This document shows positions 1-64,000 of a DNA stretch of 64,000 nucleotides, in pieces (within the stretch, counting starts at the first letter, position 1; every line of letters starts with the position of its first letter). The position numbers were made by a program, and so were the translations under genes. The DNA comes from a bacterium. Lineage in GTDB: Bacteria > UBP18 > UBA7526. The notes below the pieces were generated by a model that worked only from the letters and a program-made list of their open reading frames with translations, was not told where the DNA came from and ran no database searches. The stretch is taken from assembly GCA_030615855.1 (NCBI GenBank), contig JAUWYL010000001.1:186001-250000 (forward strand), in the 5' to 3' direction.

Positions 1-171
1 GATCTCATTAAGTTGGCCATTACCCAGTTAGGTCTATCTGCCCGGGCTTACGATAGGATACTGAAAGTCTCCCGAACCATCGCAGATTTAGAGGAAAAAC
101 CTGATATCGAACCGGCCCATGTCTCAGAGGCCATTGGCTATCGGAGCCTGGACCGCACTCTCTGGATGTGA
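1..171 (+). CDS. comM: ComM/YifB-like Mg-chelatase family ATPase, C-terminal fragment
   Basis: The window opens inside a reading frame that ends at TGA 169-171, leaving 56 residues. The text [20 protein letters not shown] followed by an [11 protein letters not shown]-type ending is the hallmark of the Mg-chelatase C-terminal domain of ComM/YifB proteins. These are hexameric AAA+ helicases that help integrate DNA taken up in natural transformation. The ATPase core lies outside the window. The dprA gene 4.3 kb downstream is a functional partner in transformation. Assignment is from motif recognition only. Confidence 0.85.
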
Positions 172-268
172 ATACACGGATGAGCACAGATTTTAATAAC
201 GGATTACAGGATGCGCTTCGCTGGCATCCTAGAGAGCATAAATAATTAAGCATTGGCACGGATAAAAC

Positions 269-922
269 ATGGTAAGAAAAGGTTTAGTTACATCTTTTTT
301 AGTAGTACTGGTTACTGGTTACTGGTTACTGGTTACCATTGGTAATGCTTGGGCAGGAATCTATGTCTATACAGATGAGAAGGGACAGATCTATGCTATC
401 TACCAAGAGGAGGGATTGGCGATTGAGACTAAGGAGGATGGCTTTGACTTATTTATAAAAAGATTAGCTGAGAAACATAACCTTGATCCCTTACTGGTTA
501 AGGCGGTCATCAAGGTGGAGAGTGACTTTGAAGTTGAAGCTCTTTCCCGAAAGGGAGCACAAGGCTTAATGCAACTTATGCCCCAGACCGCAGCCCACTT
601 AGGAGTAAAGGATGTCTGGGACCCCCATCACAACATTGAGGGGGGAGTGAAGTATCTACGCAAAATGCTCAATAAGTTTAACAACAATTTGTCTTTGGCT
701 TTGGCAGCCTACAATGCTGGCCCCAATAAGGTTAAGCAGTATGGAAGGATGCCACCCTATCCTGAAACACAACGATTTGTCTGGAAGGTAATAAAGTATT
801 ATCAATACTATAAGGCTCAAAGTAATGCCCTCTATGTTTATACTGATGAAGGTGGGGATCGCTGTTATACCAATATCTTTTCTAATATCCCCAAAGGAGT
901 ATCCTGGAAAAGAATTGATTGA
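269..922 (+). CDS. secreted lytic transglycosylase (SLT/MltE-type) with DUF4124-like segments
   Basis: This 217-residue protein has an N-terminal hydrophobic signal sequence ending near NAWA (about residue 29). A short YVYTDEKGQIY segment follows and is repeated near the C-terminus (LYVYTDEGG). Such segments resemble DUF4124. Residues about 70-185 form a Slt-type lysozyme-like domain. The catalytic Glu is E84 in IKVESDF, followed by GLMQLMPQTA and ALAAYNAGP. It should cleave peptidoglycan glycan strands in the periplasm. Oddly, the signal peptide is partly encoded by a 7-bp tandem repeat (311-337). Its stop overlaps the next frame. Confidence 0.9.
   Translation: MVRKGLVTSFLVVLVTGYWLLVTIGNAWAGIYVYTDEKGQIYAIYQEEGLAIETKEDGFDLFIKRLAEKHNLDPLLVKAVIKVESDFEVEALSRKGAQGLMQLMPQTAAHLGVKDVWDPHHNIEGGVKYLRKMLNKFNNNLSLALAAYNAGPNKVKQYGRMPPYPETQRFVWKVIKYYQYYKAQSNALYVYTDEGGDRCYTNIFSNIPKGVSWKRID
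311..337 (+). repeat. heptamer tandem repeat GTTACTG inside a signal peptide
   Basis: The unit GTTACTG occurs almost four times in a row. Because 7 is not a multiple of 3, each unit is read in a different frame, giving the hydrophobic string VTGYWLLVT. The same heptamer (CAGTAAC on the other strand) recurs in intergenic repeats at about 32804, 35828 and 61690. Confidence 0.9.
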
Positions 923-933
923 GGAGGGGCGGG

Positions 934-1464
934 GTGAATATCGGTATATGTGGAAAAGCCGGGACGGGAAAGACAGCGGTCGCTGACCATTTAGTCAACA
1001 AGTATGGCTATAAGAGGTATTCCATTGCGGACGAGGTAAAAAGGATTGCCGTAAGGCTTTTCAAAATGAAGGAAAAGGATAGGAAACTTTTACAAGATAT
1101 TGGGTTTAAGATGAGGGAAATCAGGCCCAGCGTCTGGATCGATTTTCTTATTGCCCAGATAAAAGGAAAGGACAAGGTCGTGGTAGATGATATACGCTAT
1201 CCCAATGAATATGAAGCACTAAAGAAGGAGGATCTTAAGATAATAAAGGTGGTTGCTAATAGGGAAATCTGCATCAAGAGACTAACTGAAAGGGATGGGA
1301 CGGCCGCCATTGAGAGATTGGATGACGAGAGCGAGACGGCCATGGATGATGTTAAGATAGAGAATATCCTGGATGGCAATCTTCCCTTAGAAAAGATGCT
1401 TAATCAGCTCGATAAGCTCCTGAAATCTCTAAACGCAGATGACCGCAGATCAAAACGCAGATGA
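934..1464 (+). CDS. P-loop kinase, deoxynucleoside-monophosphate-kinase-like
   Basis: The product begins MNIGICGKAGTGKTAVADHL, a Walker A loop at the extreme N-terminus. A central DDIRYPNEYEAL segment resembles the DVRFPNE motif of phage-type dNMP kinases and related adenylate-kinase-fold enzymes. GTG 934 was chosen because AGGAGGGG lies 4-12 bases upstream. An in-frame TTG at 919 overlaps the previous stop but has no ribosome site. The last residues (LNADDRRSKRR) are encoded by an interspersed repeat, so the native C-terminus is probably shorter. Substrate specificity cannot be told; a dephospho-CoA-kinase-like role is an alternative. Confidence 0.6.
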   Translation: MNIGICGKAGTGKTAVADHLVNKYGYKRYSIADEVKRIAVRLFKMKEKDRKLLQDIGFKMREIRPSVWIDFLIAQIKGKDKVVVDDIRYPNEYEALKKEDLKIIKVVANREICIKRLTERDGTAAIERLDDESETAMDDVKIENILDGNLPLEKMLNQLDKLLKSLNADDRRSKRR

Positions 1465-1474
1465 CCGCAGATCA
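1432..1474. repeat. direct repeat of a 21-bp CGCAGATGACCGCAGAT unit
   Basis: Two copies of a 21-bp unit (1432-1452 and 1454-1474) straddle the stop codon of the upstream kinase gene. The unit encodes the basic tail of that protein. Similar cacgga/cagat-type strings are scattered at 172-215, 3529-3575, 4196-4245 and 51575-51620. Confidence 0.85.
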
Positions 1475-1561
1475 TCAGCGATAATCGGCGTAATATATCA
1501 GCGGCTAACGCCTCAAGGTAAACGAAGTGCGTTGAGTGCCAGCGTTTAAAGGAGGAATGAG

Positions 1562-1915
1562 ATGGCTTTGACCAGTGAAGAGAAGGAGAGAATCTTAGAG
1601 GAGGAGAGGATAAGGCGCTCCCTCAAGGACCCGGGACTGGCCGGTATTTACTCTTTTCTATGGACCGGACTGGGTCAGATTTATAATGGCCAGATAAATA
1701 AAGGGCTAATCCAGATGACTCTCTCCGCTTTGGGAATGATCCTGGTCATCCTGGGTGCTATCCTCATTTACTTTAGCTGCCTGGAGGCAAGGGTCTCTAT
1801 TCCAGGGATTATCCTATTAGTGGTGGGCATCCTGGGGATTGCTCTTCTAGGAATTCATTCCATCAGGGATGCCAAGGAGAATGCTCAGAGAATCAATGTT
1901 AAAAGAATAGAGTGA
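1562..1915 (+). CDS. small membrane protein, TM2-domain-like
   Basis: This 117-residue protein has a charged N-terminal helix. A GLGQIYNGQINKGL motif follows, typical of TM2/DUF5683-type membrane proteins, and then two to three hydrophobic segments (about residues 33-55, 58-72 and 80-98). An AAAGGAGGAATGAG ribosome site precedes ATG 1562. The function is unknown. It sits between a transglycosylase/kinase pair and a lipoprotein gene with its own promoter. Confidence 0.6.
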   Translation: MALTSEEKERILEEERIRRSLKDPGLAGIYSFLWTGLGQIYNGQINKGLIQMTLSALGMILVILGAILIYFSCLEARVSIPGIILLVVGILGIALLGIHSIRDAKENAQRINVKRIE

Positions 1916-1948
1916 GATTGGCTCCGCCCCTTTCAAGAAGGAACGGGG

Positions 1949-1977
1949 TTGACTTCTTTCGGGGGATGTGGTATAAA
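1949..1977 (+). promoter_or_regulatory. sigma-70-type promoter TTGACT-17-TATAAA
   Basis: TTGACT (1949-1954) is separated by 17 bp from TATAAA (1972-1977). Transcription would start near 1984, just before the AAGGGG ribosome site and ATG 1996 of the DJ-1-like lipoprotein gene, giving a very short leader. Confidence 0.6.
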
Positions 1978-1995
1978 AGGAAAAGGGGATTTAAG

Positions 1996-2592
1996 ATGAG
2001 AGAGACGTTATTGATTCTATTGGCTGGGATATTAGTTGCCGGCTGTGCCCAAGGAGGTGAGAAGTTGGAAAGAATCGAAGGGAAGAAGGTCTTAATGATT
2101 ATCGCCTCGAGTAATTTCAGGGATGAGGAGTACAAACATCCCAGGGAGATCCTGGAGGCTCAGGGCGCGAAGGTGACCGTTGCCTCTTCTACCTTGAAGG
2201 GTTGTCGGGGGATGCTGGGCCTCTTCGCTCAACCCGATGTCCTTCTCAGTCAAGTTAAGGTAGAGGATTATGACGCTATTCTCTTCATCGGTGGCTCGGG
2301 AGCAAGCGAATACTGGGATAGCAAGATAGCCCATGGCGTTGCTCAAGAAGCAGTGAAGCAGGATAAGGTCCTGGGCGCCATATGCATCGCTCCCGTTGCC
2401 CTGGCTAACGCGGGAGTATTGAAGGGGAAGAAAGCAACCGTCTGGCCCTCAGAGGGGATAAAGATACGCAACCTGGGAGTGCAATACATCCCCTCCAGTG
2501 TTCAGGTCGATGGGAAGATTATTACTGCCGATGGTCCGAAATCAGCAAAAGCATTTGGGGAGGCGGTAGTAAAGGCCCTCTCCGCTGAATAA
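1996..2592 (+). CDS. DJ-1/PfpI-family lipoprotein
   Basis: The protein starts MRETLLILLAGILVAGC, a lipoprotein signal with lipobox LVAGC, so it should be membrane-anchored outside the cytoplasm. Residues about 30-190 form a DJ-1/PfpI fold. Visible features are an acidic NFRDEEY segment near the conserved Glu, an LFIGGSGA strand, and the nucleophile elbow AICIAP carrying the reactive Cys. The family includes deglycase-like, chaperone and peptidase-like members, and the activity here cannot be told. ATG 1996 was chosen because of the signal peptide, ribosome site and promoter. The gene ends at a strong terminator (2612-2643). Confidence 0.8.
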   Translation: MRETLLILLAGILVAGCAQGGEKLERIEGKKVLMIIASSNFRDEEYKHPREILEAQGAKVTVASSTLKGCRGMLGLFAQPDVLLSQVKVEDYDAILFIGGSGASEYWDSKIAHGVAQEAVKQDKVLGAICIAPVALANAGVLKGKKATVWPSEGIKIRNLGVQYIPSSVQVDGKIITADGPKSAKAFGEAVVKALSAE

Positions 2593-2611
2593 AAAGATTG
2601 AAGATGGAAGG

Positions 2612-2643
2612 AGCCCATCCTATCAAACAGGATGGGCTTTTTC
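2612..2643 (+). terminator. rho-independent terminator
   Basis: A perfect 10-bp stem AGCCCATCCT/AGGATGGGCT (2612-2621 and 2629-2638) with a 7-nt loop is followed by a T-run. It closes the promoter-lipoprotein unit 1949-2592. Confidence 0.9.
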
Positions 2644-2658
2644 TATTGGGGAAAGAGT

Positions 2659-3108
2659 ATGAAAGAATTCCTTAAGATTCTTCTGATCTTGATTTTAATT
2701 GTAGCTGCCTACCGAGCCTTTAATTACTTTACCTCAGAAGAGAGAAGATTAAAGATTATTATTAATCGGGGGCAAGAGGCCATTGAAAGAGAAGACTTAG
2801 AGGAATGCATGAGATATATTTCACAAGACTATTCTGATGAATATGACCAGACCTATCAATCGATAGAAGAGGATGCTAAGAAGGCATTCGAAAAATATGA
2901 TGAGATTAACATCTGGATAAGAAAGAGAGAGATTGTTCTAAGGGATTCAGAGGCGGAGGTAAACTTAGGAATCATTATTTCTCTCTCCAGCAAGGAGACC
3001 GGCCTCATCAAAGGCCAGGAGAAACTCACCTTATACTTTAGAAAAGAGAATGGCTACTGGAGAATCATAAAAGCCTCTCCCCTGAAAATTTTTGTTGACA
3101 TCCCCTAA
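2659..3108 (+). CDS. membrane-anchored NTF2-like protein of unknown function
   Basis: The product has one N-terminal membrane helix (about residues 5-24). A roughly 110-residue domain follows, with the pattern GQEAIEREDLEECMRYIS...YDEINIWI...LTLYFRKENGYWRIIKAS. This is the cone-like NTF2/SnoaL-type layout seen in many DUF4440-like proteins. ATG 2659 is preferred because the upstream in-frame ATG 2632 lies inside the terminator hairpin. It is probably exported and membrane-tethered. No enzymatic residues were recognised. Confidence 0.55.
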   Translation: MKEFLKILLILILIVAAYRAFNYFTSEERRLKIIINRGQEAIEREDLEECMRYISQDYSDEYDQTYQSIEEDAKKAFEKYDEINIWIRKREIVLRDSEAEVNLGIIISLSSKETGLIKGQEKLTLYFRKENGYWRIIKASPLKIFVDIP

Positions 3109-3122
3109 AGAGATATGATAAA
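3095..3122 (+). promoter_or_regulatory. possible promoter TTGACA-16-GATAAA
   Basis: A perfect -35 TTGACA (3095-3100) overlaps the end of the preceding gene. The best -10 at accepted spacing is GATAAA (3117-3122). It would drive the XRE regulator gene. The -10 is weak. Confidence 0.35.
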
Positions 3123-3156
3123 GTAAAACATCAAGCAATAAGCTCAGGAGATATAG

Positions 3157-3528
3157 ATGGTTCTTCATGCTACATTCATTAAAGCGGTTAAGGAGGCCCT
3201 GAAGAAGAAGGGCTGGAGCATGAGAAGGGCAGCCCGGGAGGCGGGTCTTGACTCCAGTTTCCTTTCCAAGGTATTGAGCGGAAAGCGCAACCCCCCCTCA
3301 GATGAGAGAGTAATTATCAGGTTAGCCCAGAAGTTGGACATCGATCCGGATAGTCTGGTTATCTATGCGGGAAGGATTCCCGCAAAGTATCAGAAGGATT
3401 TAGAGAAACCGGGAGCAATAAGACTGTTAAGCAGAGTTCGTGCCATGCCCGAGGTAGAGGCAGCGCGCGAGAGAGTGAGGAAGGTTAAGAAGGTAGTTAA
3501 AGAAGAGATGCCGGATGAGCTCCTTTGA
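3157..3528 (+). CDS. XRE-family helix-turn-helix regulator
   Basis: In this 123-residue protein residues about 5-65 form a Cro/C1-type HTH (MRRAAREAGLDSSFLSKVLSG is the core, with PSDERVIIRLAQKLDI closing the domain). The C-terminal 50 residues are basic and helical and may mediate dimerisation. An AGGAG ribosome site precedes ATG 3157. The target is unknown. It has its own candidate promoter and terminator (3585-3607), so it is a single-gene unit. Confidence 0.8.
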   Translation: MVLHATFIKAVKEALKKKGWSMRRAAREAGLDSSFLSKVLSGKRNPPSDERVIIRLAQKLDIDPDSLVIYAGRIPAKYQKDLEKPGAIRLLSRVRAMPEVEAARERVRKVKKVVKEEMPDELL

Positions 3529-3584
3529 ACACGGATGAGCACGGATAACGATACGGATAGACACAGATAAAGCAAAATGGATGG

Positions 3585-3607
3585 GTGCCCTGAGGGGCAT
3601 TTTTTAT
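3585..3607 (+). terminator. short rho-independent terminator
   Basis: The stem TGCCC/GGGCA with loop TGAG is followed by TTTTTTATT. It lies after the XRE gene and just before the ribosome site of the zinc-ribbon gene. Confidence 0.65.
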
Positions 3608-3624
3608 TAGAGGAGGAATGAAAG

Positions 3625-3909
3625 ATGATTAGGTATACTTGTGATATGTGTGGGAGGGAGATAAAGCCTCATACCCTGAGATATAAGGTGAATATTGATG
3701 TTATTGCCGCCTATGATACCTTAGTTATCACTAAGGAGGATTTGAAGAGGGATTTTCAGAAAGAGATTAAGAGACTTCTGGAGAGAATGAAGGATATGGA
3801 TGAAGAGGAACTAATGGAAGATATCTGGAAGAACTTCTCCTTTGATCTCTGCAAGAAGTGTCGGGACATCTATCTTAGAAGCCCCTTGGGTCTGGTAAAC
3901 CCCGTTTAG
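3625..3909 (+). CDS. small zinc-ribbon-like protein of unknown function
   Basis: This 94-residue protein has two CxxC pairs, YTCDMCGREI at the N-terminus and DLCKKCRDIY near the C-terminus, separated by a charged helical stretch. That suggests one zinc site joining the two ends. The ribosome site AGAGGAGG precedes ATG 3625. The last codons (NPV-stop) lie inside the left arm of a CCCCGTTTAGA repeat element. An extra T in that arm relative to other copies makes the TAG stop. The native C-terminus may have been altered by insertion. Confidence 0.6.
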   Translation: MIRYTCDMCGREIKPHTLRYKVNIDVIAAYDTLVITKEDLKRDFQKEIKRLLERMKDMDEEELMEDIWKNFSFDLCKKCRDIYLRSPLGLVNPV

Positions 3910-4007
3910 ACTTTTCAACGAAATTATTGTCAATTCATAGGGTTTGATGGAGTAGATAATAATTGTATAACCGACTAAAAAAGTTTTTGCTCGAAAGTCT
4001 AACGGGG
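3900..4007. mobile_element. inverted-repeat element E1 (CCCCGTTTAGA...TCTAACGGGG)
   Basis: This 108-bp element has arms CCCCGTTTAGACTTT (left) and AAAGTCTAACGGGG (right). It is flanked by TAAA (3896-3899) and TAAG (4008-4011), a near-perfect 4-bp direct repeat. The interior is AT-rich and shares no clear sequence with E2-E4. The left arm contains the stop codon of the upstream gene. Confidence 0.7.
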
Positions 4008-4023
4008 TAAGCACTGAGGAACT

Positions 4024-4052
4024 TTGACTTTCCTTCTTATATATGATATTAT
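4024..4052 (+). promoter_or_regulatory. promoter TTGACT-17-TATTAT for a candidate small RNA
   Basis: TTGACT (4024-4029) and TATTAT (4047-4052) each match the consensus at 5 of 6 positions with an ideal 17-bp spacer. No gene starts for 200 bp downstream. The predicted start near 4059 leads into a nested-hairpin segment. Confidence 0.6.
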
Positions 4053-4058
4053 ATTGTA

Positions 4059-4178
4059 ATTACAAGCGTAAGAGTCCCCTAAAGCGGGTCCTACCTCGGC
4101 ATTTTCTCTTCGCGGGCCCCTCCGCCCGGTGTAGATCCTCCCACTCATAGAAATCTGCCGAGTCACCCGCATCTTTTA
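4059..4178 (+). ncRNA. candidate structured small RNA, family not recognised
   Basis: Downstream of a good promoter lie an outer stem GCGGGT/ACCCGC (4084-4089/4165-4170), a second stem CTCGGCA/TGCCGAG (4095-4101/4156-4162) and an inner hairpin CGGGC/GCCCG (4113-4117/4124-4128). The sequence ATCTTTT follows the outer stem directly, like a terminator tail. The central open region between stems and the GC-rich closing stems are reminiscent of 6S RNA, but I cannot align it convincingly. No plausible reading frame occupies the segment. Confidence 0.45.
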
Positions 4179-4256
4179 ACCAGCATAAAAGTATCACCAT
4201 GATTATCTGGGTAATCCGTTGTTTTATCCGTGTAATCTGTGTACCAGGAGGAATAA

Positions 4257-4508
4257 ATGATTAAGAAAAGACCCAAGAGTCCGGAAGAAGAGTATATGAA
4301 GGAAGTCCACGATGAAGAGATAAAAGCAGAGCATGAAGAGTGGCGGGAAGAAGGGGAGATAGAGAAGGAGAAAGAGAAAGAGAAGTTTAAGGATTATCAG
4401 AAGGAGAGAATAAAGAAGGACTATCTTATTAAGAGGCACAGAAAGGAGAAATTTCTGGGTGGAGTGAGGGGGAAGCCCACCCGGGGACCGAGGGGAACCC
4501 ATAAGTAA
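4257..4508 (+). CDS. small highly charged coiled-coil-like protein
   Basis: This 83-residue protein is rich in Glu and Lys over residues 5-65 (for example EKEKEKEKFKDYQKERIKKD), so it should form a single charged helix or coiled coil. A basic glycine-rich tail (GGVRGKPTRGPRGTHK) follows. An AGGAGG ribosome site precedes ATG 4257. No homologue is recognised. A nucleic-acid-binding role is conceivable from charge only. Confidence 0.5.
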   Translation: MIKKRPKSPEEEYMKEVHDEEIKAEHEEWREEGEIEKEKEKEKFKDYQKERIKKDYLIKRHRKEKFLGGVRGKPTRGPRGTHK

Positions 4509-4518
4509 ACAGTGCAAA

Positions 4519-5655
4519 ATGCAAAATGAAAAATGCAAAATGCAAAATGAAAAATTGAAAAATTTAGAGATAAAAGATTGGCTCACACTAAAAGCGATAC
4601 CTGACATCACCGATAATCTATATAAGAGGTTGATTGAGGAGTTCGATTCACCAAAAAGGGTCTTAAAAGCAGAAGAGAAGGATTTAGCTAAAGTTCCCGA
4701 GATAAAGAGGAATGTTGTCCGGGCCATTGTAGGGAAAAGGGCTGATGTCACCGACGAATGGGAACTGATTAAAAGGCATAAGATAGACATTATTACCTTA
4801 AATGATGAATCCTATCCGAAAAGTCTAAAAGAAATCTATGACCCTCCACCTTTATTATATGTTAAAGGAGAGATAAAGAGAGAAGATAAGAACGCCATTG
4901 CCATCGTGGGTTCCAGGAGGGCCACCACCTACGGCAAATTGACCGCCCAGAGGCTCGCGGCCCAACTGGCGGCCCAGGGAATAACCATAGTAAGCGGTAT
5001 GGCCCGGGGGATTGACTCTGAGGCCCACAAGGGCGCCTTAGCCGTGGGAGGGAGGACCATTGCTGTTTTGGGATGTGGAATAGACGTTGTCTATCCTCCA
5101 GAGAATAGGGCGCTCGAGGACAGAATTGCCTCATCTGGAGCAGTGATTACTGAATTCCCTTTCGGCACCAGACCTTTTGCGGGAAACTTTCCTAAGAGGA
5201 ATAGGATAATAAGCGGCCTCTCCTTAGGAGTAATAATCGTTGAGGCCGCCCAGAAGAGTGGGGCACTCATCACCGCTCGTCTAGCATTAGAGCAGGGAAG
5301 GGAGGTCTTTGCTGTTCCCGGTTCCACCACCTCTCCCTATAGCAGGGGAACCCATAACCTGATAAAAGAAGGGGCAAAGTTAGTAGAGAATACCGAAGAT
5401 ATCTTGGAGGAACTGGAACCTTTAATTGAGATTCGCAAGAAAAAAAAGAAAGGAACTAAAGGATTCCCCAGGCCTGTCTTATCAAAGGAGGAGGAGATTA
5501 TTTATAATCTAATTACTCAGGAGCCGAAGTATATCGATCTCCTTATTCAGGAGAGTAGGCTACCCGCCCAGAAGGCAATGGTCGTCTTAACCAATCTTCA
5601 GATAAAGAGCCTCATTAAGGAACTCGCCGGAAAAAATTTTATCAGAAAGGAATAG
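4519..5655 (+). CDS. dprA: DNA-processing protein DprA (Smf)
   Basis: DprA loads RecA onto incoming single-stranded DNA in transformation. The Rossmann-like core is complete, with IAIVGSRRATTYG, IVSGMARGIDSEAHKGAL, AVLGCGIDVVYP, FPKRNRIISGLS, EAAQKSGALITA and VFAVPGS in order. An N-terminal HhH-like region precedes it and a winged-helix segment closes the 378 residues. The first about 13 codons (MQNEKCKMQNEK) are encoded by an interspersed repeat and have no ribosome site, so the true start is uncertain. It heads a dprA-smg-topA-xerC block. Confidence 0.93.
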   Translation: MQNEKCKMQNEKLKNLEIKDWLTLKAIPDITDNLYKRLIEEFDSPKRVLKAEEKDLAKVPEIKRNVVRAIVGKRADVTDEWELIKRHKIDIITLNDESYPKSLKEIYDPPPLLYVKGEIKREDKNAIAIVGSRRATTYGKLTAQRLAAQLAAQGITIVSGMARGIDSEAHKGALAVGGRTIAVLGCGIDVVYPPENRALEDRIASSGAVITEFPFGTRPFAGNFPKRNRIISGLSLGVIIVEAAQKSGALITARLALEQGREVFAVPGSTTSPYSRGTHNLIKEGAKLVENTEDILEELEPLIEIRKKKKKGTKGFPRPVLSKEEEIIYNLITQEPKYIDLLIQESRLPAQKAMVVLTNLQIKSLIKELAGKNFIRKE

Positions 5656-5658
5656 GCC

Positions 5659-6087
5659 ATGCGCAGCCGAATAATGGATATCATAAGTTTCATCATTAAA
5701 GAGGTCTTGGATGGAAAGGACCTCTTGGAGACCGAGACTGAGATCGTGGAGAGTCTAATGGATCAGGGATACAGTCTGGAGGAGATTAACTCTGCCTTTG
5801 ATTGGTTATTCTCTTTGATTACTAAGGGAATGGTCAAGAAGGGGATTAAGCCCACTACCTCCAAGAGGATTCTCCATCATTTGGAGAGGCTGAAGTTATC
5901 CTCCCAGGCCTATGGACTCCTTATCAAGATGCAGGAATCAGGGCTCATCACCTTCGCCCAGCAAGAAGAGATCATAGAGCAGGCCTTAACTTCTGGCGAG
6001 GAGGTGGGCCCAGAGGAGATAAAGAGGATCGCTGGCCAGGTGGTCTTTGGGAACTCCTATCATAAGTGGGAAGGAGACTTGGATTGA
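5659..6087 (+). CDS. smg: Smg/DUF494 family protein
   Basis: This 142-residue protein starts MDIISFIIKEVLDG after a short N-terminal extension. Its pattern of helical segments (LMDQGYSLEEINSAFDWLF, LLIKMQESGLITFAQQEEIIEQAL) matches the Smg/DUF494 family. Its position between dprA and topA is the same as in many Gram-negatives (smf-smg-topA). The molecular function is not established. It begins 3 bases after dprA, and its stop overlaps the topA start by one base (TGATG). Confidence 0.85.
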   Translation: MRSRIMDIISFIIKEVLDGKDLLETETEIVESLMDQGYSLEEINSAFDWLFSLITKGMVKKGIKPTTSKRILHHLERLKLSSQAYGLLIKMQESGLITFAQQEEIIEQALTSGEEVGPEEIKRIAGQVVFGNSYHKWEGDLD

Positions 6088-8168
6088 TGGTCAAGGCCTT
6101 AGTCATCGTTGAATCACCAGCCAAGGCAAGGACTATAAATAAATTTCTGGGGAAGGAATACCTGGTTAAATCCTCTATGGGGCATATTAAAGACCTGCCC
6201 AGGAAGGGGCTGGGAGTAGATGTCTATAAGAACTTTCAGCCTCACTACCATATCATTCCCAAGAAAGCAAAGACCTTAGAGAAGTTGAAAGAGGTAGCGG
6301 ATAATATGCAGAGGATCTACCTCGCCCCTGACCCGGATAGGGAGGGAGAGGCCATCTCCTGGCACCTCTATAGTGAATTGAAAAAAACCACTAACGACGT
6401 AAAAAGGATCATCTTTCACGAGATTACCAAAGAAGCTATAGATAAGGCCCTCACCCATCCCAGGGAGATCGATCTAAAATTGGTGAATGCCCAGCAGGCG
6501 AGAAGGATCTTAGATAGGATCGTGGGCTATAAGATAAGCCCCCTGCTCTGGAGGAAGGTGAGAGGAGGGCTTAGCGCCGGGAGGGTGCAGTCTGTAGCCT
6601 TGAGGCTCATCTGCGAGAGGGAGAAGAAGATTAACTCCTTCAAGCCAGAGGAGTACTGGTCAATTCATACAAAACTTCAGGGGAAGAGTAAAGAAATCTT
6701 TGGAGCCGACTTAGAAAAAATTGAGGATAAAAGGATAAAGATTTTTGATAGACTAAAGGCCCAGGAGATCTCTTCCCAATTAGAGAGGGAGGAATTCTTT
6801 CTGAAGAAGATCGCTAAGAGAGAGAAGAAGAGATTTCCCCTCCCCCCCTTTATCACTGCTACCCTTCAACAGGTGGCAGCAAGGAGGTTTCATTTTTCGG
6901 CGAAGAGGACCATGAGGATTGCCCAACAACTCTACGAAGGCTTAGATATCGGGGGCGGGGAGATGATAGGCCTTATTACCTATATGAGAACTGACTCCTT
7001 TAGAGTGGCTCAGAGTGCTATCCAAGAGGCAAGAGGGTATATCAGGAAGGAGTTTAGTCAGGAGTGCCTTCCTTCCAAGCCGAGGTATTATAGGAGTAGG
7101 AAAGGGGCCCAGGAGGCGCATGAGGCCATCCGTCCCACATCTCTTTATCGCACTCCAGAAAGATTGAAAGAGCACCTGACTATTGAACAGCAGAGGCTCT
7201 ATAGTCTAATCTGGAATAGGTTTCTTGCCTCCCAGATGAGAGAGGCCCTATTGGAGAAGAGGACCTTCAATATTAGAGCAGGAGAGTTTTCTCTATCCTC
7301 TTCTGATTCCCAGGTGAGATTTAAAGGATTCCTTTCTCTCTATCCAGAAGATAGGATTTTTAAGGAAAAGCTCCTGCCCGCCCTGGAAGAGAAGGAGACC
7401 TTAAAATTATTAGAGGTTCTTCCTAGCCAGCACTTCACTCAGCCTCCTCCCCGCTACTCAGAGGCCAGCCTCATCAAGGCCCTGGAGGAGGAAGGGATCG
7501 GTCGCCCCTCAACCTATGCCTCAATCATGGAGACCATCAGGAGCCGGGACTATGTTGAGAGCCATAAGGGAAACTTCCATCCCACTTCCTTAGGGGAGAC
7601 GGTTATTGAACTACTGGTCAAGAGCTTTCCCGATATCTTAAATGTCCGGTTCACCTCCCAGATGGAGGATAGGTTAGATAAAGTAGAGGAAGGAAGGGAG
7701 AACTGGATAGACCTCTTGCACTCCTTCTATGGCCCCTTCGCCTCTGACCTCTCCCGAGCCCAGAGGGAGATGAGATATGTAAAGAAGGAACTTGAAGAGA
7801 AGACAGATAAGATCTGTGAGAAATGTGGCTCGCCCATGGTCATAAAACATGGCCGTTTTGGAAAATTCTTAGCCTGTTCCAACTTCCCTAAATGCAAGAA
7901 TTCCCGACCACTCACTCTGGAAATAAGATGTCCTGGGAAGGATTGTAATGGAGAAATAGTCCAGAGAAGGACCAAGAAGAGAAGGACCTTCTATGGCTGC
8001 AGTAACTATCCAGAGTGCGACTTCTTTTCCTGGGATAGACCAGCAGGTAAAGGTTGCCCGGAATGCGGCTCTTTTTTAGTTGAAAAATATAGTAAGAGTA
8101 AAGGAAGATATCTTAAGTGTGCCAATAAAGAATGTTCTTACAGTGAACAAGTAACAGTGAACAAGTAA
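6087..8168 (+). CDS. topA: DNA topoisomerase I (type IA)
   Basis: The enzyme relaxes negative supercoils through a 5'-phosphotyrosine. The Toprim domain shows VIVESPAKARTI at the start and PDPDREGEA. The active-site Tyr is Y299 in ITYMRTDS. Three C-terminal four-Cys zinc ribbons are visible (CEKCG...CKN, CPGKDC...CDF, CPECG...CSY). ATG 6087 was chosen because AAGGAG lies at 6071-6076 and ATG overlaps the smg stop. An upstream in-frame ATG at 6066 lacks support. The final residues SEQVTVNK and the stop are encoded by a 14-bp direct repeat, so the tail is repeat-derived. Confidence 0.95.
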   Translation: MVKALVIVESPAKARTINKFLGKEYLVKSSMGHIKDLPRKGLGVDVYKNFQPHYHIIPKKAKTLEKLKEVADNMQRIYLAPDPDREGEAISWHLYSELKKTTNDVKRIIFHEITKEAIDKALTHPREIDLKLVNAQQARRILDRIVGYKISPLLWRKVRGGLSAGRVQSVALRLICEREKKINSFKPEEYWSIHTKLQGKSKEIFGADLEKIEDKRIKIFDRLKAQEISSQLEREEFFLKKIAKREKKRFPLPPFITATLQQVAARRFHFSAKRTMRIAQQLYEGLDIGGGEMIGLITYMRTDSFRVAQSAIQEARGYIRKEFSQECLPSKPRYYRSRKGAQEAHEAIRPTSLYRTPERLKEHLTIEQQRLYSLIWNRFLASQMREALLEKRTFNIRAGEFSLSSSDSQVRFKGFLSLYPEDRIFKEKLLPALEEKETLKLLEVLPSQHFTQPPPRYSEASLIKALEEEGIGRPSTYASIMETIRSRDYVESHKGNFHPTSLGETVIELLVKSFPDILNVRFTSQMEDRLDKVEEGRENWIDLLHSFYGPFASDLSRAQREMRYVKKELEEKTDKICEKCGSPMVIKHGRFGKFLACSNFPKCKNSRPLTLEIRCPGKDCNGEIVQRRTKKRRTFYGCSNYPECDFFSWDRPAGKGCPECGSFLVEKYSKSKGRYLKCANKECSYSEQVTVNK

Positions 8169-8196
8169 CAATTGTTCAATGTTCATTGTTCAATGC
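8141..8196. repeat. tandem AGTGAACAAGTAAC repeat at the topA stop
   Basis: Two copies of AGTGAACAAGTAAC encode the last topA residues and its TAA stop. AATTGTTCAATGTTCATTGTTCAATG follows in shorter tandem units. It is a low-complexity interspersed repeat filling the topA-xerC gap. Confidence 0.75.
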
Positions 8197-8224
8197 TACT
8201 TAATATCACCTTACAGGAGATTAA

Positions 8225-9112
8225 ATGGAAGAGGAGATTGCAAAGTTTAATCAATATCTAAAAGGAGAGAAGAACGTCTCTCCCCATACCCTGAAGAGTT
8301 ACTCTGCTGACCTCAATGACTTCTTGAATTTTTTGAAGAAAGAAAAAATACCTCTTAAGGTGAAATATATCGACCACTTGACTATCAGGCGCTTCTTAGC
8401 TTCCTTGCAGAGGAGGGAGCTCTCCCATACCACCATGGCCAGAAAGCTGGCTACCTTGCGCTCCTTCTTTAGATTCCTCTGTAGGGAGGAGTATCTGGAG
8501 ATCAACCCTGTCCTGGGAACGAGGACCCCCAAAATCGCCAAAAAACTTCCCAAATTCCTGGCACTTTCGGAGGTATTTAGCCTTCTTGAAACTCCAGATG
8601 AGAAGCGCATCCTGGGCCTGCGCGACCGGGCCATCTTAGAGCTCTTGTATGCTACCGGAATGAGGGTGAGTGAACTGGTGGGCCTGAATGTGAATGATGT
8701 CGATCTCTTGGGAGGGGTGACCAAGGTATGGGGTAAGGGAGGGAAGGAACGTCTGGCCCCCTTTGGCACAGAGGCTACCCGAGCCCTCCATAATTATTTA
8801 AGGAGAAGAGAGACCCTTCATCCAGGAGAAGGGGAGAGAGGACTCTTTTTAAATAAATCCGGCGCTCGAATATCGGCAAGGAGTATCAGGAGGCTTCTAG
8901 ATAAGTATATCAAGAAAGCCTCCCTCTCCCAGAAGATAAGCCCCCATACCCTGAGGCACTCCTTCGCCACCCACCTACTCGATGCTGGGGCGGATTTGCG
9001 AAGTATTCAGGAATTACTGGGCCATGCCTCTCTATCTACTACCCAGGTCTATACCCATCTCACAACTGAGAGACTGAAGAGGGTATATGATAAAACTCAT
9101 CCCAGAGCCTAA
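8225..9112 (+). CDS. xerC: tyrosine site-specific recombinase XerC/XerD
   Basis: This 295-residue recombinase resolves chromosome dimers at dif sites. The N-terminal SAM-like domain (FNQYLKGEKNVSPHTLKSY) is followed by the full catalytic set R147 (GMRVSEL), K171 (GKGGKE), H241 and R244 (PHTLRHSF), H267 (LLGHAS) and Y276 (TTQVYTH). CAGGAGATTAA precedes ATG 8225. Position after topA suits a chromosomal XerC rather than a mobile-element integrase. XerC and XerD cannot be separated from sequence alone. FtsK, its usual activator, is at 30.7 kb. Confidence 0.93.
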   Translation: MEEEIAKFNQYLKGEKNVSPHTLKSYSADLNDFLNFLKKEKIPLKVKYIDHLTIRRFLASLQRRELSHTTMARKLATLRSFFRFLCREEYLEINPVLGTRTPKIAKKLPKFLALSEVFSLLETPDEKRILGLRDRAILELLYATGMRVSELVGLNVNDVDLLGGVTKVWGKGGKERLAPFGTEATRALHNYLRRRETLHPGEGERGLFLNKSGARISARSIRRLLDKYIKKASLSQKISPHTLRHSFATHLLDAGADLRSIQELLGHASLSTTQVYTHLTTERLKRVYDKTHPRA

Positions 9113-9153
9113 AGAGAGTAAGAGAGTAAAAAAGTAAGAAAGTAAAAAAGTAG

Positions 9154-9183
9154 TTGCAGAAAAGTAAAGAAGGATGATATACT
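9154..9183 (+). promoter_or_regulatory. candidate rpsB operon promoter TTGCAG-18-TATACT
   Basis: TATACT (9178-9183) matches the -10 consensus at 5 of 6 positions. TTGCAG (9154-9159) is a weak -35 at 18-bp spacing. It would give a leader of about 155 nt before the rpsB start at 9345. Confidence 0.45.
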
Positions 9184-9189
9184 ATCGTA

Positions 9190-9330
9190 AATAGAAATGG
9201 ATAAGGACTACGTCAATCGGTTGCGGTTGCGCTACTCGTATCGTTTTACGTGATACGGCTACGTCTTGTTACGAACAACGATAGACAATAGCCGAAACGA
9301 GCTGCGTAACCTTTCAACGTATGACGATTA
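9190..9330 (+). promoter_or_regulatory. rpsB leader with two hairpins, possible S2 autoregulatory site
   Basis: The leader contains CGTATC/GATACG (9237-9242/9252-9257) and TTGTT-ACG-AACAA (9266-9278). Ribosomal protein S2 leaders are known to be autoregulatory in several bacteria. Assignment to such an element is inference. The string may instead be an interspersed repeat of TACG-rich units. Confidence 0.3.
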
Positions 9331-9344
9331 AAAGGGGGTGTAAC

Positions 9345-10211
9345 TTGACAGTTGTCTCTATGAAAGATCTCTTGGAGGCTGGGATGCACTTTGGCCATCA
9401 GACCAAGAGGTGGAATCCCAGGATGAAGGAATATATCTTTGGGGCGAGGAATGGCATTCATATCATCGATCTTCAAAAGACTCTGAGGAAGTTAGAAGAG
9501 GCCTATAAGTTCGTTAAGGAATTAGCAAAGGAAGGAGGAACCTGCCTCTTTGTGGGGACCAAAAGGCAGGCTAAGGATGCCATCCTTAGCCAGACAAAGC
9601 GCTGCGGGATGCCCTATGTCACGGAAAGATGGCTGGGGGGAACACTCACCAATTTTCAGACCATAAAGAAGAATATCGAATACCTGAAGAGATTAGAGGC
9701 TCAAGAGAAGGAAGGAGGGTTCTCTTCCCTGACCAAGAAGGAAACCCTTAAGAAATTAAGAGAGAAGGAGAAGTTAGGGCGTGCTCTGGGAGGAATAAAG
9801 GGGATGGATGGTCTGCCCAGCGCTCTAATCCTGATCGATGTCTATAAGGAGAGAATCGCTCTTAAGGAAGCCAACAAGTTAAAGATACCGGTCGTTGCCT
9901 TAGTAGATACTAATTGTGATCCTACGGGGGTGGATTACATCATCCCGGGGAATGATGACGCCATTCGGGCCATTACCCTGGTGTGCATCAAGATGGCAGA
10001 TGCTATCCTGGAGGGAAGGCCTGAAGTTTTGAAAGAAGCAGAGGAGGAGGAAGTCGAAGAAAAGGTGGAAGAGATACCCAAACCTGAGGAGAAAGTTGCT
10101 AAACCTGCGAAAAAGGCGAAGCCCAAAGAGGCGAAGCCAAAGAAGATAACGAAGAAAAGGATTAAGGAAAGTGAACCCCGCCCCTTTAAGCAAGGAGAAG
10201 GCATTGAATAG
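9345..10211 (+). CDS. rpsB: 30S ribosomal protein S2
   Basis: S2 binds the 30S body-head junction. Family motifs are intact: [43 protein letters not shown] and [15 protein letters not shown] 9345 is chosen because AAGGGGGTG lies 6-14 bases upstream. ATG 9321 is before this site and ATG 9360 would remove residues often present. The protein has a roughly 60-residue C-terminal tail of acidic then Lys/Pro/Ala-rich sequence, longer than in E. coli S2. It is the first gene of rpsB-tsf-frr. Confidence 0.95.
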
Positions 10212-10224
10212 CAAAAGGGGCGGG

Positions 10225-10818
10225 GTGAAGATTAATGCTGCCCAAGTTAAGAAGCTAAGAGAGGCCACCTTGGCTCCCATCATGGATTGTAAGGCGGCCT
10301 TACAGGAGACAAGGGGAAATTTAGAAAAGGCGAAGGAGCTATTGCGCAAGAAGGGCCTGGCCCACGCCAAAGGATTGGCGGGTAAGGAAACGAAGGAGGG
10401 CCTCATCTACTCCTACATCCATGCTGGAGGCAAGATCGGCGTCTTATTAGAGATAAACTCTCAGACAGATTTCGTGGCCCGGATGGATGAGTTCAAAGAT
10501 CTGGCCAAGGATATCGCCATGCAGATCGCTGCTATGAGCCCGGCTTATATTACCCGAGAAGAAGTGCCCCAAGAGGCAACCAAGAAGGAGGAAGAGATCT
10601 ATAGGGAAGGGGTAAAGGGGAAACCGAAAGGAGTAATAGACAAGATTGTTAAGGGAAAGATGGAGAAGTTTTACAGAGAGGTCTGTCTCTTAGAACAGCC
10701 CTTCATAAGGAATGAGAAGATAACGGTTGAGGAATACCTGGATTCCGTCATGGCCAAGTTCAAGGAGAATATTGTAATAAGAAAATTTGTAAGATACCGA
10801 CTAGGAGAAGAGTTATGA
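10225..10818 (+). CDS. tsf: elongation factor Ts
   Basis: EF-Ts exchanges GDP for GTP on EF-Tu. The N-terminal UBA-like domain (MKINAAQVKKLREATLAPIMDCKAALQE) and the core TDFVAR motif are present. With 197 residues it belongs to the short EF-Ts class lacking the full second subdomain of E. coli. GTG 10225 is preferred because AAAAGGGGCGG precedes it. A GTG at 10171 would overlap rpsB deeply. Its stop overlaps the frr start (ATGATG). Confidence 0.95.
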   Translation: MKINAAQVKKLREATLAPIMDCKAALQETRGNLEKAKELLRKKGLAHAKGLAGKETKEGLIYSYIHAGGKIGVLLEINSQTDFVARMDEFKDLAKDIAMQIAAMSPAYITREEVPQEATKKEEEIYREGVKGKPKGVIDKIVKGKMEKFYREVCLLEQPFIRNEKITVEEYLDSVMAKFKENIVIRKFVRYRLGEEL

Positions 10819-11372
10819 TGGAGGAGATCTATCGTCAAACGGAAGAGAGGATGGAGAGATCGATTGAGGCCCTCAAAGGAGATTTGGCGACCATGCGCAC
10901 CGGCCGGGCCTCAACCAGTATTCTGGAGGGAATCAAAGTGGACTATTATGGAACCCTCACCCCCCTGAATCATCTGGCCACCATCTCTACTCCCCAGCCC
11001 ACCCTCATCGTCATCCAGCCCTGGGATAAATCGATTCTCCCCGCAGTTAATAAGGCCATTCTGGCCTCAGATCTCGGTCTCACTCCCCAGGTTTCAGAAG
11101 GAATAATTCGCATCGCTCTCCCACCCCTTACTCAGGAGAGGAGGGAAGAACTGGTCAAGATAGTTAAGAAGAGGGCAGAAGGGGGGAGGGTATCCATTAG
11201 GGAAGCAAGAAGGGGAGCGAATGAGGAATTAAAGAACAAAGAGAAGAAGAAAGAGATCCCAGAGGACGATTATCATAAAGGATTGAAAAAAATCCAAGAA
11301 CTTACTGATAAGTATATTAAAAAGATCGATCAGATTCTGAAGGAGAAGGAGAAGGAAATCCTATCATTTTAA
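10815..11372 (+). CDS. frr: ribosome recycling factor
   Basis: RRF splits post-termination ribosomes with EF-G. The 185-residue protein has the full family layout: the helix MRTGRAS, the insertion domain VDYYGTLTPLNHLA, and the conserved RREELVKIVKKRAE...RRGANEELK helix. It overlaps tsf by four bases, so the two are probably translationally coupled. The gene pyrH, which usually lies between tsf and frr, is absent here. ATG 10818 is an equally possible start. Confidence 0.95.
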   Translation: MMEEIYRQTEERMERSIEALKGDLATMRTGRASTSILEGIKVDYYGTLTPLNHLATISTPQPTLIVIQPWDKSILPAVNKAILASDLGLTPQVSEGIIRIALPPLTQERREELVKIVKKRAEGGRVSIREARRGANEELKNKEKKKEIPEDDYHKGLKKIQELTDKYIKKIDQILKEKEKEILSF

Positions 11373-11379
11373 ACCACAG

Positions 11380-11500
11380 TGACCAGTGAACGGTGAACTG
11401 TGTTACTTAAGGTTAACGGTTTACCCGTCCCTCATTTTATTCGGGACTGTCTACCATTTACCGTTTTTCACCGTACACCGTAAACCGTAAACTAATTATT
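11380..11500. repeat. CGGTGAACGG/CCGTAAACCG repeat cluster
   Basis: The gap after frr consists of short strings such as GTGAACGGTGAACTGT and, later, CACCGTACACCGTAAACCGT, which are near complements and could fold back. The same family appears at 16734-16769, 18922-19059, 23179-23215, 24650-24787, 51478-51520 and 63490-63530. Confidence 0.8.
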
Positions 11501-11546
11501 GCTAATTACTGATCACCGATTACTCCGACTGAAAGGAGGGACAAAG

Positions 11547-11717
11547 ATGGCTTTTAAAATCACTGAGGATTGTGTGGGCTGTGGCACATGTGTCGATGAA
11601 TGCCCAGTGGGAGCCATTAAGGAAGTAGATGGAAAGTATACTATCGATCAGGAGACCTGTACCCAGTGTGGGGCCTGTAAGGAGAGCTGCCCGGTAGAGG
11701 CCATTGTAGAAGAATAA
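11547..11717 (+). CDS. 2[4Fe-4S] bacterial ferredoxin
   Basis: This 56-residue ferredoxin has two CxxCxxCxxxC-P motifs (C9, C12, C15, C19 and C38, C41, C44, C48), the classical clostridial-type arrangement. It shuttles electrons in the cytoplasm. ATG 11547 follows GAAAGGAGGGACAAAG, a strong ribosome site. An upstream in-frame ATG lies in repeat sequence. It is a plausible electron donor for the [4Fe-4S] enzyme IspG encoded 4 kb downstream. That pairing is inference. Confidence 0.92.
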   Translation: MAFKITEDCVGCGTCVDECPVGAIKEVDGKYTIDQETCTQCGACKESCPVEAIVEE

Positions 11718-11721
11718 AGTC

Positions 11722-11832
11722 ATCCGTCAGTCTGTCTCTCCGTCAGCCCGTCCATTTAGCGACGGAATATACGGATTCGGTGGAATAGACGGAATAGACG
11801 GAATAGACGGATGCGACGGATTAGCGGAGTAG
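11722..11832. repeat. GTCCGTC/GACGG interspersed repeat with tandem AATAGACGG
   Basis: CCGTCAGTCTGTC, TCCGTCAGCCCGTCC and then three tandem AATAGACGG units plus GACGGAT form two complementary halves that can pair. The same family recurs at 16978-17042 before proS. Confidence 0.8.
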
Positions 11833-11833
11833 G

Positions 11834-12562
11834 ATGACCAGAAGAGAGAAAAAATTACTATCAAAGTTAGATAAGAGCAGGATACCGGAGCATGTGGCCA
11901 TCATCATGGATGGTAATGGCCGCTGGGCAAAGCGGAGGGGTCTTCCTCGGATGGCCGGCCATCGTAGAGGAATAGCGAGGTTAAGAAAAATTGTTCCAGC
12001 GGCTAAGGATTATGGAATAAAAATCCTTTCCCTTTTTGCTTTTTCTACCGAGAACTGGAACCGGCCAAAGAGAGAGATCAGGGGTCTTTTCAAAACACTG
12101 GAGAGATACCTTAAAGATGAGGTAGAGGAATTAATGAGAAATGATACCTACTTACATCCCATCGGCAGATTGGAGAGGCTCCCTTCTTCTTTACAGAAAG
12201 AGCTATCCCGGGTGGAAAGAATCACCAGAAATAACAAAGGAATCATCCTCAACCTGGCCCTCAATTATGGAGGAAGAAGCGATATTGTGAATGCAGTAAA
12301 GAAAATAATTGCCAATCGGCCAAAGAAAATAGATGAGGAAACTTTCTCAAAATATCTCTACACCTCTGGTCAATCGGACCCCGATCTTCTAATCAGAACA
12401 AGTGGGGAGATGAGAATCTCCAACTTCCTCCTCTGGCAATTGGCTTATACTGAAATTTATGTAACTCCTATTCTCTGGCCGGATTTCAAAAGGGAAGATC
12501 TTCTTCAGGCTGTTCTAGACTACCAGAAGAGGGAGAGGAGGTTCGGAAGGATTGAGGAATGA
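11834..12562 (+). CDS. uppS: isoprenyl (undecaprenyl diphosphate) synthase
   Basis: This cis-prenyltransferase makes undecaprenyl diphosphate, the carrier for peptidoglycan and surface glycans. Signatures include VAIIMDGNGRWAKRRGLPR (catalytic Asp D26), LSLFAFSTENWNRP, LNLALNYGGRSDI and the DPDLLIRTSGEMRISNFLLWQ block. The length of 242 residues is normal. The start has only a weak ribosome site (GGAGTAGG) and lies at the edge of a GACGG repeat. It leads uppS-cdsA-dxr-rseP-ispG, the usual envelope/isoprenoid cluster. Confidence 0.95.
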   Translation: MTRREKKLLSKLDKSRIPEHVAIIMDGNGRWAKRRGLPRMAGHRRGIARLRKIVPAAKDYGIKILSLFAFSTENWNRPKREIRGLFKTLERYLKDEVEELMRNDTYLHPIGRLERLPSSLQKELSRVERITRNNKGIILNLALNYGGRSDIVNAVKKIIANRPKKIDEETFSKYLYTSGQSDPDLLIRTSGEMRISNFLLWQLAYTEIYVTPILWPDFKREDLLQAVLDYQKRERRFGRIEE

Positions 12563-12563
12563 T

Positions 12564-13406
12564 ATGTTAAGGACAAGGATCTTAAGCACCTTAGTTGCTG
12601 CACCCATCCTGGCCTGGCTTATCTGGTATGGCTCCTGGCCCTTTTTAATTTTAATCATCGCTGCAATCCTCCTGGGCCTCTTCGAGTTCTACAATATGCC
12701 CAAGGTCAAGGGATTGAGGATCCTGCGCATTACAGGTATGGTCTGCAGCGTTCTTCTAGCCCTCTGTGCCTACTGGGGGAATGTCTACTATCTTGGTATA
12801 CTCTTAACCGCTTCTATTCTCTTACTCTTGATCATGCAGTTATTTGGGAAGAGGCCCTTAGAGACTATCACCAACCTCTCCTATACCATCCTGGGCCTCA
12901 TCTATGTGGGCTGGCTCCTCTCCCATCAGTTACTCTTAAGGAGGGCCGTCTTTGGGGGGGAATATATTCTGCTTTTATTCTGGATTACCTGGTCCGGTGA
13001 TATTGGAGCCTACACCTTTGGTACTACCTTAGGGAAGCATAAGCTCATTCCCAGGATAAGCCCGAAGAAGAGCATAGAGGGGGCGATAGGTGGTCTTCTC
13101 TTTAGCATAGCGAGTGGCCTCTTGGCCTATTTCCTTCTTGAAGCAAGTCCTTTTCTTGGGAAATGGCTCTCAAGCCCTGGTCTCTCCCTGGTTCATTACT
13201 TCATTCTGGGATTAATTTTGGGGATTGTCGGGCAGTTCGGTGACCTCTGCGAATCCTTATTGAAACGGGGAGCGGAGATTAAGGATGCCGGTGGAATCAT
13301 TCCCGGGCACGGGGGCCTCCTGGATGTTATGGATAGCCTCCTATTTACCTCTCCCGTGATGTACTATTACGTGATTCATGTGGTGGGAAGACTGAGGTTC
13401 TTTTGA
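12564..13406 (+). CDS. cdsA: phosphatidate cytidylyltransferase (CDP-DAG synthase)
   Basis: CdsA makes CDP-diacylglycerol from phosphatidate and CTP. The 280-residue protein has about eight membrane segments. It also has the C-terminal signature around SPKKSIEGAIGG, GQFGDLCESLLKRGAEIKDAG and PGHGGLLDVMDSLLF. The usual Arg of HGG-x-LDR-x-DS is replaced by Val (LDVMDS). The Asp residues and KD pair are kept. ATG 12564 is used; it lies one base after the uppS stop. It feeds pgsA and pgpA encoded at 34.8-35.8 kb. Confidence 0.92.
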   Translation: MLRTRILSTLVAAPILAWLIWYGSWPFLILIIAAILLGLFEFYNMPKVKGLRILRITGMVCSVLLALCAYWGNVYYLGILLTASILLLLIMQLFGKRPLETITNLSYTILGLIYVGWLLSHQLLLRRAVFGGEYILLLFWITWSGDIGAYTFGTTLGKHKLIPRISPKKSIEGAIGGLLFSIASGLLAYFLLEASPFLGKWLSSPGLSLVHYFILGLILGIVGQFGDLCESLLKRGAEIKDAGGIIPGHGGLLDVMDSLLFTSPVMYYYVIHVVGRLRFF

Positions 13407-13658
13407 AGGCGCGAATTAACGCGAACTGTAAAGCAAAAATGGAAGCAATTAAGACACGAATAGACACGAATAATGCAACCGCAAAAACGCCTGTCCGCCG
13501 TAATAGTATTACTATGGAAGGCGGGCAAAATTTTCCGCCGAAGGCGGATCAGCCTCAGGCTGAAACTGAAAAAACGCAAAAAGAAAAGACGCGCCTGTCC
13601 CGTAGGAGCCCCGCTTTTCGCGGGATAAACTCCGCGACTTTACGGGGAATGGTCGCGA
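13407..13658. repeat. repeat mosaic between cdsA and dxr
   Basis: This 252-bp gap has no credible gene. It contains CGCGAATTAACGCGAA and tandem GACACGAATA units. It also contains hairpins CCGCCGAAGGCGG, CAGCCTCAGGCTG, CCCGCTTTTCGCGGG and CGCGACTTTACGGGGAATGGTCGCG-like arms. An open frame across it encodes only low-complexity basic sequence. Confidence 0.7.
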
Positions 13659-14801
13659 ATGATTAAGAGAAAAATTGTTGTGCTGGGCTCCACCGGCTCA
13701 GTGGGAATAAATACCCTAAGGGTCGTTGAGAGTTTAGGGGATAGGTTTCAAGTCATTGGCCTGACAGCAAGGAAGAATATCAATCTCTTAGAGAAGCAGA
13801 TAAGGAAGTTTCATCCTAAGATAGTGGCCTTAGTAGATAAAAAAAGCGCCCGAGAATTAAGAGGGCGCTTTAAAAGTATGAGGGTCATGAGCGGCCAAGA
13901 GGGAGTAATCGAAGTCGCCCGATTAAAGGAAGCGGACCTGGTCGTCTCGGCCATTGTTGGCACCAGCGGTTTAATGCCCACCTTAGAAGCCATTAACGCA
14001 ATAAAGAAAATCGCCTTGGCCAATAAGGAAGCCCTGGTCATGGCTGGGGAGATCGTGATGCAAGAGGCCCATAAGAGGGGAGTAGAAATTCTTCCCGTGG
14101 ACAGCGAACACTCGGCCATCTTCCAGTGTCTGAAGAAAGAAGGAAGGGGAAAGGTTTCGCGCATCATCCTCACCGCCTCTGGTGGACCATTCCTGGACTG
14201 GAGCCTCTCGAGATTAAAGTCGGTTACCCCCCAGGAAGCTCTCAAGCATCCCACCTGGGAGATGGGAAAGAAAATTACTATTGACTCTGCTACATTGATG
14301 AATAAGGGTTTGGAGGTGATCGAGGCCTATCATCTGTTTGGAATCGATATCGATAGGATAGAGGTAGTTATTCATCAGGAAGCGATTATCCATTCCCTGG
14401 TAGAATTCGTTGATGGAACGATGCTTGCCCATTTAGGAACCCCGGATATGCGTCTCCCCATTCAGTACGCTTTGACCTATCCAGAGAGGCTTCCCACCCC
14501 CCTAAAGAAACTGGATCTTACTAAAATTAGAAGACTCACCTTTCAGAAGCCAGATACCAAGAGATTTCCTTGTCTAAAATTGGCCTATGAATCAGCCAGA
14601 ATAGGGGGAACGGCACCAGCGGTTCTGAATGCTACCAATGAGATTGCCGTCTCCCTATTCCTGAAGAAAAAGATCGGGTTCATGGAGATTCCGAGAATGA
14701 TTAAGAAGGTATTGAATAGGCATAAGCCCATCAAGAACCCCACCCTAAGTAAAATTCTGAAGGCAGATGCCTGGGCAAGAGAGGAAGCCTTAAGATGTTA
14801 A
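13659..14801 (+). CDS. dxr: 1-deoxy-D-xylulose 5-phosphate reductoisomerase
   Basis: Dxr converts DXP to MEP, the first committed step of the MEP isoprenoid pathway. The N-terminal NADPH-binding loop LGSTGSVGINTLRV, the metal/substrate motif PVDSEHSAIFQCL, the SGGPFLDW loop and EVIHQEAIIHSLVEFVDGTM-type helix are all present in 380 residues. ATG 13659 follows a mosaic repeat region and has only a weak GGGGA site. It overlaps rseP by 7 bases. Confidence 0.95.
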   Translation: MIKRKIVVLGSTGSVGINTLRVVESLGDRFQVIGLTARKNINLLEKQIRKFHPKIVALVDKKSARELRGRFKSMRVMSGQEGVIEVARLKEADLVVSAIVGTSGLMPTLEAINAIKKIALANKEALVMAGEIVMQEAHKRGVEILPVDSEHSAIFQCLKKEGRGKVSRIILTASGGPFLDWSLSRLKSVTPQEALKHPTWEMGKKITIDSATLMNKGLEVIEAYHLFGIDIDRIEVVIHQEAIIHSLVEFVDGTMLAHLGTPDMRLPIQYALTYPERLPTPLKKLDLTKIRRLTFQKPDTKRFPCLKLAYESARIGGTAPAVLNATNEIAVSLFLKKKIGFMEIPRMIKKVLNRHKPIKNPTLSKILKADAWAREEALRC

Positions 14802-15913
14802 CTACAATTATTGCCACCCTTATTCTTCTCGGCCCTACCATATTCTTCCATGAATTGGGCCATTTTCTTCTGGCCAAGAAGGCCGGCATTCGAGTAGAAA
14901 CCTTTGCCTTGGGCTATGGCCGCAAGCTCTTTGGTTTTAAAAAGGGAGAAACGGAGTATATCATTCCCTGGTTCCCATTAATAGGGGGATATGTTAAATT
15001 AGCGGGCATGGATCCTGGTGAAATAACCGGTGCTCTCTGGGAGTTCAACTCCAAATCTATTCTTCAGAGACTATCTGTCTTAGTATCTGGCCCTCTGATG
15101 CATTGGCTTTTGGCTTTCCTGGTTTTTACCACTATGTTTCTCTCCGGGGTTCCAGAATATCTTATTTCTCTTGAAGTAAGAGAAGTCTTAAAGGCTTCTC
15201 CTGCCCAAGAGATAGGGCTACAACCAGGCGATAGAATCTTCAAGATAAATGGAGTGGTAAAAAAAGATTTCTCCGAATTACGCACTCTCATTACTGAGCA
15301 TCCAAGAGAAAAGATAATATTATCCATTATTCATGAAGGGAAAGAAATAACTAAAGAAGTTATACCCAGGCTCAATCCCAAGACAGGCAAAGGAGAAATT
15401 GGGATAGCCATAACACCCTTCCCAGAAAAAGAGATAGGAGTTAAAAAATACAATATTTTTCAGGCAATAGAAAGAGGGGTAAGACAGACAATCAATGTAA
15501 CTCTTTTAATCCTCATCACCTTCTGGAAACTTATCACTCTTAAGATATCGGTTAGAAATCTAGCCGGCCCCCTATGGATCCCCCATATGGCAGGAGAGGC
15601 TGCCCGCCTGGGCCCATCATCCTTCCTTCTCTTCTTCGCCTTCTTAAATATTAATGTGGGAATAATCAACCTTCTTCCCATTCCCCTTCTGGATGGCGGT
15701 CATGTCCTCCTTTTAGGCATTGAGAAGATCAAGGGTTCCCCCTTAAATGACAGGGGAAGAGAGATTGCTCAGAAAATAGGAATATTCATTGTCGCTATGC
15801 TGGCAGCCCTTGTTTTCTCTAACGATATCAACAGATGGGTTCAGTTAAAGAAAATAGAAAAAGAAAAGTCTATTATAGAGAGAGTTCTTCCTCATGAAGA
15901 GAAGGCGAAGTAG
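14795..15913 (+). CDS. rseP: RseP-type site-2 protease
   Basis: This inner-membrane zinc metalloprotease cleaves anti-sigma factors and signal peptides within the bilayer. The HExxH motif is FFHELGHFLLAKK (H19-H23), and the third ligand region is NLLPIPLLDGGH near the C-terminus. One PDZ domain (about residues 125-205) is present where E. coli has two. The 372-residue length fits the one-PDZ class. It overlaps dxr upstream and ispG downstream, indicating one operon. Confidence 0.93.
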   Translation: MLTTIIATLILLGPTIFFHELGHFLLAKKAGIRVETFALGYGRKLFGFKKGETEYIIPWFPLIGGYVKLAGMDPGEITGALWEFNSKSILQRLSVLVSGPLMHWLLAFLVFTTMFLSGVPEYLISLEVREVLKASPAQEIGLQPGDRIFKINGVVKKDFSELRTLITEHPREKIILSIIHEGKEITKEVIPRLNPKTGKGEIGIAITPFPEKEIGVKKYNIFQAIERGVRQTINVTLLILITFWKLITLKISVRNLAGPLWIPHMAGEAARLGPSSFLLFFAFLNINVGIINLLPIPLLDGGHVLLLGIEKIKGSPLNDRGREIAQKIGIFIVAMLAALVFSNDINRWVQLKKIEKEKSIIERVLPHEEKAK

Positions 15914-16952
15914 AAGAGTCAAGATAGGCAAAGTAGCTGTTGGTGGTGGGGCACCAGTCTCTGTCCAGTCCATGACCAAGACGGATACCAGCGATATAAA
16001 AGCAACGGTCAAACAGATTAAAGAGTTGGAAAGAGAGGGCTGTGAGATCATAAGGGTTGCCATTCCAGATAAAGAGGCAGCAAAAGCGATCCCCAAGATA
16101 AAGAAGAGAATAAAGATTCCCTTAATTGCCGATATTCACTTCGATTATCGGTTGGCCCTGGAAGCCCTGGAAAATGGAGCGGATGGCATAAGGATAAACC
16201 CCGGGAATATCAGAGACAAAAAGAGAATTATCCAGATTGTAAGGAAAGCAAAAAAGAAGAGAATTCCCATAAGGATCGGAGTAAACTCCGGCTCTCTAGA
16301 TAGAAAGAGATATAAAGGACCCTTAGCCCAAGCCATGGTGAGGAGCGCACAAGACTCTATAAAGATATTTGAGAAGCAAAAATTCTACGATATTATTATC
16401 TCTTTGAAAGCATCAGATGTTCTAACTACAATAAAAGCCTATAAATTAATGGCTAAGAGATGTAACTACCCCTTTCATCTGGGAATAACGGCCACCGGCC
16501 TTCCTCCCTTAGGAATAATTAAATCTGCTCTGGGCATTGGAAGCCTATTGCTTGAGGGAATTGGGGATACTATCAGGGTCTCCCTCACTGGCCCACCCCA
16601 AGAAGAGGTGAGGGTAGGCTATGAGATATTAAGAACTTTAGAGTTACGAAAAGGGATGGAGATACTTGCCTGCCCCACCTGTGGTCGCTGCGAAATAGAC
16701 CTGATCAAGATAGCAAAAGAAGTTGCAAAAAAGGTTTACGGTGAACGGTTTACGGTTAACGGTAAACGGCCACTGAAAGTGGCCATCATGGGCTGTGTAG
16801 TGAATGGCCCGGGAGAGGCCAGGGAAGCAGATATCGGCATAGCAGGAGGAGAGAAGATAGGAGTAATCTTCAGAAAAGGCAGAGTAATAAAGAAGGTAAA
16901 AGAGAAAGATTTAGTCTCTACACTCTTGGCTGAGATAGAAAATATGATGTAA
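15894..16952 (+). CDS. ispG: 4-hydroxy-3-methylbut-2-enyl diphosphate synthase
   Basis: IspG is a [4Fe-4S] enzyme of the MEP pathway. The TIM-barrel part (VQSMTKTDTSD, IPLIADIHFDYRLAL, RINPGNI, GITATG) and cluster part are complete: C260 and C263 in CPTCGRC, C301 and E308 in GCVVNGPGEA. Residues about 281-292 (VYGERFTVNGKR) are encoded by a CGGTTTACGG repeat at 16734-16769. The gap between the second and third cluster Cys is therefore several residues longer than in E. coli. The start overlaps rseP by 20 bases. Confidence 0.95.
   Translation: MKRRRSRRVKIGKVAVGGGAPVSVQSMTKTDTSDIKATVKQIKELEREGCEIIRVAIPDKEAAKAIPKIKKRIKIPLIADIHFDYRLALEALENGADGIRINPGNIRDKKRIIQIVRKAKKKRIPIRIGVNSGSLDRKRYKGPLAQAMVRSAQDSIKIFEKQKFYDIIISLKASDVLTTIKAYKLMAKRCNYPFHLGITATGLPPLGIIKSALGIGSLLLEGIGDTIRVSLTGPPQEEVRVGYEILRTLELRKGMEILACPTCGRCEIDLIKIAKEVAKKVYGERFTVNGKRPLKVAIMGCVVNGPGEAREADIGIAGGEKIGVIFRKGRVIKKVKEKDLVSTLLAEIENMM
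16734..16769 (+). repeat. interspersed CGGTTTACGG repeat inside ispG
   Basis: Four CGGTNNACGG-type units in 36 bp match the intergenic family at 18922, 24650 and 11380. They are read in frame as 12 residues of IspG between cluster cysteines two and three. Confidence 0.85.
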
Positions 16953-16977
16953 ATTACATTATGTGTGACGCATTACT

Positions 16978-17042
16978 CTCGTCAGTCCGTCCATCCGTCA
17001 GTCCGTCATTAATATAGACGGTTAGACGGATAAGACGAGGAG
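16978..17042. repeat. GTCCGTC...GACGG repeat before proS
   Basis: CGTCAGTCCGTCCATCCGTCAGTCCGTC is followed after a short loop by GACGGTTAGACGGATAAGACG, giving complementary halves. It belongs to the same family as 11722-11832. Confidence 0.75.
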
Positions 17043-17095
17043 AGACACATTCCGTATAGCGGGTTTAACGAAAAAGAGACTATTGGGAGATTATT

Positions 17096-18805
17096 ATGAG
17101 AATGTCTAAGGGATTATTTCCTACATTGAAAGAAGCGCCGAAAGAGGCGAAGATCGTAAGCCATAAACTTATGATCCGGGCAGGGCTGATGAGAAAATTG
17201 GCCTCTGGAATATATACCTATCTCCCTCTGGGCTATAGAGTGATAAGAAAGATAGAGAATATCATACGGGAAGAGATGAATAAGACGGGAGCCCAAGAGG
17301 TCCTTCTTTCTGCATTGAGTCCTCAGGAATTATGGGAAGAGAGCGGGAGATGGGAAGTCTATGGTCCGGAACTGATGAGGATAAAGGATAGGCACAATAG
17401 ACTCTTCGGTTTGGGACCAACCCATGAAGAAGTAATTACTGATTTGGTGAGAAGGGAAGTGAAATCATATAAACAGCTTCCTTTAACCCTCTATCAGATT
17501 CAGACCAAGTTTAGGGATGAGATAAGGCCTCGCTTCGGTATGATGAGGGCCCGAGAGTTCCATATGAAGGATGCCTATTCCTTTGATAAGGATGAGAAGG
17601 ACCTGGGGAAGAATTATAAGAGGATGTATGAGGCCTATCAGAATATCTTCGATCGGTGCGGACTGAGGTATAAGGCGGTGGAGGCAGATACCGGCCCTAT
17701 CGGTGGAGATATCTCCCATGAGTTCATGGTCTTAGCCAAAACGGGAGAGGACAGGATAGTCTACTGCAGGAAGTGTGGCTATGCGGCCAATGTGAATCGG
17801 GCGGAATATGTGAAGCCCGGGGTTAAGGGCCAAGGGTCAAGGGTTAAGGAGAAGGGACTGAAGAAGGTGAAGACGCCGGGAATGAAGACAGTGGAAGAGG
17901 TGACTGGATTCTTGAAGTGCAAGCCAAAGGAACTGGTGAAGACCCTGATCTATAAAGTGGATGGCATACCAGTGGCCATTCTAATTAGAGGCGACCATGG
18001 GGTAAACGAGAGAAGATTGGAGAAATTACTGAAAGCAAAGGAGATTTCCTTGGCAGATGAGAAGACCATTGAAAAAGTGACTGGTGCTCCTTTAGGATAT
18101 AGCGGTCCAGTGAGATTAAAGATTAAGATCATCGCTGATTCTGATGTGGCAGCGATGAAGAATATGATTAGCGGGGCCAATAAGAAGGATTACCACTTGA
18201 TCAACATAAATATTGATAGGGACTTTAAGGCAGATAAGGTTCTGGATATAAGGAGTGTCATTCCTGGGGATCGCTGCCCAAAATGTAAGACAAAACTCAC
18301 CTTTTCACGGGGTATTGAGGTGGGTCATGTCTTCAAGTTAGGAACCAAATATTCCCAGGCTTTGAAGGCTACTTTCTCAGATGAGAAAGGAAAAGAGAGA
18401 CCCCTGATCATGGGCTGTTACGGCATCGGCTTGGATAGGATAATGGCTGCTTCAATAGAGCAGAATCACGATGGAAATGGAATCATCTGGCCATCTTCAA
18501 TCGCTCCCTATCAGGTCCTAATCCTGGTTGTCAATAACCAAGATAAGAAACAAGTAAAGTTAGCAGAAGAAGTCTATAAGTCTTTAGAGAAAGAGGAAAT
18601 AGAAGTCCTTTTAGATGACCGGGATCTGCGCGCCGGTGCCAAATTCAAGGACGCTGATTTAATGGGAATTCCTCTTAGAATCACCATCGGCAACAAGACG
18701 ATAAAAGAAAATAGAATAGAGATAAAGATTCGTAAAACCAACAAGATCCACGAAATAAATAAAAAAGACCTCATTTCCAAAATCAGGTCTTTACTTGAGA
18801 TGTAA
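17096..18805 (+). CDS. proS: prolyl-tRNA synthetase (bacterial type, with editing domain)
   Basis: The 569-residue class II synthetase has motif 1 around GIYTYLPLGYRVIRKIENIIREEM, motif 2 FRDEIRPRFGMMRAREFHMKDAYSF and motif 3 MGCYGIGLDRIMAA. An inserted YbaK-like editing domain (about residues 225-390, TVEEVTGFLKCKPKELVKTLIY onward) hydrolyses mischarged Ala-tRNA-Pro. The anticodon domain ends the protein. A VKGQGSRVKEKG stretch at the edge of the insert is encoded by a GGTTAAGGGCCAAGGGTCAA repeat (17822-17850). GGGAG precedes ATG 17096. Confidence 0.96.
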   Translation: MRMSKGLFPTLKEAPKEAKIVSHKLMIRAGLMRKLASGIYTYLPLGYRVIRKIENIIREEMNKTGAQEVLLSALSPQELWEESGRWEVYGPELMRIKDRHNRLFGLGPTHEEVITDLVRREVKSYKQLPLTLYQIQTKFRDEIRPRFGMMRAREFHMKDAYSFDKDEKDLGKNYKRMYEAYQNIFDRCGLRYKAVEADTGPIGGDISHEFMVLAKTGEDRIVYCRKCGYAANVNRAEYVKPGVKGQGSRVKEKGLKKVKTPGMKTVEEVTGFLKCKPKELVKTLIYKVDGIPVAILIRGDHGVNERRLEKLLKAKEISLADEKTIEKVTGAPLGYSGPVRLKIKIIADSDVAAMKNMISGANKKDYHLININIDRDFKADKVLDIRSVIPGDRCPKCKTKLTFSRGIEVGHVFKLGTKYSQALKATFSDEKGKERPLIMGCYGIGLDRIMAASIEQNHDGNGIIWPSSIAPYQVLILVVNNQDKKQVKLAEEVYKSLEKEEIEVLLDDRDLRAGAKFKDADLMGIPLRITIGNKTIKENRIEIKIRKTNKIHEINKKDLISKIRSLLEM

Positions 18806-18813
18806 AATTTTTC

Positions 18814-18842
18814 TTGCATTTTGGATATACTTGTGCTATAGT
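18814..18842 (+). promoter_or_regulatory. possible promoter TTGCAT-17-TATAGT
   Basis: TTGCAT (18814-18819) and TATAGT (18837-18842) have an ideal 17-bp spacer just after proS. It could drive rimP-nusA-infB, but a terminator lies 26 bp downstream, so transcription would be attenuated unless read-through occurs. Confidence 0.4.
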
Positions 18843-18867
18843 ACTGTAACCTTAGGATTTGCTTCTT

Positions 18868-18897
18868 AGGAGTGGGCTTAACCCACTCCTTTCTTTT
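18868..18897 (+). terminator. rho-independent terminator after proS
   Basis: A perfect 9-bp stem AGGAGTGGG/CCCACTCCT (18868-18876/18882-18890) with loop CTTAA is followed by TTTCTTTT. It ends the long uppS-proS unit or attenuates a transcript from 18814-18842. Confidence 0.85.
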
Positions 18898-18921
18898 AAA
18901 ACGCGAATCAGAAAACAGTGA

Positions 18922-19059
18922 TTTACGGTTGACCGACCCCGATGCTATCGGGGTGCTCGCGGTTAACGGTAAACAGTCCCGACAGTTGTCGGGACGGGCA
19001 AATTGAATAGTAGCTATTCACCGGCGGGGCAAGTAAAACGCGCCGCCCAACGGTAAACG
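18922..19059. repeat. 138-bp repeat, copy 1 (before rimP)
   Basis: This copy and 24650-24787 are both exactly 138 bp and differ at eight positions, all transitions. It carries hairpins ACCCCGAT/ATCGGGGT, TCCCGACA/TGTCGGGA and GAATAG/CTATTC. It also carries a 4-bp stem GGCG/CGCC closing the core GGGCAAGTAAAACGCGC (19027-19043). The end abuts the rimP ribosome site. Confidence 0.92.
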
Positions 19060-19068
19060 GGGGTCAAG

Positions 19069-19527
19069 ATGGGAAAAGTGAGAGAGGAAGTGGAGAGGCT
19101 GGTTCTCCCTATTCTAGAAGAAGAGGGGATGGAGTTGGTAGATATTGAGTATAAGAAAGAAAGGGGCAGAGGTATATTACGCCTTTATATCGATAAACCG
19201 GGTGGAGTGAAGATAGATGACTGCCAAGGGGTGAGCCAGAGGATAGATCCTATATTGGAGAGGTGTAATATCATAAGGGGTCATTATCTCTTAGAGGTCT
19301 CCTCTCCTGGCCTGGATAGACCATTGAAGAAGGAAGAGGACTTTAAAAGATTTATAGGAAGACTGATTAAAATAAAGACCTTCTCACCTATTGATAATCA
19401 GAAGACGTTTGTGGGAACCCTGAAGGATTATAAGGAGGAAATAGTTATCCTAGAGACAAGGGAAGGAAAGATTATAGAGATTCCGATGAAGAATATAGCA
19501 AAGGCAAACTTAGAGATCGAATTCTAA
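19069..19527 (+). CDS. rimP: ribosome maturation factor RimP
   Basis: RimP assists 30S assembly. The 152-residue protein has the N-terminal alpha/beta domain (VLPILEEEGMELVDIEYKKERGRGILRLYIDKPGGVKIDDC) and the LEVSSPGLDRPLKKEEDF motif followed by an SH3-like C-terminal domain. It is followed 17 bp later by nusA, the universal rimP-nusA-infB order. GGGGGT overlapping the end of a repeat serves as ribosome site. Confidence 0.95.
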   Translation: MGKVREEVERLVLPILEEEGMELVDIEYKKERGRGILRLYIDKPGGVKIDDCQGVSQRIDPILERCNIIRGHYLLEVSSPGLDRPLKKEEDFKRFIGRLIKIKTFSPIDNQKTFVGTLKDYKEEIVILETREGKIIEIPMKNIAKANLEIEF

Positions 19528-19544
19528 AGGGGGAATAAGAGAAA

Positions 19545-20798
19545 ATGAGTGTTGAGTTGAAGGGATTAATGGAGGAGATAAGGAAGGAGAAGGAGATTGA
19601 GCTGGGGGTCATTGTTGAGGCCCTACGCTCCGCTCTCCTTTCTGCCTATAAGAAGCACTTCGGTTCCAGTGAGAATGTAACCATCGATATTAGTCCCGAT
19701 ACCGGAAGACTGAAGGTACTGGCCAAAAAAAGAGTGGTTAAGGAGATAGAGGACCCCAGGATAGAGATAGGGAAGGAAGAGGCCAAGAGAATAAAGAAGA
19801 GGGTGAGGTTAAATCAGGAGATAGAAGTTGAGATCACCCCCAAGGAGTTCGGCAGGATTGCCGTCCAGACGGCAAAGCAGGTAGTTACTCAGAGAATAAG
19901 AGAGGCAGAGAGGGAGAAGATATACCAGGAGTTTAAAGAGAGGGAGGGGGATATTATTACGGGAATCGTCCAGCGCAGTGAACATAGAACAGTAATCGTG
20001 ACCCTGGGAAAGATAGAGGCCATCCTACCCGTAAGGGAGCAGACCTGGGGTGAGGATTATAGATACGGGGATAGGATAAAGACCTATATCCTGAATGTAA
20101 AGAGAACCCCAAGGGGACCCCAGATCATACTCTCCCGTACCCATCCGGGACTGGTGAGAAGATTATTTGAGTTAGAGATTCCGGAAGTATATGAGAAGAT
20201 TGTTGAGATGAAGAATATCGCTCGGGAAGCAGGAGGAAGGACGAAGATCGCCGTCTTCTCAAAGGATGCCAATGTTGATGCCGTGGGTTCCTGTGTGGGA
20301 ACCAGGGGAGCAAGGGTGAACTCCATCATCCAGGAACTAAGAGGAGAGAAGATCGATATCATTCCCTATAGTGAGGATGCGGTTACCTTTGTCTCAAGCG
20401 CTTTAAAGCCCGCCCAGGTGCAGGAAGTCATTGTCCATAAAGAAGAAGGGGAGATGGAGGTCATCGTTCTCAAGGATAAGCTCTCTCTGGCTATTGGTAA
20501 GAAAGGGCAGAACGTTAGGTTGGCAGCGAAGCTGACTGGATGGAAGATAGATCTCAAGAGTCCGGAAGAGAAGGCCTTGGAAGAGAAAGCAAAGATAAAG
20601 TTGACTGAACTACCAGGCGTGGGCAAAAAGAGCGCCCAGGCTTTAGAAAAGGCAGGACTTAGGAACGTAGTCGATATTGCCCAAAGTAAAATAGAAGATT
20701 TGACAAAGGTCAAAGGGATCGGAAAGAAGAGCGCTGAGAAAATTCTGAAAGCAGCCAAGGAGTTGATAGGAGAAGCAAAAGAGAAAGTGGGAAAGTAA
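19545..20798 (+). CDS. nusA: transcription termination/antitermination protein NusA
   Basis: NusA binds RNA polymerase and modulates pausing and termination. Domains in order are the N-terminal RNAP-binding domain (about 1-125), S1 (about 130-200), and two KH domains (about 225-345, including VGSCVGTRGARVNSII and LSLAIGKKGQNVRLA). A C-terminal pair of helix-hairpin-helix motifs follows (LPGVGKKSAQALEKAG and VKGIGKKSAEKIL). The length of 417 residues is usual. AAAGGGGGAATAAGAG precedes the ATG. The YlxR and L7Ae-like genes common after nusA in Firmicutes are absent. Confidence 0.96.
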   Translation: MSVELKGLMEEIRKEKEIELGVIVEALRSALLSAYKKHFGSSENVTIDISPDTGRLKVLAKKRVVKEIEDPRIEIGKEEAKRIKKRVRLNQEIEVEITPKEFGRIAVQTAKQVVTQRIREAEREKIYQEFKEREGDIITGIVQRSEHRTVIVTLGKIEAILPVREQTWGEDYRYGDRIKTYILNVKRTPRGPQIILSRTHPGLVRRLFELEIPEVYEKIVEMKNIAREAGGRTKIAVFSKDANVDAVGSCVGTRGARVNSIIQELRGEKIDIIPYSEDAVTFVSSALKPAQVQEVIVHKEEGEMEVIVLKDKLSLAIGKKGQNVRLAAKLTGWKIDLKSPEEKALEEKAKIKLTELPGVGKKSAQALEKAGLRNVVDIAQSKIEDLTKVKGIGKKSAEKILKAAKELIGEAKEKVGK

Positions 20799-20814
20799 TC
20801 AGGCAAAATAGGTG

Positions 20815-20912
20815 AATTAGTTGGACTAGTTGGATTGATAATCCACCTAATATACTAATCCAACTAATCGCTACTTGTGCATTGTTACTTGTAACTTCCC
20901 CCGAAGGGGGGT
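20815..20912. repeat. TAGTTGGA inverted repeats between nusA and infB
   Basis: AATTAGTTGGACTAGTTGGATT pairs with AATCCAACTAAT about 40 bp later. The string CTTGTGCATTGTTACTTGTAAC and the hairpin CCCCCGAAGGGGGG follow. It looks like an interspersed repeat inside the operon. Confidence 0.65.
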
Positions 20913-20926
20913 GAGGGAGGAATATT

Positions 20927-22900
20927 ATGGTTGAGAGAATGAAGGTATATGAACTGGCTAGGGAGTTAGGAATGACCAGTAAGGAACTTTTGGCCCAATT
21001 GAAGGATTTGGGGATTGAAGTAAAGAGCCATATGAGCGTTCTCATTAAAGAAGAAATAGAGAAGGTCATTGCTAAGATAGAAGAGAAGGAGAAGCCTGCC
21101 CCAGAAGTAGCGGAGAAGGTGGAGGAGATTATTGAGAAGCCACCAATAGAGGAGAAACCAAAAGAGGTGATCAAGATCGAGGAGACGATTACGGTTGGGG
21201 AATTAGCCCAAAAGATGAAAATAAAGGTAAATGAACTGATAAAGAAGTTAATGGGCATCGGAGTTATGGCGACCATCAATCAATCCTTAGATGTTGCTAC
21301 TGCCAATAAGGTGGCCTTTGAGTATGGATTCGTTGTTGAGGTCTTACCGGTAGCAAGGAAGAAAGTCATCCCCAAAGAGATAGAGAAAGGGAAGAGATTA
21401 GCTCCTCGACCACCAGTGGTCACCATTATGGGCCATGTGGACCATGGAAAGACCCTTCTTCTGGATGCTATAAGAGAGAGTGATATCATTGCTCAGGAAG
21501 CGGGAGGGATTACCCAGCACATCGGAGCCTATGAAGTAGAATTGGAAAAGGGTAAAATAACCTTTTTAGATACCCCAGGCCACGAGGCCTTCACTGCCAT
21601 GCGGGCCAGGGGGGCACAGGTGACGGATATCGTTGTTCTTGTGGTGGCGGCAGATGATGGGATCATGCCCCAAACCATAGAGGCCATCGACCATGCCCGG
21701 GCAGCAAAGGTACCCATGGTAGTTGCCATAAATAAGTGCGACCTCCCCAATGCTGATCCGGAAAGAGTGAAGAGGCAACTGAGGGATTATAATCTGACGC
21801 CTGAAGAGTGGGGAGGAAAGACCATTATGGCCAAGGTCTCTGCTAAGGAGAAGAAGGGTATTAATGAATTATTGGAGATGCTCTTATTGGAGGCGGAGAT
21901 GCTGGAATTGACGGCCGATCCCACCCTTCCCGCAAAAGGGACGGTCATTGAAGCCCGGCTGGATAAAGGAAAGGGGCCGGTGGCCACGGTTTTAGTCCAG
22001 AGCGGAACCCTGAGGGTGGGGGATGTCCTTATGGTCGGAGACTATTCGGGAAAGGTGAGAACATTAGCTGACGATCTCGGGAAGGAAGTGGAAGAGGCTG
22101 GACCTTCTATACCAGTTGAGGTCTCTGGTCTTTCTGAAGTTCCCCAGGCAGGGGATACCTTTGAGGTGGTGGAGGATGAAACTAAGGCACGCCAGATGGC
22201 AGAAAAAAGGCAGGAGAAGGCAAAGGCCCTTGAATTAACCAAACCAGCCCACATCAGCCTGGAGGGTCTTTATAGACAGATAGAGGAAGGAAGGCTGAAG
22301 GAACTTTCCCTTATTATCAAAGGGGATGTCCAGGGCTCGATTGAAGCCTTGAGCGACTCCCTGGAGTCTTTATCGAGTGAAGAGGTGCGGGTGAATGTCA
22401 TCCATAAAGGGGTGGGGGCAATCAATGAATCGGATGTTATCTTAGCCTCTGCCTCGGATGCCATAATCATCGGTTTCCATGTCTCTAGTGAGCCCGGTGC
22501 CCAGGGCCTGGCTTCAGGGGAGAATGTCGACATCCGAACCTATGATGTCATCTATGAGACAATAGAGGATGTCAAGAAAGCCATGAAGGGAATGCTCGCT
22601 CCCAAGTTAAAAGAGGTAATCTTGGGAAGGGCAGAGGTACGCCAGATATTCAAAATCCCCAAAGGAATGATTGCCGGCTCCTATGTAAAGGAAGGGAACA
22701 TAATAAGGAACGCCAAGGTGAGGCTATTAAGGGAAGGGAAAGTAATCTATGAAGGAAGTATTAATTCCCTTAAGCGCTTCAAGGAGGACGCCAAGGAGGT
22801 AAAGGAAGGATTTGAGTGTGGCATCGGCCTGGGAGACTTCACTGAGCTAAAGGAAGGAGACATCATAGAGGCCTACAAGATGGAAGAGGAGAAGAGATGA
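20927..22900 (+). CDS. infB: translation initiation factor IF-2
   Basis: IF-2 places initiator tRNA on the 30S and joins subunits. Two IF2_N-type segments ([21 protein letters not shown] and [25 protein letters not shown]) flank a short acidic linker. The G domain shows G1 GHVDHGKT (about 169-176), [13 protein letters not shown]3 DTPGHEAF and G4 NKCD. C-terminal domains with the fMet-tRNA-binding C2 region follow. At 657 residues it has a short N-terminal linker. GGGAGG precedes ATG 20927. It overlaps the next gene by four bases. Confidence 0.96.
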
Positions 22901-23178
22901 TTATTGGGAGTGCATGGATTGAGTTGCATATCCCGGGAGTGAATTCCCTGAAAGGTAAGAGACAGATCATCAAGAGTATAAAGGAGAGAGTAAAGAATAG
23001 ATTTAACGTCTCCATTGCTGAGGTGGAAAAACAGGATCTCTGGCAGAGAGCCACTCTGGGCTTGGCCTGTGTGACAAATAATAAGGCCCAAGCAAATCGC
23101 ACCCTCTCTAAAGTAATCCATTTTATAGAGCAGAATAGAAATATCTCCCTTACAGATTATGAGATAGAAATTATCTAA
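22897..23178 (+). CDS. DUF503 (YlxP-like) protein
   Basis: This 93-residue protein begins [43 protein letters not shown], the diagnostic DUF503 pattern (HIP...SLKxKR...I). A small alpha/beta ferredoxin-like fold is expected. The position between infB and rbfA is the conserved one of YlxP in many bacteria. That suggests a role near ribosome assembly, though no biochemical function is established. It overlaps the infB stop (ATGA). Confidence 0.9.
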   Translation: MIIGSAWIELHIPGVNSLKGKRQIIKSIKERVKNRFNVSIAEVEKQDLWQRATLGLACVTNNKAQANRTLSKVIHFIEQNRNISLTDYEIEII

Positions 23179-23225
23179 AGTGAACCGTGATCCGTGAACA
23201 GTGAACGGTAAAAATGGGGTGAGAA

Positions 23226-23573
23226 ATGACGCGGAGGAGAGCTCAGCGGGCAGGAAGACTTATTCAGGAAGAGATTTCAAAGATCATTCAGAGGGAATTA
23301 AAGGATCCACGGATTGGATTTGTTACTATTACTGGTGTAGATGTTACTGATGATCTCCGCTATGCCAAGGTATTCATCACTGTTTTAAAAAGAGAGGAAA
23401 GGGAGAGGACTCTGGAAGGCCTGGAGCATGCCAAGGGATTTATTCGTAGGGAGATCGGACAGAGAATAAAAATGAAGTTCACTCCAGAGATTGAGTTTAG
23501 ATTCGATGAAACTATAGAGCGTGGAGCACACATAGAGGAAGTAATAAGAAAGATTAAGGAGAAGGAGAAGTGA
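23226..23573 (+). CDS. rbfA: ribosome-binding factor A
   Basis: RbfA binds 30S precursors during 16S rRNA maturation in the cold. The 115-residue protein has the KH-like pattern RRAQRAGRLIQEEISKIIQRELKDPRIGFVTITGVDVTDDLRYAKVFITVL and the terminal PEIEFRFDETIERGAHIEEVI. GGGGTGAG precedes ATG 23226. Its TGA stop provides the left target copy (TGAA) flanking repeat element E2. The gene was probably directly joined to nrnA before insertion. Confidence 0.95.
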   Translation: MTRRRAQRAGRLIQEEISKIIQRELKDPRIGFVTITGVDVTDDLRYAKVFITVLKREERERTLEGLEHAKGFIRREIGQRIKMKFTPEIEFRFDETIERGAHIEEVIRKIKEKEK

Positions 23574-23574
23574 A

Positions 23575-23683
23575 TCCCGTTAGATGCTGGTCTTTTAATG
23601 AAGTGGAAATAAATGATACATTTAGGATCGCTATTAAAGATATTAGAAAAAGCTATATAACAATATTTGGGAGTCTAACGGGA
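23575..23683. mobile_element. inverted-repeat element E2 (TCCCGTTAGA...TCTAACGGGA)
   Basis: This 109-bp element fills the rbfA-nrnA gap exactly. The arms TCCCGTTAGA and TCTAACGGGA are perfect complements. TGAA occurs on both sides (23571-23574 and 23684-23687). The last base of the element is the A of the nrnA ATG. Confidence 0.75.
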
Positions 23684-24660
23684 TGAAGGAACTAAAAAAG
23701 ATTGTCGAGGTTATCAGAGAGAATAAAAGTTTCTTTATTACTTCTCACATCAGGCCAGATGGGGATTCCATCGGCTCTCAACTTGCCCTGAAGAGGATAC
23801 TGGAAAGGTTAGGAAAGGAAGTAATCATCACCAATCATGATCCGGCCCCTAAAATCTACGATTTTCTTCCCGGAAAAGAGAGCATCAAGCAAGAACTACC
23901 TAAGAATAGAGAGTTCGATGTGGCCTTTATTCTGGATAGCCCAGAGCTCTCTCGTCTGGTGAGCACCGCAGAGATAATCGAGAAAGCAAAGGTCATCGTA
24001 AATATCGATCACCATCTGGGGAATGAAAAGTTTGGAAAGTATAACTATGTTGATACTGAGGCTTCTGCCGTGGGAGAAGAGATATATGAACTGACAAGAG
24101 TAATGGGGTTTGAGATAGATAGGGAGATTGCCTTATGCCTCTATGTGGGCATCTTTACAGATACCGGTTCCTTCCGGCAGTCAAATACTACCCCTCGTAC
24201 CCATGAGATCGTGGCCCACCTCATGAAGATAGGAGATTTAAAGCCTGCCCAGATCACCCATCAGATATACGGGACCCAGCTTCCTTCTGCCATAAAGTTA
24301 TTGAGCATGACTTTGGATACCTTGGAGAGGAGCGGAGACGGCAGGATAGCTTGGATGACCATTACCGACGAGATGTTCAAAGAGACCGGAACCACCAAGG
24401 CGGAGACCGAGAACTTCATCAACTATGTTCGTTCTGTGAAAGGAAGCGAGGTGGCCATTCTATTCACTGAGCTTGCTAAGGATGAGGTAAAGGTCAGTTT
24501 CCGCTCCAAGTCTAGTGCCGACGTTAATAGTATAGCCAAAATATTTGGAGGTGGAGGACATCTTCGCGCTTCTGCCTGCACTATAAAGGGAGATTTGGAG
24601 GAGGCAAAGAGGAAGGTGCTGGTTGAGGTAGAGAAGAGACTAAAGAAGGTTTACGGTTGA
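23683..24660 (+). CDS. nrnA: DHH-family nanoRNase/pAp phosphatase
   Basis: NrnA degrades short oligoribonucleotides and dephosphorylates pAp. Motifs are SHIRPDGDSIGSQLAL (motif I), FILDSPE (II), VNIDHHLGN (III, DHH) and the DHHA1 motif FGGGGHLRASA. The length is 325 residues. The ATG is formed at the junction of element E2. Without the element the start would have been GTG overlapping the rbfA stop (GTGA). The last codons (KVYG-stop) lie inside 138-bp repeat copy 2. Confidence 0.92.
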   Translation: MKELKKIVEVIRENKSFFITSHIRPDGDSIGSQLALKRILERLGKEVIITNHDPAPKIYDFLPGKESIKQELPKNREFDVAFILDSPELSRLVSTAEIIEKAKVIVNIDHHLGNEKFGKYNYVDTEASAVGEEIYELTRVMGFEIDREIALCLYVGIFTDTGSFRQSNTTPRTHEIVAHLMKIGDLKPAQITHQIYGTQLPSAIKLLSMTLDTLERSGDGRIAWMTITDEMFKETGTTKAETENFINYVRSVKGSEVAILFTELAKDEVKVSFRSKSSADVNSIAKIFGGGGHLRASACTIKGDLEEAKRKVLVEVEKRLKKVYG

Positions 24661-24787
24661 CCGACCCCGATGCTATTGGGGTGCCCGCGGTTGACGGTAA
24701 ACAGCCCCGACAGCTGTCGGGACGGGCAAATCGAATAGTAGCTATTCACCAGCGGGGCAAGTAAAACGCGCCGCTCAACGGTAAACG
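24650..24787. repeat. 138-bp repeat, copy 2 (before truB)
   Basis: This copy matches 18922-19059 except for eight transitions. It supplies the final codons and TGA stop of nrnA and ends 6 bp before the truB ATG. The stem around GGGCAAGTAAAACGCGC (24755-24771) is AGCG/CGCT here instead of GGCG/CGCC, a compensatory change. Confidence 0.92.
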
Positions 24788-24793
24788 ATAAGC

Positions 24794-25711
24794 ATGGATG
24801 GATTCTTAAATGTTAATAAGCCGAAGGGCATGACTTCTCACGACGTTGTGGATGAGATAAGGAAGTTGGTGGGAAGGGAGAAAGTGGGGCATGCGGGAAC
24901 CCTGGATCCCGAGGCCACTGGCGTTCTTCCCATCGCCATCGGTAAGGCAACCAAGGTAATCCAGTTTTTGGAAGAAGGAAAAGGATATCGGGCAACCATG
25001 AGATTAGGAATCACCACCGATACCCAGGATATAACAGGTAAGATAATTGCTAAAAGTGATGAGATTAATATCCCAGTAGAAAGGATAAGGGAAGTCTTCA
25101 AGAATTTTTTAGGAAAGATAGAGCAGATTCCACCTATGGTCTCGGCAGTGAAAGTAAGGGGGGAAAGGCTTTATAAGTTAGCCCGGGAAGGGAAGAGAGT
25201 GAAAAGGCCACAGAGAGAGGTTGAAATCTATAATCTCAATCTCTTAGAATACAAACTGCCAGATATCATCTTTAAAGTAAGTTGCTCAAAAGGAACCTAC
25301 ATTAGGACCCTCTGTCATGATATGGGAAAAGCCCTGGGTTCTGGGGCCTGCCTGAAAGATCTAGTGCGTACTAAATCAGGTATCTTTACTTTGAAAAAAA
25401 GCTATACCCTGGAAGAATTGAAGAAACTACCTAATTTAGAAAGATATCTAATGAGTATGGATAAAGCCTTGAGGCATCTGCCGATAGTGAAGGTTAAAGA
25501 TAGGATAAGAGAATCTGTTCTCAATGGGGGACCGATAGGAACCTCGGGAATACTGGAATTTTCTTTACCTATCAAGGGAGAGGAATTGGTCAGGGTCCAT
25601 AATTCAGAGAAGAGACTCTTAGCAGTCGCCAGAGCACTATTCGATATTGGAGATTTAAAAAGGATAGAGAAAGAGGTTGTGGTCTTCAAACCAGTGAGGG
25701 TTATTGGTTAA
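24794..25711 (+). CDS. truB: tRNA pseudouridine-55 synthase
   Basis: TruB makes pseudouridine 55 in the T-loop of tRNAs. The catalytic Asp is in GHAGTLDPEATGVLPI. The N-terminus GFLNVNKPKGMTSHDVVDEI, KGYRATMRLGITTDTQD and CSKGTYIRTLCHDMG are all family motifs. The C-terminal portion (about residues 235-305) is PUA-like. The start lacks a clear ribosome site and follows a repeat copy closely. ribF follows after two bases. Confidence 0.95.
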   Translation: MDGFLNVNKPKGMTSHDVVDEIRKLVGREKVGHAGTLDPEATGVLPIAIGKATKVIQFLEEGKGYRATMRLGITTDTQDITGKIIAKSDEINIPVERIREVFKNFLGKIEQIPPMVSAVKVRGERLYKLAREGKRVKRPQREVEIYNLNLLEYKLPDIIFKVSCSKGTYIRTLCHDMGKALGSGACLKDLVRTKSGIFTLKKSYTLEELKKLPNLERYLMSMDKALRHLPIVKVKDRIRESVLNGGPIGTSGILEFSLPIKGEELVRVHNSEKRLLAVARALFDIGDLKRIEKEVVVFKPVRVIG

Positions 25712-25713
25712 GA

Positions 25714-26643
25714 ATGGAACTTGTTCTGGGAATTGATAAGATAAGGAAAAGGCATAAGAGAGGGATTCTTGCCCTGGGCACATTTGATGGCCTCCATCTC
25801 GGTCATCAGGGGGTGATCGAATCTCTAAAGAGACGAGCGAAAAGACTGAAGAAGAGATCCATTGTTTTGACCTTTGATATCCATCCCCTAAAAACGATTG
25901 ATCCAGCAAAGTGCCCTCCCCTGCTTACCCCAAAGGAGGAGAAGATAAATCTAATTCAAGATCTGGGAATAGATACCCTTGTCCTAACTAATTTTGATAG
26001 GAAATTTGCTTCCCTCTCACCAGAGAAATTCATCAGAGATATTCTGGTCAGTAGATTGGGCGTAAGAGAGATATTCGTGGGAAAGGACTTCACCTTTGGA
26101 AGAGGAGCAACTGGCGATATAACGTTCTTGAGAAGTAAAGCAAAAGAGTATGGCTTCAAGGTCAGGGTCATTCCTCCGGTAAAAATAGGCAAGAAGGTAA
26201 TAAGTAGCACAGCAATAAGGGAACTTATTAGAAGAGGGGCGGTTAAGAAAGCGGCAAAACTTCTGGGCCGCCCCTATGCCCTCTATGGCCGAGTAATCCA
26301 TGGGGAATCCCGGGGAAAAGAATTGGGCTATCCTACAGCCAATATAAGGCCTCACTATGAGATGATTCCCTCTGATGGAGTCTATCTAGGGAGGATAAAA
26401 GTGAGGGGAAGGGATCGGGATGGGCTTCTAAATATCGGAACCCAGCCTACCTTCCATAAGCGAGGGGCAAGAATTATTGAGACCTATATCTTTAACTTTA
26501 ATGGAAGGATCTATGGCCGGGATATAAAGGTCAGTTTTCTGCAGCGGATACGAGATGAAATCGCCTTTAAAAGCCCAGAAGCCCTCAGAGCCCAGATAAG
26601 GAAGGATATTATCAAGGCAAGAAAAATTTTGCATCTCATTTGA
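25714..26643 (+). CDS. ribF: bifunctional riboflavin kinase/FAD synthetase
   Basis: RibF phosphorylates riboflavin to FMN and adenylates it to FAD. The N-terminal nucleotidyltransferase domain shows ALGTFDGLHLGHQGVI, VLTFDIHPL and VGKDFTFGRGATGD, and ISSTAIRELI closes it. The C-terminal flavokinase domain shows GRVIHGESRGKELGYPTANI and DGVYLGRIKV. The length is 309 residues. The order truB-ribF-rpsO-pnp is widely conserved. A promoter for rpsO lies in its last codons. Confidence 0.95.
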   Translation: MELVLGIDKIRKRHKRGILALGTFDGLHLGHQGVIESLKRRAKRLKKRSIVLTFDIHPLKTIDPAKCPPLLTPKEEKINLIQDLGIDTLVLTNFDRKFASLSPEKFIRDILVSRLGVREIFVGKDFTFGRGATGDITFLRSKAKEYGFKVRVIPPVKIGKKVISSTAIRELIRRGAVKKAAKLLGRPYALYGRVIHGESRGKELGYPTANIRPHYEMIPSDGVYLGRIKVRGRDRDGLLNIGTQPTFHKRGARIIETYIFNFNGRIYGRDIKVSFLQRIRDEIAFKSPEALRAQIRKDIIKARKILHLI

Positions 26644-26656
26644 TATGTGTTATAAT
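26629..26656 (+). promoter_or_regulatory. rpsO promoter TTGCAT-16-TATAAT
   Basis: A perfect -10 TATAAT (26651-26656) lies 16 bp after TTGCAT (26629-26634). The transcript would start near 26663, giving a leader of about 265 nt through the tandem structured units before rpsO. Confidence 0.55.
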
Positions 26657-26890
26657 AAAGACGCCTTCGCTTCGCGAAGAACTTTGTTATTCCAGCGCGT
26701 CTTTATTAGACAGGGCAAGTAGAACGCGCTGTTATAATAAGGAAGCCTCCGCTTCCAGCGGAGAACCTTGTTATTCGGGCTTCCTTAGTAGAGGAGGCAA
26801 GCCTGCTTGTCGGCAGACAGGCGAAGCGCGTCGTCATAATAATTTAAATATAATGCCGTTGCTGGGAGAATCGCCTCCCCACCGATTCTC
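26653..26890 (+). promoter_or_regulatory. structured rpsO leader: two tandem hairpin units and a third hairpin
   Basis: Unit 1 has outer stem TAATAAAGACGC/GCGTCTTTATTA (26653-26664/26697-26708) and inner hairpin CTTCGC/GCGAAG. Unit 2 has outer stem TAAGGAAGCC/GGCTTCCTTA (26738-26747/26778-26787) and inner hairpin TCCGC/GCGGA. Both share the linker GAAC-Y-TTGTTATTC. A third hairpin GAGAATCG/CGATTCTC (26866-26873/26883-26890) has a loop CCTCCCCAC that can pair with the rpsO ribosome site GGGGA (26917-26921). S15 autoregulation is a reasonable hypothesis. Confidence 0.5.
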
Positions 26891-26928
26891 TCGGCAATTG
26901 GCAGCGAGTAAGAAAGGGGGAAATGAAA

Positions 26929-27198
26929 ATGGTCTTGGAGAAGGAAAAGAAGAAAGAGATTATCTCTAAGTACCGGTTGAATGAGAAGGATACTGGCTCA
27001 CCAGAGGTTCAGATCGCCCTGCTAACGGAGAGGATTAATTCCTTGACCGAGCACCTTGAGACCCATAAGAAGGACCATCACTCACGAAGAGGGCTTTTAA
27101 AGATGGTTGGCCAGAGGAGAAGACTGTTGGGTTACCTTAAGGATAAGGATAAGAAAAGATACGAGAAGATTATCCAGGAACTGGGTTTGAGAAAATGA
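26929..27198 (+). CDS. rpsO: 30S ribosomal protein S15
   Basis: S15 binds 16S rRNA at a three-way junction and often represses its own translation. The 89-residue protein shows [64 protein letters not shown] in order. ATG 26929 is preferred, because AAAGGGGG ends 8 bases upstream. ATG 26923, two codons earlier, is only 2 bases from the G-run. The long structured leader and downstream pnp match the arrangement known from enteric bacteria. Confidence 0.96.
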
Positions 27199-27296
27199 TT
27201 GGCGCCAAGTCGCCAAAGAAATCACCAAGTCGCCAAATTTTGGCGCCTTTGCGGATCTTTTGTGTTTTAGCGTTTAGCGTTTTGGCGTTACGAAAG
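27199..27296. repeat. GCGCCAAGTCGCCAA / GCGTTT repeat between rpsO and pnp
   Basis: TTGGCGCCAAGTCGCCAAAG, CACCAAGTCGCCAAATTTTGGCGCC and TTTAGCGTTTAGCGTTTTGGCG are short direct and inverted units. They can fold as a long imperfect hairpin. No gene is present. Confidence 0.65.
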
Positions 27297-27304
27297 GAGA
27301 AGAG

Positions 27305-29407
27305 ATGATAAAGAGAGAAGAATTGGAGATCGCGAGAAGGAAACTAACTGTTGAAACCGGGAAGATGGCTAAGCAGGCGGATGGTGCGGTTACCGTACGC
27401 TATGGAGACACCATAGTCTTAGTGGCGGTGGTGGCTTCTAAAGAGGCCAGAGAAGATATTGACTTCTTCCCCTTGACCGTTGACTATAGGGAGAAGACCT
27501 ATTCTGCGGGAAAGATTCCCGGGGGCTTCTTTAAGAGAGAAGGGAGACCAAGGGATTGGGAGATTTTGACCTGTCGGTTGATCGATCGCCCTTTGAGGCC
27601 TCTTTTCCCAAAAGGAATCAGGAACGCGGTCCAGATTATGGTGAGCGTGCTGTCTGCAGATGGGGAGAATGACCCGGATATCTTATCCATAATCGGTGCC
27701 TCAGCCGCTTTGTCTATATCTGATATCCCATTCAATGGTCCGGTGGCTGCCGTGCGCCTTGGACGGATTGGGGAAGAGTTTATCATCAATCCTACCTATG
27801 GGGAATTGGAAAGAAGCAGGCTGGATATGGTAGTTGTCGGGACTAAGGATGCGATAGCAACCATAGAGGTTGAAGCCCATGAGGTTCCAGAGGAGACCAT
27901 TTTAGAGGGGCTAGAGAAGGCCAAAGAGCACATCAGAAGGCTTGTTGAGATTCAGGAAAGGTTGGTCAAATCCTGTGGCAGACCCAAGAGAGAAATCGTC
28001 CTCTATGCTCCGGATGAGGAGATAGAGAAGAGGGTGAGAGAATTATCCACTTCCAAATTAGAGGAGGCCTATAGGATAAAGGAAAAGACCAAAAGGGATG
28101 AAGCGCTAAGCAAGGTTGAGAATGAAGCTATGGAGGCCTTAAGCACTGAATTTCCAGAAAAGGAGAAAGACATCAAATTTGTCGTAGACAAGATAGTGAA
28201 GGAAATTCTGCGCCGGGCCATTTTAGATGAGAACCGTAGAGCAGATGGGAGAAGAGCGGACGAGATCAGGCCCATAACCTGCGAGGTGGGAATCCTCCCC
28301 AGGGCCCATGGAAGTGCCCTCTTTACCAGAGGACAGACCCAGGCCCTGGTGGCTACTACTTTGGGAACTACAGAGGATGAGCAACGTATTGATGCCCTGG
28401 AGAAGGAATTCCGAAAGACCTTTATGTTTCACTATAATTTCCCACCCTTTAGTGTGGGAGAAACGAAGCCATTGAGGGGTCCAGGCAGGAGAGAGATCGG
28501 CCACGGCGCTCTTGCCGAGAAGGCCCTTCTTCCTGTCATTCCTCCCAATGATAAGTTTCCCTACACCATAAGGATAGTCTCCGATATCTTGGAGTCTAAT
28601 GGTTCCTCTTCCATGGCCAGTGTCTGTGGGGCAAGCCTATCTTTGATGGATGCGGGAGCTCCCATTAAAGCCCCGGTTGCCGGGGCAGCCATTGGATTAG
28701 TAATAGAGGGGGAGAAGTATGCTCTCCTTACTGATATCTTGGGGGTGGAGGATGCCTTGGGAGATATGGACTTCAAGATCGCCGGAACCAGGGAAGGAAT
28801 TACTGCCCTTCACTTAGATATCAAGACCTTGGGAGTCACCACTCCTTTGATAGAGGAGGCCTTGGAGCAGGCAAAGAAAACCCGCCTCTTCATTCTGGAT
28901 AAGATGAACCAGACCATCTCCCAACCAAGAGAGGGAATCTCCGCCTATGCTCCACATATTATCGTTACTTATGTGAAACAAGAAAAGATTGGAGGTATCA
29001 TCGGTCCCAGAGGTAAGACAATAAAGGGGATCATTGAGGAAACTGGTGCCGAGGTGAATATCGATGACGATGGAAAGATATCCATCTCCTCCCCAGATAA
29101 GGCCAAGGCCCAGGCTGCCCTGGATATGATTAACTATCTCACAGAAGAGGTTGAGGTAGGAAAAATCTATAGGGGTAAAGTGACCAGAATCATGAACTTT
29201 GGGGCCTTTGTTGAGATCCTCCCCGGGAAGGAAGGCCTGGTCCATGTTTCCCAGTTAGCAGAGGGTTTTGTCAAGAATGTGAAGGATGTTTTAAAGGAAG
29301 GTCAGGAGATAGAGGTAAAGGTCATTGAGATTGATGACCAGGGAAGGACTAACCTCTCCCGCAAGGCAGCCCTGAGAGAGAAAGGACGACCCAAGAAGCA
29401 CAAGTAA
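27305..29407 (+). CDS. pnp: polyribonucleotide nucleotidyltransferase (PNPase)
   Basis: PNPase degrades RNA 3'-5' phosphorolytically. The 700 residues hold two RNase PH domains (GDTIVLVAVVAS..., SAGKIPGGFFKREGRPRD; second with RGQTQALVATTLGT and GRREIGHGALAEKAL) and the active-site DILGVEDALGDMDFKIAGT. A KH domain (about 560-615, GGIIGPRGKTIKGI) and an S1 domain (about 625-690, VTRIMNFGAFVEILPGKEGLVHVSQLA) follow. AAAGGAG precedes ATG 27305. Confidence 0.97.
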   Translation: MIKREELEIARRKLTVETGKMAKQADGAVTVRYGDTIVLVAVVASKEAREDIDFFPLTVDYREKTYSAGKIPGGFFKREGRPRDWEILTCRLIDRPLRPLFPKGIRNAVQIMVSVLSADGENDPDILSIIGASAALSISDIPFNGPVAAVRLGRIGEEFIINPTYGELERSRLDMVVVGTKDAIATIEVEAHEVPEETILEGLEKAKEHIRRLVEIQERLVKSCGRPKREIVLYAPDEEIEKRVRELSTSKLEEAYRIKEKTKRDEALSKVENEAMEALSTEFPEKEKDIKFVVDKIVKEILRRAILDENRRADGRRADEIRPITCEVGILPRAHGSALFTRGQTQALVATTLGTTEDEQRIDALEKEFRKTFMFHYNFPPFSVGETKPLRGPGRREIGHGALAEKALLPVIPPNDKFPYTIRIVSDILESNGSSSMASVCGASLSLMDAGAPIKAPVAGAAIGLVIEGEKYALLTDILGVEDALGDMDFKIAGTREGITALHLDIKTLGVTTPLIEEALEQAKKTRLFILDKMNQTISQPREGISAYAPHIIVTYVKQEKIGGIIGPRGKTIKGIIEETGAEVNIDDDGKISISSPDKAKAQAALDMINYLTEEVEVGKIYRGKVTRIMNFGAFVEILPGKEGLVHVSQLAEGFVKNVKDVLKEGQEIEVKVIEIDDQGRTNLSRKAALREKGRPKKHK

Positions 29408-29430
29408 TCAATAGCAGCCACAGGTTACGT

Positions 29431-29514
29431 AGTTGGGTTAGGGTAAGGTAGTGGGTTTGGTAGTTTGGTAAGGGTTAGGTGTTTTTTTTAAAAAGACCAA
29501 CTACCTAACCCAAC
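29431..29514. repeat. GTTGGGTTAGG/CCTAACCCAAC inverted repeat
   Basis: GTAGTTGGGTTAGGG (from 29430) and CCAACTACCTAACCCAAC (29497-29514) are complementary halves around a T-rich centre. The hairpin could also terminate pnp transcription (GGTTAGGTGTTTTTTTT at 29474-29489). It looks like an interspersed repeat. Confidence 0.6.
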
Positions 29515-29568
29515 AGCTAAACTAACAACCTGACCTTAACCTTGGCCAAATCTTATTAAGGAGTGAGC

Positions 29569-30381
29569 ATGTCCTGGTCTGAGGCTCTTCTTCTGGGGAT
29601 CCTACAGGGCCTGACAGAATTCTTGCCTGTAAGTTCAAGCGGCCACTTAGTCTTAGCAGAGAATTTCCTGAAGGTCAATCCTCCGGGAATCACCCTTGAG
29701 ATTTGCCTTCACCTGGGAACATTACTTGCCATTATTGCTATCTTCAGAAGAGAGATTGGGAAAATTTTGGTCAGTCTTGCCCATATCTTCAAGACTGGTA
29801 AGCATAGGAGGAGAGAAGACCCTTATCTTCTCTTATTGGGCTTTCTATTACTGGGAACCATCCCTACTGCTCTAATAGGTGGCCTATTCAAAGAAGGGAT
29901 CGGGAAACTATTTGAATGCCCAAGAATGGTCTCTTCAATGCTCATTATAACCGGGATTATCCTCTGGGCAACGAAGCGTCTCAAGATTGGTAAAAGAGAG
30001 ATTCATAGATTAAATATAAAGGATGCCTTAGGAATTGGCCTGGCACAAGCGATAGGCCTCATTCCCGGTATCTCAAGGAGCGGGGTAACCATATCCTGCG
30101 GTTTATTTCGGGGACTCTCCAGAGACCTGGCCTATCGGTTCTCGTTCCTATTGGCCATACCAGCAATTATTGGGGCCGCAAGTTTAGAATTCAGGAACCT
30201 TTCTGCAATCCCAAAAGAGAACCTTCACCCTTTATTAATAGGAACTATAGCAGCCTTTTTGAGTGGCCTGGTAGCCTTAAGGATTTTACTCTCTATTGTC
30301 AAGAAAGGAAGATTCTCCTTTTTTGCCTATTATCTGTGGTTTGTTGGCTTAGTCAGTTTAGCAATTTCGTATGTCAAATAA
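29569..30381 (+). CDS. uppP: undecaprenyl-diphosphatase (UppP/BacA)
   Basis: UppP recycles undecaprenyl diphosphate at the membrane. The 270-residue polytopic protein has the two signature loops LQGLTEFLPVSSSGHLVLAE and PGISRSGVTISCGLFRGLSRDLAYRFSFLLAIPAI. AAGGAG at 29558-29563 sets ATG 29569 as start; an upstream GTG at 29563 overlaps the ribosome site. It works with UppS (11.8 kb) to maintain the carrier for peptidoglycan and the glycans made by the 41-64 kb locus. Confidence 0.95.
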   Translation: MSWSEALLLGILQGLTEFLPVSSSGHLVLAENFLKVNPPGITLEICLHLGTLLAIIAIFRREIGKILVSLAHIFKTGKHRRREDPYLLLLGFLLLGTIPTALIGGLFKEGIGKLFECPRMVSSMLIITGIILWATKRLKIGKREIHRLNIKDALGIGLAQAIGLIPGISRSGVTISCGLFRGLSRDLAYRFSFLLAIPAIIGAASLEFRNLSAIPKENLHPLLIGTIAAFLSGLVALRILLSIVKKGRFSFFAYYLWFVGLVSLAISYVK

Positions 30382-30455
30382 AAGTTGATACGTTAATAAG
30401 TAAATAAGAAATAAAATTTTGCCCAATACGCGTTAAACAAATTTTTGGAGGCTTT

Positions 30456-30680
30456 ATGGCAGATTTAGTTTGTATTAGAACTTATAATAATAGACCTGAG
30501 GCTGAACTTGCAAAGGGACTTCTTGGAGCAAGTGGTGTCAAAGCCATTGTCTCTGCAGATGATGCCGGTGGCATGCGCCCTCATTTAACATTAGGTATGG
30601 GAGGAGTGCGGTTGTTAGTTAAAAAGGAAGATGTCCAGAAAGTACTCGGGATTTTAGAAGTTACCAATGATAAAGGTTGA
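30456..30680 (+). CDS. DUF2007 small protein
   Basis: This 74-residue protein begins DLVCIRTYNNRPEAELAKGLLGASGVKAIVSADDAGGMRP and continues GGVRLLVKKEDVQKVLGIL. This matches the DUF2007 family (PII-like ferredoxin fold, sometimes called putative signal-transducing proteins). TTTGGAGG precedes ATG 30456. It is probably a cytoplasmic regulator, with no known ligand. Confidence 0.8.
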   Translation: MADLVCIRTYNNRPEAELAKGLLGASGVKAIVSADDAGGMRPHLTLGMGGVRLLVKKEDVQKVLGILEVTNDKG

Positions 30681-30734
30681 GACATATAGAAACGAAAGAA
30701 TCTACTAGGAAGATTCAAAGCCAGTGAGGTTAAT

Positions 30735-32807
30735 ATGGCCATAAAAGAGAAGAGAATCAGTGAGATAGAAGGGATTATTCTATTTGCTTTGACTATTTTT
30801 ATTCTCCTTAGCCTTATCTCCTATGAGCCAACGGATATCGCTTATTATCAGCAGCCACCTAATATCCCGGCAGTGAACTGGATGGGGAAGGCCGGTGCTT
30901 ATCTGGCCTTTGGACTGAACTTCGTCATGGGTTATGGCGCCTATCTCATTCTTCTGGTGACTCTTGTCTGGGGAATAAGAAGATTTCGGGGGATGAAGTT
31001 CCATAAGAAGGCCTATCGGGTCTTAGGAGTCTTACTCCTCTTAGTCTCAACCTGCACACTACTTTCCTCAAAATACTCTTTAATCTTAGAAAAAAGATTG
31101 GCATTGGGAGGACATCTGGGAATCGTTCTCTCCAATGGACTGAAGCAGATCTTTGGGGCTTCGGGTGCCTATCTCATTGCAGTAACGGTATTAGTCGTCT
31201 CTTTACCTCTGGCGGCAGAGGTCTCTTATCCCAAGTTCTTTTCTCTGTTGGGAAGAGGAATCCTCTCCTTCTTTCGGGGATTAATAAGGATATTTTCCCG
31301 GAAACCGAGACCAGCCAAGCCGATAGCAATTAAGAGGCCAGAGATTAAAGAGGAGAAGGTTGCTCCTACCCCTAAGAGAGTGAAGAAGGTAACCAAGAAG
31401 ATTCCGGAGGAGGAGAAGGCCTATACTATGCCTGATCTCTCTCTTCTCTCTAAGCCAAAGGCAGAGGAGGCGAAAGAGGACCTTAAGGCAAAGGGTGCTC
31501 TCTTGGAAGAGACTCTCTCTGAGTTTGGGATATCGGCCAAGGTTATTGGCGCTCTTCAGGGTCCAGTCATTACCAGGTTTGAGGTCCAGCCGGCAAAAGG
31601 GGTAACTGTCTCTTCTATTACCTCTCGCTCTAATGACATCGCTCTGAAATTGGCTGCCCCCAGTATCCGTATCGAGGCCCCCATTCCGGGAAAGGCCGCC
31701 TTGGGGATTGAGGTTCCCAACAAGAGGCCTTCCTTTGTCTATCTCTCAGAGATTCTGAGTACCAGGGAGTTCTATGAGTCTCCATCAAAACTTACCCTGG
31801 CATTGGGAAAGGACATAGCCGGTAGACCAGTAATCGCTAATCTGGCTACCATGCCCCATTTATTGATTGCCGGAACCACAGGAAGCGGCAAGAGTGTCTG
31901 TATAAACTGCATCATAAATAGCATCCTGTTTCAGGCAGCACCAGATGAGGTGAAGTTCCTCTTAATCGATCCCAAGAGAGTGGAACTGAAGGCCTATAAT
32001 GATAGCCCCTATCTTCTCACCCCGGTAATTACTGACCCCAAGAAGGCAACTTTTGCTCTGAAGTGGGCGGTGGGGACAGTAGAAGAGAGGTTCAAGTTAT
32101 TCTCTGAGGCCGGGGCCCGGGATATCGAAAACTATAATGCCCTCACCAAGGTAGAGAAAATACCCTACATCATCGTGATCATTGACGAGTTAGCCGATCT
32201 GATGCTCGTGGCTCCTGTAGACTGTGAGCATACCATCACCCGACTGGCCCAGATGGCTCGGGCAGTGGGGATTCACATTGTCCTTGCTACCCAGAGACCA
32301 TCTGTTGACGTCATTACTGGTCTCATTAAGGCCAACTTCCCGGTGAGGATCGCCTTCCAGGTTGCGGCAAGGGTTGATTCTAGGATTGTCTTAGATATGA
32401 GTGGGGCAGAGAAGTTACTGGGAAGAGGGGATATGCTCTTCTCCGACCCTTCAAAGGCCAAACCAATACGTATCCAAGGATCGCTCATTACCGACCCTGA
32501 GATTGAGAGGATGGCAGAGTTTACCCGTTCTCAGGCAGAGCCGCTCTATGTGGAGGACATTTTTGAAAGGAGAGCCCCTTCCTTACCCAGCACCCCAGAG
32601 GAGGACGAATTATATCAGGATGCGGTGAGGGTGGTCATCCAGGCAAGAAGGGCCTCAGTCTCCATGCTACAGAGGAGATTAAAAGTAGGCTATGCCCGGG
32701 CAGCAAGACTGGTCGATATGATGGAGGAGGAAGGGATAGTGGGACCTTATAGGGGAAGCAAGGTGAGGGAAGTACTGGCTGATGAAAGCTACCTCAAAAA
32801 AGAGTAA
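30735..32807 (+). CDS. ftsK: DNA translocase FtsK/SpoIIIE
   Basis: FtsK pumps chromosomal DNA through the division septum and activates Xer recombination at dif. The 690-residue protein has four to five membrane helices (about 10-170), a charged linker, and a RecA-like motor with Walker A GTTGSGKS (about 380-387) and Walker B IVIIDELADLM. A C-terminal winged-helix gamma domain (YARAARLVDMMEEEGIVGPYRGSKVREVL) follows. The TAA stop is part of a GTAACCAGTAACC repeat that begins at the gene end. Its partner XerC is at 8.2 kb. Confidence 0.96.
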   Translation: MAIKEKRISEIEGIILFALTIFILLSLISYEPTDIAYYQQPPNIPAVNWMGKAGAYLAFGLNFVMGYGAYLILLVTLVWGIRRFRGMKFHKKAYRVLGVLLLLVSTCTLLSSKYSLILEKRLALGGHLGIVLSNGLKQIFGASGAYLIAVTVLVVSLPLAAEVSYPKFFSLLGRGILSFFRGLIRIFSRKPRPAKPIAIKRPEIKEEKVAPTPKRVKKVTKKIPEEEKAYTMPDLSLLSKPKAEEAKEDLKAKGALLEETLSEFGISAKVIGALQGPVITRFEVQPAKGVTVSSITSRSNDIALKLAAPSIRIEAPIPGKAALGIEVPNKRPSFVYLSEILSTREFYESPSKLTLALGKDIAGRPVIANLATMPHLLIAGTTGSGKSVCINCIINSILFQAAPDEVKFLLIDPKRVELKAYNDSPYLLTPVITDPKKATFALKWAVGTVEERFKLFSEAGARDIENYNALTKVEKIPYIIVIIDELADLMLVAPVDCEHTITRLAQMARAVGIHIVLATQRPSVDVITGLIKANFPVRIAFQVAARVDSRIVLDMSGAEKLLGRGDMLFSDPSKAKPIRIQGSLITDPEIERMAEFTRSQAEPLYVEDIFERRAPSLPSTPEEDELYQDAVRVVIQARRASVSMLQRRLKVGYARAARLVDMMEEEGIVGPYRGSKVREVLADESYLKKE

Positions 32808-33166
32808 CCAGTAACCAGTTAACAGTAAAAAGTAGGAAAGTAGGAAAGTAAAAGAGTATCAGATTACCAGTATATCAGATGGAGAAGGACAGATATCAGA
32901 ATTCTAAAATCCTAAGCACGAAATCTCTCCGAGCCAGAGGCTCTCTGAGCCGGAGGCCGAAATACTAAACAAGCACAAATGTTCAAAATTCAAATGACCA
33001 AAACAAGAAACAAAGAATTGTCAGTTTAGAAATTTGAAATTAGGATTTAGATATTGTTTAGGATTTCGATATTAGAATTTCGAATTTACCAAATCTGATA
33101 TTCTGACCTTCTGAATACTCATTCTGATGTTCTGATAATCTATAGTTTTACTGGGACTGTAAACTA
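32804..33166. repeat. nested repeat C (ATCAG/CTGAT family) interrupted by element D1
   Basis: The left part (32804-32899: CAGTAACCAG, then AGTATCAGATTACCAG, then GATATCAG) and right part (33089-33166: ATCTGATATTCTGACC, ATTCTGATGTTCTGAT, TTTTACTGGGACTGTAAAC) match the corresponding parts of element B at 61498-61703. About 190 bp of a second repeat family (D1) separates them. The 377-bp gap between ftsK and the rodZ-like gene holds nothing else. Confidence 0.8.
32900..33088. mobile_element. repeat element D1 inserted within repeat C
   Basis: It begins AATTCTAAAATCCTAAGCAC and ends TATTAGAATTTCGAATTTACC. The ends are imperfect inverted complements. The same family is found at 40815-41008 (D2). 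Its interior holds the small hairpin GAGCC-AGA-GGCTC. Confidence 0.75.
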
Positions 33167-33184
33167 TTAAAGTGAGGCAGAAAC

Positions 33185-33838
33185 GTGGAGCCCATTGGTC
33201 TTACTCTGCAGCAGACGAGGCAGAAGAAACGATTAAAATTAGAGACGATAAGTAAGAAGACAAAGATAAGTATAAAATATCTCAAAGCCCTGGAAGCAGA
33301 GGACTGGGATGTTTTTCCGGCACCTGCCTATACCCAGGCCTTCCTGCGCAGTTATGCCAACTTCTTAAATCTGGATAGCGATGAATTAGTTCGAGAGTAT
33401 AAGAAATATTTAGAGACAACCACCAAAGTTCCAGTAGCAGAGAGATTAATTCCAAAAAGAATAAGACCTAAAAGACTAACCATTCTTCCCATAGCAATAA
33501 GTATAATAGTTCTCATCGTTTGGGGAGGGTGGTTTCTTTTCTTTCGCCCCCCTTCTCTACCAGTAGTTGAGGTTACCGAGGAGAAGAAAGCCCCTCTTAC
33601 CCTGAAAACAACCGCACTCGAAGAGGTCTGGGTGAGTATTACTGTTGATGGAAGAGAAGAGATTCAAGAACTATTGAAGGCTGGAGATGAAAAGACCTGG
33701 GAAGCGGAGAATAAACTCGAGATAAGAGTGGGGAATGCCGGGGGAATAAAGTTGGAGTTGAATGGAGAACCCCTTGGGTCCCCAGGCGAGAGGGGACAGG
33801 TAGTAACGAAAACCTTTGTGAGAGAAAAAGAAGAATGA
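33185..33838 (+). CDS. RodZ-like cytoskeletal/HTH membrane protein
   Basis: In this 217-residue protein an N-terminal HTH_25 domain (GLTLQQTRQKKRLKLETISKKTKISIKYLKALEAEDWDVFPAPAYTQAFLRSYANFL) is followed by one membrane helix (about 100-120). A C-terminal DUF4115-like segment follows (EVWVSITVDGREEIQELLKAGDEKTWEAENKLEIRVGNAGGIKLELNG). This is the RodZ layout linking MreB to the membrane. The position between ftsK and pgsA is that of ymfM in Bacillus. The start is GTG 33185. Confidence 0.85.
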   Translation: MEPIGLTLQQTRQKKRLKLETISKKTKISIKYLKALEAEDWDVFPAPAYTQAFLRSYANFLNLDSDELVREYKKYLETTTKVPVAERLIPKRIRPKRLTILPIAISIIVLIVWGGWFLFFRPPSLPVVEVTEEKKAPLTLKTTALEEVWVSITVDGREEIQELLKAGDEKTWEAENKLEIRVGNAGGIKLELNGEPLGSPGERGQVVTKTFVREKEE

Positions 33839-34740
33839 CCATTACTGAAGCAATTAAAGAAGGATTCAAGACCACCTATCGCAACTGGCCCCTGATCCTG
33901 ATTCAGTTTGTAATTCAGATAATTCTGGGACTTTTATTCATCGTTCCTGTTTTGTTCATTCTCTTTTCCTTGGGATTCTATGCTGGGCTAACCAAGGGAG
34001 AGTTTAGTCTGGAGTTATTTCAGCAGGGTCTCCGCGCCCATCCTTTGTTAATCGTAATCTGTGGCCTCTTCTTCCTTCTCATCTGGATAGGGGCCATACT
34101 ATTGGGCATCTTCTTAAAGGGTGGGATAAAGGGGATATTTAGAGATGCTTTGATAAAGAAAGAGAAGTTTACTTTGAGAAGATTCTTTCGTTATGGAGGT
34201 TATTTCTTCAAACGCCTATTTCTCCTCTGGCTTCTCTTCTTCCTGGCTTTCCATATTCTCTTTCTAACCCTGGGTGGAATATTCGGCCTTCCCGTCTATC
34301 TTCTCATTCAGAAGTGTCAAGAGGCAGGGATGGTCTTTGGGGTTCTTCTGGGAATCTTGGGCTTTTTTTTACTCCTCCTTGCAAGCCTTACCCTGGGTCT
34401 TGTCTTTTCCTACTCTGGAATAGTAATCGTTGTTGAGGATTCCATTCTAAAGAGAGCAGTCAAGAAGGCTTTTTCTTTTATCAGGAGAAATCTCGGTCCG
34501 GTTCTAGGCCTCTTCTTCCTTTTCATCCTGATCGGCATAGGCGTCATAGGTGTCTTTATCTCGTTTGACCTTCTTTTGAAGATTCCGGCCTCCATTCCAG
34601 GAATAGGAGCAGGGATGCTCATTTTTCTCTTACCCCTTCGCTTCCTTTTAAATTTTGTTCAGAGTGGGGCTCAGATCTATCTCACTCTTTTCACTATTGC
34701 TTCTACTATGGCCCTCTATCTGAGTTTAAGTAAAAAGTAA
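33835..34740 (+). CDS. polytopic membrane protein of unknown function
   Basis: This 301-residue protein has about six hydrophobic segments and short basic loops, and resembles glycerophosphodiesterase-type membrane-domain or DUF7544-like proteins. The pattern LGLVFSYSGIVIVVEDSILKRAVKKAFSFIRRNLGPVLGLFFLF is typical of those. No catalytic motif is visible. It overlaps the rodZ-like gene by 4 bases, so the two are co-expressed. The stop lies at the start of a GTAAAAAGTAAAAAG repeat. Confidence 0.6.
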   Translation: MTITEAIKEGFKTTYRNWPLILIQFVIQIILGLLFIVPVLFILFSLGFYAGLTKGEFSLELFQQGLRAHPLLIVICGLFFLLIWIGAILLGIFLKGGIKGIFRDALIKKEKFTLRRFFRYGGYFFKRLFLLWLLFFLAFHILFLTLGGIFGLPVYLLIQKCQEAGMVFGVLLGILGFFLLLLASLTLGLVFSYSGIVIVVEDSILKRAVKKAFSFIRRNLGPVLGLFFLFILIGIGVIGVFISFDLLLKIPASIPGIGAGMLIFLLPLRFLLNFVQSGAQIYLTLFTIASTMALYLSLSKK

Positions 34741-34797
34741 AAAGTAAGAAATAAAAAGTTTTCATTTTGCATTTTACATTTTTAATTGGAGATAATC

Positions 34798-35379
34798 ATG
34801 AACTTGGCCAATAGGCTCACTATCATCCGAATCATCATTGCTCCCCTCTTTATCATTCTACTCTTAGCGGATGGGGCCTGGACAAAGTATTCTACCCTAT
34901 TACTCTTTATTCTCGCCTCTCTAACTGACCTCTACGATGGAAGGATCGCCCGGGCGAGGGGAGTGGTAACCAGCTTTGGAAAGTTTATGGACCCCTTAGC
35001 AGATAAGATAATCGTTTTAGGAGCCCTCATCTGCTTCGTTGCCCTGAGAGAGGTCTGGGCTCTGTTGGTAATCATTATCCTGGCCAGAGAGTTCATGATC
35101 ACTGGGTTGAGGTTTCAGGCTGCCTCCCAAGGGATAGTGATACCAGCGGGAAGGTGGGGGAAGCATAAAACCGCCACCCAGATGATCGCAGTAAGTGTCA
35201 CCTTAGTAGTCATCGCCACAAAGTCGACCTTTGCCTCCTTCTCTATCAATGCTCCTTCTTTCCTCTTACAGATATTGAGATATACTCCAAATACCTTAGT
35301 AGGCTTGGCAGTTATTATGACTATTGTCTCTGGCGTCCTCTATGTTGAAAAGCATAGAGAGGTTTTGAAAGGAAGATAG
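34798..35379 (+). CDS. pgsA: CDP-diacylglycerol-glycerol-3-phosphate 3-phosphatidyltransferase
   Basis: PgsA makes phosphatidylglycerophosphate from CDP-DAG. The CDP-alcohol phosphatidyltransferase motif DG-x2-AR-x8-G-x3-D-x3-D is present as DGRIARARGVVTSFGKFMDPLADK. About five membrane helices span the 193 residues, and NLANRLTIIRIIIAPLF is the usual N-terminus. ATG 34798 follows GGAG. An in-frame TTG at 34786 overlaps that site. pgpA follows after three bases, so two successive steps of PG synthesis are coupled. Confidence 0.93.
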   Translation: MNLANRLTIIRIIIAPLFIILLLADGAWTKYSTLLLFILASLTDLYDGRIARARGVVTSFGKFMDPLADKIIVLGALICFVALREVWALLVIIILAREFMITGLRFQAASQGIVIPAGRWGKHKTATQMIAVSVTLVVIATKSTFASFSINAPSFLLQILRYTPNTLVGLAVIMTIVSGVLYVEKHREVLKGR

Positions 35380-35382
35380 TAA

Positions 35383-35838
35383 ATGAAGTGGCTGATTAAG
35401 TTTCTGGCAACGGGATTCTATACTGGTTATACCCCCATTGCTCCAGGAACCGCAGGAAGCCTCATTGGGGTTATCATCTATCTCGGGATGTATAGGCTTT
35501 CTTGGCCTCTTTATCTTTTAATTCTTATCGTTCTTTCTCTTTTTGGAATATGTATTTCAAATAAAGCGACCATCTACTTCTTCAAAGAGAAGGATAGCAA
35601 GAGGATTGTCATTGATGAGATCATTGGCTTCCTGATCGCCATGTTCTTAATTCCCTTCAAGCTTAAATTCATCCTTGTGGCTTTCATTGTCTTTCGGGTG
35701 ATTGATATCTTGAAGCCCTTCCCCTTAAGAAGGTTGGAGAAGCTACCTGGTGGTTGGGGAGTGATGTGTGATGACCTCTTAGCCGGGGTCTATGCTAATC
35801 TAATCGTGCAAGCAATTAGATTAGCGAGTTTACAGTAA
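35383..35838 (+). CDS. pgpA: phosphatidylglycerophosphatase A
   Basis: PgpA dephosphorylates phosphatidylglycerophosphate. The family pattern GFYTGYTPIAPGTAGSLIG, RIVIDEIIGFLIAMF, FRVIDILKPFPLRRLEKLPGGWGVMCDDLLAGVYAN contains the conserved acidic residues. The 151-residue length is typical. The final residues SLQ and the TAA stop fall within the GTTTACAGTAACC start of repeat element A. Confidence 0.93.
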   Translation: MKWLIKFLATGFYTGYTPIAPGTAGSLIGVIIYLGMYRLSWPLYLLILIVLSLFGICISNKATIYFFKEKDSKRIVIDEIIGFLIAMFLIPFKLKFILVAFIVFRVIDILKPFPLRRLEKLPGGWGVMCDDLLAGVYANLIVQAIRLASLQ

Positions 35839-36023
35839 CCAGCGAACAGTAACCAGAAAAACCACAGAATATCAGTATATCAGAACATCAGAATGAGAAT
35901 TCAGAATACCAGATTTAATTTTATAATCTGACTTTCTGATAACTGACCTTCTCTATCTGGTAATCTGGTTATCTGATGCTCTTTTATTTTTTGCTGTTAA
36001 CTGTAAACTGGTTACTGGTTACT
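35828..36023. mobile_element. repeat element A (~195 bp, inverted copy of B)
   Basis: It consists of CAGTAACCAG ends around ATATCAGTATATCAGAACATCAGAAT, an AT-rich centre, and CTGACTTTCTGATAACTGACC...ATCTGGTTATCTGATGCTCTTTTA. The reverse complement of 61498-61703 follows this sequence almost base for base, including the CAGCGAACAGTAACC end. It fills the pgpA-cinA gap. Confidence 0.88.
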
Positions 36024-36054
36024 TCAGGATACACTGGTTACTTTGAGGTAGATA

Positions 36055-37293
36055 ATGAATGCTGAGATAATCTCTATTGGATCTGAGCATCTCCTAGGCG
36101 AGATACTAAATACCGATGCCCCTTATCTCTGCCAAAGATTGACTGCCTTAGGGATTGAGGTTGAGAGAGAGATTACCGTTGGGGATGATGAGAAAAGCAT
36201 TACTTCTTCCTTAGAAGAGGCTCTGAGACGGGTCAGGATAGTGATTACCATTGGAGGCTTGGGCCCTACTCCGGATGATTTGACGAAGAAGGTAATCGCC
36301 AAAGGGGCAGAAGAACAACTAGTTCTGAATGAGGAGATCCTCTCTGAGATTGAGGGGAAGTTTAAAGAGGAGGGGAAGCCCATGCCTTCAGATAATATAA
36401 AGCAAGCCTTCCTTCCCAGGGATTCTCATCCCCTGAAAAACAGAATAGGTATTGCTCCAGGCTTCATTTTAGAGACCAGGAACAGGATAATTGTTGCTCT
36501 CCCCGGTCCATACAATGAGTTGGTTTCCATGTTTGAAGAAAAGGTTATCCCTTATCTTGAGGAAAGGCTCAAAGTAAGAGAAGTCATCAAATCTTTGATT
36601 CTGCGTACTACAGGCCTTCCAGAATCAAAGGTGGCTGAGAAACTGAAGGACATCCTGAAGAAGAGTAAGAACCCTCAAATCTCCCTTTTGGCCCATGAGA
36701 ATATTGTTGATATTAGATTGACAGCAAAGGCCGGGGATGAAAAGACAGGGGAGAAGCTGAATGAAGGGATGGGGAAGAAGATTAGCAAACGACTAGGGAA
36801 CTACATCTTTGGAACAGGGAAGCAGACCCTGGAAGAGGTCATTGGATATCTCTTATATATGCGCAAGAAGACCATCGCCGTTGCTGAGTCCTGCACCGGA
36901 GGGCTCATCTCTCATAGATTGACCAATGTTTCCGGTTCCTCCGATTATTTTCTAGGAAGCGTAGTAGCCTATAGCAATAGAATGAAAAGAGATCGGTTGG
37001 GGGTAAAGAAGACCACTCTTGAGAAGTATGGAACAGTGAGTGAGAAGGTGGCAGGAGAGATGGCGAAAGGAATAAAGAAAGTTGTCAGGTCAGACTTTGG
37101 ATTGGGGATTACCGGCATCGCTGGTCCTACCGGTGCCACAGAAGAAAAACCCATTGGTCTAGTCTATATTGCTCTGGCCTATAAGAATAAGGTAGAGATA
37201 AGAGAGTTCAAGTTCCGGGGAGAAAGAGGGGTAATCAAGGCCAAGGCGGCTAATGCTGCCTTAGATATGGTGAGAAGGCATTTACTGAAGTAA
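36055..37293 (+). CDS. cinA: CinA-like competence/damage-inducible protein (NMN amidohydrolase)
   Basis: The 412-residue protein joins an N-terminal MoCF-like/COG1058 domain (AEIISIGSEHLLGEILNTDAPYL, IVITIGGLGPTPDDLTKK) to a C-terminal CinA domain (VAVAESCTGGLISHRLTNVSGSSDYF-type, GITGIAGPTGATEEKPIGLVYIAL). The C-terminal domain deamidates NMN in pyridine recycling, and the N-terminal domain hydrolyses ADP-ribose-like substrates. The gene is upstream of recA, as in many bacteria. Its stop TAA lies at the start of a TAACCAGTTAAC repeat. Confidence 0.93.
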   Translation: MNAEIISIGSEHLLGEILNTDAPYLCQRLTALGIEVEREITVGDDEKSITSSLEEALRRVRIVITIGGLGPTPDDLTKKVIAKGAEEQLVLNEEILSEIEGKFKEEGKPMPSDNIKQAFLPRDSHPLKNRIGIAPGFILETRNRIIVALPGPYNELVSMFEEKVIPYLEERLKVREVIKSLILRTTGLPESKVAEKLKDILKKSKNPQISLLAHENIVDIRLTAKAGDEKTGEKLNEGMGKKISKRLGNYIFGTGKQTLEEVIGYLLYMRKKTIAVAESCTGGLISHRLTNVSGSSDYFLGSVVAYSNRMKRDRLGVKKTTLEKYGTVSEKVAGEMAKGIKKVVRSDFGLGITGIAGPTGATEEKPIGLVYIALAYKNKVEIREFKFRGERGVIKAKAANAALDMVRRHLLK

Positions 37294-37390
37294 CCAGTTA
37301 ACATCGGTTAATAGTGGTTAACAACAGTTAATAACAGTTGTTTTTTAAGGGGGTAACCGATATTAACAGTTTTTAACCGATATTAACTAT
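37294..37390. repeat. GTTAATA/TATTAAC inverted repeats after cinA
   Basis: ACATCGGTTAATAGTGGTTAAC and CAGTTAATAACAG pair with TAACCGATATTAACAG and TTTTTAACCGATATTAAC, forming a long imperfect hairpin in the cinA-thpR gap. Confidence 0.65.
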
Positions 37391-37423
37391 ATACTTATTA
37401 CTTCTAATAAACGGAGTAAAGGA

Positions 37424-37987
37424 GTGGAGAAGATCAGGACATTCATTGCTATAAAACTAACCCCAGAGATATCGTCGAATATTAGTAAGCTCCAAGAAGA
37501 ATTAAAGAAAACCAGTGCCCAGGTTAAATGGGTGAAGCCAGAGAATATCCATCTCACCCTGAAGTTCTTAGGCCATGTTACTCCAGAAGAATTAGAGAAG
37601 GTTAAACTTATTACAAAGGAGACCCTGGAACCTTTTGCCCCCTTTGAAGTAAGCATCTCTGGCTTGGGCGCCTTCCCTAAGATAAAGTATCCCAGGGTAA
37701 TCTGGGTGGGAGTAGATCAGGGAAAGGAAGAATTGAAGCGAATGGTTTCTAATCTGGAAGAGAGATTAGCGAGAATTGGTTTTGCCAAAGAGAAGAGACC
37801 CTTCAGCCCCCACCTCACACTGGGAAGGGTGAAGTCTTCCAAAGGAAGAGAGAGATTAATAGAGGCCTTGAGTTTAGTAAAAGCCTCTAATCTGGGAAAT
37901 ATGAGAGTAACTAAGATATCCATTATGAAGAGCGAATTGAGACCTGAAGGTCCGATCTATACTATATTAGAAGAAACAGTCTTATAA
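37424..37987 (+). CDS. thpR: RNA 2',3'-cyclic phosphodiesterase (2'-5' RNA ligase family)
   Basis: The 187-residue 2H phosphoesterase carries both HxTx motifs, IHLTLKFLG and PHLTLGRV, spaced as in ThpR. The start RTFIAIKLTPEIS is typical. It hydrolyses 2',3'-cyclic phosphate ends on RNA, and its physiological role is unclear. GTG 37424 follows GGAGTAAAGGA. The gene lies between cinA and recA, a common neighbourhood. Confidence 0.92.
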   Translation: MEKIRTFIAIKLTPEISSNISKLQEELKKTSAQVKWVKPENIHLTLKFLGHVTPEELEKVKLITKETLEPFAPFEVSISGLGAFPKIKYPRVIWVGVDQGKEELKRMVSNLEERLARIGFAKEKRPFSPHLTLGRVKSSKGRERLIEALSLVKASNLGNMRVTKISIMKSELRPEGPIYTILEETVL

Positions 37988-37992
37988 AAGCT

Positions 37993-39795
37993 ATGAAAAA
38001 ATCTATACCGTTCCTAATAATCTCAGTCTTTCTTATCATGGGTGCTACTTCCTCCTTTGCGGCCAAGAAGAGAGTGGCGGTTATGTGCTTTACCAATTTG
38101 ACTAAAGAGAAGGAGATGGATTGGCTCTCCTCTGGTATTGCCGAGGCCCTAACCCATAAGCTCAAGGAGTTCGGTGAATTAGAGGTAGTGGAGCAGAGTG
38201 AGATAAGAAAGGTTTTGGAGCGCTTAAAGATACGCATGGAGATTGGATTATACGAGAGGGTTGCCCGGATATTGGATGTCGATCTTTTGGTGGTGGGGGC
38301 TTTTCAGATATCTGAGGGAGAGATCAGGATAACAGCGCGCATGGTAGAAGTGGAGACGGGGAAGATCCTGAAATCTACCATGGTCACGGGGAGCCTGGGC
38401 GATATATTCAAGTTGCAGGATCAACTGACTTTTGCTACTGCAGATACCCTGGAGATCAGAGTAAAGACTAAAGTGAAGAAGCGCATTATGAGAAAGCCGA
38501 CAGATAAGTTGAGTGCTTATAAGTGGTTCAGTAAGGCCTGCGATTATGATAACCACGTGGCTACTTATGACCAGGCCCTCTTCTCTTATCAGAAGGCCTT
38601 GGAGATAGACCCCCGCTATGCTGATGCCTATAATAACTTAGGAGTCCTTTATTATAAGAAGGGCAGATATGGAGAGGCGATAGAAGAGCTTAAGAAGGCA
38701 ATAGAAATTACTCCTGATTATCCGGGGGCTCGGTTTATGGAAAAGAGCATAAGTGAATTAGAGAGGGAGGTAGAGAAAAGACCAGATGATATCCGTGCCC
38801 ATTGGGAGCTCGCCTTCCGCTACCAGAAGAGGGGCTACCCTGGCTTAGCTACTTTAGAATTCAGGGAAGTAATAAGAATAAATCCCAGAATTGCAGAGGC
38901 CCATTATCAACTGGGGCGCTATTATCTAAGCATTGGTCAAGAAGAAAAGACCATTATAGAATATGAAGAAGCCTTAGCCCTCAAGAGTAAAAAGGAAAAG
39001 AAGATAAGGGATACCCTCTACACGCTCTGCCGCAATAGAGGGATAATCTATTATCAACAGGAGGAGTATCAAAAAGCGCTTGAACTACTTAAAAAAGCGC
39101 TGGAGATTAAAGAAGAGAAAGAGATCGCAGAATTAGTCGTTAAAGCCCAAAGAGAGTTGAAACGCTATAAGAGAAGACCACCCGATGCTTCCTCTTATCT
39201 TAAATATGGAATTACCTATTACAAATATGGTCAATACCCTTTCGCTATAAAGGAACTAACGAAAGCAATAGATCTGGATCCAAAATTGGTAGATGCTCAC
39301 ACCTGTTTGGGGCTGGCTTATATGGAAGTGAGAGAGGACCAGAAAGCAATGTATGAATTCAAGGAGGCAATAAGATTAGATCCTAATTCCAGCCAGGCCC
39401 ATCTGGGACTTGGGAACTGGTATCGCCTTTATGGCCTCTATGATGAGGCAATGATTGAGCTCAAGAAAGCAACAAAGTTAGATCCTCTGTGTGAGGATGC
39501 CTACTATATCATGGCCTTAGCCTATAAAGAGAAAGGGATTCAGGAACAGATGGTGAAGACCCTGGCAAGGCAGTACCTTGAAGAAGGAGAGAGTTATCAC
39601 CGCCAAGGCCTGGCAAGCACTGCTTACCTTAAAGCAGAGAGGGCGCTCAGCTTGGCGGATAAGGATAGCCAGATTGCCTCTCGGGCAAGAAGCATTATGG
39701 ACAGGACAAAAGGAGTCAGGGCAAGAGAAATAGCCGAGGAGAAGAGGAAAAGGGAGAGATACTTAGAAGCATTAGCAGAAAGAAGAATGAGATAA
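37993..39795 (+). CDS. exported TPR protein with CsgG/TolB-like N-terminal domain
   Basis: A signal peptide (about 1-23) precedes an alpha/beta domain (KRVAVMCFTNLTKEKEMDWLSSGIAEALTHKL...LLVVGAFQISEGEIRITARMVEVETGKIL). This domain resembles CsgG/FlgO-type periplasmic domains. At least eight TPR-like repeats follow in two blocks (about 185-400 and 400-540, for example AYNNLGVLYYKKGRYGEAIEELKKAIEI), with a charged C-terminal helix. The 600-residue protein is probably periplasmic or outer-membrane associated and may scaffold envelope complexes. Confidence 0.75.
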   Translation: MKKSIPFLIISVFLIMGATSSFAAKKRVAVMCFTNLTKEKEMDWLSSGIAEALTHKLKEFGELEVVEQSEIRKVLERLKIRMEIGLYERVARILDVDLLVVGAFQISEGEIRITARMVEVETGKILKSTMVTGSLGDIFKLQDQLTFATADTLEIRVKTKVKKRIMRKPTDKLSAYKWFSKACDYDNHVATYDQALFSYQKALEIDPRYADAYNNLGVLYYKKGRYGEAIEELKKAIEITPDYPGARFMEKSISELEREVEKRPDDIRAHWELAFRYQKRGYPGLATLEFREVIRINPRIAEAHYQLGRYYLSIGQEEKTIIEYEEALALKSKKEKKIRDTLYTLCRNRGIIYYQQEEYQKALELLKKALEIKEEKEIAELVVKAQRELKRYKRRPPDASSYLKYGITYYKYGQYPFAIKELTKAIDLDPKLVDAHTCLGLAYMEVREDQKAMYEFKEAIRLDPNSSQAHLGLGNWYRLYGLYDEAMIELKKATKLDPLCEDAYYIMALAYKEKGIQEQMVKTLARQYLEEGESYHRQGLASTAYLKAERALSLADKDSQIASRARSIMDRTKGVRAREIAEEKRKRERYLEALAERRMR

Positions 39796-39807
39796 GGAGG
39801 AAATGAG

Positions 39808-40812
39808 ATGGTGAAGAAAGAGGAGAAGATTGAAAAGGCGAAGGAGAAGGCATTGGATTTGACCTTAGAGCAGATTGAGAAGAAGTATGGAAGGGGAGCC
39901 ATTATGCGCCTTTCCAAGGAGAGGCCGCTAGAGAAGATTGCGGCCATTCCTACAGGAGCTCTACCCCTTGATCTGGCCTTAGGGATCGGTGGCGTTCCTC
40001 GGGGAAGGGTGGTCGAGCTCTTCGGGGCAGAAGGAGGGGGAAAAACTACCCTCTCTCTCCATATCATCGCCGAGGCCCAGAAGATGGGAGGAGAGGCGGC
40101 ATTCATTGATGTGGAACATGCTATGGATCCTGCCTATGCCAGAGAGTTGGAAGTGGACTTAGATCATCTTTTAATCTCTCAGCCAGATTCCGGGGAGCAG
40201 GCTTTAGAGATCACTGAGGCTTTAGTTCGCAGTGGAGCAGTTGATGTCATTGTCATAGATTCTGTTGCTGCTCTAGTTCCCCGAGCAGAGATTGAGGGTG
40301 AGATGGGAGATGCCCAAGTCGGCCTACAGGCTAGGCTCATGTCCCAAGCACTGAGGAAATTAACTTCAGTGATTTCAAAATCCAACACCTGTGTGATATT
40401 CATCAATCAGATAAGGATGAAGATCGGGGTGATGTATGGTTCTCCCGAGACCACACCGGGGGGAAGGGCACTTAAGTTCTACTCCACAGTACGCATGGAT
40501 ATCAGAAGGATCGGCCCTATAAAAGAAGGCCCGAATATTATCGGTAATCGCACCGTAGTCAAGATCGCTAAGAACAAGGTCGCCCCTCCCTTTAGGAGAG
40601 CGGAATTTGACATCATCTATGGCAAGGGAATTTCAAAGGAAGGCTGCCTCATCGATCTTGGTTTAGAAAAGGGAATTATCAAGAGATCCGGGGTTTGGTT
40701 TTCCTATAAGAAAATTAAGGTCGGTCAGGGAAGAGAAGGGGTGAGGAGCTTCTTAAAGAAGAATCCCAAGATAGCCCAGGAGATCGAAAAAGAGATCAAA
40801 AAACTAATCTAA
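39808..40812 (+). CDS. recA: recombinase RecA
   Basis: RecA catalyses strand exchange and SOS induction. The 334 residues hold [22 protein letters not shown], the P-loop at 73-80, [31 protein letters not shown], and the L2 region [26 protein letters not shown]. The P-loop is GAEGGGKT instead of the usual GPESSGKT. The acidic C-terminal tail found in E. coli is absent. AAGGAGG precedes ATG 39808. The gene follows cinA-thpR and a TPR gene. Confidence 0.95.
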
Positions 40813-40814
40813 TT

Positions 40815-41008
40815 AGAATTCTAAAATCCTAAGCACGAAATCTCCATCCTCCGCAGTAGCAGGCTACTGCTACGGAGGACGGGCGAAATCCGAAACAATT
40901 TCAAATGACCAAAATCCAAATGTTCTAAACAAGGACAAATAGTTTTGAATTTTAATATTTGAATTTAGAATTTGTTTAGAATTTAGAGATTAGTATTTCG
41001 AATTTTAA
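40815..41008. mobile_element. repeat element D2 (copy of D1 family)
   Basis: It begins AGAATTCTAAAATCCTAAGCAC and ends GATTAGTATTTCGAATTTTAA. Its interior contains AAATGACCAAAATCCAAATGTTC and a strong nested hairpin (GCAGTAG/CTACTGC inside TCCTCCG/CGGAGGA). It fills the recA-epimerase gap. Confidence 0.82.
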
Positions 41009-41030
41009 CAAGCATAACGTAGGAAGAAAA

Positions 41031-41972
41031 ATGCGACAGTCCAATTATTTAGTTACTGGCGGGGCGGGATTCATCGGCTCCCATATCGTGGAAGAATTAA
41101 TTAGGAGGGGGGAGAGGGTAAGGGTCCTGGACAACTTTTCTACCGGCAAGAGAGAAAATATTACCCCCTTTTCAAAAGATATTGAACTCATAGAAGGGGA
41201 TATCAGGAATCTGACGATAGTCAAAAAAGCCATGCAGGGAACAGACTTTTGTTTGCATCAGGCTGCCCTTCCCTCTGTTCCCAGATCTATTAAAGATCCT
41301 ATAACTACCAACGAGGTAAATGTTTTAGGCACCTTGAATATCTTGATGGCAGCGAAGGAAGCGGGAGTGAAGAAGATAGTCTATGCTTCTTCTTCCTCAG
41401 TATATGGAGATACTCCCAACCTACCCAAGAGAGAAGATACCGTAACTTCTCCCCTCTCTCCCTATGCCTTGAGTAAGTTAGCAGGCGAAGAATATTCTAA
41501 GCTCTTTACCTCTTTATATGGGCTGGAGACTGTAAGCCTTCGCTACTTCAATGTCTTCGGCCCCCGGCAGGACCCTACCTCTCAGTATGCTGCAGTCATC
41601 CCCAAGTTTATCTCTCTTATGCTGAAAGGGGAAAGGCCCACCATCTATGGGGATGGGAAGCAGTCCCGGGACTTTACCTATGTCTCCAATGTGGTAAATG
41701 CCAATCTATTGGCTACTACTTCCCAGACCAAAGAAGGGGTCTTCAACATCGCCTGCGGGAAAAAAATTACAGTGAATGAACTAGCGAAGAATTTAAATAG
41801 GATTATGAATACAGACATCAAACCCCTATATACTGGTCCTAGGCCGGGGGATGTCAGACATTCCCAGGCAGATATCTCCAGGGCAGAAGAAGCGCTTGGC
41901 TATAAGGTAGAGGTTGGTTTCGAAAAAGGACTAGAGAAGACAGTGGAATGGTTCCGCAAGCAATTGGAGTAA
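41031..41972 (+). CDS. NAD-dependent sugar-nucleotide epimerase (extended SDR)
   Basis: This 313-residue extended SDR has the NAD loop TGGAGFIGSHIVEELI, the catalytic Ser/Thr region YASSSSVYGDTPN, and YALSK (Tyr-x3-Lys). RYFNVFGPRQDP completes the UDP-glucose/GlcNAc 4-epimerase type pattern. It supplies an activated sugar for the following glycosyltransferases. Whether the substrate is UDP-Glc, UDP-GlcNAc or a uronic acid cannot be told. It is the first gene of the surface-glycan locus. Confidence 0.88.
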   Translation: MRQSNYLVTGGAGFIGSHIVEELIRRGERVRVLDNFSTGKRENITPFSKDIELIEGDIRNLTIVKKAMQGTDFCLHQAALPSVPRSIKDPITTNEVNVLGTLNILMAAKEAGVKKIVYASSSSVYGDTPNLPKREDTVTSPLSPYALSKLAGEEYSKLFTSLYGLETVSLRYFNVFGPRQDPTSQYAAVIPKFISLMLKGERPTIYGDGKQSRDFTYVSNVVNANLLATTSQTKEGVFNIACGKKITVNELAKNLNRIMNTDIKPLYTGPRPGDVRHSQADISRAEEALGYKVEVGFEKGLEKTVEWFRKQLE

Positions 41973-41974
41973 GT

Positions 41975-43078
41975 ATGCTCACTATTCTGCATACCGAATC
42001 GGCTAAGAGATGGGGTGGCCAGGAAAGGAGGACATTTGCTGAGGCAAGAGAATTTAAGAAGAGAGGCTATCGGGTAATCCTTGCCGTTCAACCGGAAAGT
42101 GCTTTGGGGAAGCATGCTAAAGAGATAGGGATTGAGGTAAGGGAGATAGGAATGGGAAATAGAGATATCGCGAAGGCCTTCTTTCGACTCCTTTCTCTAA
42201 TAAGGAGAGAAAGAGTAGATATCGTTAATACCCATTCCTCAAAGGATTCCTGGATAGCATCCTTTGCTGCGCGTCTGGCTCACCAACCAATCCTCCTTAG
42301 AACCCGTCATGTCACTATTCCTATATCAAACCACCCCTTGAATATTGTTTATAAAATGCCCCATAAGATTATCACGGTGAGTAATTATCTCCGAAACACA
42401 ATGATTCAAAAGAACAGAATAAAGCCAAAGAAGATCGTTTCTATTCCTACTGCTGTAGATCTGGCGAAATTCGATTTCAATATAAGCGGGAAGAGGGTAA
42501 GAGAAGAATTAGTAATCAATCCTGAGGTTCCTTTAGTGGGGATGATTGGAGTTATTCGCATGGAAAAAGGTCATCGATATTTTATAGAAGCAGCTCAGAG
42601 AATATTAAAAATAAAACCAGAAGCTAAATTTCTTATTATTGGTCCAGAACCAAAAGGAGAGACCGTTATTCAAAAGGTACGGGAGCTAAAGTTAGAGAAG
42701 AAAATTCTCGTGCTTGGTTTACGCTCTGATACCCCTCAAATTTTAGCTGCTCTAGATATTTTTGTTATGCCTTCTCTGAGAGAAGCTCTGGGTACTGCTC
42801 TCTTAGAGGCTTTGGCTATGAAAAAAGCAGTAGTTGCTACCTGGGTAGGTGGTATTCCGGAGGTAATTATTCATAACCAGACCGGTCTGTTAGTTCCTCC
42901 TGCAGATGGTAAAGCATTAGCCAGGGCAATCCTCGAATTATTAGAGAATAGAGAGAAGGCAAAGAGATTAGGGGAGAATGGTCGAAGACTGGTAGAGGAG
43001 AAGTTCAGCCAAAAGAGCATGATAGAGAAAATAGAGGACCTTTACCGAGAATTATTAAAGAGAAGAAGAGAGATTTGA
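41975..43078 (+). CDS. GT4 glycosyltransferase
   Basis: The 367-residue GT-B enzyme has the N-terminal domain (ILHTESAKRWGGQERRTFAEAREFKKRGYRV) and the GT4 C-terminal domain. That domain includes GVIRMEKGHRYFIEAAQRI and the E-x7-E motif (REALGTALLEALAMKKAVVATWVGGIPEVI). ATG 41975 follows TTGGAG and the epimerase stop by two bases; an upstream start would overlap the epimerase. A sugar-nucleotide donor is expected; the acceptor is unknown. Confidence 0.88.
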   Translation: MLTILHTESAKRWGGQERRTFAEAREFKKRGYRVILAVQPESALGKHAKEIGIEVREIGMGNRDIAKAFFRLLSLIRRERVDIVNTHSSKDSWIASFAARLAHQPILLRTRHVTIPISNHPLNIVYKMPHKIITVSNYLRNTMIQKNRIKPKKIVSIPTAVDLAKFDFNISGKRVREELVINPEVPLVGMIGVIRMEKGHRYFIEAAQRILKIKPEAKFLIIGPEPKGETVIQKVRELKLEKKILVLGLRSDTPQILAALDIFVMPSLREALGTALLEALAMKKAVVATWVGGIPEVIIHNQTGLLVPPADGKALARAILELLENREKAKRLGENGRRLVEEKFSQKSMIEKIEDLYRELLKRRREI

Positions 43079-44520
43079 AGAAATATCGTATCCTTTTTCT
43101 GGTCCTGCTCTTATCGCTTACCATATTTCGTCTCTTCTATATTAAAAGCTTTAACCTTTGTCCAGATGAGGCCTATTACTGGGATTGGTCAAGGAATCCC
43201 TCCCTCTCTTACTACACTCATCCCCCTATGGTGGCCTACATTATCCATATCTCTACTCTATTAGGAGGGGATAGCGAGTTTTGGATAAGGTTGGGGGCAG
43301 TGCCCCTCAGTTTAGGAGTGAGTATTCTGGTTTATCTTTTGACTCGAGATATCTTCAAAAGCGAAAGGATTGCCTTCTTCTCCGTTCTTCTTTTGAATAT
43401 TACCTTAGGATTTGCCATTGGGGCGCTTATCATTACTCCTGATGTTCCCCTGATCTTCTTCTGGATGCTTTCCCTCTACTTTCTCTATAAGGCAAGTGAA
43501 GGAGAGAATAGGGGCTGGTGGTATCCTTTAGGAGTAGCAGTTGGTCTAGGTCTTTTAAGTAAGTATACTATGGTTCTCTTCTTTCCCTGTGCGCTACTCT
43601 TTCTGCTATTATCTAGTGAGAACAGGAGATGGTTCAAGTGTAAGGAGCCCTATCTTGCTTTAGCCATTGCTCTTTTGATCTTTACTCCAGTAATCGTCTG
43701 GAATTACCAGCACAGCTGGGTCTCTTTTACCAAGCAGCTTGTTCATGGTCTGGGAAGAAAAGGTAATCCCTTTCTTAACCTGGGGATTTATTTTGGTTCC
43801 CAATTAGGGGTAGTCTCCCCCTTTCTCTTCTTGGGACTTCTCTATAGCATGGTGAAGGGCCTTCGCCTCGGGATTAAAGAGAGAAGAGACGACATTTTAC
43901 TCCTATTCTGCTTTTCTCTACCCATCTTCCTTTTCTTCCTTCTGACCAGTCTGCGTTCCAAGGTGGAGGCCAACTGGCCGGCCATGAGTTATCTCTCAGC
44001 AATGGTCCTCTTAAGTGGCTTTCTCTTTAAAATAGAGAAGAAGAGAAAGAGAATCTTTTTAGTCCTTTTGATCTTTGTCACTAGCCTCTCATTTACCATG
44101 TTGGCCTACTCCTTTCCCCTCCTCCCCCCTAAAATAAAGCCCATTAATCAGCTCTATGGTTGGAAAGAGTTGGGAAGAGAAGTGAGCAGGCTCAAGGAGA
44201 AGATGCCTGAAGATAGTTTCATCTTTGCTCCTCGACATCAGTTAGCGGCTGAGATCGCTTTCTATACAGATGAGAAATACCAGACCTACGAGATAGATTC
44301 CCAGTATGGAAAAGATTACTGGGGAAATATCGACTTTCTGAAAGGAAAAGACGCCCTCTTTGTGACCCATAGCGATTATGATAAACTACCCTTCGTTGCC
44401 TCTCATTTCACCTTGCTAAGGAAAGAAAAGGATATCTCCATCTTCCGCAAAGGAGAGAAGATAAAGGCCTTCTCCATCTATCGCTGTCATAACTACCTGG
44501 GGGGTCTATTCGATGACTAA
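43075..44520 (+). CDS. GT39/ArnT-like membrane glycosyltransferase
   Basis: The 481-residue protein has about 11 membrane helices. Its first periplasmic loop contains CPDEAYYWDWSRNPSLSYYTHPPMVAY, the DE motif of the PMT/ArnT superfamily. Such enzymes transfer sugars from polyprenyl phosphate donors on the outer face of the inner membrane. The DPM-like synthase two genes downstream could make that donor. The start is TTG 43075 overlapping the previous stop. Confidence 0.87.
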   Translation: MKKYRILFLVLLLSLTIFRLFYIKSFNLCPDEAYYWDWSRNPSLSYYTHPPMVAYIIHISTLLGGDSEFWIRLGAVPLSLGVSILVYLLTRDIFKSERIAFFSVLLLNITLGFAIGALIITPDVPLIFFWMLSLYFLYKASEGENRGWWYPLGVAVGLGLLSKYTMVLFFPCALLFLLLSSENRRWFKCKEPYLALAIALLIFTPVIVWNYQHSWVSFTKQLVHGLGRKGNPFLNLGIYFGSQLGVVSPFLFLGLLYSMVKGLRLGIKERRDDILLLFCFSLPIFLFFLLTSLRSKVEANWPAMSYLSAMVLLSGFLFKIEKKRKRIFLVLLIFVTSLSFTMLAYSFPLLPPKIKPINQLYGWKELGREVSRLKEKMPEDSFIFAPRHQLAAEIAFYTDEKYQTYEIDSQYGKDYWGNIDFLKGKDALFVTHSDYDKLPFVASHFTLLRKEKDISIFRKGEKIKAFSIYRCHNYLGGLFDD

Positions 44521-45631
44521 GGAATTTGTCAGATCGGACTGCCGCTACTTCCTTGGAGATCGTCCCTGTAGATATCATAAAAAAGAAGGAGTCAAATGCT
44601 CTGACTGTAGATATCATGATCCAATAAAGTTGAGAACCCTCATTATAAAGCTGGGGGCCATGGGTGATGTCTTAAGGACTACTCCTATCTTAGAGGCCTT
44701 AAAAGGAAAGTATAGAGGGAGTAAGATCACCTGGGTTGTGGATGAGGAGTCAAAAGAGTTACTTGAGAATAATCCCTATATCGATGGTATCCTTTCCTAT
44801 GGCCCGGAGGCCCTCTCGCACTTACTAGTTGAAGAATTCGATCTGGTCATCAATCTTGATTCCTTACCGAGGAGCGCCTGCCTTGCTTCCCTGGCTAAAG
44901 GGAAGAAGAAATTGGGGTTTGGACTCGATAAAAAAGAGTCTGTCTTTCCTTTCAATAAGGAGGCAGAGGAATGGTTCCGGATGGGGATAGATGACGATTT
45001 AAAGAGAAAGAATAAGAAGACCTATCAGGAAATCGTCTTTAAAATAGCAGGACTTAGATTTAAGAAAGAGAAATTAGTTGTCAATCTGAGAGAAAGAGAG
45101 ATAGATTTTGCTAATAAGTTTGCCAAGAAACATAATCTGGGTGGGAAGAAAATTATTGGATTGGCCACGGGTGCAGGAGGAAGGTGGGAACTGAAGAAAT
45201 GGACCATAGAAGGCTATTTAAGACTCATTAAGAAAATAGATAAAGAAATAAAGGATGCCAAGATACTATTATTTGGTGAAAGAGAAGAGATAGGGAGAAA
45301 TAGAGAGATTATGGAACGGTCAAAAGTTCCTCTCATTAATACCGGCCATGAGAATACCTTGAGAGGATTTTTGTCGCTTTTAAACCTTTGCGATTTGGTG
45401 GTAACTGGTGATACCCTGGCGATGCATGCTGCAGTTGCTTTGAGAAAAAAGGTAGTTGTTCTCTTTGGCCCTACATCCTCTGCCGAGGTTGAACTTTATA
45501 AAAGAGGGAAGAAAATTATACCCGATATGGACTGCCTCTCTTGCTATAAAGAAACCTGTGACAAGCATCCTAACTGCATGGAAAGCATCAGCCCCGATAT
45601 TGTATTTCAAGCAGTGAAAAAACTCCTATGA
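44513..45631 (+). CDS. GT9 heptosyltransferase-like protein with Cys-rich N-terminus
   Basis: The 372-residue GT9 enzyme shows TLIIKLGAMGDVLRTTPILEAL, the typical N-terminal motif, and a C-terminal LVVTGDTLAMHAAVAL...VVLFGPTSSAEVELY. An unusual N-terminal extension holds four Cys (DCRYFLGDRPCRYHKKEGVKCSDCRYH), and the C-terminus has four more in CLSCYKETCDKHPNC. These may bind a metal. It should transfer heptose or a related sugar to a lipid A-core-like acceptor. Confidence 0.87.
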   Translation: MTKEFVRSDCRYFLGDRPCRYHKKEGVKCSDCRYHDPIKLRTLIIKLGAMGDVLRTTPILEALKGKYRGSKITWVVDEESKELLENNPYIDGILSYGPEALSHLLVEEFDLVINLDSLPRSACLASLAKGKKKLGFGLDKKESVFPFNKEAEEWFRMGIDDDLKRKNKKTYQEIVFKIAGLRFKKEKLVVNLREREIDFANKFAKKHNLGGKKIIGLATGAGGRWELKKWTIEGYLRLIKKIDKEIKDAKILLFGEREEIGRNREIMERSKVPLINTGHENTLRGFLSLLNLCDLVVTGDTLAMHAAVALRKKVVVLFGPTSSAEVELYKRGKKIIPDMDCLSCYKETCDKHPNCMESISPDIVFQAVKKLL

Positions 45632-46329
45632 AGACTATGGTCATCATCCCCACCTATAATGAGAGGGAGAACATCGGCCCCTTGCTTGATGAAATTATGA
45701 ACCTTAAAGAAAATATCGAGGCTCTGGTGGTAGATGATAACTCTCCGGATGGCACTTGGAGAATAGTAGGAAATTATTCTAAGAAAAACCCTAGAGTTCA
45801 TCTCTTACGGAGAACCTCTGAGAGAGGACGGGGCCTGGCAGGAATAGCAGGATTTAAGTATGCTTTGGAGAATAAAGCAGATTATGTCATTGAGATGGAT
45901 GGTGATCTTTCCCACAATCCAAAGTATATCCCAGAGTTCTTGAAAAAGATTGAGGATTGCGATGTAGTCATCGGCTCTCGTCTTCTTCCCGGTGGAGGGG
46001 AGGTGGGAAGAGGGTTTTTAAGGCGTCTAATCACCAGGCTGGCTGCCATCTACGTTAGGATTTTATTAGGATTCAAGGTTACAGATCCTACCTCCGGCTA
46101 CCGTTGTTATCGGGGAGAAGTCCTAAGGGCTATAGATATTAAAAGCCTAAAGGCCAGGGATCCTTTCCTCCTCTCTGAGATGCTCCTCAGGTGCTATAAG
46201 AAAAGCTATAGAATTAAAGAAATCCCCATCCTCTTTCAAAATCGGAAATCCGGTGCTTCTAAGATCGGCTGGAAAATCTTGATAACCTATCTCTTCAAGG
46301 TCCTAAAGTTGAGAGTTAGAGGGAAGTGA
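45628..46329 (+). CDS. GT2 polyprenol-phosphate mannose synthase-like
   Basis: The 233-residue GT-A enzyme follows the dolichol-phosphate mannosyltransferase pattern: VIIPTYNERENIGPLL, VVDDNSPDGTW, VIEMDGDLSHNPKYIPEFL, VIGSRLLPGG and DPTSGYRCYRGE. It lacks C-terminal membrane helices, so it is the soluble DPM1 type. It likely makes polyprenyl-phosphate-hexose for the GT39 enzyme at 43075. It overlaps both neighbours by four bases. Confidence 0.9.
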   Translation: MKTMVIIPTYNERENIGPLLDEIMNLKENIEALVVDDNSPDGTWRIVGNYSKKNPRVHLLRRTSERGRGLAGIAGFKYALENKADYVIEMDGDLSHNPKYIPEFLKKIEDCDVVIGSRLLPGGGEVGRGFLRRLITRLAAIYVRILLGFKVTDPTSGYRCYRGEVLRAIDIKSLKARDPFLLSEMLLRCYKKSYRIKEIPILFQNRKSGASKIGWKILITYLFKVLKLRVRGK

Positions 46330-47501
46330 GTATCCCGATCTTAATGTATCATCATGTAAACCCCGTTAGAAGTCCTCGTTGCAAACGAGGCATCCGTCCC
46401 CTTCGGGGTCGGATTACTTCTAACGGGGTAAATGAACTCCCAGATAGTTTTACTATTTCTCCAGATGATTTCCAGAGTCAAATGGAGTACTTAGCAAAAA
46501 AAAATTACCAGACCCTCTTTCTGGATGAGTTAATTAATTCTTTAAAAGAGAGAAAAGAGAAGAGAAAGGTAGCCCTTACCTTTGATGATGGTTATCTTGA
46601 TAACTGGGTCTATGCCTACCCCATCCTGAAGAAGTATAATCTAAGAGCAACCGTCTTTGTCATTACCTCTCGCATTAAAGAGAAGCCTATCTCCTATCGC
46701 CCTAACTTAGAAAATCTCTGGAAGAGGAAAGTTAAGAAAGAAGGGCTTCCCAGGATTTCTAATCACTATCAGAGTAATCTAAGATGTGTCAGGAATCTTG
46801 AAGGTTCAGATGATCATATTACCTGGGAAGAAGCGAAGAAGATGTCTCGAAGCGGTCTGATAGATATCCAGTCCCACAGTTATTTACACAGCTACTGTTA
46901 TGTAAGTGATAAGATAGTCGATTATTATCGAGGACATAAGTGGCGCACGGGCTGGCTTACAGATGGAGATACAAGATTAGGCATCCCGATATATGAGGAT
47001 AAGCCAGCCCTTGCTGGGCAAAGATATTTTGATGATCAGGACTTAAGAAATAGACTGGCAGAATACGTTTCCCAAAGAGGGGAAGGAAAATTCTTTGAAA
47101 AGGAGGATTGGAAGAAGGAATTGGATGGGATAGTAGATGATTATCGGGTGCAAAATGAACTAAAAGATAATTATGAAACTTTAAAAGAGAGAGGGAAGCG
47201 AGTCAAAAGCGAGTTATTACTATCTAAAAATATTGTCGAAGAAAAACTAAATAAAGAATGTAACTTCATCGCCTGGCCAGGAGGGGCATACGATAGTTAT
47301 TTAGTTAAGTGGGCTAGGGAGTGTGGCTATCAAGGAGCAGTAACTACCCAGCCAGGAGCGAATACTTCTAATACCAACCCTATGTATCTCAAGAGGTTTG
47401 AGATTAAGAGAAGGGATCTTGGCTGGTTTAAGAAAAGGCTTTTCATTTACTCCCATAATTTCACGGCCCGATTTTACCCCAAGATAAAGGGGTTATTTTA
47501 A
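46326..47501 (+). CDS. polysaccharide deacetylase (NodB fold) with repeat-encoded insertion
   Basis: NodB motifs are PILMYHHV (start), ALTFDDGYLDNW (motif 1, Asp pair), DIQSHSYLHS (motif 2, HSxxH metal ligands) and FIAWPGGAYDSYL (motif 3). A 24-residue stretch right after MYHHV (NPVRSPRCKRGIRPL onward) is encoded by repeat element E4, read in frame. About 110 residues between motifs 2 and 3 (including WLTDGDTRLGIPIYED) form an extra segment not seen in small NodB enzymes. It probably N-deacetylates a surface glycan. The start is GTG 46326. Confidence 0.85.
   Translation: MSIPILMYHHVNPVRSPRCKRGIRPLRGRITSNGVNELPDSFTISPDDFQSQMEYLAKKNYQTLFLDELINSLKERKEKRKVALTFDDGYLDNWVYAYPILKKYNLRATVFVITSRIKEKPISYRPNLENLWKRKVKKEGLPRISNHYQSNLRCVRNLEGSDDHITWEEAKKMSRSGLIDIQSHSYLHSYCYVSDKIVDYYRGHKWRTGWLTDGDTRLGIPIYEDKPALAGQRYFDDQDLRNRLAEYVSQRGEGKFFEKEDWKKELDGIVDDYRVQNELKDNYETLKERGKRVKSELLLSKNIVEEKLNKECNFIAWPGGAYDSYLVKWARECGYQGAVTTQPGANTSNTNPMYLKRFEIKRRDLGWFKKRLFIYSHNFTARFYPKIKGLF
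46361..46428. mobile_element. inverted-repeat element E4 inside the deacetylase gene
   Basis: This 68-bp element has perfect arms CCCCGTTAGAAGT/ACTTCTAACGGGG. Two internal hairpins, CCTCGTT-GCA-AACGAGG and TCCG-T-CCCC-TTC-GGGG-T-CGGA, would give a cloverleaf-like fold. TAAA flanks both sides (46357-46360, 46429-46432). Element plus one flank is 72 bp, so the frame is kept. Confidence 0.85.
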
Positions 47502-47550
47502 AGCGTTACAATGTAGGATGAGAGAATTGTTTTTGAAAAGGTGAAAATAA

Positions 47551-48393
47551 ATGAGCCAGCCTGTCTATGTCAAATGTAATCTGTGCCACAGGGATGAGAC
47601 GCGTCCTTTAATAAAGGTTGATGGCTTCTCCTGGGTGAGCTGTCAGCATTGTGGTCTAATCTATCTTGATCCCCGCCCGAAGCCGGCGAAAGAATTGAAC
47701 CCTGCTATCGTGGAACCTGGTGCCGATTATTACATCAGAAAGGGATATTCTCGAGACAAGCAGAACTACTATAAAAAATATCTTAAGAAATTCGAAGGAT
47801 ATAGGAAGACTAATCGTTTACTGGAGATTGGTTGCGCTTCGGGAGGCTTTCTCTATGCTGCCCGGGATTGTGGTTGGCAGGTGAAAGGAATAGAATATTT
47901 TGAACCCACAGCGCGATATGGCCGGGATCATCATAATTTAGATATTATCACTGGCTCTTTGTTAGAAATAGAGCTGCCCAAAGAACATTTTGACTTAGTC
48001 ATTATGAACATGGTTATTGAGCATCTTGAGGATCCCGTAGGAACACTCTTCAAGATTAACCGGCTTCTGCGACCGAAAGGGGTGGTTTATATTCATACCC
48101 CAAACTATGACAGCCTCACTCTAAAGCTATTTCCAGCATATCCCAAATTTTTCCCCAAGGGCCACTTCTACTTCTTTACCGTAAGAACCCTTAAAAAAGC
48201 ATTAAAAAAGACTGGATTTCAGATAGTCTGGAAGAAGACCCGGGGGTTTGAATTTCCCAAGGAAAAGGGCGGGGTTCCTTTCTTAAAGCGACAGTCCTTG
48301 AGGTTGCTAACAGACCTGGTTTCTCCTGTGGTTAATATTCTGGGCAAAGGAGATCGGGTAAGGGTGCTTGCCGAGAAGGGGATAGTTTCTTGA
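47551..48393 (+). CDS. class I SAM methyltransferase with N-terminal zinc ribbon
   Basis: The 280-residue protein starts with two CxxC pairs (VKCNLCHRDE and VSCQHCGLIYLDPRP), a zinc-binding module common in methyltransferases of glycan loci. Residues about 90-200 form the Rossmann methyltransferase core (LLEIGCASGGFLYAARDCGWQVKGIEY, DLVIMNMVIEHLEDP). The acceptor is unknown, perhaps a sugar hydroxyl. It is separated by 49 bp from the deacetylase and overlaps the next gene. Confidence 0.85.
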   Translation: MSQPVYVKCNLCHRDETRPLIKVDGFSWVSCQHCGLIYLDPRPKPAKELNPAIVEPGADYYIRKGYSRDKQNYYKKYLKKFEGYRKTNRLLEIGCASGGFLYAARDCGWQVKGIEYFEPTARYGRDHHNLDIITGSLLEIELPKEHFDLVIMNMVIEHLEDPVGTLFKINRLLRPKGVVYIHTPNYDSLTLKLFPAYPKFFPKGHFYFFTVRTLKKALKKTGFQIVWKKTRGFEFPKEKGGVPFLKRQSLRLLTDLVSPVVNILGKGDRVRVLAEKGIVS

Positions 48394-49508
48394 ATGGTTT
48401 GAATATCCTTCATCTCTATAGCGATGAGAACTGGACCGGCCCAGCAGAATCGGTTTTAAATCTTTTGAAGGAATTAAATAAGAAAGGACATAAAGTCTTT
48501 TTTGCCGGAGTTACAAAAAGAAGAGGAAGATTCCTTCCCAAGATAAAAGAGGCAGGTATCCCAGTAATAGAGAACCTCAACCTCGATAGAAAATCCCATC
48601 CCCTAAATTACTTTAAGAATTTAATCAATCTAGCCCGAGTTCTGAAGAAGGAAAAAATCGATATCATCCATACTCACTTTCGTTATGACCATATCTTAGC
48701 CTCTTTTATTAAGAGAAGAGATCTTTTAATACGTACCCTCCACAGGGCAGACCTGGAAAAGGTCAACTTCCAGGAAAGATTTACGCTGCGTTACAAAACA
48801 GACTACATTATTGCTATTTCAAAAGCGATCAGGGAAAAGATCATCCAGAATTTGGGGATTGAGTCAGAAAGAATAAGTACTATCTATGGGGCGGTGGATA
48901 GCAATAAATTTAATCCCCAACTTTCGGGAAATAAAATAAGAGAAGAATTCGAAATAGATACGGATGTTCCTACAGTAGGCATGGTCGCCCCCCTACAGCC
49001 CTATAGAAAGCATTTTCATCTTTTAAGAACTATTCCTCAGGTGAGAAAGGAGTTTCCCAAAGTAAAATTTCTTCTCATCGGTAGCATCGGCAGTTATCAG
49101 AAAGTCTTAGAAGAAGAGATCAAAAAATTAGGAATCTCTGATTCTGTCATCTTTGCTGGCTATAGAGATGAGGATTATCCTCAGGTCTTAGCCTCTTTGG
49201 ATCTAGAAGTTTTCTTAATTCCAGGTTCCGATGGTTCTTGCCGCGCAGTCTTAGAGGCTCTGGCTATGGCCAAGCCTGTAGTCTCTGCTAAAGTAGGACC
49301 TATCACAGAGATAATGGAAAATGGCAGGGAAGGAACATTAATAGATGATCCAGGTGACACTACTTCTTTAGGGGAAGCGATTATAAGAATCCTTAAGGAT
49401 AAGGAATTAGCAAGAAGAACGGGGGAAGCAGGAAGAAGGCTGATAGGGAGATTCACACCAGAAAATAGAGCTGCTCAAATAGAAAAAATATACTATTCAC
49501 TAATGTGA
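48390..49508 (+). CDS. GT4 glycosyltransferase
   Basis: The 372-residue GT-B enzyme has N-terminal LNILHLYSDENWTGPAESVLNLLKELNKKGHKV and a GT4 C-domain (GMVAPLQPYRKHFHLLRTIPQV, VIFAGYRDEDYPQVLASLDLEVFL). In the usual E-x7-E the first Glu is Asp (SDGSCRAVLEALAMAKPVV). The start is TTG 48390 with GAAGGGG nine bases upstream, overlapping the previous stop. Its 3' end overlaps the convergent minus-strand methyltransferase gene by 9 bases. Confidence 0.85.
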   Translation: MNGLNILHLYSDENWTGPAESVLNLLKELNKKGHKVFFAGVTKRRGRFLPKIKEAGIPVIENLNLDRKSHPLNYFKNLINLARVLKKEKIDIIHTHFRYDHILASFIKRRDLLIRTLHRADLEKVNFQERFTLRYKTDYIIAISKAIREKIIQNLGIESERISTIYGAVDSNKFNPQLSGNKIREEFEIDTDVPTVGMVAPLQPYRKHFHLLRTIPQVRKEFPKVKFLLIGSIGSYQKVLEEEIKKLGISDSVIFAGYRDEDYPQVLASLDLEVFLIPGSDGSCRAVLEALAMAKPVVSAKVGPITEIMENGREGTLIDDPGDTTSLGEAIIRILKDKELARRTGEAGRRLIGRFTPENRAAQIEKIYYSLM

Positions 49509-50240
49509 AGGTCCGAAAATCTTTTGGGCAACGATGATCAGTTTTTCGCCCAATAAAACTTCTTTCGAAATTAGGGTTTGATAAAATAACTTTTTTCTCT
49601 TGTCTTTGCTAAAGAAATTATCAATCCAGGTAAATATTCTGATAATCCAAATTAGAGGAAAGAAGAGATAGATTTTGGGCTCAATTTTAGTGGCTAGTAT
49701 GGTAGTAATAGAATATTTATATCTTTCTAGAGCGAGTTCAATTTCTCGAAAGGAGACTGGATTAATAGTAACCTTGGCCCACTCGGCATCGGTAGTGGGC
49801 AGTTGACTGCGTGGTTTGAAAAAGCGACGATCACCGCGAATAAGAAACCTGAACCGGGACTGAATATTCAGGACGTTGGGCATAGAGATAATAAGCATTC
49901 CTTCCTTTTTGAGAATCCGGGAAAACTCGCGAATTAGGTGATAAAGATTTTCTAAATATTGAATAGATTCCAAACAGATTATATACTGGAAATAGTCGTT
50001 CAAATAAGAAAGTTTTCTATTTAGATCCACCCTCTGGCAGGTAAGATGAGGAACCTGGAAGTTTTCAGGATAGAGGTCGCAGCAGTGAACCTGGAACCCG
50101 ATTTTAGATAAACAGTTAGCAAGTACTCCATTTCCTGCAGGGGCATCTAGAAGTACTCCTGGTTCTTTTTCCTTTAAGAAATTTAGGACTACACGATGCA
50201 TATACTTTAATTTCTCTAGATCTGATTTCCGCAATTCCAT
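49500..50240 (-). CDS. class I SAM methyltransferase (only minus-strand gene)
   Basis: The 246-residue product begins MELRKSDLEKLKYMHRVVLNFLKEKEPGVLLDAPAGNGVLANCLSKIGFQVHCCDLYPENF. LLDAPAGNG is the SAM loop, and FQYIICLESIQYLENLYHLIREFSRILKKEGMLIISMPN follows. ATG at 50240 is chosen because TAAGGAGATAATT precedes it; longer upstream frames lack a ribosome site. It has its own promoter, opposite orientation and a more AT-rich text than its neighbours, which suggests later insertion into the glycan locus. Confidence 0.85.
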   Translation of the reverse strand: MELRKSDLEKLKYMHRVVLNFLKEKEPGVLLDAPAGNGVLANCLSKIGFQVHCCDLYPENFQVPHLTCQRVDLNRKLSYLNDYFQYIICLESIQYLENLYHLIREFSRILKKEGMLIISMPNVLNIQSRFRFLIRGDRRFFKPRSQLPTTDAEWAKVTINPVSFREIELALERYKYSITTILATKIEPKIYLFFPLIWIIRIFTWIDNFFSKDKRKKLFYQTLISKEVLLGEKLIIVAQKIFGPSH

Positions 50241-50292
50241 AATTATCTCCTTAAAAAATAGATCAAAATATTTGAACCTAAAATACGAACTC

Positions 50293-50321
50293 ATTATAGC
50301 ATAAAGAAAAAAGGAAAACAA
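50293..50321 (-). promoter_or_regulatory. minus-strand promoter TTGTTT-17-TATAAT
   Basis: On the minus strand a perfect -10 TATAAT (50298-50293) lies 17 bp from TTGTTT (50321-50316). It would start transcription about 45 nt before the methyltransferase ATG at 50240. Confidence 0.6.
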
Positions 50322-50340
50322 TCTTTTGAAAAAAGTAAGC

Positions 50341-51483
50341 ATGAAAGTTGCTTTAGTTCGTCAGAGTTATCATAAATACGGAGGGGCGGAGAGGTATGTA
50401 AGTTACCTGGCAGAGGGGTTCTTGAAAAGAGGCCATAAGGTCCACGTCTTTGCCAGAAAGTGGGATCCCAGTGCCCCAAAAGGGATTATCTTCCATAGGG
50501 TTCCTACCCTAAAAGGCCCCTCTTTTTTAAAAGCTTTGAGTTTTGCCTCCAATGTGAAAAGATTATTGGAAGGGAAGAAATTTGATATCATTAATAGTTT
50601 TGATCGCACTCTCTATCAGGATGTTTACCGTGCTGGAGATGGGGTTCATAGAGAGTGGAGGAAGAGACTTTTAGAGATTACTCCTAATCTCCTAATCAGA
50701 CTCTTGATCCTTATCAACCCTTTACATCTAAGCCTCCTTTTCTTAGAAAAAAGAATCTTTCAAGAGAATAATTATAAGAAGATAATTGCCATATCAAAGA
50801 AGGGTAAAGAGGAGATTATAAAGTATTACGGAGTCTGTCCAGAGGATATTATTGTCATCTATAATGGGGTGAATCTGGAGGAGTTTCATCCCAAAAATAA
50901 GGCCTTATTCAGAGAGGAGATAAGAAAAGAATTTGGTATTTCTGAAGAGGAATTTCTCGTTTTGTTTGTGGGAAGTGGCTATAGGAGGAAGGGGTTGAGA
51001 TACTTGATTGAGGCCGTTTCTCTCCTAAAGGACGAAAAACCATTAAAAGTATTAGTAGTGGCAAAGGGCAAGAAAAGAGCGTACTTAAGATTAGCAAAAA
51101 AGCTGGGAATAAGAAGTAAAATAATCTTTGCTGGGGGAAGAAAAGACTTAAGAAAGTTCTATGCAGCAAGTGATCTTTTCGTTCTTCCCACTATCTATGA
51201 ACCATTTGGCAATGTCTGTCTGGAGACCCTGGCCAGTGGGCTTCCCATTATTGTGAGTAAAGCGAGCGGAGCAGCAGAGATTATTACAGAAGGAGAGAAC
51301 GGGCTCCTCCTAAAGAATCCCAGAGATCCCCAAGAACTAGCTAAAAAGATTAAACAAACTTTTGATAATAATTTTAGAGAAGAATTAAGTAAAAACGCCC
51401 GGATTTTAGCTGAGAATTTTACCGTGGATAAGAATGTAGAAAGGACATTAAAAGTCTACCAGGAAGTGATCGGTGAACAGTAA
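50341..51483 (+). CDS. GT4 glycosyltransferase
   Basis: The 380-residue GT-B enzyme starts MKVALVRQSYHKYGGAERYVSYLAEGFLKRGHKVHVFARKW, close to the WaaG/RfaG-like LPS glucosyltransferase pattern. The C-domain has LFVGSGYRRKGLRYLIEAVSLL and the intact E-x7-E (YEPFGNVCLETLASGLPIIVSKASGAAEII). ATG 50341 is preferred over TTG 50326, though the ribosome site is weak. The last residues VIGEQ and the TAA stop are part of a GGTGAACAG repeat. Confidence 0.88.
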   Translation: MKVALVRQSYHKYGGAERYVSYLAEGFLKRGHKVHVFARKWDPSAPKGIIFHRVPTLKGPSFLKALSFASNVKRLLEGKKFDIINSFDRTLYQDVYRAGDGVHREWRKRLLEITPNLLIRLLILINPLHLSLLFLEKRIFQENNYKKIIAISKKGKEEIIKYYGVCPEDIIVIYNGVNLEEFHPKNKALFREEIRKEFGISEEEFLVLFVGSGYRRKGLRYLIEAVSLLKDEKPLKVLVVAKGKKRAYLRLAKKLGIRSKIIFAGGRKDLRKFYAASDLFVLPTIYEPFGNVCLETLASGLPIIVSKASGAAEIITEGENGLLLKNPRDPQELAKKIKQTFDNNFREELSKNARILAENFTVDKNVERTLKVYQEVIGEQ

Positions 51484-51620
51484 TCGGTGAACGGTGATCG
51501 GTGAACGGTGATCGGTGAATAGAATAGCTATCAAGCAATTAAGCCATTAAGAATAAGGATCAAGCATTCAGTATCTGTGATCTGTGTTAATCTGTAATAA
51601 ATCTGTGCGAATCTGTGTCT
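51478..51620. repeat. ATCGGTGAACGGTG tandem repeats and ATCTGTG strings
   Basis: Three units of ATCGGTGAACGGTG-type sequence begin within the upstream gene's stop. CTGTGATCTGTGTTAATCTGT and CTGTGCGAATCTGTGTCTAAGGAG follow, the last of which includes the ribosome site of the next gene. The same CGTCTAAGGAG ending occurs before gmhA (63580-63589). Confidence 0.75.
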
Positions 51621-51632
51621 AAGGAGAGAAGC

Positions 51633-52757
51633 GTGGAAGTAATCTATGCCGTGGCCGCTCCCTTAGCAAAAGGGGGGATCGGAAGTCTCGCCTATCAGGC
51701 AATTAAAGCAATCGATAAACATGGTTATTTGAAAAGCGTGATTACTATTGGTAAAAGTAGAAAAGTAGACTTGAATCCCCATAAAATAGTAAGCATCTTC
51801 TATCCCAAGAGGATAAGGCTTCCCTATCTCGATGCCAAAAGGTGGTATTATCTGAGGAATCTATACTTCGATCGCCGAGTTAGAAATCTTTTGAAAGAAG
51901 GGTGTGACATCTTCCATGGCTGGAATAGCCAGTGCCTTTTCTCATTAAAAGAAGCGAAGAGGAGGGGAATAGTAACCGTTGTTGAGAGGTCTTCTTCTCA
52001 CATTTTGACCCAGATGGAATTAATCAAAGAGGAATACGAGACCTATAGTATTAGGTTGAAGCCAGAGTTGAATGTAGTAATTGAACGCTGCCTAGAAGAG
52101 TATGAGGTAGCAGACTATATAAGCGTCCCTTCCCGGTTTGTCTATGATAGTTTCTTAAAGAAAGGTTTTGATAGAAAGAAATTGATCCTCATTCCCTTGG
52201 GAATAGACATCGAGAAGTATCGGCCGGGAGAAAAAAAGGACAAAATCTTTCGGGTTTTATTTATGGGACAAATCTCCCTACGCAAGGGAGCACAGTATCT
52301 CCTGAAGGCTTTTTCAGAACTTAAATTAAAGAATAGTGAACTCCTCTTAGTGGGAGGAATAGGAAAGGACTTTAAGAAGATTTTTGAGGAATACCGAAAG
52401 AAAATAGCATTAAAACATATCCCCTGGAGCAATGACTTAGGAAGTATCTGCCGTCAATCTTCTCTCTTTGTCTTCCCTTCCATTGAGGAAGGTTCTGCTT
52501 TAGTCAACTATATTGCCATGGCCTGTGGCCTATCAGTTATCACCACCTTTAATTCGGGCTCTCCAGTAAGAGATGGTGAGGATGGCTTTCTTGTCCCCAT
52601 AAGGGATGTTGAAGCATTGAAAAAAAAGATATTATATTTCTATGAAAAGCCCCAAGAAATCAAGGCCATGGGCACAAATGCCAGAGAAGAAGTAGAGAAG
52701 TATACTTGGGAAAGGTATGGAGAGCAACTAAACAGGATCTATGAAAGGACAGTCTGA
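51633..52757 (+). CDS. GT4 glycosyltransferase with altered E-x7-E motif
   Basis: The 374-residue GT-B enzyme begins MEVIYAVAAPLAKGGIGSLAYQAIKAI. The C-domain has FRVLFMGQISLRKGAQYLLKAFSEL and IEEGSALVNYIAMACGLSVITTFNSGSPVRDGEDG. In the E-x7-E position the second Glu is replaced by Ile, unusual for an active GT4. GTG 51633 follows AAGGAG at 51621-51626; an earlier GTG lies upstream of that site. The acceptor is unknown. Confidence 0.82.
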   Translation: MEVIYAVAAPLAKGGIGSLAYQAIKAIDKHGYLKSVITIGKSRKVDLNPHKIVSIFYPKRIRLPYLDAKRWYYLRNLYFDRRVRNLLKEGCDIFHGWNSQCLFSLKEAKRRGIVTVVERSSSHILTQMELIKEEYETYSIRLKPELNVVIERCLEEYEVADYISVPSRFVYDSFLKKGFDRKKLILIPLGIDIEKYRPGEKKDKIFRVLFMGQISLRKGAQYLLKAFSELKLKNSELLLVGGIGKDFKKIFEEYRKKIALKHIPWSNDLGSICRQSSLFVFPSIEEGSALVNYIAMACGLSVITTFNSGSPVRDGEDGFLVPIRDVEALKKKILYFYEKPQEIKAMGTNAREEVEKYTWERYGEQLNRIYERTV

Positions 52758-52758
52758 G

Positions 52759-53952
52759 ATGGAGAAGTTGGCTCTTTTGGGAGGAAAACCAGCAAGAGAT
52801 AAGTTTTTGGTCTTTGGGGCACCAGATATAAGGGAAGCAGAGATAAAAGAGGTAGTTGCTACTTTAAAATCCGGCTGGCTCTCTACTGGCCCCAGGGTGG
52901 CAAGATTCGAAGAAGATTTCAAAAGTTATATCGGATGTAAACACGCCATCGCCCTAAACTCCTGTACTGCAGGATTACACCTTGCTTTGGAGATCGCTGG
53001 AATTGAGACGGGAGATGAAGTAATTACTACTCCTCTAACCTTTACCTCAACAGCCAATGTCATTATTCATAAAGGCGCTACTCCTATCTTTGCTGATGTA
53101 GAAAGGGAAACGGGAAACATTGATCCTAAGGAAATAAAGAGAAAGATTACCAAGAAGACCAAGGCTATTATCCCCGTTCATTTATATGGGAGACCATGCA
53201 GGATGGATGAAATTATGAAAATTGCAAAAGAAAATAGTCTCTTTGTCATTGAAGATGCTGCCCATGCCGTGGAGGTTTACTATAGAAATAAGAAGATTGG
53301 AAATATCGGAGATCTCACGGCTTTCAGTTTCTACGCTACAAAGAACGTGGTTACTGGCGAAGGAGGAATGATCACTACCAATAATGATGAATGGGCAAGA
53401 AGATTAAGAGTCTTAAGGCTCCATGGTCTCTCAAAGGATGCCTGGAAGAGATACTCTGCCGAAGGCTTTACTCCTTATGACATCCTTTATCCCGGCTATA
53501 AATATAATATGATGGATATTCAGGCAGCCTTAGGTATTTATCAATTGAAAAGAGTGGAAAAGAATCTGAAGATTAGGGAGAAATATTTCAGAATGTATAA
53601 TCAGGCTTTCACAGAGATTCCAGAGATAGAAACTCCGAGCGAGGAAGAGCATATCCGTCACGCCCGCCATCTCTATACTATTCTATTAAGATTGGAAAGA
53701 TTAAATTGTGGTCGAAATCAATTTGCGGTCGCGCTACAAGCAGAGAACATTGGTATTGGCATTCACTTCTTGGCCTTGCATCTTTCTTCCTATTATAAGA
53801 AGAGATTCGGGTTCAAAAGGGGAGACTTCCCCAATGCAGAATATATCTCAGATAGAACGATATCCTTACCCCTTTCTACCAAGTTGACTGAAGAGGATAT
53901 TAATGATGTTATAGAAGCAGTGAGGAAAGTGATCAGGTATTACAAAAGATGA
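52759..53952 (+). CDS. DegT/DnrJ/EryC1-family PLP sugar aminotransferase
   Basis: The roughly 397-residue enzyme shows SGWLSTGPRVARFEEDFKSYIGCKHAIALNSCTAGLHLAL, ITTPLTFTSTANVI, VIEDAAHAVEVYY and the PLP-Lys motif FSFYATKNVVTGEGGM. The C-terminal HHARHLYT-type and LPLSTKLTEEDI segments complete it. It transaminates a keto-sugar nucleotide to an amino sugar. ATG 52759 is preferred (MEKLALLGGKPARD is the usual N-terminus); ATG 52741 is possible and would overlap the previous gene. Confidence 0.9.
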   Translation: MEKLALLGGKPARDKFLVFGAPDIREAEIKEVVATLKSGWLSTGPRVARFEEDFKSYIGCKHAIALNSCTAGLHLALEIAGIETGDEVITTPLTFTSTANVIIHKGATPIFADVERETGNIDPKEIKRKITKKTKAIIPVHLYGRPCRMDEIMKIAKENSLFVIEDAAHAVEVYYRNKKIGNIGDLTAFSFYATKNVVTGEGGMITTNNDEWARRLRVLRLHGLSKDAWKRYSAEGFTPYDILYPGYKYNMMDIQAALGIYQLKRVEKNLKIREKYFRMYNQAFTEIPEIETPSEEEHIRHARHLYTILLRLERLNCGRNQFAVALQAENIGIGIHFLALHLSSYYKKRFGFKRGDFPNAEYISDRTISLPLSTKLTEEDINDVIEAVRKVIRYYKR

Positions 53953-55046
53953 GGATATTGTTAGCTACAAACGACTTTCCACCGAAGGTGGGGGGAATTC
54001 AAACCTATTGCTATGAGTTGGCGAAGAACCTTACTTCTTTAGGGGAGGAAATAGTTGTTTTAGCGCCTGGGACAGAAGGGGACTTAGAATTTGATAAAAG
54101 GCAGAACTTTAAGATAATAAGAATCAAAAATAAAATAAGTCTATATTTTACTTTTTTCTTCATTCTTAAAAGAGAAAAGATAGAAAGGATCCTGGTTGGC
54201 CATCGGGCAAACTATGCCCGCTTGGCTTTCTGGACTAATCTTCTTTTTAATACCCCCTATGATATCGTTGTTTATGGGGGAGAGATCTTTCTTCCTGAAA
54301 GCAGAAAAAGTATTCAAAAAAATTTTAAAAGGGCTCATAAAGTAATTGCCTTTAGCCATTTTACTAAGAAAAAATTAGCTGAGATTGGTGTTTCAGAAAA
54401 TAAGATTGTGGTCGTTTATCCTGGGGTGGATGCTATAAGATTTAATCCGGCGATAGACCCCTCTCCCATTAGAAGGAAATACCGATTAGAAGGCAAGAAG
54501 GTTATTCTGACCGCTGCTCGTTTGGTCAGGCACAAGGGTCACCAGAATGTTCTCAAGGCACTCCCTCAGGTTCTGAAGGAGGTGCCCAACCTTGTTTATC
54601 TCATTATTGGCAAAGGAGAAGAGAAAGGGGTACTAAAGGAAATGGTAAAGGATTTAAAATTGGAAGAAATAGTGGTCTTTGCGGGAGAGATAGTGGAGGA
54701 ACTTCCCTTATATTATGCTGCCTGTAACCTTTTCATTATGCCCAGTTACCAGATCAAAGATAGAGGTGATGTGGAAGGTTTTGGCATTGTCTATTTGGAG
54801 GCCAACGCCTGTGGAAGACCAGTTATCGGGGGAAGGAGCGGAGGAGTTACTGATGCTGTCATCGATGAAGAAACCGGCCTCTTGGTAGACCCTTTGAACA
54901 TCGATCAGATTGCCGAGGCCTTAGTTAAATTGCTCACTAATCCAGAACTTGCCCGAAGACTTGGAGAAAAAGGAAGAGAACGAGTGGAGAGAGAATTTAG
55001 TTGGGGAAGAATAGCCCAGAAGATTAGAGAAATAATTAGAAGTTAA
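53949..55046 (+). CDS. GT4 glycosyltransferase, type A copy 1
   Basis: The 365-residue GT-B enzyme starts MRILLATNDFPPKVGGIQTYCYELAKNL. The C-domain has LTAARLVRHKGHQNVLKALPQVL and the intact E-x7-E in DVEGFGIVYLEANACGRPVIGGRSGGVTDAV. This is typical of PimB-like GT4 enzymes. It is clearly paralogous along its whole length to the gene at 56176. It overlaps the aminotransferase by four bases. Confidence 0.9.
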   Translation: MRILLATNDFPPKVGGIQTYCYELAKNLTSLGEEIVVLAPGTEGDLEFDKRQNFKIIRIKNKISLYFTFFFILKREKIERILVGHRANYARLAFWTNLLFNTPYDIVVYGGEIFLPESRKSIQKNFKRAHKVIAFSHFTKKKLAEIGVSENKIVVVYPGVDAIRFNPAIDPSPIRRKYRLEGKKVILTAARLVRHKGHQNVLKALPQVLKEVPNLVYLIIGKGEEKGVLKEMVKDLKLEEIVVFAGEIVEELPLYYAACNLFIMPSYQIKDRGDVEGFGIVYLEANACGRPVIGGRSGGVTDAVIDEETGLLVDPLNIDQIAEALVKLLTNPELARRLGEKGRERVEREFSWGRIAQKIREIIRS

Positions 55047-55055
55047 GGAAGGCAG

Positions 55056-56174
55056 ATGAGTAGATATAATTTTAGCGAAGAGTTAAAGAATTTAAAAATT
55101 GGGATTATTCGCCGTAGTCCACCGGATTCTACTGGTGAGACCTTTTCTTCTGAACTTTTTTTTCACCTGAAAGATAGATTAGATGTTGAGCAGGTAATAT
55201 GTGGCTGGGATAGGCGATGTCGGGAGATTGATCGAAAGAGGCCAGCGAGCATAGTAATAACTTACCGTAATAAACGCCTGAGAGATAGACAACTGCTTTC
55301 CCAAATGCCCCACTATGACCTTTACCATTTCCACTTTCCAGTCTTCGCTTCCCTAATTAAATATAGAAGGCCGGCCATTGTTACGGTGCACGATCTCATT
55401 CCCCTTCGCTTTCCTCATCTCTATTCTCGTACCCGACGGAAATTAACTAAAAAGAGACTTATCTATTCCAGTAGGGCCGATTGCATCATTGCTGTTTCTC
55501 AGTCTACTAAGGAGGACTTAGTCCAATTGTTGAATATTAATCCAGAAAAGATCACTGTTATTTATCATGGGGTCAATCATAAAATATACCAGCCGAGAGC
55601 CAAAGACCAGGCAAGAAAGGCCTTGGGTTTATCCCAAGAGAAAAGAATTCTTCTAAATATGGGTACAGAAAGTTTGAATAAGAATATAGAAAGATTAATT
55701 CGGGCATTTTATCGTTTAACGAAGAGATTTACAGATCTAATACTTATTCGGGTAGGGTCAACTTCAGAATCGGTGACTCACTTGATAAATGAACTAAAGA
55801 TAGGCGATAAGGTATTAAGGAAAGGATTTATAGAAAGACACTTTAATCTCTATTATAACGCAGCCGATCTATACATCTGTCCTGAGATATTGGGAGGATT
55901 CGGCCTACCCAACTTAGAGGCCATGGCCAGTGGTTGTCCGGTAATTTCCTCAGATGCCGGGTCTTTCCCGGAAGTAGCAAGAGATGCGGGACTATTCTTT
56001 AATCCCTGGGATGAAGAGGATATCTTTGAAAAGACCGCCCTCCTGTTAGAGAATAGTAAGTTGCGGGGAGAATACGCACAAAAAGGCCTGAAGCGAGCAA
56101 AACTATTCAGTTGGAAGAAAGCGGCTGAGGAAACTATAAAGGTCTATGCCCAAGTAGTCAGAGAATATTATTAA
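55056..56174 (+). CDS. GT4 glycosyltransferase, type B copy 1
   Basis: The 372-residue enzyme has the N-domain LKIGIIRRSPPDSTGETFSSELF and TVHDLIPLRFPHLY (conserved HD). The C-domain has LLNMGTESLNKNIERLIRAFYRL and ILGGFGLPNLEAMASGCPVISSDAGSFPEVARDAG. The first Glu of E-x7-E is Gly here (GGFGLPNLE). It is paralogous to the gene at 58197. RBS GGAAGG precedes ATG 55056. Confidence 0.88.
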   Translation: MSRYNFSEELKNLKIGIIRRSPPDSTGETFSSELFFHLKDRLDVEQVICGWDRRCREIDRKRPASIVITYRNKRLRDRQLLSQMPHYDLYHFHFPVFASLIKYRRPAIVTVHDLIPLRFPHLYSRTRRKLTKKRLIYSSRADCIIAVSQSTKEDLVQLLNINPEKITVIYHGVNHKIYQPRAKDQARKALGLSQEKRILLNMGTESLNKNIERLIRAFYRLTKRFTDLILIRVGSTSESVTHLINELKIGDKVLRKGFIERHFNLYYNAADLYICPEILGGFGLPNLEAMASGCPVISSDAGSFPEVARDAGLFFNPWDEEDIFEKTALLLENSKLRGEYAQKGLKRAKLFSWKKAAEETIKVYAQVVREYY

Positions 56175-56175
56175 G

Positions 56176-57261
56176 ATGAAAATTCTCTTAGCGACCAATG
56201 GCTTTTTACCTGAGATAGGAGGAGTTCAAACCTACTGTTATCAATTAGCAAAGAACCTTTTTTCTTTGGGGGAAGAAATCATTGTCTTAGCTCCGAAAAC
56301 CGAAGGGGATGCGGATTTTAATAAGAAGGAGAGGTTTAAGATAATCAGGACTAAGAAGAAGGTTTGTTCCCGGTTGGCTTTCCTTTTTCTATTAAAAAGA
56401 GAAAGAATAGGAAAAATATTGGTGGGTCATGGCTCACATTATGTTCGTTTAGCTTCTTTAGCAAACCGTCTTTTTAAAATTCCCTATGATATTATCATTC
56501 ATTTGGAAGAGATTCTTCCTTTAGAAAGAAAAAAGATTATTCAGAAAAGTTTCAAAAGAGCCGACAAAATCATCACAGTCAGCCACTTCGCAAAAAAGAA
56601 ATTGGTGGAGATTGGCATTCCAGAGAGTAAGATTGTAGTCATCCATCCCGGAGTAGATCCAGAAAAATTTCGTCCTAAACCCGAACCTTCCCCAATTAGA
56701 AAGCGATATCGCTTAGAAAAGAAAAAGGTTATTTTAACTATCTCCCGCTTAGGCGAACATAAAGGTCATGCTAATGTTATTCGTGCCCTCCCTCAGGTAT
56801 TAGAAAAAATACCTGAAAGCGTCTATTTGGTGGTGGGTTCAGGCGAGAAGGAAGATAGATTAAAAGGACTGGTGAAGGAATTAGGGCTGGAAGATAAGGT
56901 GATCTTCACTGGTGAAGTGGAAGAAGAGGAGCTTCCTCTATATTACGCTGCCTGTGATGTTTTCATTATGCCCAGTGATGTGGAGGGATTTGGCATCGTT
57001 TTTTTAGAAGCGGGAGCCTCGGGCAAACCCGTCATTGGAGGAAAGACCGGAGGAATTTCTGATGCTATCACCGATGGAGAGACTGGTTTACTGGTAGATC
57101 CGTTAAGCGTTAACCAAATTACTGAAGCACTAATAAAATTGCTCACCAATCCTGAATCTGCCCGAAAACTGGGAGAAAAAGGGAGAGAAAAAGTGGAAAA
57201 GGAATTTAACTGGCAGGAGATAGCAGAAAAGGTTAAAGGAATAATCCATGAGAAAGGCTAG
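56176..57261 (+). CDS. GT4 glycosyltransferase, type A copy 2
   Basis: The 361-residue enzyme starts MKILLATNGFLPEIGGVQTYCYQLAKNLFSLGEEIIVLAP, aligning without gaps to the type A copy at 53949. E-x7-E is intact (DVEGFGIVFLEAGASGKPVIGGKTGGISDAI). A short insertion present in copy 1 (YQIKDRG before DVEGFG) is missing. It starts two bases after type B copy 1 and overlaps the GT2 gene, so the array is one operon. Confidence 0.9.
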   Translation: MKILLATNGFLPEIGGVQTYCYQLAKNLFSLGEEIIVLAPKTEGDADFNKKERFKIIRTKKKVCSRLAFLFLLKRERIGKILVGHGSHYVRLASLANRLFKIPYDIIIHLEEILPLERKKIIQKSFKRADKIITVSHFAKKKLVEIGIPESKIVVIHPGVDPEKFRPKPEPSPIRKRYRLEKKKVILTISRLGEHKGHANVIRALPQVLEKIPESVYLVVGSGEKEDRLKGLVKELGLEDKVIFTGEVEEEELPLYYAACDVFIMPSDVEGFGIVFLEAGASGKPVIGGKTGGISDAITDGETGLLVDPLSVNQITEALIKLLTNPESARKLGEKGREKVEKEFNWQEIAEKVKGIIHEKG

Positions 57262-58195
57262 TATTATCATCTCCAACTGGAATGGCAAGAATCTACTGAA
57301 GGAGAATCTGCCCAGTGTGATCAAGGCTATCAAGTATAGCGGCGGGAATCATGAGTTAATTGTGGTTGACGATGCCAGTTCAGATGGGAGTCCAGAGTTT
57401 ATAAAGAAGAATTATCCTCAAGTAAAGCTAATTGAGCTGGAGGAGAATAAAGGATTTGGGAAAGCGAACAATATTGCTATCTCAAAAAGCAAAAACGACG
57501 TCATCGTTCTTTTGAATACCGATATGTCTATCAAGAAGGATTACTTCTCTTTTGTCCTTTCCCATTTTGACGATGAAAATATCTTCGCTGTTACCCCTAA
57601 GATGATTACGGAAGATATCTTCCGTAAGAAATTTAAAGTCACTATCTCCTGCTGGGCAAAGTTTAGGCATGGCTTCTGGCACTTTATAGAGATTCGTGAC
57701 TTGAGAGACGAAGAAGGTCACCGTATTGTCCTTACTGTGCCCGGAGGAGGAGTAGCCTTTGACAAGAAAAAATTTCTTTCTCTAGGCGGTTTTGACAGTC
57801 TCTATTATCCCTTTTACTATGAGGATACTGACCTCTCTTATCGTGCCTGGAAGAGGGGCTGGAAGATTATTTATGAACCAACTACGCTAGTATACCATAG
57901 ATGCAGCATGACCATTGGTGAACACTTTGGGGAGTATGCTTCTCTCATTGAGATGAAGAACTACTATCTTTTCATGTGGAAGAATATTACAGATAGCCAC
58001 CTGATCCTGAAGCATCTCTTAATTCTTCCCTTTCACCTTCTAATTAAATTATTGGGAGGTAGATGGATCTGGGTCAAGGGCTTCTTTTTGGCCTTGAAGC
58101 AGCTGAGAGAAGTATTAGCCCGGAGAAAGGTAGTAAAAAAAGAGAGCATCCTTTCAGATCGTAAGGTCTTAGACCTCTTTAAGAAGAGGAGATAA
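57248..58195 (+). CDS. GT2 glycosyltransferase (rhamnosyltransferase-like)
   Basis: The 315-residue GT-A enzyme shows ASIIISNWNGKNLLKENLPSVIKAI, IVVDDASSDGSPEFI, NKGFGKANNIAI and DVIVLLNTDMS (DxD-like). GGFDSLYYPFYYEDTDLSYRAWKRGWKIIYEPTTLVYHRCSMTIG also follows. This is the WbbL/RfbF-like GT2 pattern that adds deoxysugars or hexoses to O-chains. It lies between type A copy 2 and type B copy 2. Confidence 0.88.
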   Translation: MRKASIIISNWNGKNLLKENLPSVIKAIKYSGGNHELIVVDDASSDGSPEFIKKNYPQVKLIELEENKGFGKANNIAISKSKNDVIVLLNTDMSIKKDYFSFVLSHFDDENIFAVTPKMITEDIFRKKFKVTISCWAKFRHGFWHFIEIRDLRDEEGHRIVLTVPGGGVAFDKKKFLSLGGFDSLYYPFYYEDTDLSYRAWKRGWKIIYEPTTLVYHRCSMTIGEHFGEYASLIEMKNYYLFMWKNITDSHLILKHLLILPFHLLIKLLGGRWIWVKGFFLALKQLREVLARRKVVKKESILSDRKVLDLFKKRR

Positions 58196-58196
58196 G

Positions 58197-59327
58197 ATGA
58201 GATTAAACAATTTGACAATTGGGATCATCAGGGATGGTCCTCCGGGCTGTTCGGGAGGAGTTATTTCTCGAGAGTTATTTCTAAACTTAAAAGATAATCT
58301 AAACATAGAAGAAGTGATGTGTATTCGGCTCAGGGAGAGCCGCAAGATCAGATGGAATACTCCTCCTACGAGAATAATAACCTATCGTACCAAACATTTG
58401 AGAGACTCTCAGCTATTATGGAAGTTGCCTCGTTATGACCTCTATCATTTTCAAAGCCATATCTTCTTCAGCCTCATTAAACATAGAAGGCCAGCCATAG
58501 CTACGGCGATTGACCTCATTCCTTTAAAGAGCGGTCTCTATTCTGACACCCATCTTGAGGCAGTAAGGAGGTCTTTTCAATTCTTTAGGGAGGCAGAGCA
58601 CATCATTGCTATATCTCAGAGTACCAAAAAAGACCTGATTGAACTACTGAATATCGATTCAGAGAAAATAGAGGTTATCTACCTCGGAGTAAATTATAAG
58701 ATATATAAGGCGAGGAATAAGGAAGAAGTGAGGAGAAAATTGAACCTGCCTTTAGATAAAGAAATCCTGCTCAATGTAGGCACCGAAAACGAGAATAAGA
58801 ATATAGAGAGATTAATCAGAGTATTTTATCGTTTACAGAAAAGATTCAAAGACCTCATGCTTATCAGGGTAGGTTTGATCTCAGATTCCATAACTAAGTT
58901 AGTAGACGAGTTAAAACTAAATGATAGGGTACTGAGAGTAGGATTTATAGAAGGCTACCCTAATCTCTATTATAATGCGGTAGATGTTTATGTCTGCGCT
59001 GATTTATTGGGAGGTTTTGGATTACCTAATCTGGAGGCTATGGCCAGTGGTTGTCCAGTAGCTACCTCAGGGAGCAGTGCCTTTCCTGAGGTGGTAGGGA
59101 ATGCTGGATTACTTTTCAATCCTCAGGATGAAGATGATGTCTTTGAGAAAATAGCTACTCTGTTAGAGGATAGTAGGTTACGGGAAAAATATGCTCAAAA
59201 AGGTCTTGAGAGAGCAAAATTATTTAGTTGGAAGAAAATGGCTCAGAAGACTATAAAGGTTTATGCCAGAGTGGCCAGAGAATACTATGGGAAGAATATC
59301 ATCATTCCAAAAGATGAAAAAGAATGA
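58197..59327 (+). CDS. GT4 glycosyltransferase, type B copy 2
   Basis: The 376-residue paralogue of 55056 starts LTIGIIRDGPPGCSGGVISRELFLNLKDNLNI. The conserved HD of copy 1 (VHDLIPL) is changed to ID (AIDLIPL), and the first Glu of E-x7-E is again Gly (GGFGLPNLEAMASGCPVATSGSSAFPEV). These changes suggest divergence in acceptor use or loss of activity. It begins one base after the GT2 stop region and overlaps the next gene. Confidence 0.86.
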   Translation: MRLNNLTIGIIRDGPPGCSGGVISRELFLNLKDNLNIEEVMCIRLRESRKIRWNTPPTRIITYRTKHLRDSQLLWKLPRYDLYHFQSHIFFSLIKHRRPAIATAIDLIPLKSGLYSDTHLEAVRRSFQFFREAEHIIAISQSTKKDLIELLNIDSEKIEVIYLGVNYKIYKARNKEEVRRKLNLPLDKEILLNVGTENENKNIERLIRVFYRLQKRFKDLMLIRVGLISDSITKLVDELKLNDRVLRVGFIEGYPNLYYNAVDVYVCADLLGGFGLPNLEAMASGCPVATSGSSAFPEVVGNAGLLFNPQDEDDVFEKIATLLEDSRLREKYAQKGLERAKLFSWKKMAQKTIKVYARVAREYYGKNIIIPKDEKE

Positions 59328-60304
59328 AGATCATCTTAGCTGGTCCATTAGATAAACCTTCTTCTACCGTCTCTTTTATGAAGAAGACTTTGGAGAAATT
59401 AGGGCAAGAAATAGTACCTTTTGATTATCGTAAGGAGCGGGAGAAATATGGCAATGAAAGAATGCAGCAGGAGATGATCGATCTAACAAAAGAAAAGAAA
59501 CCAGATATCTTCTTATTATTAAAAGGGGATGGAATTTTCCCTGAGACGTTAGAGGACATTAAGAAGACCTGTCATGTTGCCTTTCGCTATATGGATTCTC
59601 CAATCAAAGGATGGATAGTTAGATTGGCAAGAGCCTCTGATTCCTTTTTCCTTACTGCTGGAGGATTAATTGAAAAGTATAGGCGTTTAGGAGTCAAAAA
59701 TGTCTTTCATCTCTGGGAGGGATGTGATCCGGAAGTTCATAGATATCTTCCTTCAGATTCTCCGGAGTATCAATGTGAGGTGGCTTTCATTGGAGTGGGT
59801 AAAGTAGGGAGAGAAAGTCTTTTAAAGAAGGTTATGAAGGCTGGTTGTGATTTAAAGATCTGGGGCCGCGATTGGCCGCACGGTTTTCCGGTCCAGAAGG
59901 AATGGGTCGAGCCCGAGGAGTTTGCTAAAGTTTGCTCTAGTGCTAAGATTGTCTTAGGACTAAACGATAATAATACCATTCCCGACTATTTTTCTGATCG
60001 GACATTCTTGACCTTAGCCTGCAGAGGATTCCACATCACCTCCTATGCTCCTCGGTTAGAGAGATGGTTCACAAATAAGAAGCATTTAGTCTGGTATAAT
60101 ACAAGAAAGAAATATCCATGGTCCAATAGATATGCAGAATGTATCGATCTCATTAAATATTATCTGAATAAGCCAGAAGAGAGGGAAAGAATCGCTCGGG
60201 CTGGTCAGGAATGGGTCTATTCCCATTACACCTGGCGCCACTCTATGGAAAAGATGGTTAAGATTTTAGGAGAATTAATTGGCAAAGAGAGATGTCTAGA
60301 ATAG
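59324..60304 (+). CDS. CgeB-like glycosyltransferase
   Basis: The 326-residue protein begins MKIILAGPLDKPSSTVSFMKKTLEKLGQEIVPFDY and has an IFLLLKGDGIFPETL strand. The C-terminal region DYFSDRTFLTLACRGFHITSYAPRLERWFTNKKHLVWY and HSYTWRHSMEKMV-type ending is typical of CgeB/Glyco_trans_1_2 proteins. Those are GT-B enzymes found in spore-coat and capsule loci. It overlaps its neighbours at both ends. Donor and acceptor are unknown. Confidence 0.8.
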   Translation: MKIILAGPLDKPSSTVSFMKKTLEKLGQEIVPFDYRKEREKYGNERMQQEMIDLTKEKKPDIFLLLKGDGIFPETLEDIKKTCHVAFRYMDSPIKGWIVRLARASDSFFLTAGGLIEKYRRLGVKNVFHLWEGCDPEVHRYLPSDSPEYQCEVAFIGVGKVGRESLLKKVMKAGCDLKIWGRDWPHGFPVQKEWVEPEEFAKVCSSAKIVLGLNDNNTIPDYFSDRTFLTLACRGFHITSYAPRLERWFTNKKHLVWYNTRKKYPWSNRYAECIDLIKYYLNKPEERERIARAGQEWVYSHYTWRHSMEKMVKILGELIGKERCLE

Positions 60305-60852
60305 CAGTCTTTATAGATCGGGATGGAACGATTATAGAGGAATTGGAATATTTAAAGGATCTAGAGAGGATTAGACTTATACCCCATTCAGCAGATGCTA
60401 TTAGATCATTAAATGAAAGAGAGATATTGGCCATCATTGTTTCCAACCAAGCAGGAGTAGCACGAGGCTATTTCTTAGAAGAGACTGTTAGGAAGATAAA
60501 TGAGAGGTTAGAAGAACTCCTAAGTAAAGAAGGAGCACACTTAGATGCAATCTATTATTGTCCACATCATCCAGAGTTTGGTTCACCTGAGTATAGGAAG
60601 GACTGTAACTGCCGAAAACCAAAACCAGGCATGTTATGGAAATCAGCTAAAAAGTTTCATTTAAACCTGAAGGATTGTTATGTAATCGGGGATAGAGCAG
60701 ATGATATTCGATTGGCGCAAAATGGGGGCGCAAAAGGGATATTGGTATTAACCGGATATGGCCAGAAGGCCAAAGAAGAGATAAAGCCAGATCATATGGC
60801 TAAAGACTTATATCAAGCAGTTAGATGGATATTAGAAGAGTGTGGACAGTGA
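60292..60852 (+). CDS. gmhB: D-glycero-D-manno-heptose-1,7-bisphosphate phosphatase
   Basis: GmhB removes the C7 phosphate in ADP-heptose synthesis. The HAD-IIIA motifs are FIDRDGTIIEE (motif I, DxD), IIVSNQAGVARGYF (II), and KPKPGM and YVIGDRADDI (III/IV). The GmhB zinc loop is present as CPHHPEFGSPEYRKDCNCRKPKPG. The length of 186 residues is normal. It overlaps the upstream gene by 13 bases. The gmhA gene is at 63.6 kb; hldE/rfaE is not in the window. Confidence 0.92.
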   Translation: MSRIAVFIDRDGTIIEELEYLKDLERIRLIPHSADAIRSLNEREILAIIVSNQAGVARGYFLEETVRKINERLEELLSKEGAHLDAIYYCPHHPEFGSPEYRKDCNCRKPKPGMLWKSAKKFHLNLKDCYVIGDRADDIRLAQNGGAKGILVLTGYGQKAKEEIKPDHMAKDLYQAVRWILEECGQ

Positions 60853-60907
60853 GCAGATGGACAGGTGGGAGAATGAGCAAGTAAAAAAGGAGGAAAAAGG
60901 GGAAGTT

Positions 60908-60931
60908 ATGAATCCCGTTAGACCTTTCTAA
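60908..60931 (+). other. seven-codon micro-ORF at the left end of element E3
   Basis: ATG-AAT-CCC-GTT-AGA-CCT-TTC-TAA (MNPVRPF) follows an AAAGGAGGAAAAAGGGGAAGTT ribosome site. It is probably the disrupted original start of the DUF4254 gene: ATGAA here matches ATGAA at 61024-61028. A leader peptide role is possible but not supported further. Confidence 0.4.
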
Positions 60932-61024
60932 AGTCTAACGGGATTAAATCGGAAAATTTTGGAATATGCCAAGTAAGTTATCTTTTTATACTCTTTACTC
61001 GTAAACTAAGGAGGTCTAACGGGA
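60913..61024. mobile_element. inverted-repeat element E3 (TCCCGTTAGAC...GTCTAACGGGA)
   Basis: This 112-bp element is bounded by TCCCGTTAGAC (60913) and GTCTAACGGGA (ending 61024) and flanked by TGAA (60909-60912 and 61025-61028). An extra right arm (GTCTAACGGGA, 60933-60943) makes a tight hairpin with the left arm. The right end carries AAGGAGG, a new ribosome site, and the A of the next ATG. Confidence 0.75.
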
Positions 61025-61230
61025 TGAAAAAGACATTTGCTCAACTGGTGAATGAGTTAACAAAGGTAAATATTGCATTATGGCATGAGGAAGATAAGGC
61101 GAGAAGTGAAGATGATAAAGTTGTGGCTCAGGCGAAGAGAGAAATTGATAGATTGAATCAGAGAAGGAACGATCTCATTGAGGCTATTGATGAATATGCT
61201 ATTACCTTGAGCAAGGGGAGAAATAAATAA
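61024..61230 (+). CDS. DUF4254-like small helical protein, copy 1
   Basis: The 68-residue protein [55 protein letters not shown] matches a DUF4254 segment (LWHxEDKAR...[20 protein letters not shown]). Such genes often lie beside LPS heptose genes, and the function is unknown. Its start codon is completed by the right end of element E3. Its stop overlaps the start of the paralogous next gene (TAATG). Confidence 0.7.
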
Positions 61231-61493
61231 TGGCGGAGACTATTGGGAGTTTAGTGGATAAAATAAGCATCTTTGAACAGAAGTGCTTCCATATGAAGGA
61301 AGAGACAAAGAGAAAGGATGTTTCTAAAAAGCATGTCGGAGAATGTAAAAAGAAACTTTTGATATTAAAGAGGCAGCGCAACGACTTAGTAGAAGAACTT
61401 GATGAACTATTCATGGATATTCTATCTGGAAAGAAAAAGCTAAAGGTCTATAAGCAATTCAAGATGTATAATCTACCAGAGTATATAAAATAA
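61230..61493 (+). CDS. DUF4254-like small helical protein, copy 2
   Basis: The 87-residue product is a diverged tandem paralogue of the previous gene (TIGSLVDKISIFEQKCFHMKEE aligned to [21 protein letters not shown], and LKRQRNDLVEELDELF to [16 protein letters not shown]). The Trp-His pair of copy 1 is changed to Phe-His, and a C-terminal tail (KKLKVYKQFKMYNLPEYIK) is added. The two may form a heterodimer. The role is unknown. Confidence 0.65.
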   Translation: MAETIGSLVDKISIFEQKCFHMKEETKRKDVSKKHVGECKKKLLILKRQRNDLVEELDELFMDILSGKKKLKVYKQFKMYNLPEYIK

Positions 61494-61497
61494 AGAA

Positions 61498-61703
61498 GTT
61501 TACAGTAACCAGTTTACAGTTTACAGCAAAAAAGTAAAAGAGCATCAGATAATCAGATTATCAGATGGAAAAGGTCAGTTATCAGAAGGTCAGATTGAAA
61601 ACATTGAATCTGGTATTCTGAATTCTCATTCTGAGATTCTGATGTTCTGATATACTGATATTCTATGGTTTTGCTGGTTACTGTTCGCTGGTTACTGGTT
61701 ACT
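61498..61703. mobile_element. repeat element B (inverted copy of A)
   Basis: It starts GTTTACAGTAACCAG and ends GCTGGTTACTGGTTACT. The interior has AGCATCAGATAATCAGATTATCAG and GATTCTGATGTTCTGATATACTGATATTC. Read on the minus strand it follows element A (35828-36023) nearly base for base. It fills the DUF4254-GT9 gap. Confidence 0.88.
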
Positions 61704-61714
61704 AAGGTCAGATT

Positions 61715-62719
61715 ATGGATTTCAAACGAATTCTAATTGTTAAGCTCAGCTCCATTGGGGATGTGGTTCATACCCTACCAGTTTTAAGTGCCTTAAAAAA
61801 GAAGTATCCTAAAAGATACATCGCCTGGGTAGTGAAGAAGAAGGCAAAAGATATTCTCTTGGATCATCCCCATCTAAATGAGGTTATTCTCTATGAAGGA
61901 ATATGGAAGACGACGAGGAAGCTTCGCTCTTTAAAATTTGATCTGGCCATTGATCTCCAAGGTCTCTTTAGAAGCGGCCTTCTAATTTTATTAAGTGGTG
62001 CTGGGGTGAGGCTCGGCTTCAGCAGGGCGAATAGTCGGGAACTGAGTCATCTATTCCTCAACCAGAGAGTTACTCCAAGAGAAGAGGATAGACACGTCAT
62101 CGATAAGAACTTGAGTCTCCTTCGCCCTCTGGGGATAGAGGTCAGGGAGAAAGAGTTTATCATTCCTGTATCCAATGAAAACAGAGAGTACATTGCTCAT
62201 TTCTTGAAAGAAAAGGGAGTTGCCTCAAATGATCTTTTAATCGCCCTCAATCCCGGAGCCAGCTGGCAATCAAAGCTCTGGCCAGCAGAGAGATGGGCGG
62301 AATTAGCGGATCGACTGATAGAGAAGTTGAAAGCCAAAATAGTTTTTCTCTGGGGTCCAGGGGAGAAAAATTTTATCAATAGAATAGTAAAGATGACAGA
62401 GAATAAACCTATCATTTCTTGCAAGACGAATCTGAAGGAACTTGCTTGTCTTATCTCTAAATGTAGGTTATTCGTTGGGGGAGAGACAGGGCCTCTTCAC
62501 ATCGCCTGCGCCCTAAATATTCCCAGCGTGGCTCTCATCGGGCCAACAAATTCTGTGAGGAATGGACCCTATGAAGAAGGGCATATCGTCATTGAGAAAG
62601 ATCTTCCCTGCCGGGGATGCTGGAGACATGAATGTAAGAGGCTTGATTGTATGAAGTTAATAACTGTGGATGAGGTTTTTTCTGCGGTTGAAAGGCAGCT
62701 ACAGGGAAAGAAGGTATGA
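61715..62719 (+). CDS. GT9 lipopolysaccharide heptosyltransferase
   Basis: The 334-residue enzyme shows ILIVKLSSIGDVVHTLPVLSALKKKYPKRYIAWVV, the WaaC/WaaF N-terminal pattern, NPGASWQSKLWPAERWAELADRL and FVGGETGPLHIACALNIPSVALIGPTNSVRNGPY. It transfers L- or D-glycero-D-manno-heptose from ADP-heptose to the inner core. Cysteines near the C-terminus (CRGCWRHECKRLDCM) resemble those of the GT9 at 44513. It overlaps DUF3108 by four bases. Confidence 0.92.
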   Translation: MDFKRILIVKLSSIGDVVHTLPVLSALKKKYPKRYIAWVVKKKAKDILLDHPHLNEVILYEGIWKTTRKLRSLKFDLAIDLQGLFRSGLLILLSGAGVRLGFSRANSRELSHLFLNQRVTPREEDRHVIDKNLSLLRPLGIEVREKEFIIPVSNENREYIAHFLKEKGVASNDLLIALNPGASWQSKLWPAERWAELADRLIEKLKAKIVFLWGPGEKNFINRIVKMTENKPIISCKTNLKELACLISKCRLFVGGETGPLHIACALNIPSVALIGPTNSVRNGPYEEGHIVIEKDLPCRGCWRHECKRLDCMKLITVDEVFSAVERQLQGKKV

Positions 62720-63468
62720 TCAAAAGAATATTGGCCATCGCTATTCTGTTACTTATCTTTTCTCTGGGCCAGCCATTAAATCTTTCCTCAGAATTCGTCA
62801 AATCAAATCCTCCCTTTGGGGTGGGGGAAAGGATGGTCTTTGCCATAAAGGCCTTCGGCATTACTGCTGGCCATGCTACTTTAGAGATAAAGGAGATTCT
62901 AAATCTTGATGGTCATGAGGTATATCACATAGTGGTCACCGCTCAGACCACCCCCTTCTTCAGCCTCTTCTATAGAATAAACGATAGGCTGGAGACCTAT
63001 CTGGATACCAAGGAGTTCTATCCTCACCGGTATGAAGCCCATCTTGAGGAAGGGAAGTATAGGAAGGATGAGGTTATTATCTATGATCAAGAGAGGCACA
63101 TTGCCTATCGCAAAGGGAAAGAGATAAAGATACCTCCCAGGGTTCAGGACTCGGTATCAGTCTACTATTACCTGCGCACCCTGAACCTTAAGACTGGTGA
63201 TGTGATCAGAGTTCCCATAAACTGTGGGAGGCATAACTATCTCCTCACTTTCAAGGTTAAGGGAGAGGAGAGCATCCATACTAAAGATGGTCATCATCAG
63301 GCCTTCATCCTCGTTCCCCAGAGCCTGACGCTTGAGGGCGAGGTGAAGAGGAAGGGCCAGGCTACTGCCTGGCTCTCTATGACAGAGAAGGCCCTTCTCT
63401 TAGCCAAGGTCTCCCGGGCTGGGATCTTTTCTGCCCAAGCAGTATTGATTGATTGGAAAAAATTCTAA
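62716..63468 (+). CDS. DUF3108 exported protein
   Basis: The 250-residue protein has a signal peptide (about 1-25). A beta-rich domain follows: PFGVGERMVFAIKAFGITAGHATLEIKEI, TTPFFSLFYRINDRLETYLDTKEFYPHRYEAHLEEGKYRKDEVI. This matches DUF3108. The family is periplasmic and of unknown function, and is often encoded beside heptosyltransferases. Overlap with the GT9 gene supports co-expression. Confidence 0.85.
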   Translation: MIKRILAIAILLLIFSLGQPLNLSSEFVKSNPPFGVGERMVFAIKAFGITAGHATLEIKEILNLDGHEVYHIVVTAQTTPFFSLFYRINDRLETYLDTKEFYPHRYEAHLEEGKYRKDEVIIYDQERHIAYRKGKEIKIPPRVQDSVSVYYYLRTLNLKTGDVIRVPINCGRHNYLLTFKVKGEESIHTKDGHHQAFILVPQSLTLEGEVKRKGQATAWLSMTEKALLLAKVSRAGIFSAQAVLIDWKKF

Positions 63469-63484
63469 AAGTGTGATATACTCT

Positions 63485-63530
63485 CTTACAGTGAACAGTG
63501 ATCGGTGAACAGTGAACGGTTTATCTGTGG
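63485..63530. repeat. CAGTGAACAGTGATCGGTGAAC repeat before gmhA
   Basis: Short GTGAACAGTGATCGGTGAACAGTGAACGG units occupy the DUF3108-gmhA gap. Strings resembling the end of 51575-51620 (CGCGTCTAAGGAG) follow. It belongs to the CGGTGAACGG family. Confidence 0.7.
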
Positions 63531-63595
63531 TCATCAGCGTTTCCTAAGCCCACGCAGTGAGCAATACAAAGAAATCCGCGTCTAAGGAGAGGGAA

Positions 63596-64000
63596 GTGAA
63601 AGATATAGTGATAAGAGAATTGGAGGAGAGTGCCAGAATAAAGAGATTAGTTGCTAAAGAACTGGCAGAAAGAATAGCAGAGGCCAGCCAGTGGGTGATG
63701 GAGACCTTCAGATCTGGAGGAAAAGTTCTCCTCTTTGGCAACGGAGGCTCTGCTGCAGATGCCCAGCATATTGCCACAGAACTCGTCTGTAGATTTAAGA
63801 AAGAAAGAAAAGCTCTTCCTGCTTTAGCTCTCTCTACCAACTCATCCTTAGTAACCGCCCAAGCGAATGATAAGGGCTTTGAGACTATCTTTTCTCGGCA
63901 GATTGAGACTTGGGCCAAGAAGGGAGACGTCGCCATCGCCATTTCAACCAGTGGGAATTCACCCAATATTCTGGAGGGGGTGAAGAAGGCAAAAGAACTT
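63596..64000 (+). CDS. gmhA: sedoheptulose-7-phosphate isomerase GmhA, N-terminal part
   Basis: The frame runs off the window after 135 codons. It shows the SIS-domain sequence GGKVLLFGNGGSAADAQHIATELVCRF, LALSTNSSLVTAQANDKGFETIFSRQIE and GDVAIAISTSGNSPNILEGVKKA, diagnostic of GmhA. GmhA isomerises sedoheptulose 7-phosphate in the first step of ADP-heptose synthesis. GTG 63596 follows AAGGAG at 63584-63589. With gmhB (60.3 kb) and two GT9 genes it defines a heptose pathway here. Confidence 0.93.
   Translation, partial: MKDIVIRELEESARIKRLVAKELAERIAEASQWVMETFRSGGKVLLFGNGGSAADAQHIATELVCRFKKERKALPALALSTNSSLVTAQANDKGFETIFSRQIETWAKKGDVAIAISTSGNSPNILEGVKKAKEL

Follow-up and report, generated by a model that had tools for sequence, protein, structure and literature searches.

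The window, a 64,000-nt stretch of a bacterial contig, contains four short loci (Table 1) that a first-pass annotation had singled out for their complementary ends and for the direct repeats just outside them. They raise the question of whether they are inserted mobile elements and, if so, how such elements are moved and where they settle. All four loci were found with their complementary ends, and the flanking repeats TAAA/TAAG, TGAA/TGAA, TAAA/TAAA and TGAA/TGAA were all seen. The 4-bp duplication is perfect at elements 2, 3 and 4 and decayed at element 1, whose left arm, CCCCGTTTAGA, carries a 1-bp insertion (one extra T). What the annotation had missed is that one element lies in frame within a gene, that two right ends fall on a start codon, and that such elements are spread over many phyla.

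Table 1. The four elements of the window and the genes that they touch
Feature	Position	Strand	Duplication or flanks	Description
Element 1	3900-4007		TAAA 3896-3899 / TAAG 4008-4011	CTT/AAG subfamily, decayed
Element 2	23575-23683	+	TGAA 23571-23574 / 23684-23687	
Gene at element 2	23683-24660	+		Start codon formed at the right end of element 2
Element 3	46361-46428	+	TAAA 46357-46360 / 46429-46432	AGT/ACT subfamily, two inner stem-loops
Host ORF of element 3	46326-47501	+		Polysaccharide deacetylase (Polysacc_deac_1), insert residues NPVRSPRCKRGIRPLRGRITSNGV
Element 4	60913-61024	+	TGAA 60909-60912 / 61025-61028	CCT/AGG subfamily
Small gene at element 4	61024-61230	+		Start codon formed at the right end of element 4

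The four elements and empty orthologous sites

Three of the elements are built into genes or gene borders. Element 2 serves both of its neighbours: the left duplicate contains the TGA stop of the ORF at 23226-23573, and the last base of the element, A, forms with the following TG the ATG of the downstream ORF. Element 4 has a 31-bp inner palindrome at 60913-60943 and, on its right side, a GGAGG 9 nt before the ATG regenerated at 61024. Element 3, counted as 68 bp and the duplicated TAAA, is an in-frame insertion of 72 bp by which the deacetylase is 24 residues longer.

Long stretches of the window could be aligned with five sister genomes (G001-G005), and the empty orthologous sites that the first-pass annotation had proposed looking for were found. 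Element 3 was absent in all five relatives, the junction reading CAT-GTAAA-[68 bp]-TAAATGAACTC in the window versus CATCAYGTGAAYGARTTA in the relatives. The deacetylase accordingly reads MYHHV-NPVRSPRCKRGIRPLRGRITSNGV-NELPD in the window versus (M/I)YHHVNEL in all five, the proteins being otherwise collinear. Both G002 and G004 lack element 4, their version of the small gene beginning directly at its start codon (ATGAAGAAGACATTTGC or GTGAAGACATTTGC), and element 1 was absent at the orthologous site in G002, where the HSPs abut. By these empty sites, elements 1, 3 and 4 are insertions. At the site of element 2, G003 possibly has a decayed copy at the same spot, and G001, G002 and G005 have unrelated spacers.

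The interiors of the four elements are mutually different. The annotation had considered only the termini to be conserved, which holds in that the ends are common to otherwise unrelated elements, but subfamilies do keep conserved interiors. Full or nearly full copies were found for the interiors of element 1 (L027:869, L055 and L060), element 3 (several sites in sister genomes) and element 4 (L010 and G002), and the element 2 interior had copies in sister genomes, full-length or partial and at least of the 3' half. As the interiors recur elsewhere in the genome or family, they are not random, and the window elements are members of separate subfamilies joined by their ends. No Rfam family was matched on the window or on five element-bearing loci, apart from one unrelated tRNA, and a known structured RNA family was therefore rejected.

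The window also contains other repeats: a second multicopy repeat of ~200 bp at 61497-61703, with dozens of copies across the family and without the shared arms; a short repeat at 51465-51639 (core 51572-51618) with many copies in all five sister genomes; two more interspersed repeats at 4080-4171 and 4508-4566 with many sister-genome copies; and a dispersed repeat of ~100 bp at 24689-24790, present in sister genomes.

Spread, arms and target duplications

The paired ends were searched for in the whole genome (1.375 Mb in 45 contigs) and in relatives, as had been suggested earlier. In the own genome, TRAAYCCCGTTAGA gave 10 exact matches and the reversed control none. For paired ends, CCCGTTAGA-N(41-101)-TCTAACGGG, 10 matches were counted in the own genome and 231 across 18 genomes, and none for the controls. 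The copies number 4-34 per genome, measure 60-120 bp and have no transposase coding. All six genomes examined of the own phylum contained elements, and of 386 bacterial genomes sampled, 23 had paired ends, 17 of these from beyond the own family, with control matches in 1 genome. When 84,980 species genomes were scanned for paired ends next to a TRAA on one side, at least 117 stretches were obtained; because the scan was biased to TRAA flanks and to 61-121 bp, the length range is not a natural limit. Among the matches listed were CPR/Patescibacteria (Jorgensen-, Kaiser-, Nomura-, Wolfe-, Yanofsky-, Campbell-, Uhr- and Kerfeldbacteria, and others), Omnitrophota, Cloacimonadota, Planctomycetota, deltaproteobacterial groups, Stahlbacteria, WOR-3, KSB1, Nitrospirae, Spirochaetia and Brocadia. 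Seven element stretches were found on six IMG/VR contigs. The sequences compared are mostly MAG contigs. Literature searches with the exact end sequences gave chance matches only, a search on MITEs in the candidate phyla radiation returned no paper, and no palindromic elements of this kind appeared in the titles or abstracts on Parcubacteria.

The complementary ends, put at 10 bp in the first-pass annotation, are real; the arm, however, is 13 bp long and consists of nine fixed bases and the variable positions 1 and 11-13. Position 1 is Y/R, and positions 11-13 vary across unrelated elements, yet the two ends stay complementary. Among 45 dereplicated elements, pairing at positions 11, 12 and 13 was 96, 91 and 84%, versus 38-48% in shuffled pairs (z 8-10), and from position 14 onward it was at chance level. 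The same covariation was seen in 27 elements under stricter dereplication, and several triplets (AGT, GAT, CCT and AAT) occur side by side in one genome group. This would mean either that a 13-bp duplex or hairpin is read by the enzyme or that the ends are copied when an element arises. Whole tRNA genes are enclosed by the arms in two cases (tRNA-Val in L120:427-538 and tRNA-Ala in L142:1136-1247), in line with the interiors being free.

In a flank-unbiased set of 97 pairs, 54 had identical 4-bp flanks, versus ~0.4 expected. Together with the empty sites for three of the four window elements, these pairs bear out the transposition footprint first read from the window. A fixed TRAA target was not supported: 33 of the 54 were TRAA/TTYA and 21 were others (e.g., TGAG, TGGA, TGCG, TTGA, CAAG and TCAA), and CTCA was likewise duplicated at some elements. 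Identical flanks that are so often not TRAA point to true target duplications. Even within a single subfamily and genome, copies carry unlike duplications (TGAA, TGAG, TGCG), which shows that the 4 bp derive from the target; a right-hand TRAA as part of the element was rejected on this ground. The remaining 43 pairs were not identical, many of them being compatible with a decayed left copy. In such unequal pairs, it is often the far copy that has changed (e.g., ATGAA to ATAAA or ATAA), with the one on the gene-start side unaltered, as would be expected if selection acts only on the new start codon. Recurrent CTTG...TGAA pairs (nine cases, at L105, L120, L126, L129, L147 and L184) do not fit decay by single mutations.

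Start codons and reading frames

At 48 of 55 TGAA elements, the R|TG codon (ATG or GTG), made of the last element base and the following TG, began a frame that was open over 50 codons or more, and none opened a different frame. An ORF of this kind was lacking at 45 of 54 TAAA elements. The base before the duplication was a purine in 105 of 109 cases. Four CPR genomes contained 64 elements in all, of which five have no R|TG codon; 46 of the 59 testable ones lay exactly on a gene start codon and rebuilt that codon, versus 105 of 927 ATGRR motifs at gene starts in the same loci, genes being taken as ORFs rather than curated genes in this test. Some elements donate a GGAGG 9 nt before the new ATG. 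In some CPR subfamilies, leader ORFs end at a TAA inside TCTAACGGG, 5 nt before the element end, and some CPR subfamilies fuse in frame to the gene as ...SNGM/VK. At L327-L345 of G066, copies of one CPR subfamily have a conserved leader peptide, MKINNIKMIVTSHHLKTVDGLLHF, that ends at the arm TAA.

All 15 elements inside long ORFs preserved the frame (length + 4 divisible by 3). A wider and noisier test on reconstructed empty sites, in which some ORFs are probably spurious, gave 9 of 15. Of the three possible frames, only two run open across the arms, reading NPVR/SNG and TPLE/LTG. By profile matches, the hosts include HypE, HypD, IF-2, GatB, glycyl-tRNA synthetase, UvrC, dihydroorotate dehydrogenase (DHODH) and indolepyruvate oxidoreductase, which indicates that the host genes are conserved. 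An NCBIfam scan of the inserted proteins at E 1e-5 listed only the host families.

Proposed mode of mobilisation and relation to known systems

The annotation had seen no transposase in the window, and a transposase with these ends was not found in the genome or in ~1.2 Mb of examined loci either, nor was an autonomous copy. TIR-flanked pairs of up to 5 kb in all loci examined were only nested or unmatched and enclosed no transposase. Y1_Tnp, DDE_Tnp_1 and DDE_5 were absent from all six genomes of the own family. RAYT was rejected as the mover on this count and because RAYT loci elsewhere lack flanking arms; DDE_Tnp_1 matches elsewhere lacked them too where checked. IS701-family elements have a 4-bp TSD, YTNA. 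Membership of this family was rejected, as DDE_5 (PF13546) was found in 3 of 25 element-bearing genomes and in none of the own family. In G025 (L069 and other loci), an element is nested in a larger multicopy repeat of ~325 bp, which was considered as a parent IS and rejected as a separate repeat.

Taken together, it is highly probable that the elements are non-autonomous transposons similar to RPE and MITEs, that they form an undescribed superfamily and that a putative enzyme moves them in trans. Each element has a 13-bp arm at either end, one inverted relative to the other (Y CCCGTTAGA NNN ... N'N'N' TCTAACGGG R); the interior can have any sequence, and the overall length is usually 60-120 bp. 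Insertion duplicates 4 bp of the target. Since the arms are common to many unrelated interior families, the enzyme would recognise the arms only, and since the variable positions 1 and 11-13 are complementary within an element and pairing stops sharply at 14, recognition probably needs arm pairing or matched arms in addition to the nine fixed bases. Inverted ends and a constant 4-bp duplication make a DDE enzyme in trans the default assumption. The mover would most likely be a transposase of the DDE type that such ends do not, or no longer, enclose, which is the weakest step of the model; a plain DDE MITE leaves the complementarity of the variable arm positions unexplained. The surviving copies are the translation-compatible ones, which may be a result of selection. 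The start-codon target is (A)TGNN, where the terminal R of the element and the TG of the right duplicate rebuild ATG or GTG, sometimes with the GGAGG ribosome site of the element; in genes, the copies preserve the frame, with the arms read as NPVR...SNGV or TPLE...LTG, and the remaining elements are intergenic, mostly at RTAAA.

A more specific possibility, which we regard as rather doubtful, is that an enzyme of an undescribed kind recognises the folded 13-bp arm hairpin in trans and prefers start codons for insertion, guided by features that DNA or nascent RNA has where translation or transcription is initiated. The element would then become a mobile 5' leader, with the start codon restored every time.

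The strong start-codon placement and the conserved leader ORFs of the CPR subfamilies, such as MKINNIKMIVTSHHLKTVDGLLHF, would also suit regulatory or leader hairpins (promoter, leader peptide, RBS) that are not mobile now, were spread by recombination and are kept by selection at gene starts. This is unlikely, as the target duplications, the empty sites, the in-frame inserts in housekeeping genes and the intergenic copies fit insertion, and regulation may be a later use of the elements.

The covarying stem positions point to a folded hairpin, as in single-strand transposition of the IS200/IS605 or REP/RAYT type, where the hairpin is excised as ssDNA, the right TRAA is part of the element and the duplication is only apparent. 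Complementary stem changes occur in REP families too (PMC3733652), and differences confined to the left flank are common. The variation of the duplicated 4 bp within one subfamily nevertheless places their origin in the target, the own family lacks Y1_Tnp and RAYT genes elsewhere have no flanking arms, which makes this mode quite improbable.

We give similarly little credence to a tyrosine recombinase, by which the element would circularise to a 13-4-13 core site (arm, overlap, inverted arm) and integrate by identity of the 4-bp overlap. Recombinase core sites do resemble 13-bp arms around a 4-bp repeat, and the terminal R and the base preceding the duplication tend to be the same, TAAA sites included (31/12/1/6, Fisher p 0.006); the overlap, however, would have to be identical with each target, and several duplications are found in one subfamily. 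Chance palindromes or assembly artefacts, for which only the shortness of the fixed 9-mer speaks, are practically negligible given 0 control matches versus 231 and matches in independent assemblies of many phyla.

Several known systems resemble the elements in part. RPEs are textbook selfish DNA surviving inside genes. The Rickettsia palindromic elements (RPE) are small palindromic mobile elements of several families that lie in frame in unrelated protein-coding genes and are open in the needed frame (PMC10969869, PMC3733652). Our elements share the small size, the palindromic form and the in-frame insertion in unrelated genes that stay open; they differ, RPE being compared by description, in their ends (YCCCGTTAGANNN), the clear 4-bp target duplications, the occurrence in many phyla of uncultured bacteria and the ATG-rebuilding placement at start codons. 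Like the prokaryotic MITEs (Correia, ERIC, RUP and MITEAba12), which are short, non-autonomous, flanked by terminal inverted repeats and target duplications, present in many copies and in some cases equipped with promoters, the elements are short and multicopy, with inverted 13-bp ends, a TSD and no transposase coding. In contrast to these MITEs, the ends are common to families and the interiors are not, the variable arm positions stay complementary, the placement in CPR is mostly at start codons and no parent IS is known. REP/RAYT palindromes share the complementary stem changes between families, whereas here the loop is ~35-95 nt, there is no GTAG/CGTC foot (the feet being the 4-bp duplication), the duplication is real and the own family has no RAYT. 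The arm core letters GTTAGA/TCTAAC presumably resemble those of integron attC; attC was dropped as their order is inside out here (GTTAGA...TCTAAC), with no cassette arrays and with 4-bp duplications at scattered targets.

The elements would represent a much wider superfamily than RPE, in major uncultured lineages, both in frame and at start codons. They would be a source of many natural in-frame peptide insertions in conserved enzymes and, being mobile, of new leaders and ribosome sites as well; the start-codon placement poses a testable question, targeting versus selection. In the annotation of CPR genomes, they lead to miscalled starts and to spurious peptides, either N-terminal or internal (SNGVK, NPVR...SNGV, LTGFTPLE). 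At L092:6121-6200 and 3026-3105, an element lies just before a pilin GFTLIE motif, and the junction, SLTGFTPLE, mimics the motif.

Follow-up and report, generated by a model that had tools for sequence, protein, structure and literature searches.

A 68-bp palindromic element lies in frame within a polysaccharide deacetylase gene and very probably belongs to a family of non-autonomous, protein-compatible MITEs whose insertion genes can survive, thanks to a frame-neutral length and stop-free frames; that the inserts are translated and tolerated is inferred. The family inserts with 4-bp YNNR duplications, and the same sites are found filled or empty among sister genomes.

The element in the deacetylase gene

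The host gene occupies positions 46326..47501 (+ strand) of the window, by which we mean the whole 64,000-nt stretch of DNA analysed, and is assigned from its open reading frame, Pfam and homologues: The 391-residue product, 24 inserted residues included, matches PF01522 with an E-value of 1.2e-23. The insert comprises a 68-bp palindromic core (46361..46428, +), which is delineated by sequence, translation, fold and other copies and reads PVRSPRCKRGIRPLRGRITSNGV in the host frame, and is flanked by two TAAA copies, the left one (46357..46360, +) supported by sequence, sister sites and family flanks, the right one (46429..46432, +) by sequence and family flanks. From left to right, the core consists of the left arm CCCCGTTAGAAGT (46361..46373, +), reading PVRS in the host frame and TAG in the third phase, internal hairpin 1 (CCTCGTTGCAAACGAGG; 46374..46390, +) with covariation in 5 of 7 pairs across copies, internal hairpin 2 (ATCCGTCCCCTTCGGGGTCGGAT; 46392..46414, +) with covariation in 4 of 9 pairs, and the right arm ACTTCTAACGGGG (46416..46428, +), reading TSNG. 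The arms are perfect over 13 bp, or 14 with the flanking A/T, and the element strand has a folding energy of -44.8 kcal/mol compared with -20.0 +/- 3.3 for dinucleotide shuffles (z = -7.5). Core and one TAAA copy add up to 72 nt, which the host frame reads as 24 codons, none of them a stop. The earlier note on this DNA had described exactly this architecture and had read it as a frame-preserving addition of 24 residues; the description is borne out by the sequence and the reading by the translation. No Rfam family matches the element, which by this test is not a known structured RNA, and a plasmid search yielded no match for it.

Five deacetylases from sister genomes, one from the closest named relative, bacterium UBP18_UBA7526, and four from MAGs, align over their full length at 74-75% identity and all have exactly 24 residues, or 72 nt, fewer at this site. 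At the junction the sisters read ..YHHVNELKD.., the filled gene ..YHHVNPVRSPRCKRGIRPLRGRITSNGVNELPD.., in agreement with the earlier proposal that the insert directly follows MYHHV and that its removal restores HVNEL. Distant homologues carrying the same 24 residues would have refuted that proposal, and the insert is present in none of nine more distant deacetylases. The 72-nt segment is an insertion. The empty sites of the sisters, GTGAA[C/T]G, are near but not identical to the GTAAATG expected before insertion, and the 4-bp duplication at this site is inferred from the two TAAA copies. An AlphaFold2 model, run on an alignment of deacetylase homologues, has a mean pLDDT of 85.6 with values below 50 for residues 16-39 near the insert: The insert is predicted to be a disordered loop, the rest of the fold being modelled with confidence.

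Family members and the insertion signature

A covariance model built on 17 copies was searched against six genomes of the phylum, all of them incomplete MAGs, and 70 arm-bounded sites with the ends CCCCGTTAGA..TCTAACGGGG and core lengths of 54-107 bp were found. By interior sequence and score we divided these into 54 two-hairpin copies and 16 sites with arms only or other interiors; the division is our own, and lone pieces were left out of the copy count. Exact 4-bp duplications flank 30 of the 70 sites, whereas 2000 flank shuffles averaged 4.8 such sites and never exceeded 13. All 30 fit YNNR, a pattern also seen in the left flank at 66 and in the right flank at 67 of the 70 sites. With terminal inverted repeats, a fixed 4-bp target duplication, multiple copies and no transposase gene in the cores, the family meets these criteria for MITEs. 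Inverted ends combined with a fixed-length duplication are characteristic of DDE-type transposases; as to an autonomous partner with the same ends, the profiles PF01609 and PF13701, the only transposase families tried, found no match in the six genomes.

Insertion can also be read from sites that differ between genomes. The MurA insert occurs in G003 and in none of the five other genomes: G001 has the empty site GGTAAAGAGG, G003 the filled one, GGTAAC, element, TAAAGAGG, in which the left copy has changed by one base; the pair confirms the duplication. Four genomes, G002-G005, lack the NnrDE insert, among them G004 at 98% identity. The filled NnrDE gene (..LLAKEKA-NPIGSPRQRRGIRPLRGRITSNGA-RVKVFLL..) and a hydrogenase-gamma-like oxidoreductase gene (MRNL-YPVRSPRQRRGIRSRKGRITSNEV-YLPIEAR..) harbor the only two other full-length copies in the genome of the deacetylase, both in frame and with the same peptide as the deacetylase insert in unrelated genes. 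The search suggested in the earlier note, for NPVRS..SNGV inserts in unrelated families of the same lineage, thereby met with these two and about 27 more in the phylum, and its central idea of an element acting as a protein-coding insertion is supported by the empty sisters and the recurring peptide, translation being inferred. What that note did not contain is the YNNR rule, the existence of a second open phase, the spacing of lengths by multiples of three, hairpin covariation and the occurrence in essential genes.

The window contains three arms-only relatives. The one at 3900..4007 has a different interior and the flanks TAAA and TAAG, the one at 23575..23683 (TCCCGTTAGA..TCTAACGGGA) has an exact TGAA duplication, and so does the one at 60913..61024, which has an extra internal arm at 60934 and whose right TGAA copy overlaps the ATG that starts the next reading frame. 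A different repeat class is present as dispersed arrays of short GTGAACA/GTTACTG/AGTAACC-like units (window 278-336, 23176-23220, 32798-32927, 35827-36022, 51469-51527, 61492-61702 and 63484-63534). Arms of the same CCCCGTTAGA type occur in five contigs of the viral collection IMG/VR (L169-L173), some of these elements having 4-bp YNNR duplications (CTCA, TCTG). The arm type may, and probably does, reach beyond the phylum; no cross-phylum search of the two-hairpin family was made. Hairpin 2 alone (CATCCGTCCCCTTCGGGGTCGGAT), without arms, lies beside a tRNA gene in two genera (L004, G000:C35:8955-8978, one of the uncounted lone pieces; L147, G001:C98:7923-7947), and the tRNA gene looks like the same one in both. 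This lone hairpin is possibly a source or a remnant of the element interior.

Reading frames, hairpins and host genes

Core length plus four is a multiple of three in 52 of the 54 two-hairpin copies, the frame-neutral cores measuring 62, 65, 68, 71, 74, 80, 98 and 104 bp; the exceptions (54 and 76 bp) both lie outside verified genes. Copies and their lengths are related by descent, so a binomial test on divisibility by three overstates the case, and it is safer to count length classes, of which eight are frame-neutral and two are not. On either strand, the arms can be read through in two of the three codon phases: Phase 2 reads PVRS..TSNG and phase 1 [T/A]PLE..LTG, whereas phase 0 hits TAG. 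The 30 coding copies comprise 24 in phase 2 and six in phase 1, and when each element was excised in silico, no recognisable gene turned out to hold an internal phase-0 insertion. Two phase-0 cases, in Rho and a second ORF, lie at the last codons, where the arm supplies the stop; in the terminator Rho (L183, G003:C45:51344-51407) the TAG of the arm is the stop codon. Both the phase and the divisibility figures mix survival with insertion. The four usable frames are stop-free in 81, 94, 93 and 72% of copies, compared with 58-66% when the interiors are shuffled, and are open about equally often in copies outside verified genes; the open frames seem to belong to the family as a whole rather than to individual copies.

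Compensatory changes preserve the hairpins: Covariation affects 12 of 30 pairs and amounts to 36 double-change cells, compared with 8.9 after shuffling; none of 500 shuffles reached 36. Three orthologous insert pairs have 15 non-synonymous and seven synonymous differences, their flanks 117 and 186. The insert peptide seems little constrained, and the pattern, small as the numbers are, is more in keeping with a tolerated passenger than with a useful domain. Two inserts in RodA orthologues (L136, G001:C70:4451-4520; L179, G002:C4:14477-14552) have common arms and hairpin 2, and a 6-nt difference in hairpin 1 that preserves pairing: At a single insertion site, the interior has changed by a multiple of three.

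At least 30 of the 54 two-hairpin copies are read in frame through unrelated, often essential genes, in both orientations. Hosts supported by Pfam include MurA, RodA (two species), SufC, MoaA, FolC, RpoN, RluD, NnrDE, Xaa-Pro dipeptidase, hydrogenase gamma, Memo-AMMECR1, N-acetylmuramoyl amidase, an outer-membrane efflux protein, a RecB-like nuclease (two species) and a histone-deacetylase-like enzyme (two species). Within the 30, L145, L141 and L177 have only a long ORF with weak or absent Pfam support, and L134 as well as L189 and L160, orthologues of scanned proteins, were not scanned by Pfam; ORFs with the element upstream of the likely start (L149, L162, L176, L187, L192) were excluded. 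The ORFs are full-length with strong domain scores (EPSP_synthase 383 bits, FTSW_RODA 334 bits). Many inserts occupy tolerant spots such as domain linkers, loops and positions after signal peptides or near termini, and when MurA, SufC, Nnr and Xaa-Pro dipeptidase are aligned with solved homologues, the gap falls at the insert.

Three single loci were observed alongside. In a type IV pilin-like gene (L140, G003:C21:27066-27135), a phase-1 element gives MKKRGF-TPLEII..SPTG-LTLIEIL: With TPLE contributed by the arm, GFTPLE mimics the prepilin motif GFTLIE, and the hydrophobic helix is shifted by about 22 residues. In the sigma-54 gene rpoN (L200, G002:C93:2822-3000), an inner GPVRG..SNGA copy is apparently nested within an outer TPLEA..GRPLTG copy, and the combined insert stays in frame. 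Orthologous hydrogenase-gamma genes of two genera carry elements at the same site (L003, G000:C22:2334-2403; L189, G001:C43:308-413) in opposite orientations and with different interiors; either two independent insertions into one TTTA-like site or an inversion between the arms would account for this.

Explanations and known systems

We weighed three other readings of these data. That the 24 residues are native functional protein sequence and the palindrome a product of chance could draw on the open frame and the intact host domain; with the insert absent from 14 homologues, the same peptide in unrelated families, and target duplications next to empty sites, this reading retains practically no probability, and the insert-free homologues and empty sites had already refuted it. 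A reading in which transcription includes the insert and translation leaves it out, with the ribosome bypassing the hairpin or the mRNA losing it so that the host protein stays unchanged, would accommodate the very stable RNA-level fold, the hairpin covariation and essential hosts such as MurA. An element that is bypassed or excised, however, needs neither frame nor open codons, yet 52 of 54 lengths are frame-neutral, no internal phase-0 copy occurs in genes, four frames are open more often than in shuffles and no Rfam family matches; we consider such bypass or removal very unlikely. We give still scanter credence to the idea that the insertions mark relaxed or decaying host genes. Sensitive places are indeed altered, for instance the pilin N-terminus of L140 and C-terminal tails, but the hosts are full-length ORFs with strong domain scores, orthologue pairs of the RecB-like and histone-deacetylase-like enzymes have a common insert with the ORF intact in both genomes, and G003 contains no second strong MurA match.

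For the protein-compatible MITE, our preferred reading, the following mechanism is inferred. A DDE-type transposase supplied in trans, whose gene has not been identified, would recognize the CCCCGTTAGA arms. Insertions in the closed phase or of wrong length would be purged because they break genes, while those in an open phase would give a basic, Pro/Gly/Ser-rich disordered loop that the protein tolerates, which would open most of the genome (about 90% coding) to the element. Preferential targeting of genes is not needed: Given that ORFs of at least 120 aa cover about 90% of the window, near-random insertion and loss of gene-breaking copies suffice for the share of surviving copies in genes. 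In the weakest step, the hairpins are probably kept because the folded single strand matters to transposition or holds the arms together. On whether the element lineage itself evolved to live inside protein genes, we are evenly divided; in such a course, interiors would change almost only in 3-nt steps with compensatory pairing, and the four frames would be stop-free even in copies now outside genes. If true, the strategy of Rickettsia palindromic elements (RPEs) would have arisen independently in an uncultured candidate phylum, here with a transposition signature that can be read.

REP/RAYT palindromes carry a GTAG or CGTC tag and rely on a Y1 transposase that leaves no target duplication; they were rejected on ends and duplications alone, the present ends being CCCCGTTAGA with 4-bp duplications. 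The NCBIfam library includes RPE models, and a scan of insert and host gave no RPE match. We accordingly file the family, by analogy only, as a MITE that works like RPEs and Wolbachia palindromic elements (WPEs) and not as an RPE. RPEs are short stem-loop repeats that interrupt many conserved, mutually unrelated genes without breaking the frame (Ogata 2000/2002; reviewed in PMC2229807, PMC10969869), and a tested RPE host, Gmk, is active with its insert (PMC2229807). The present family likewise consists of short palindromes with inverted ends, in frame in many unrelated conserved genes. RPEs, however, measure 105-146 bp with inverted ends of about 12 bp and a target duplication listed as unknown (PMC2229807), whereas the present cores mostly span 62-104 bp, have other ends and show explicit YNNR duplications of 4 bp, and their hosts belong to an uncultured candidate phylum instead of Rickettsia. 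WPEs (Ogata 2005; PMC4224334) are similar in being palindromic inserts in frame and without premature stops in conserved genes; they belong to the same order as Rickettsia, and the intervals given in PMC4224334 are longer than the present cores. Coding potential outside Rickettsiales is a further likeness to intragenic ERIC/RU elements, which are also palindromic repeats, and is ascribed to the palindromic repeats of Methanocaldococcus jannaschii in the work cited by PMC2229807 (Suyama 2005). PARCEL (PMC2996958) resembles the family as dyad-symmetric DNA coding for a protein module, but consists of tandem amphipathic domains, mostly in membrane-protein ORFs, in contrast to single inserts with target duplications in unrelated enzymes. 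No earlier description of such elements in this phylum was found in the open-access literature, subscription journals being outside the scope. Gene models and structure predictions from such genomes have to be read with the warning that they include loops of recent origin that probably have no function. The best-known protein-coding palindromes are those of Rickettsiales, whose mode of spread is unresolved and whose target duplication is listed as unknown (PMC2229807); here, clean pairs of empty and filled sites, the YNNR rule and sisters one insertion apart make spread through coding sequence directly readable.
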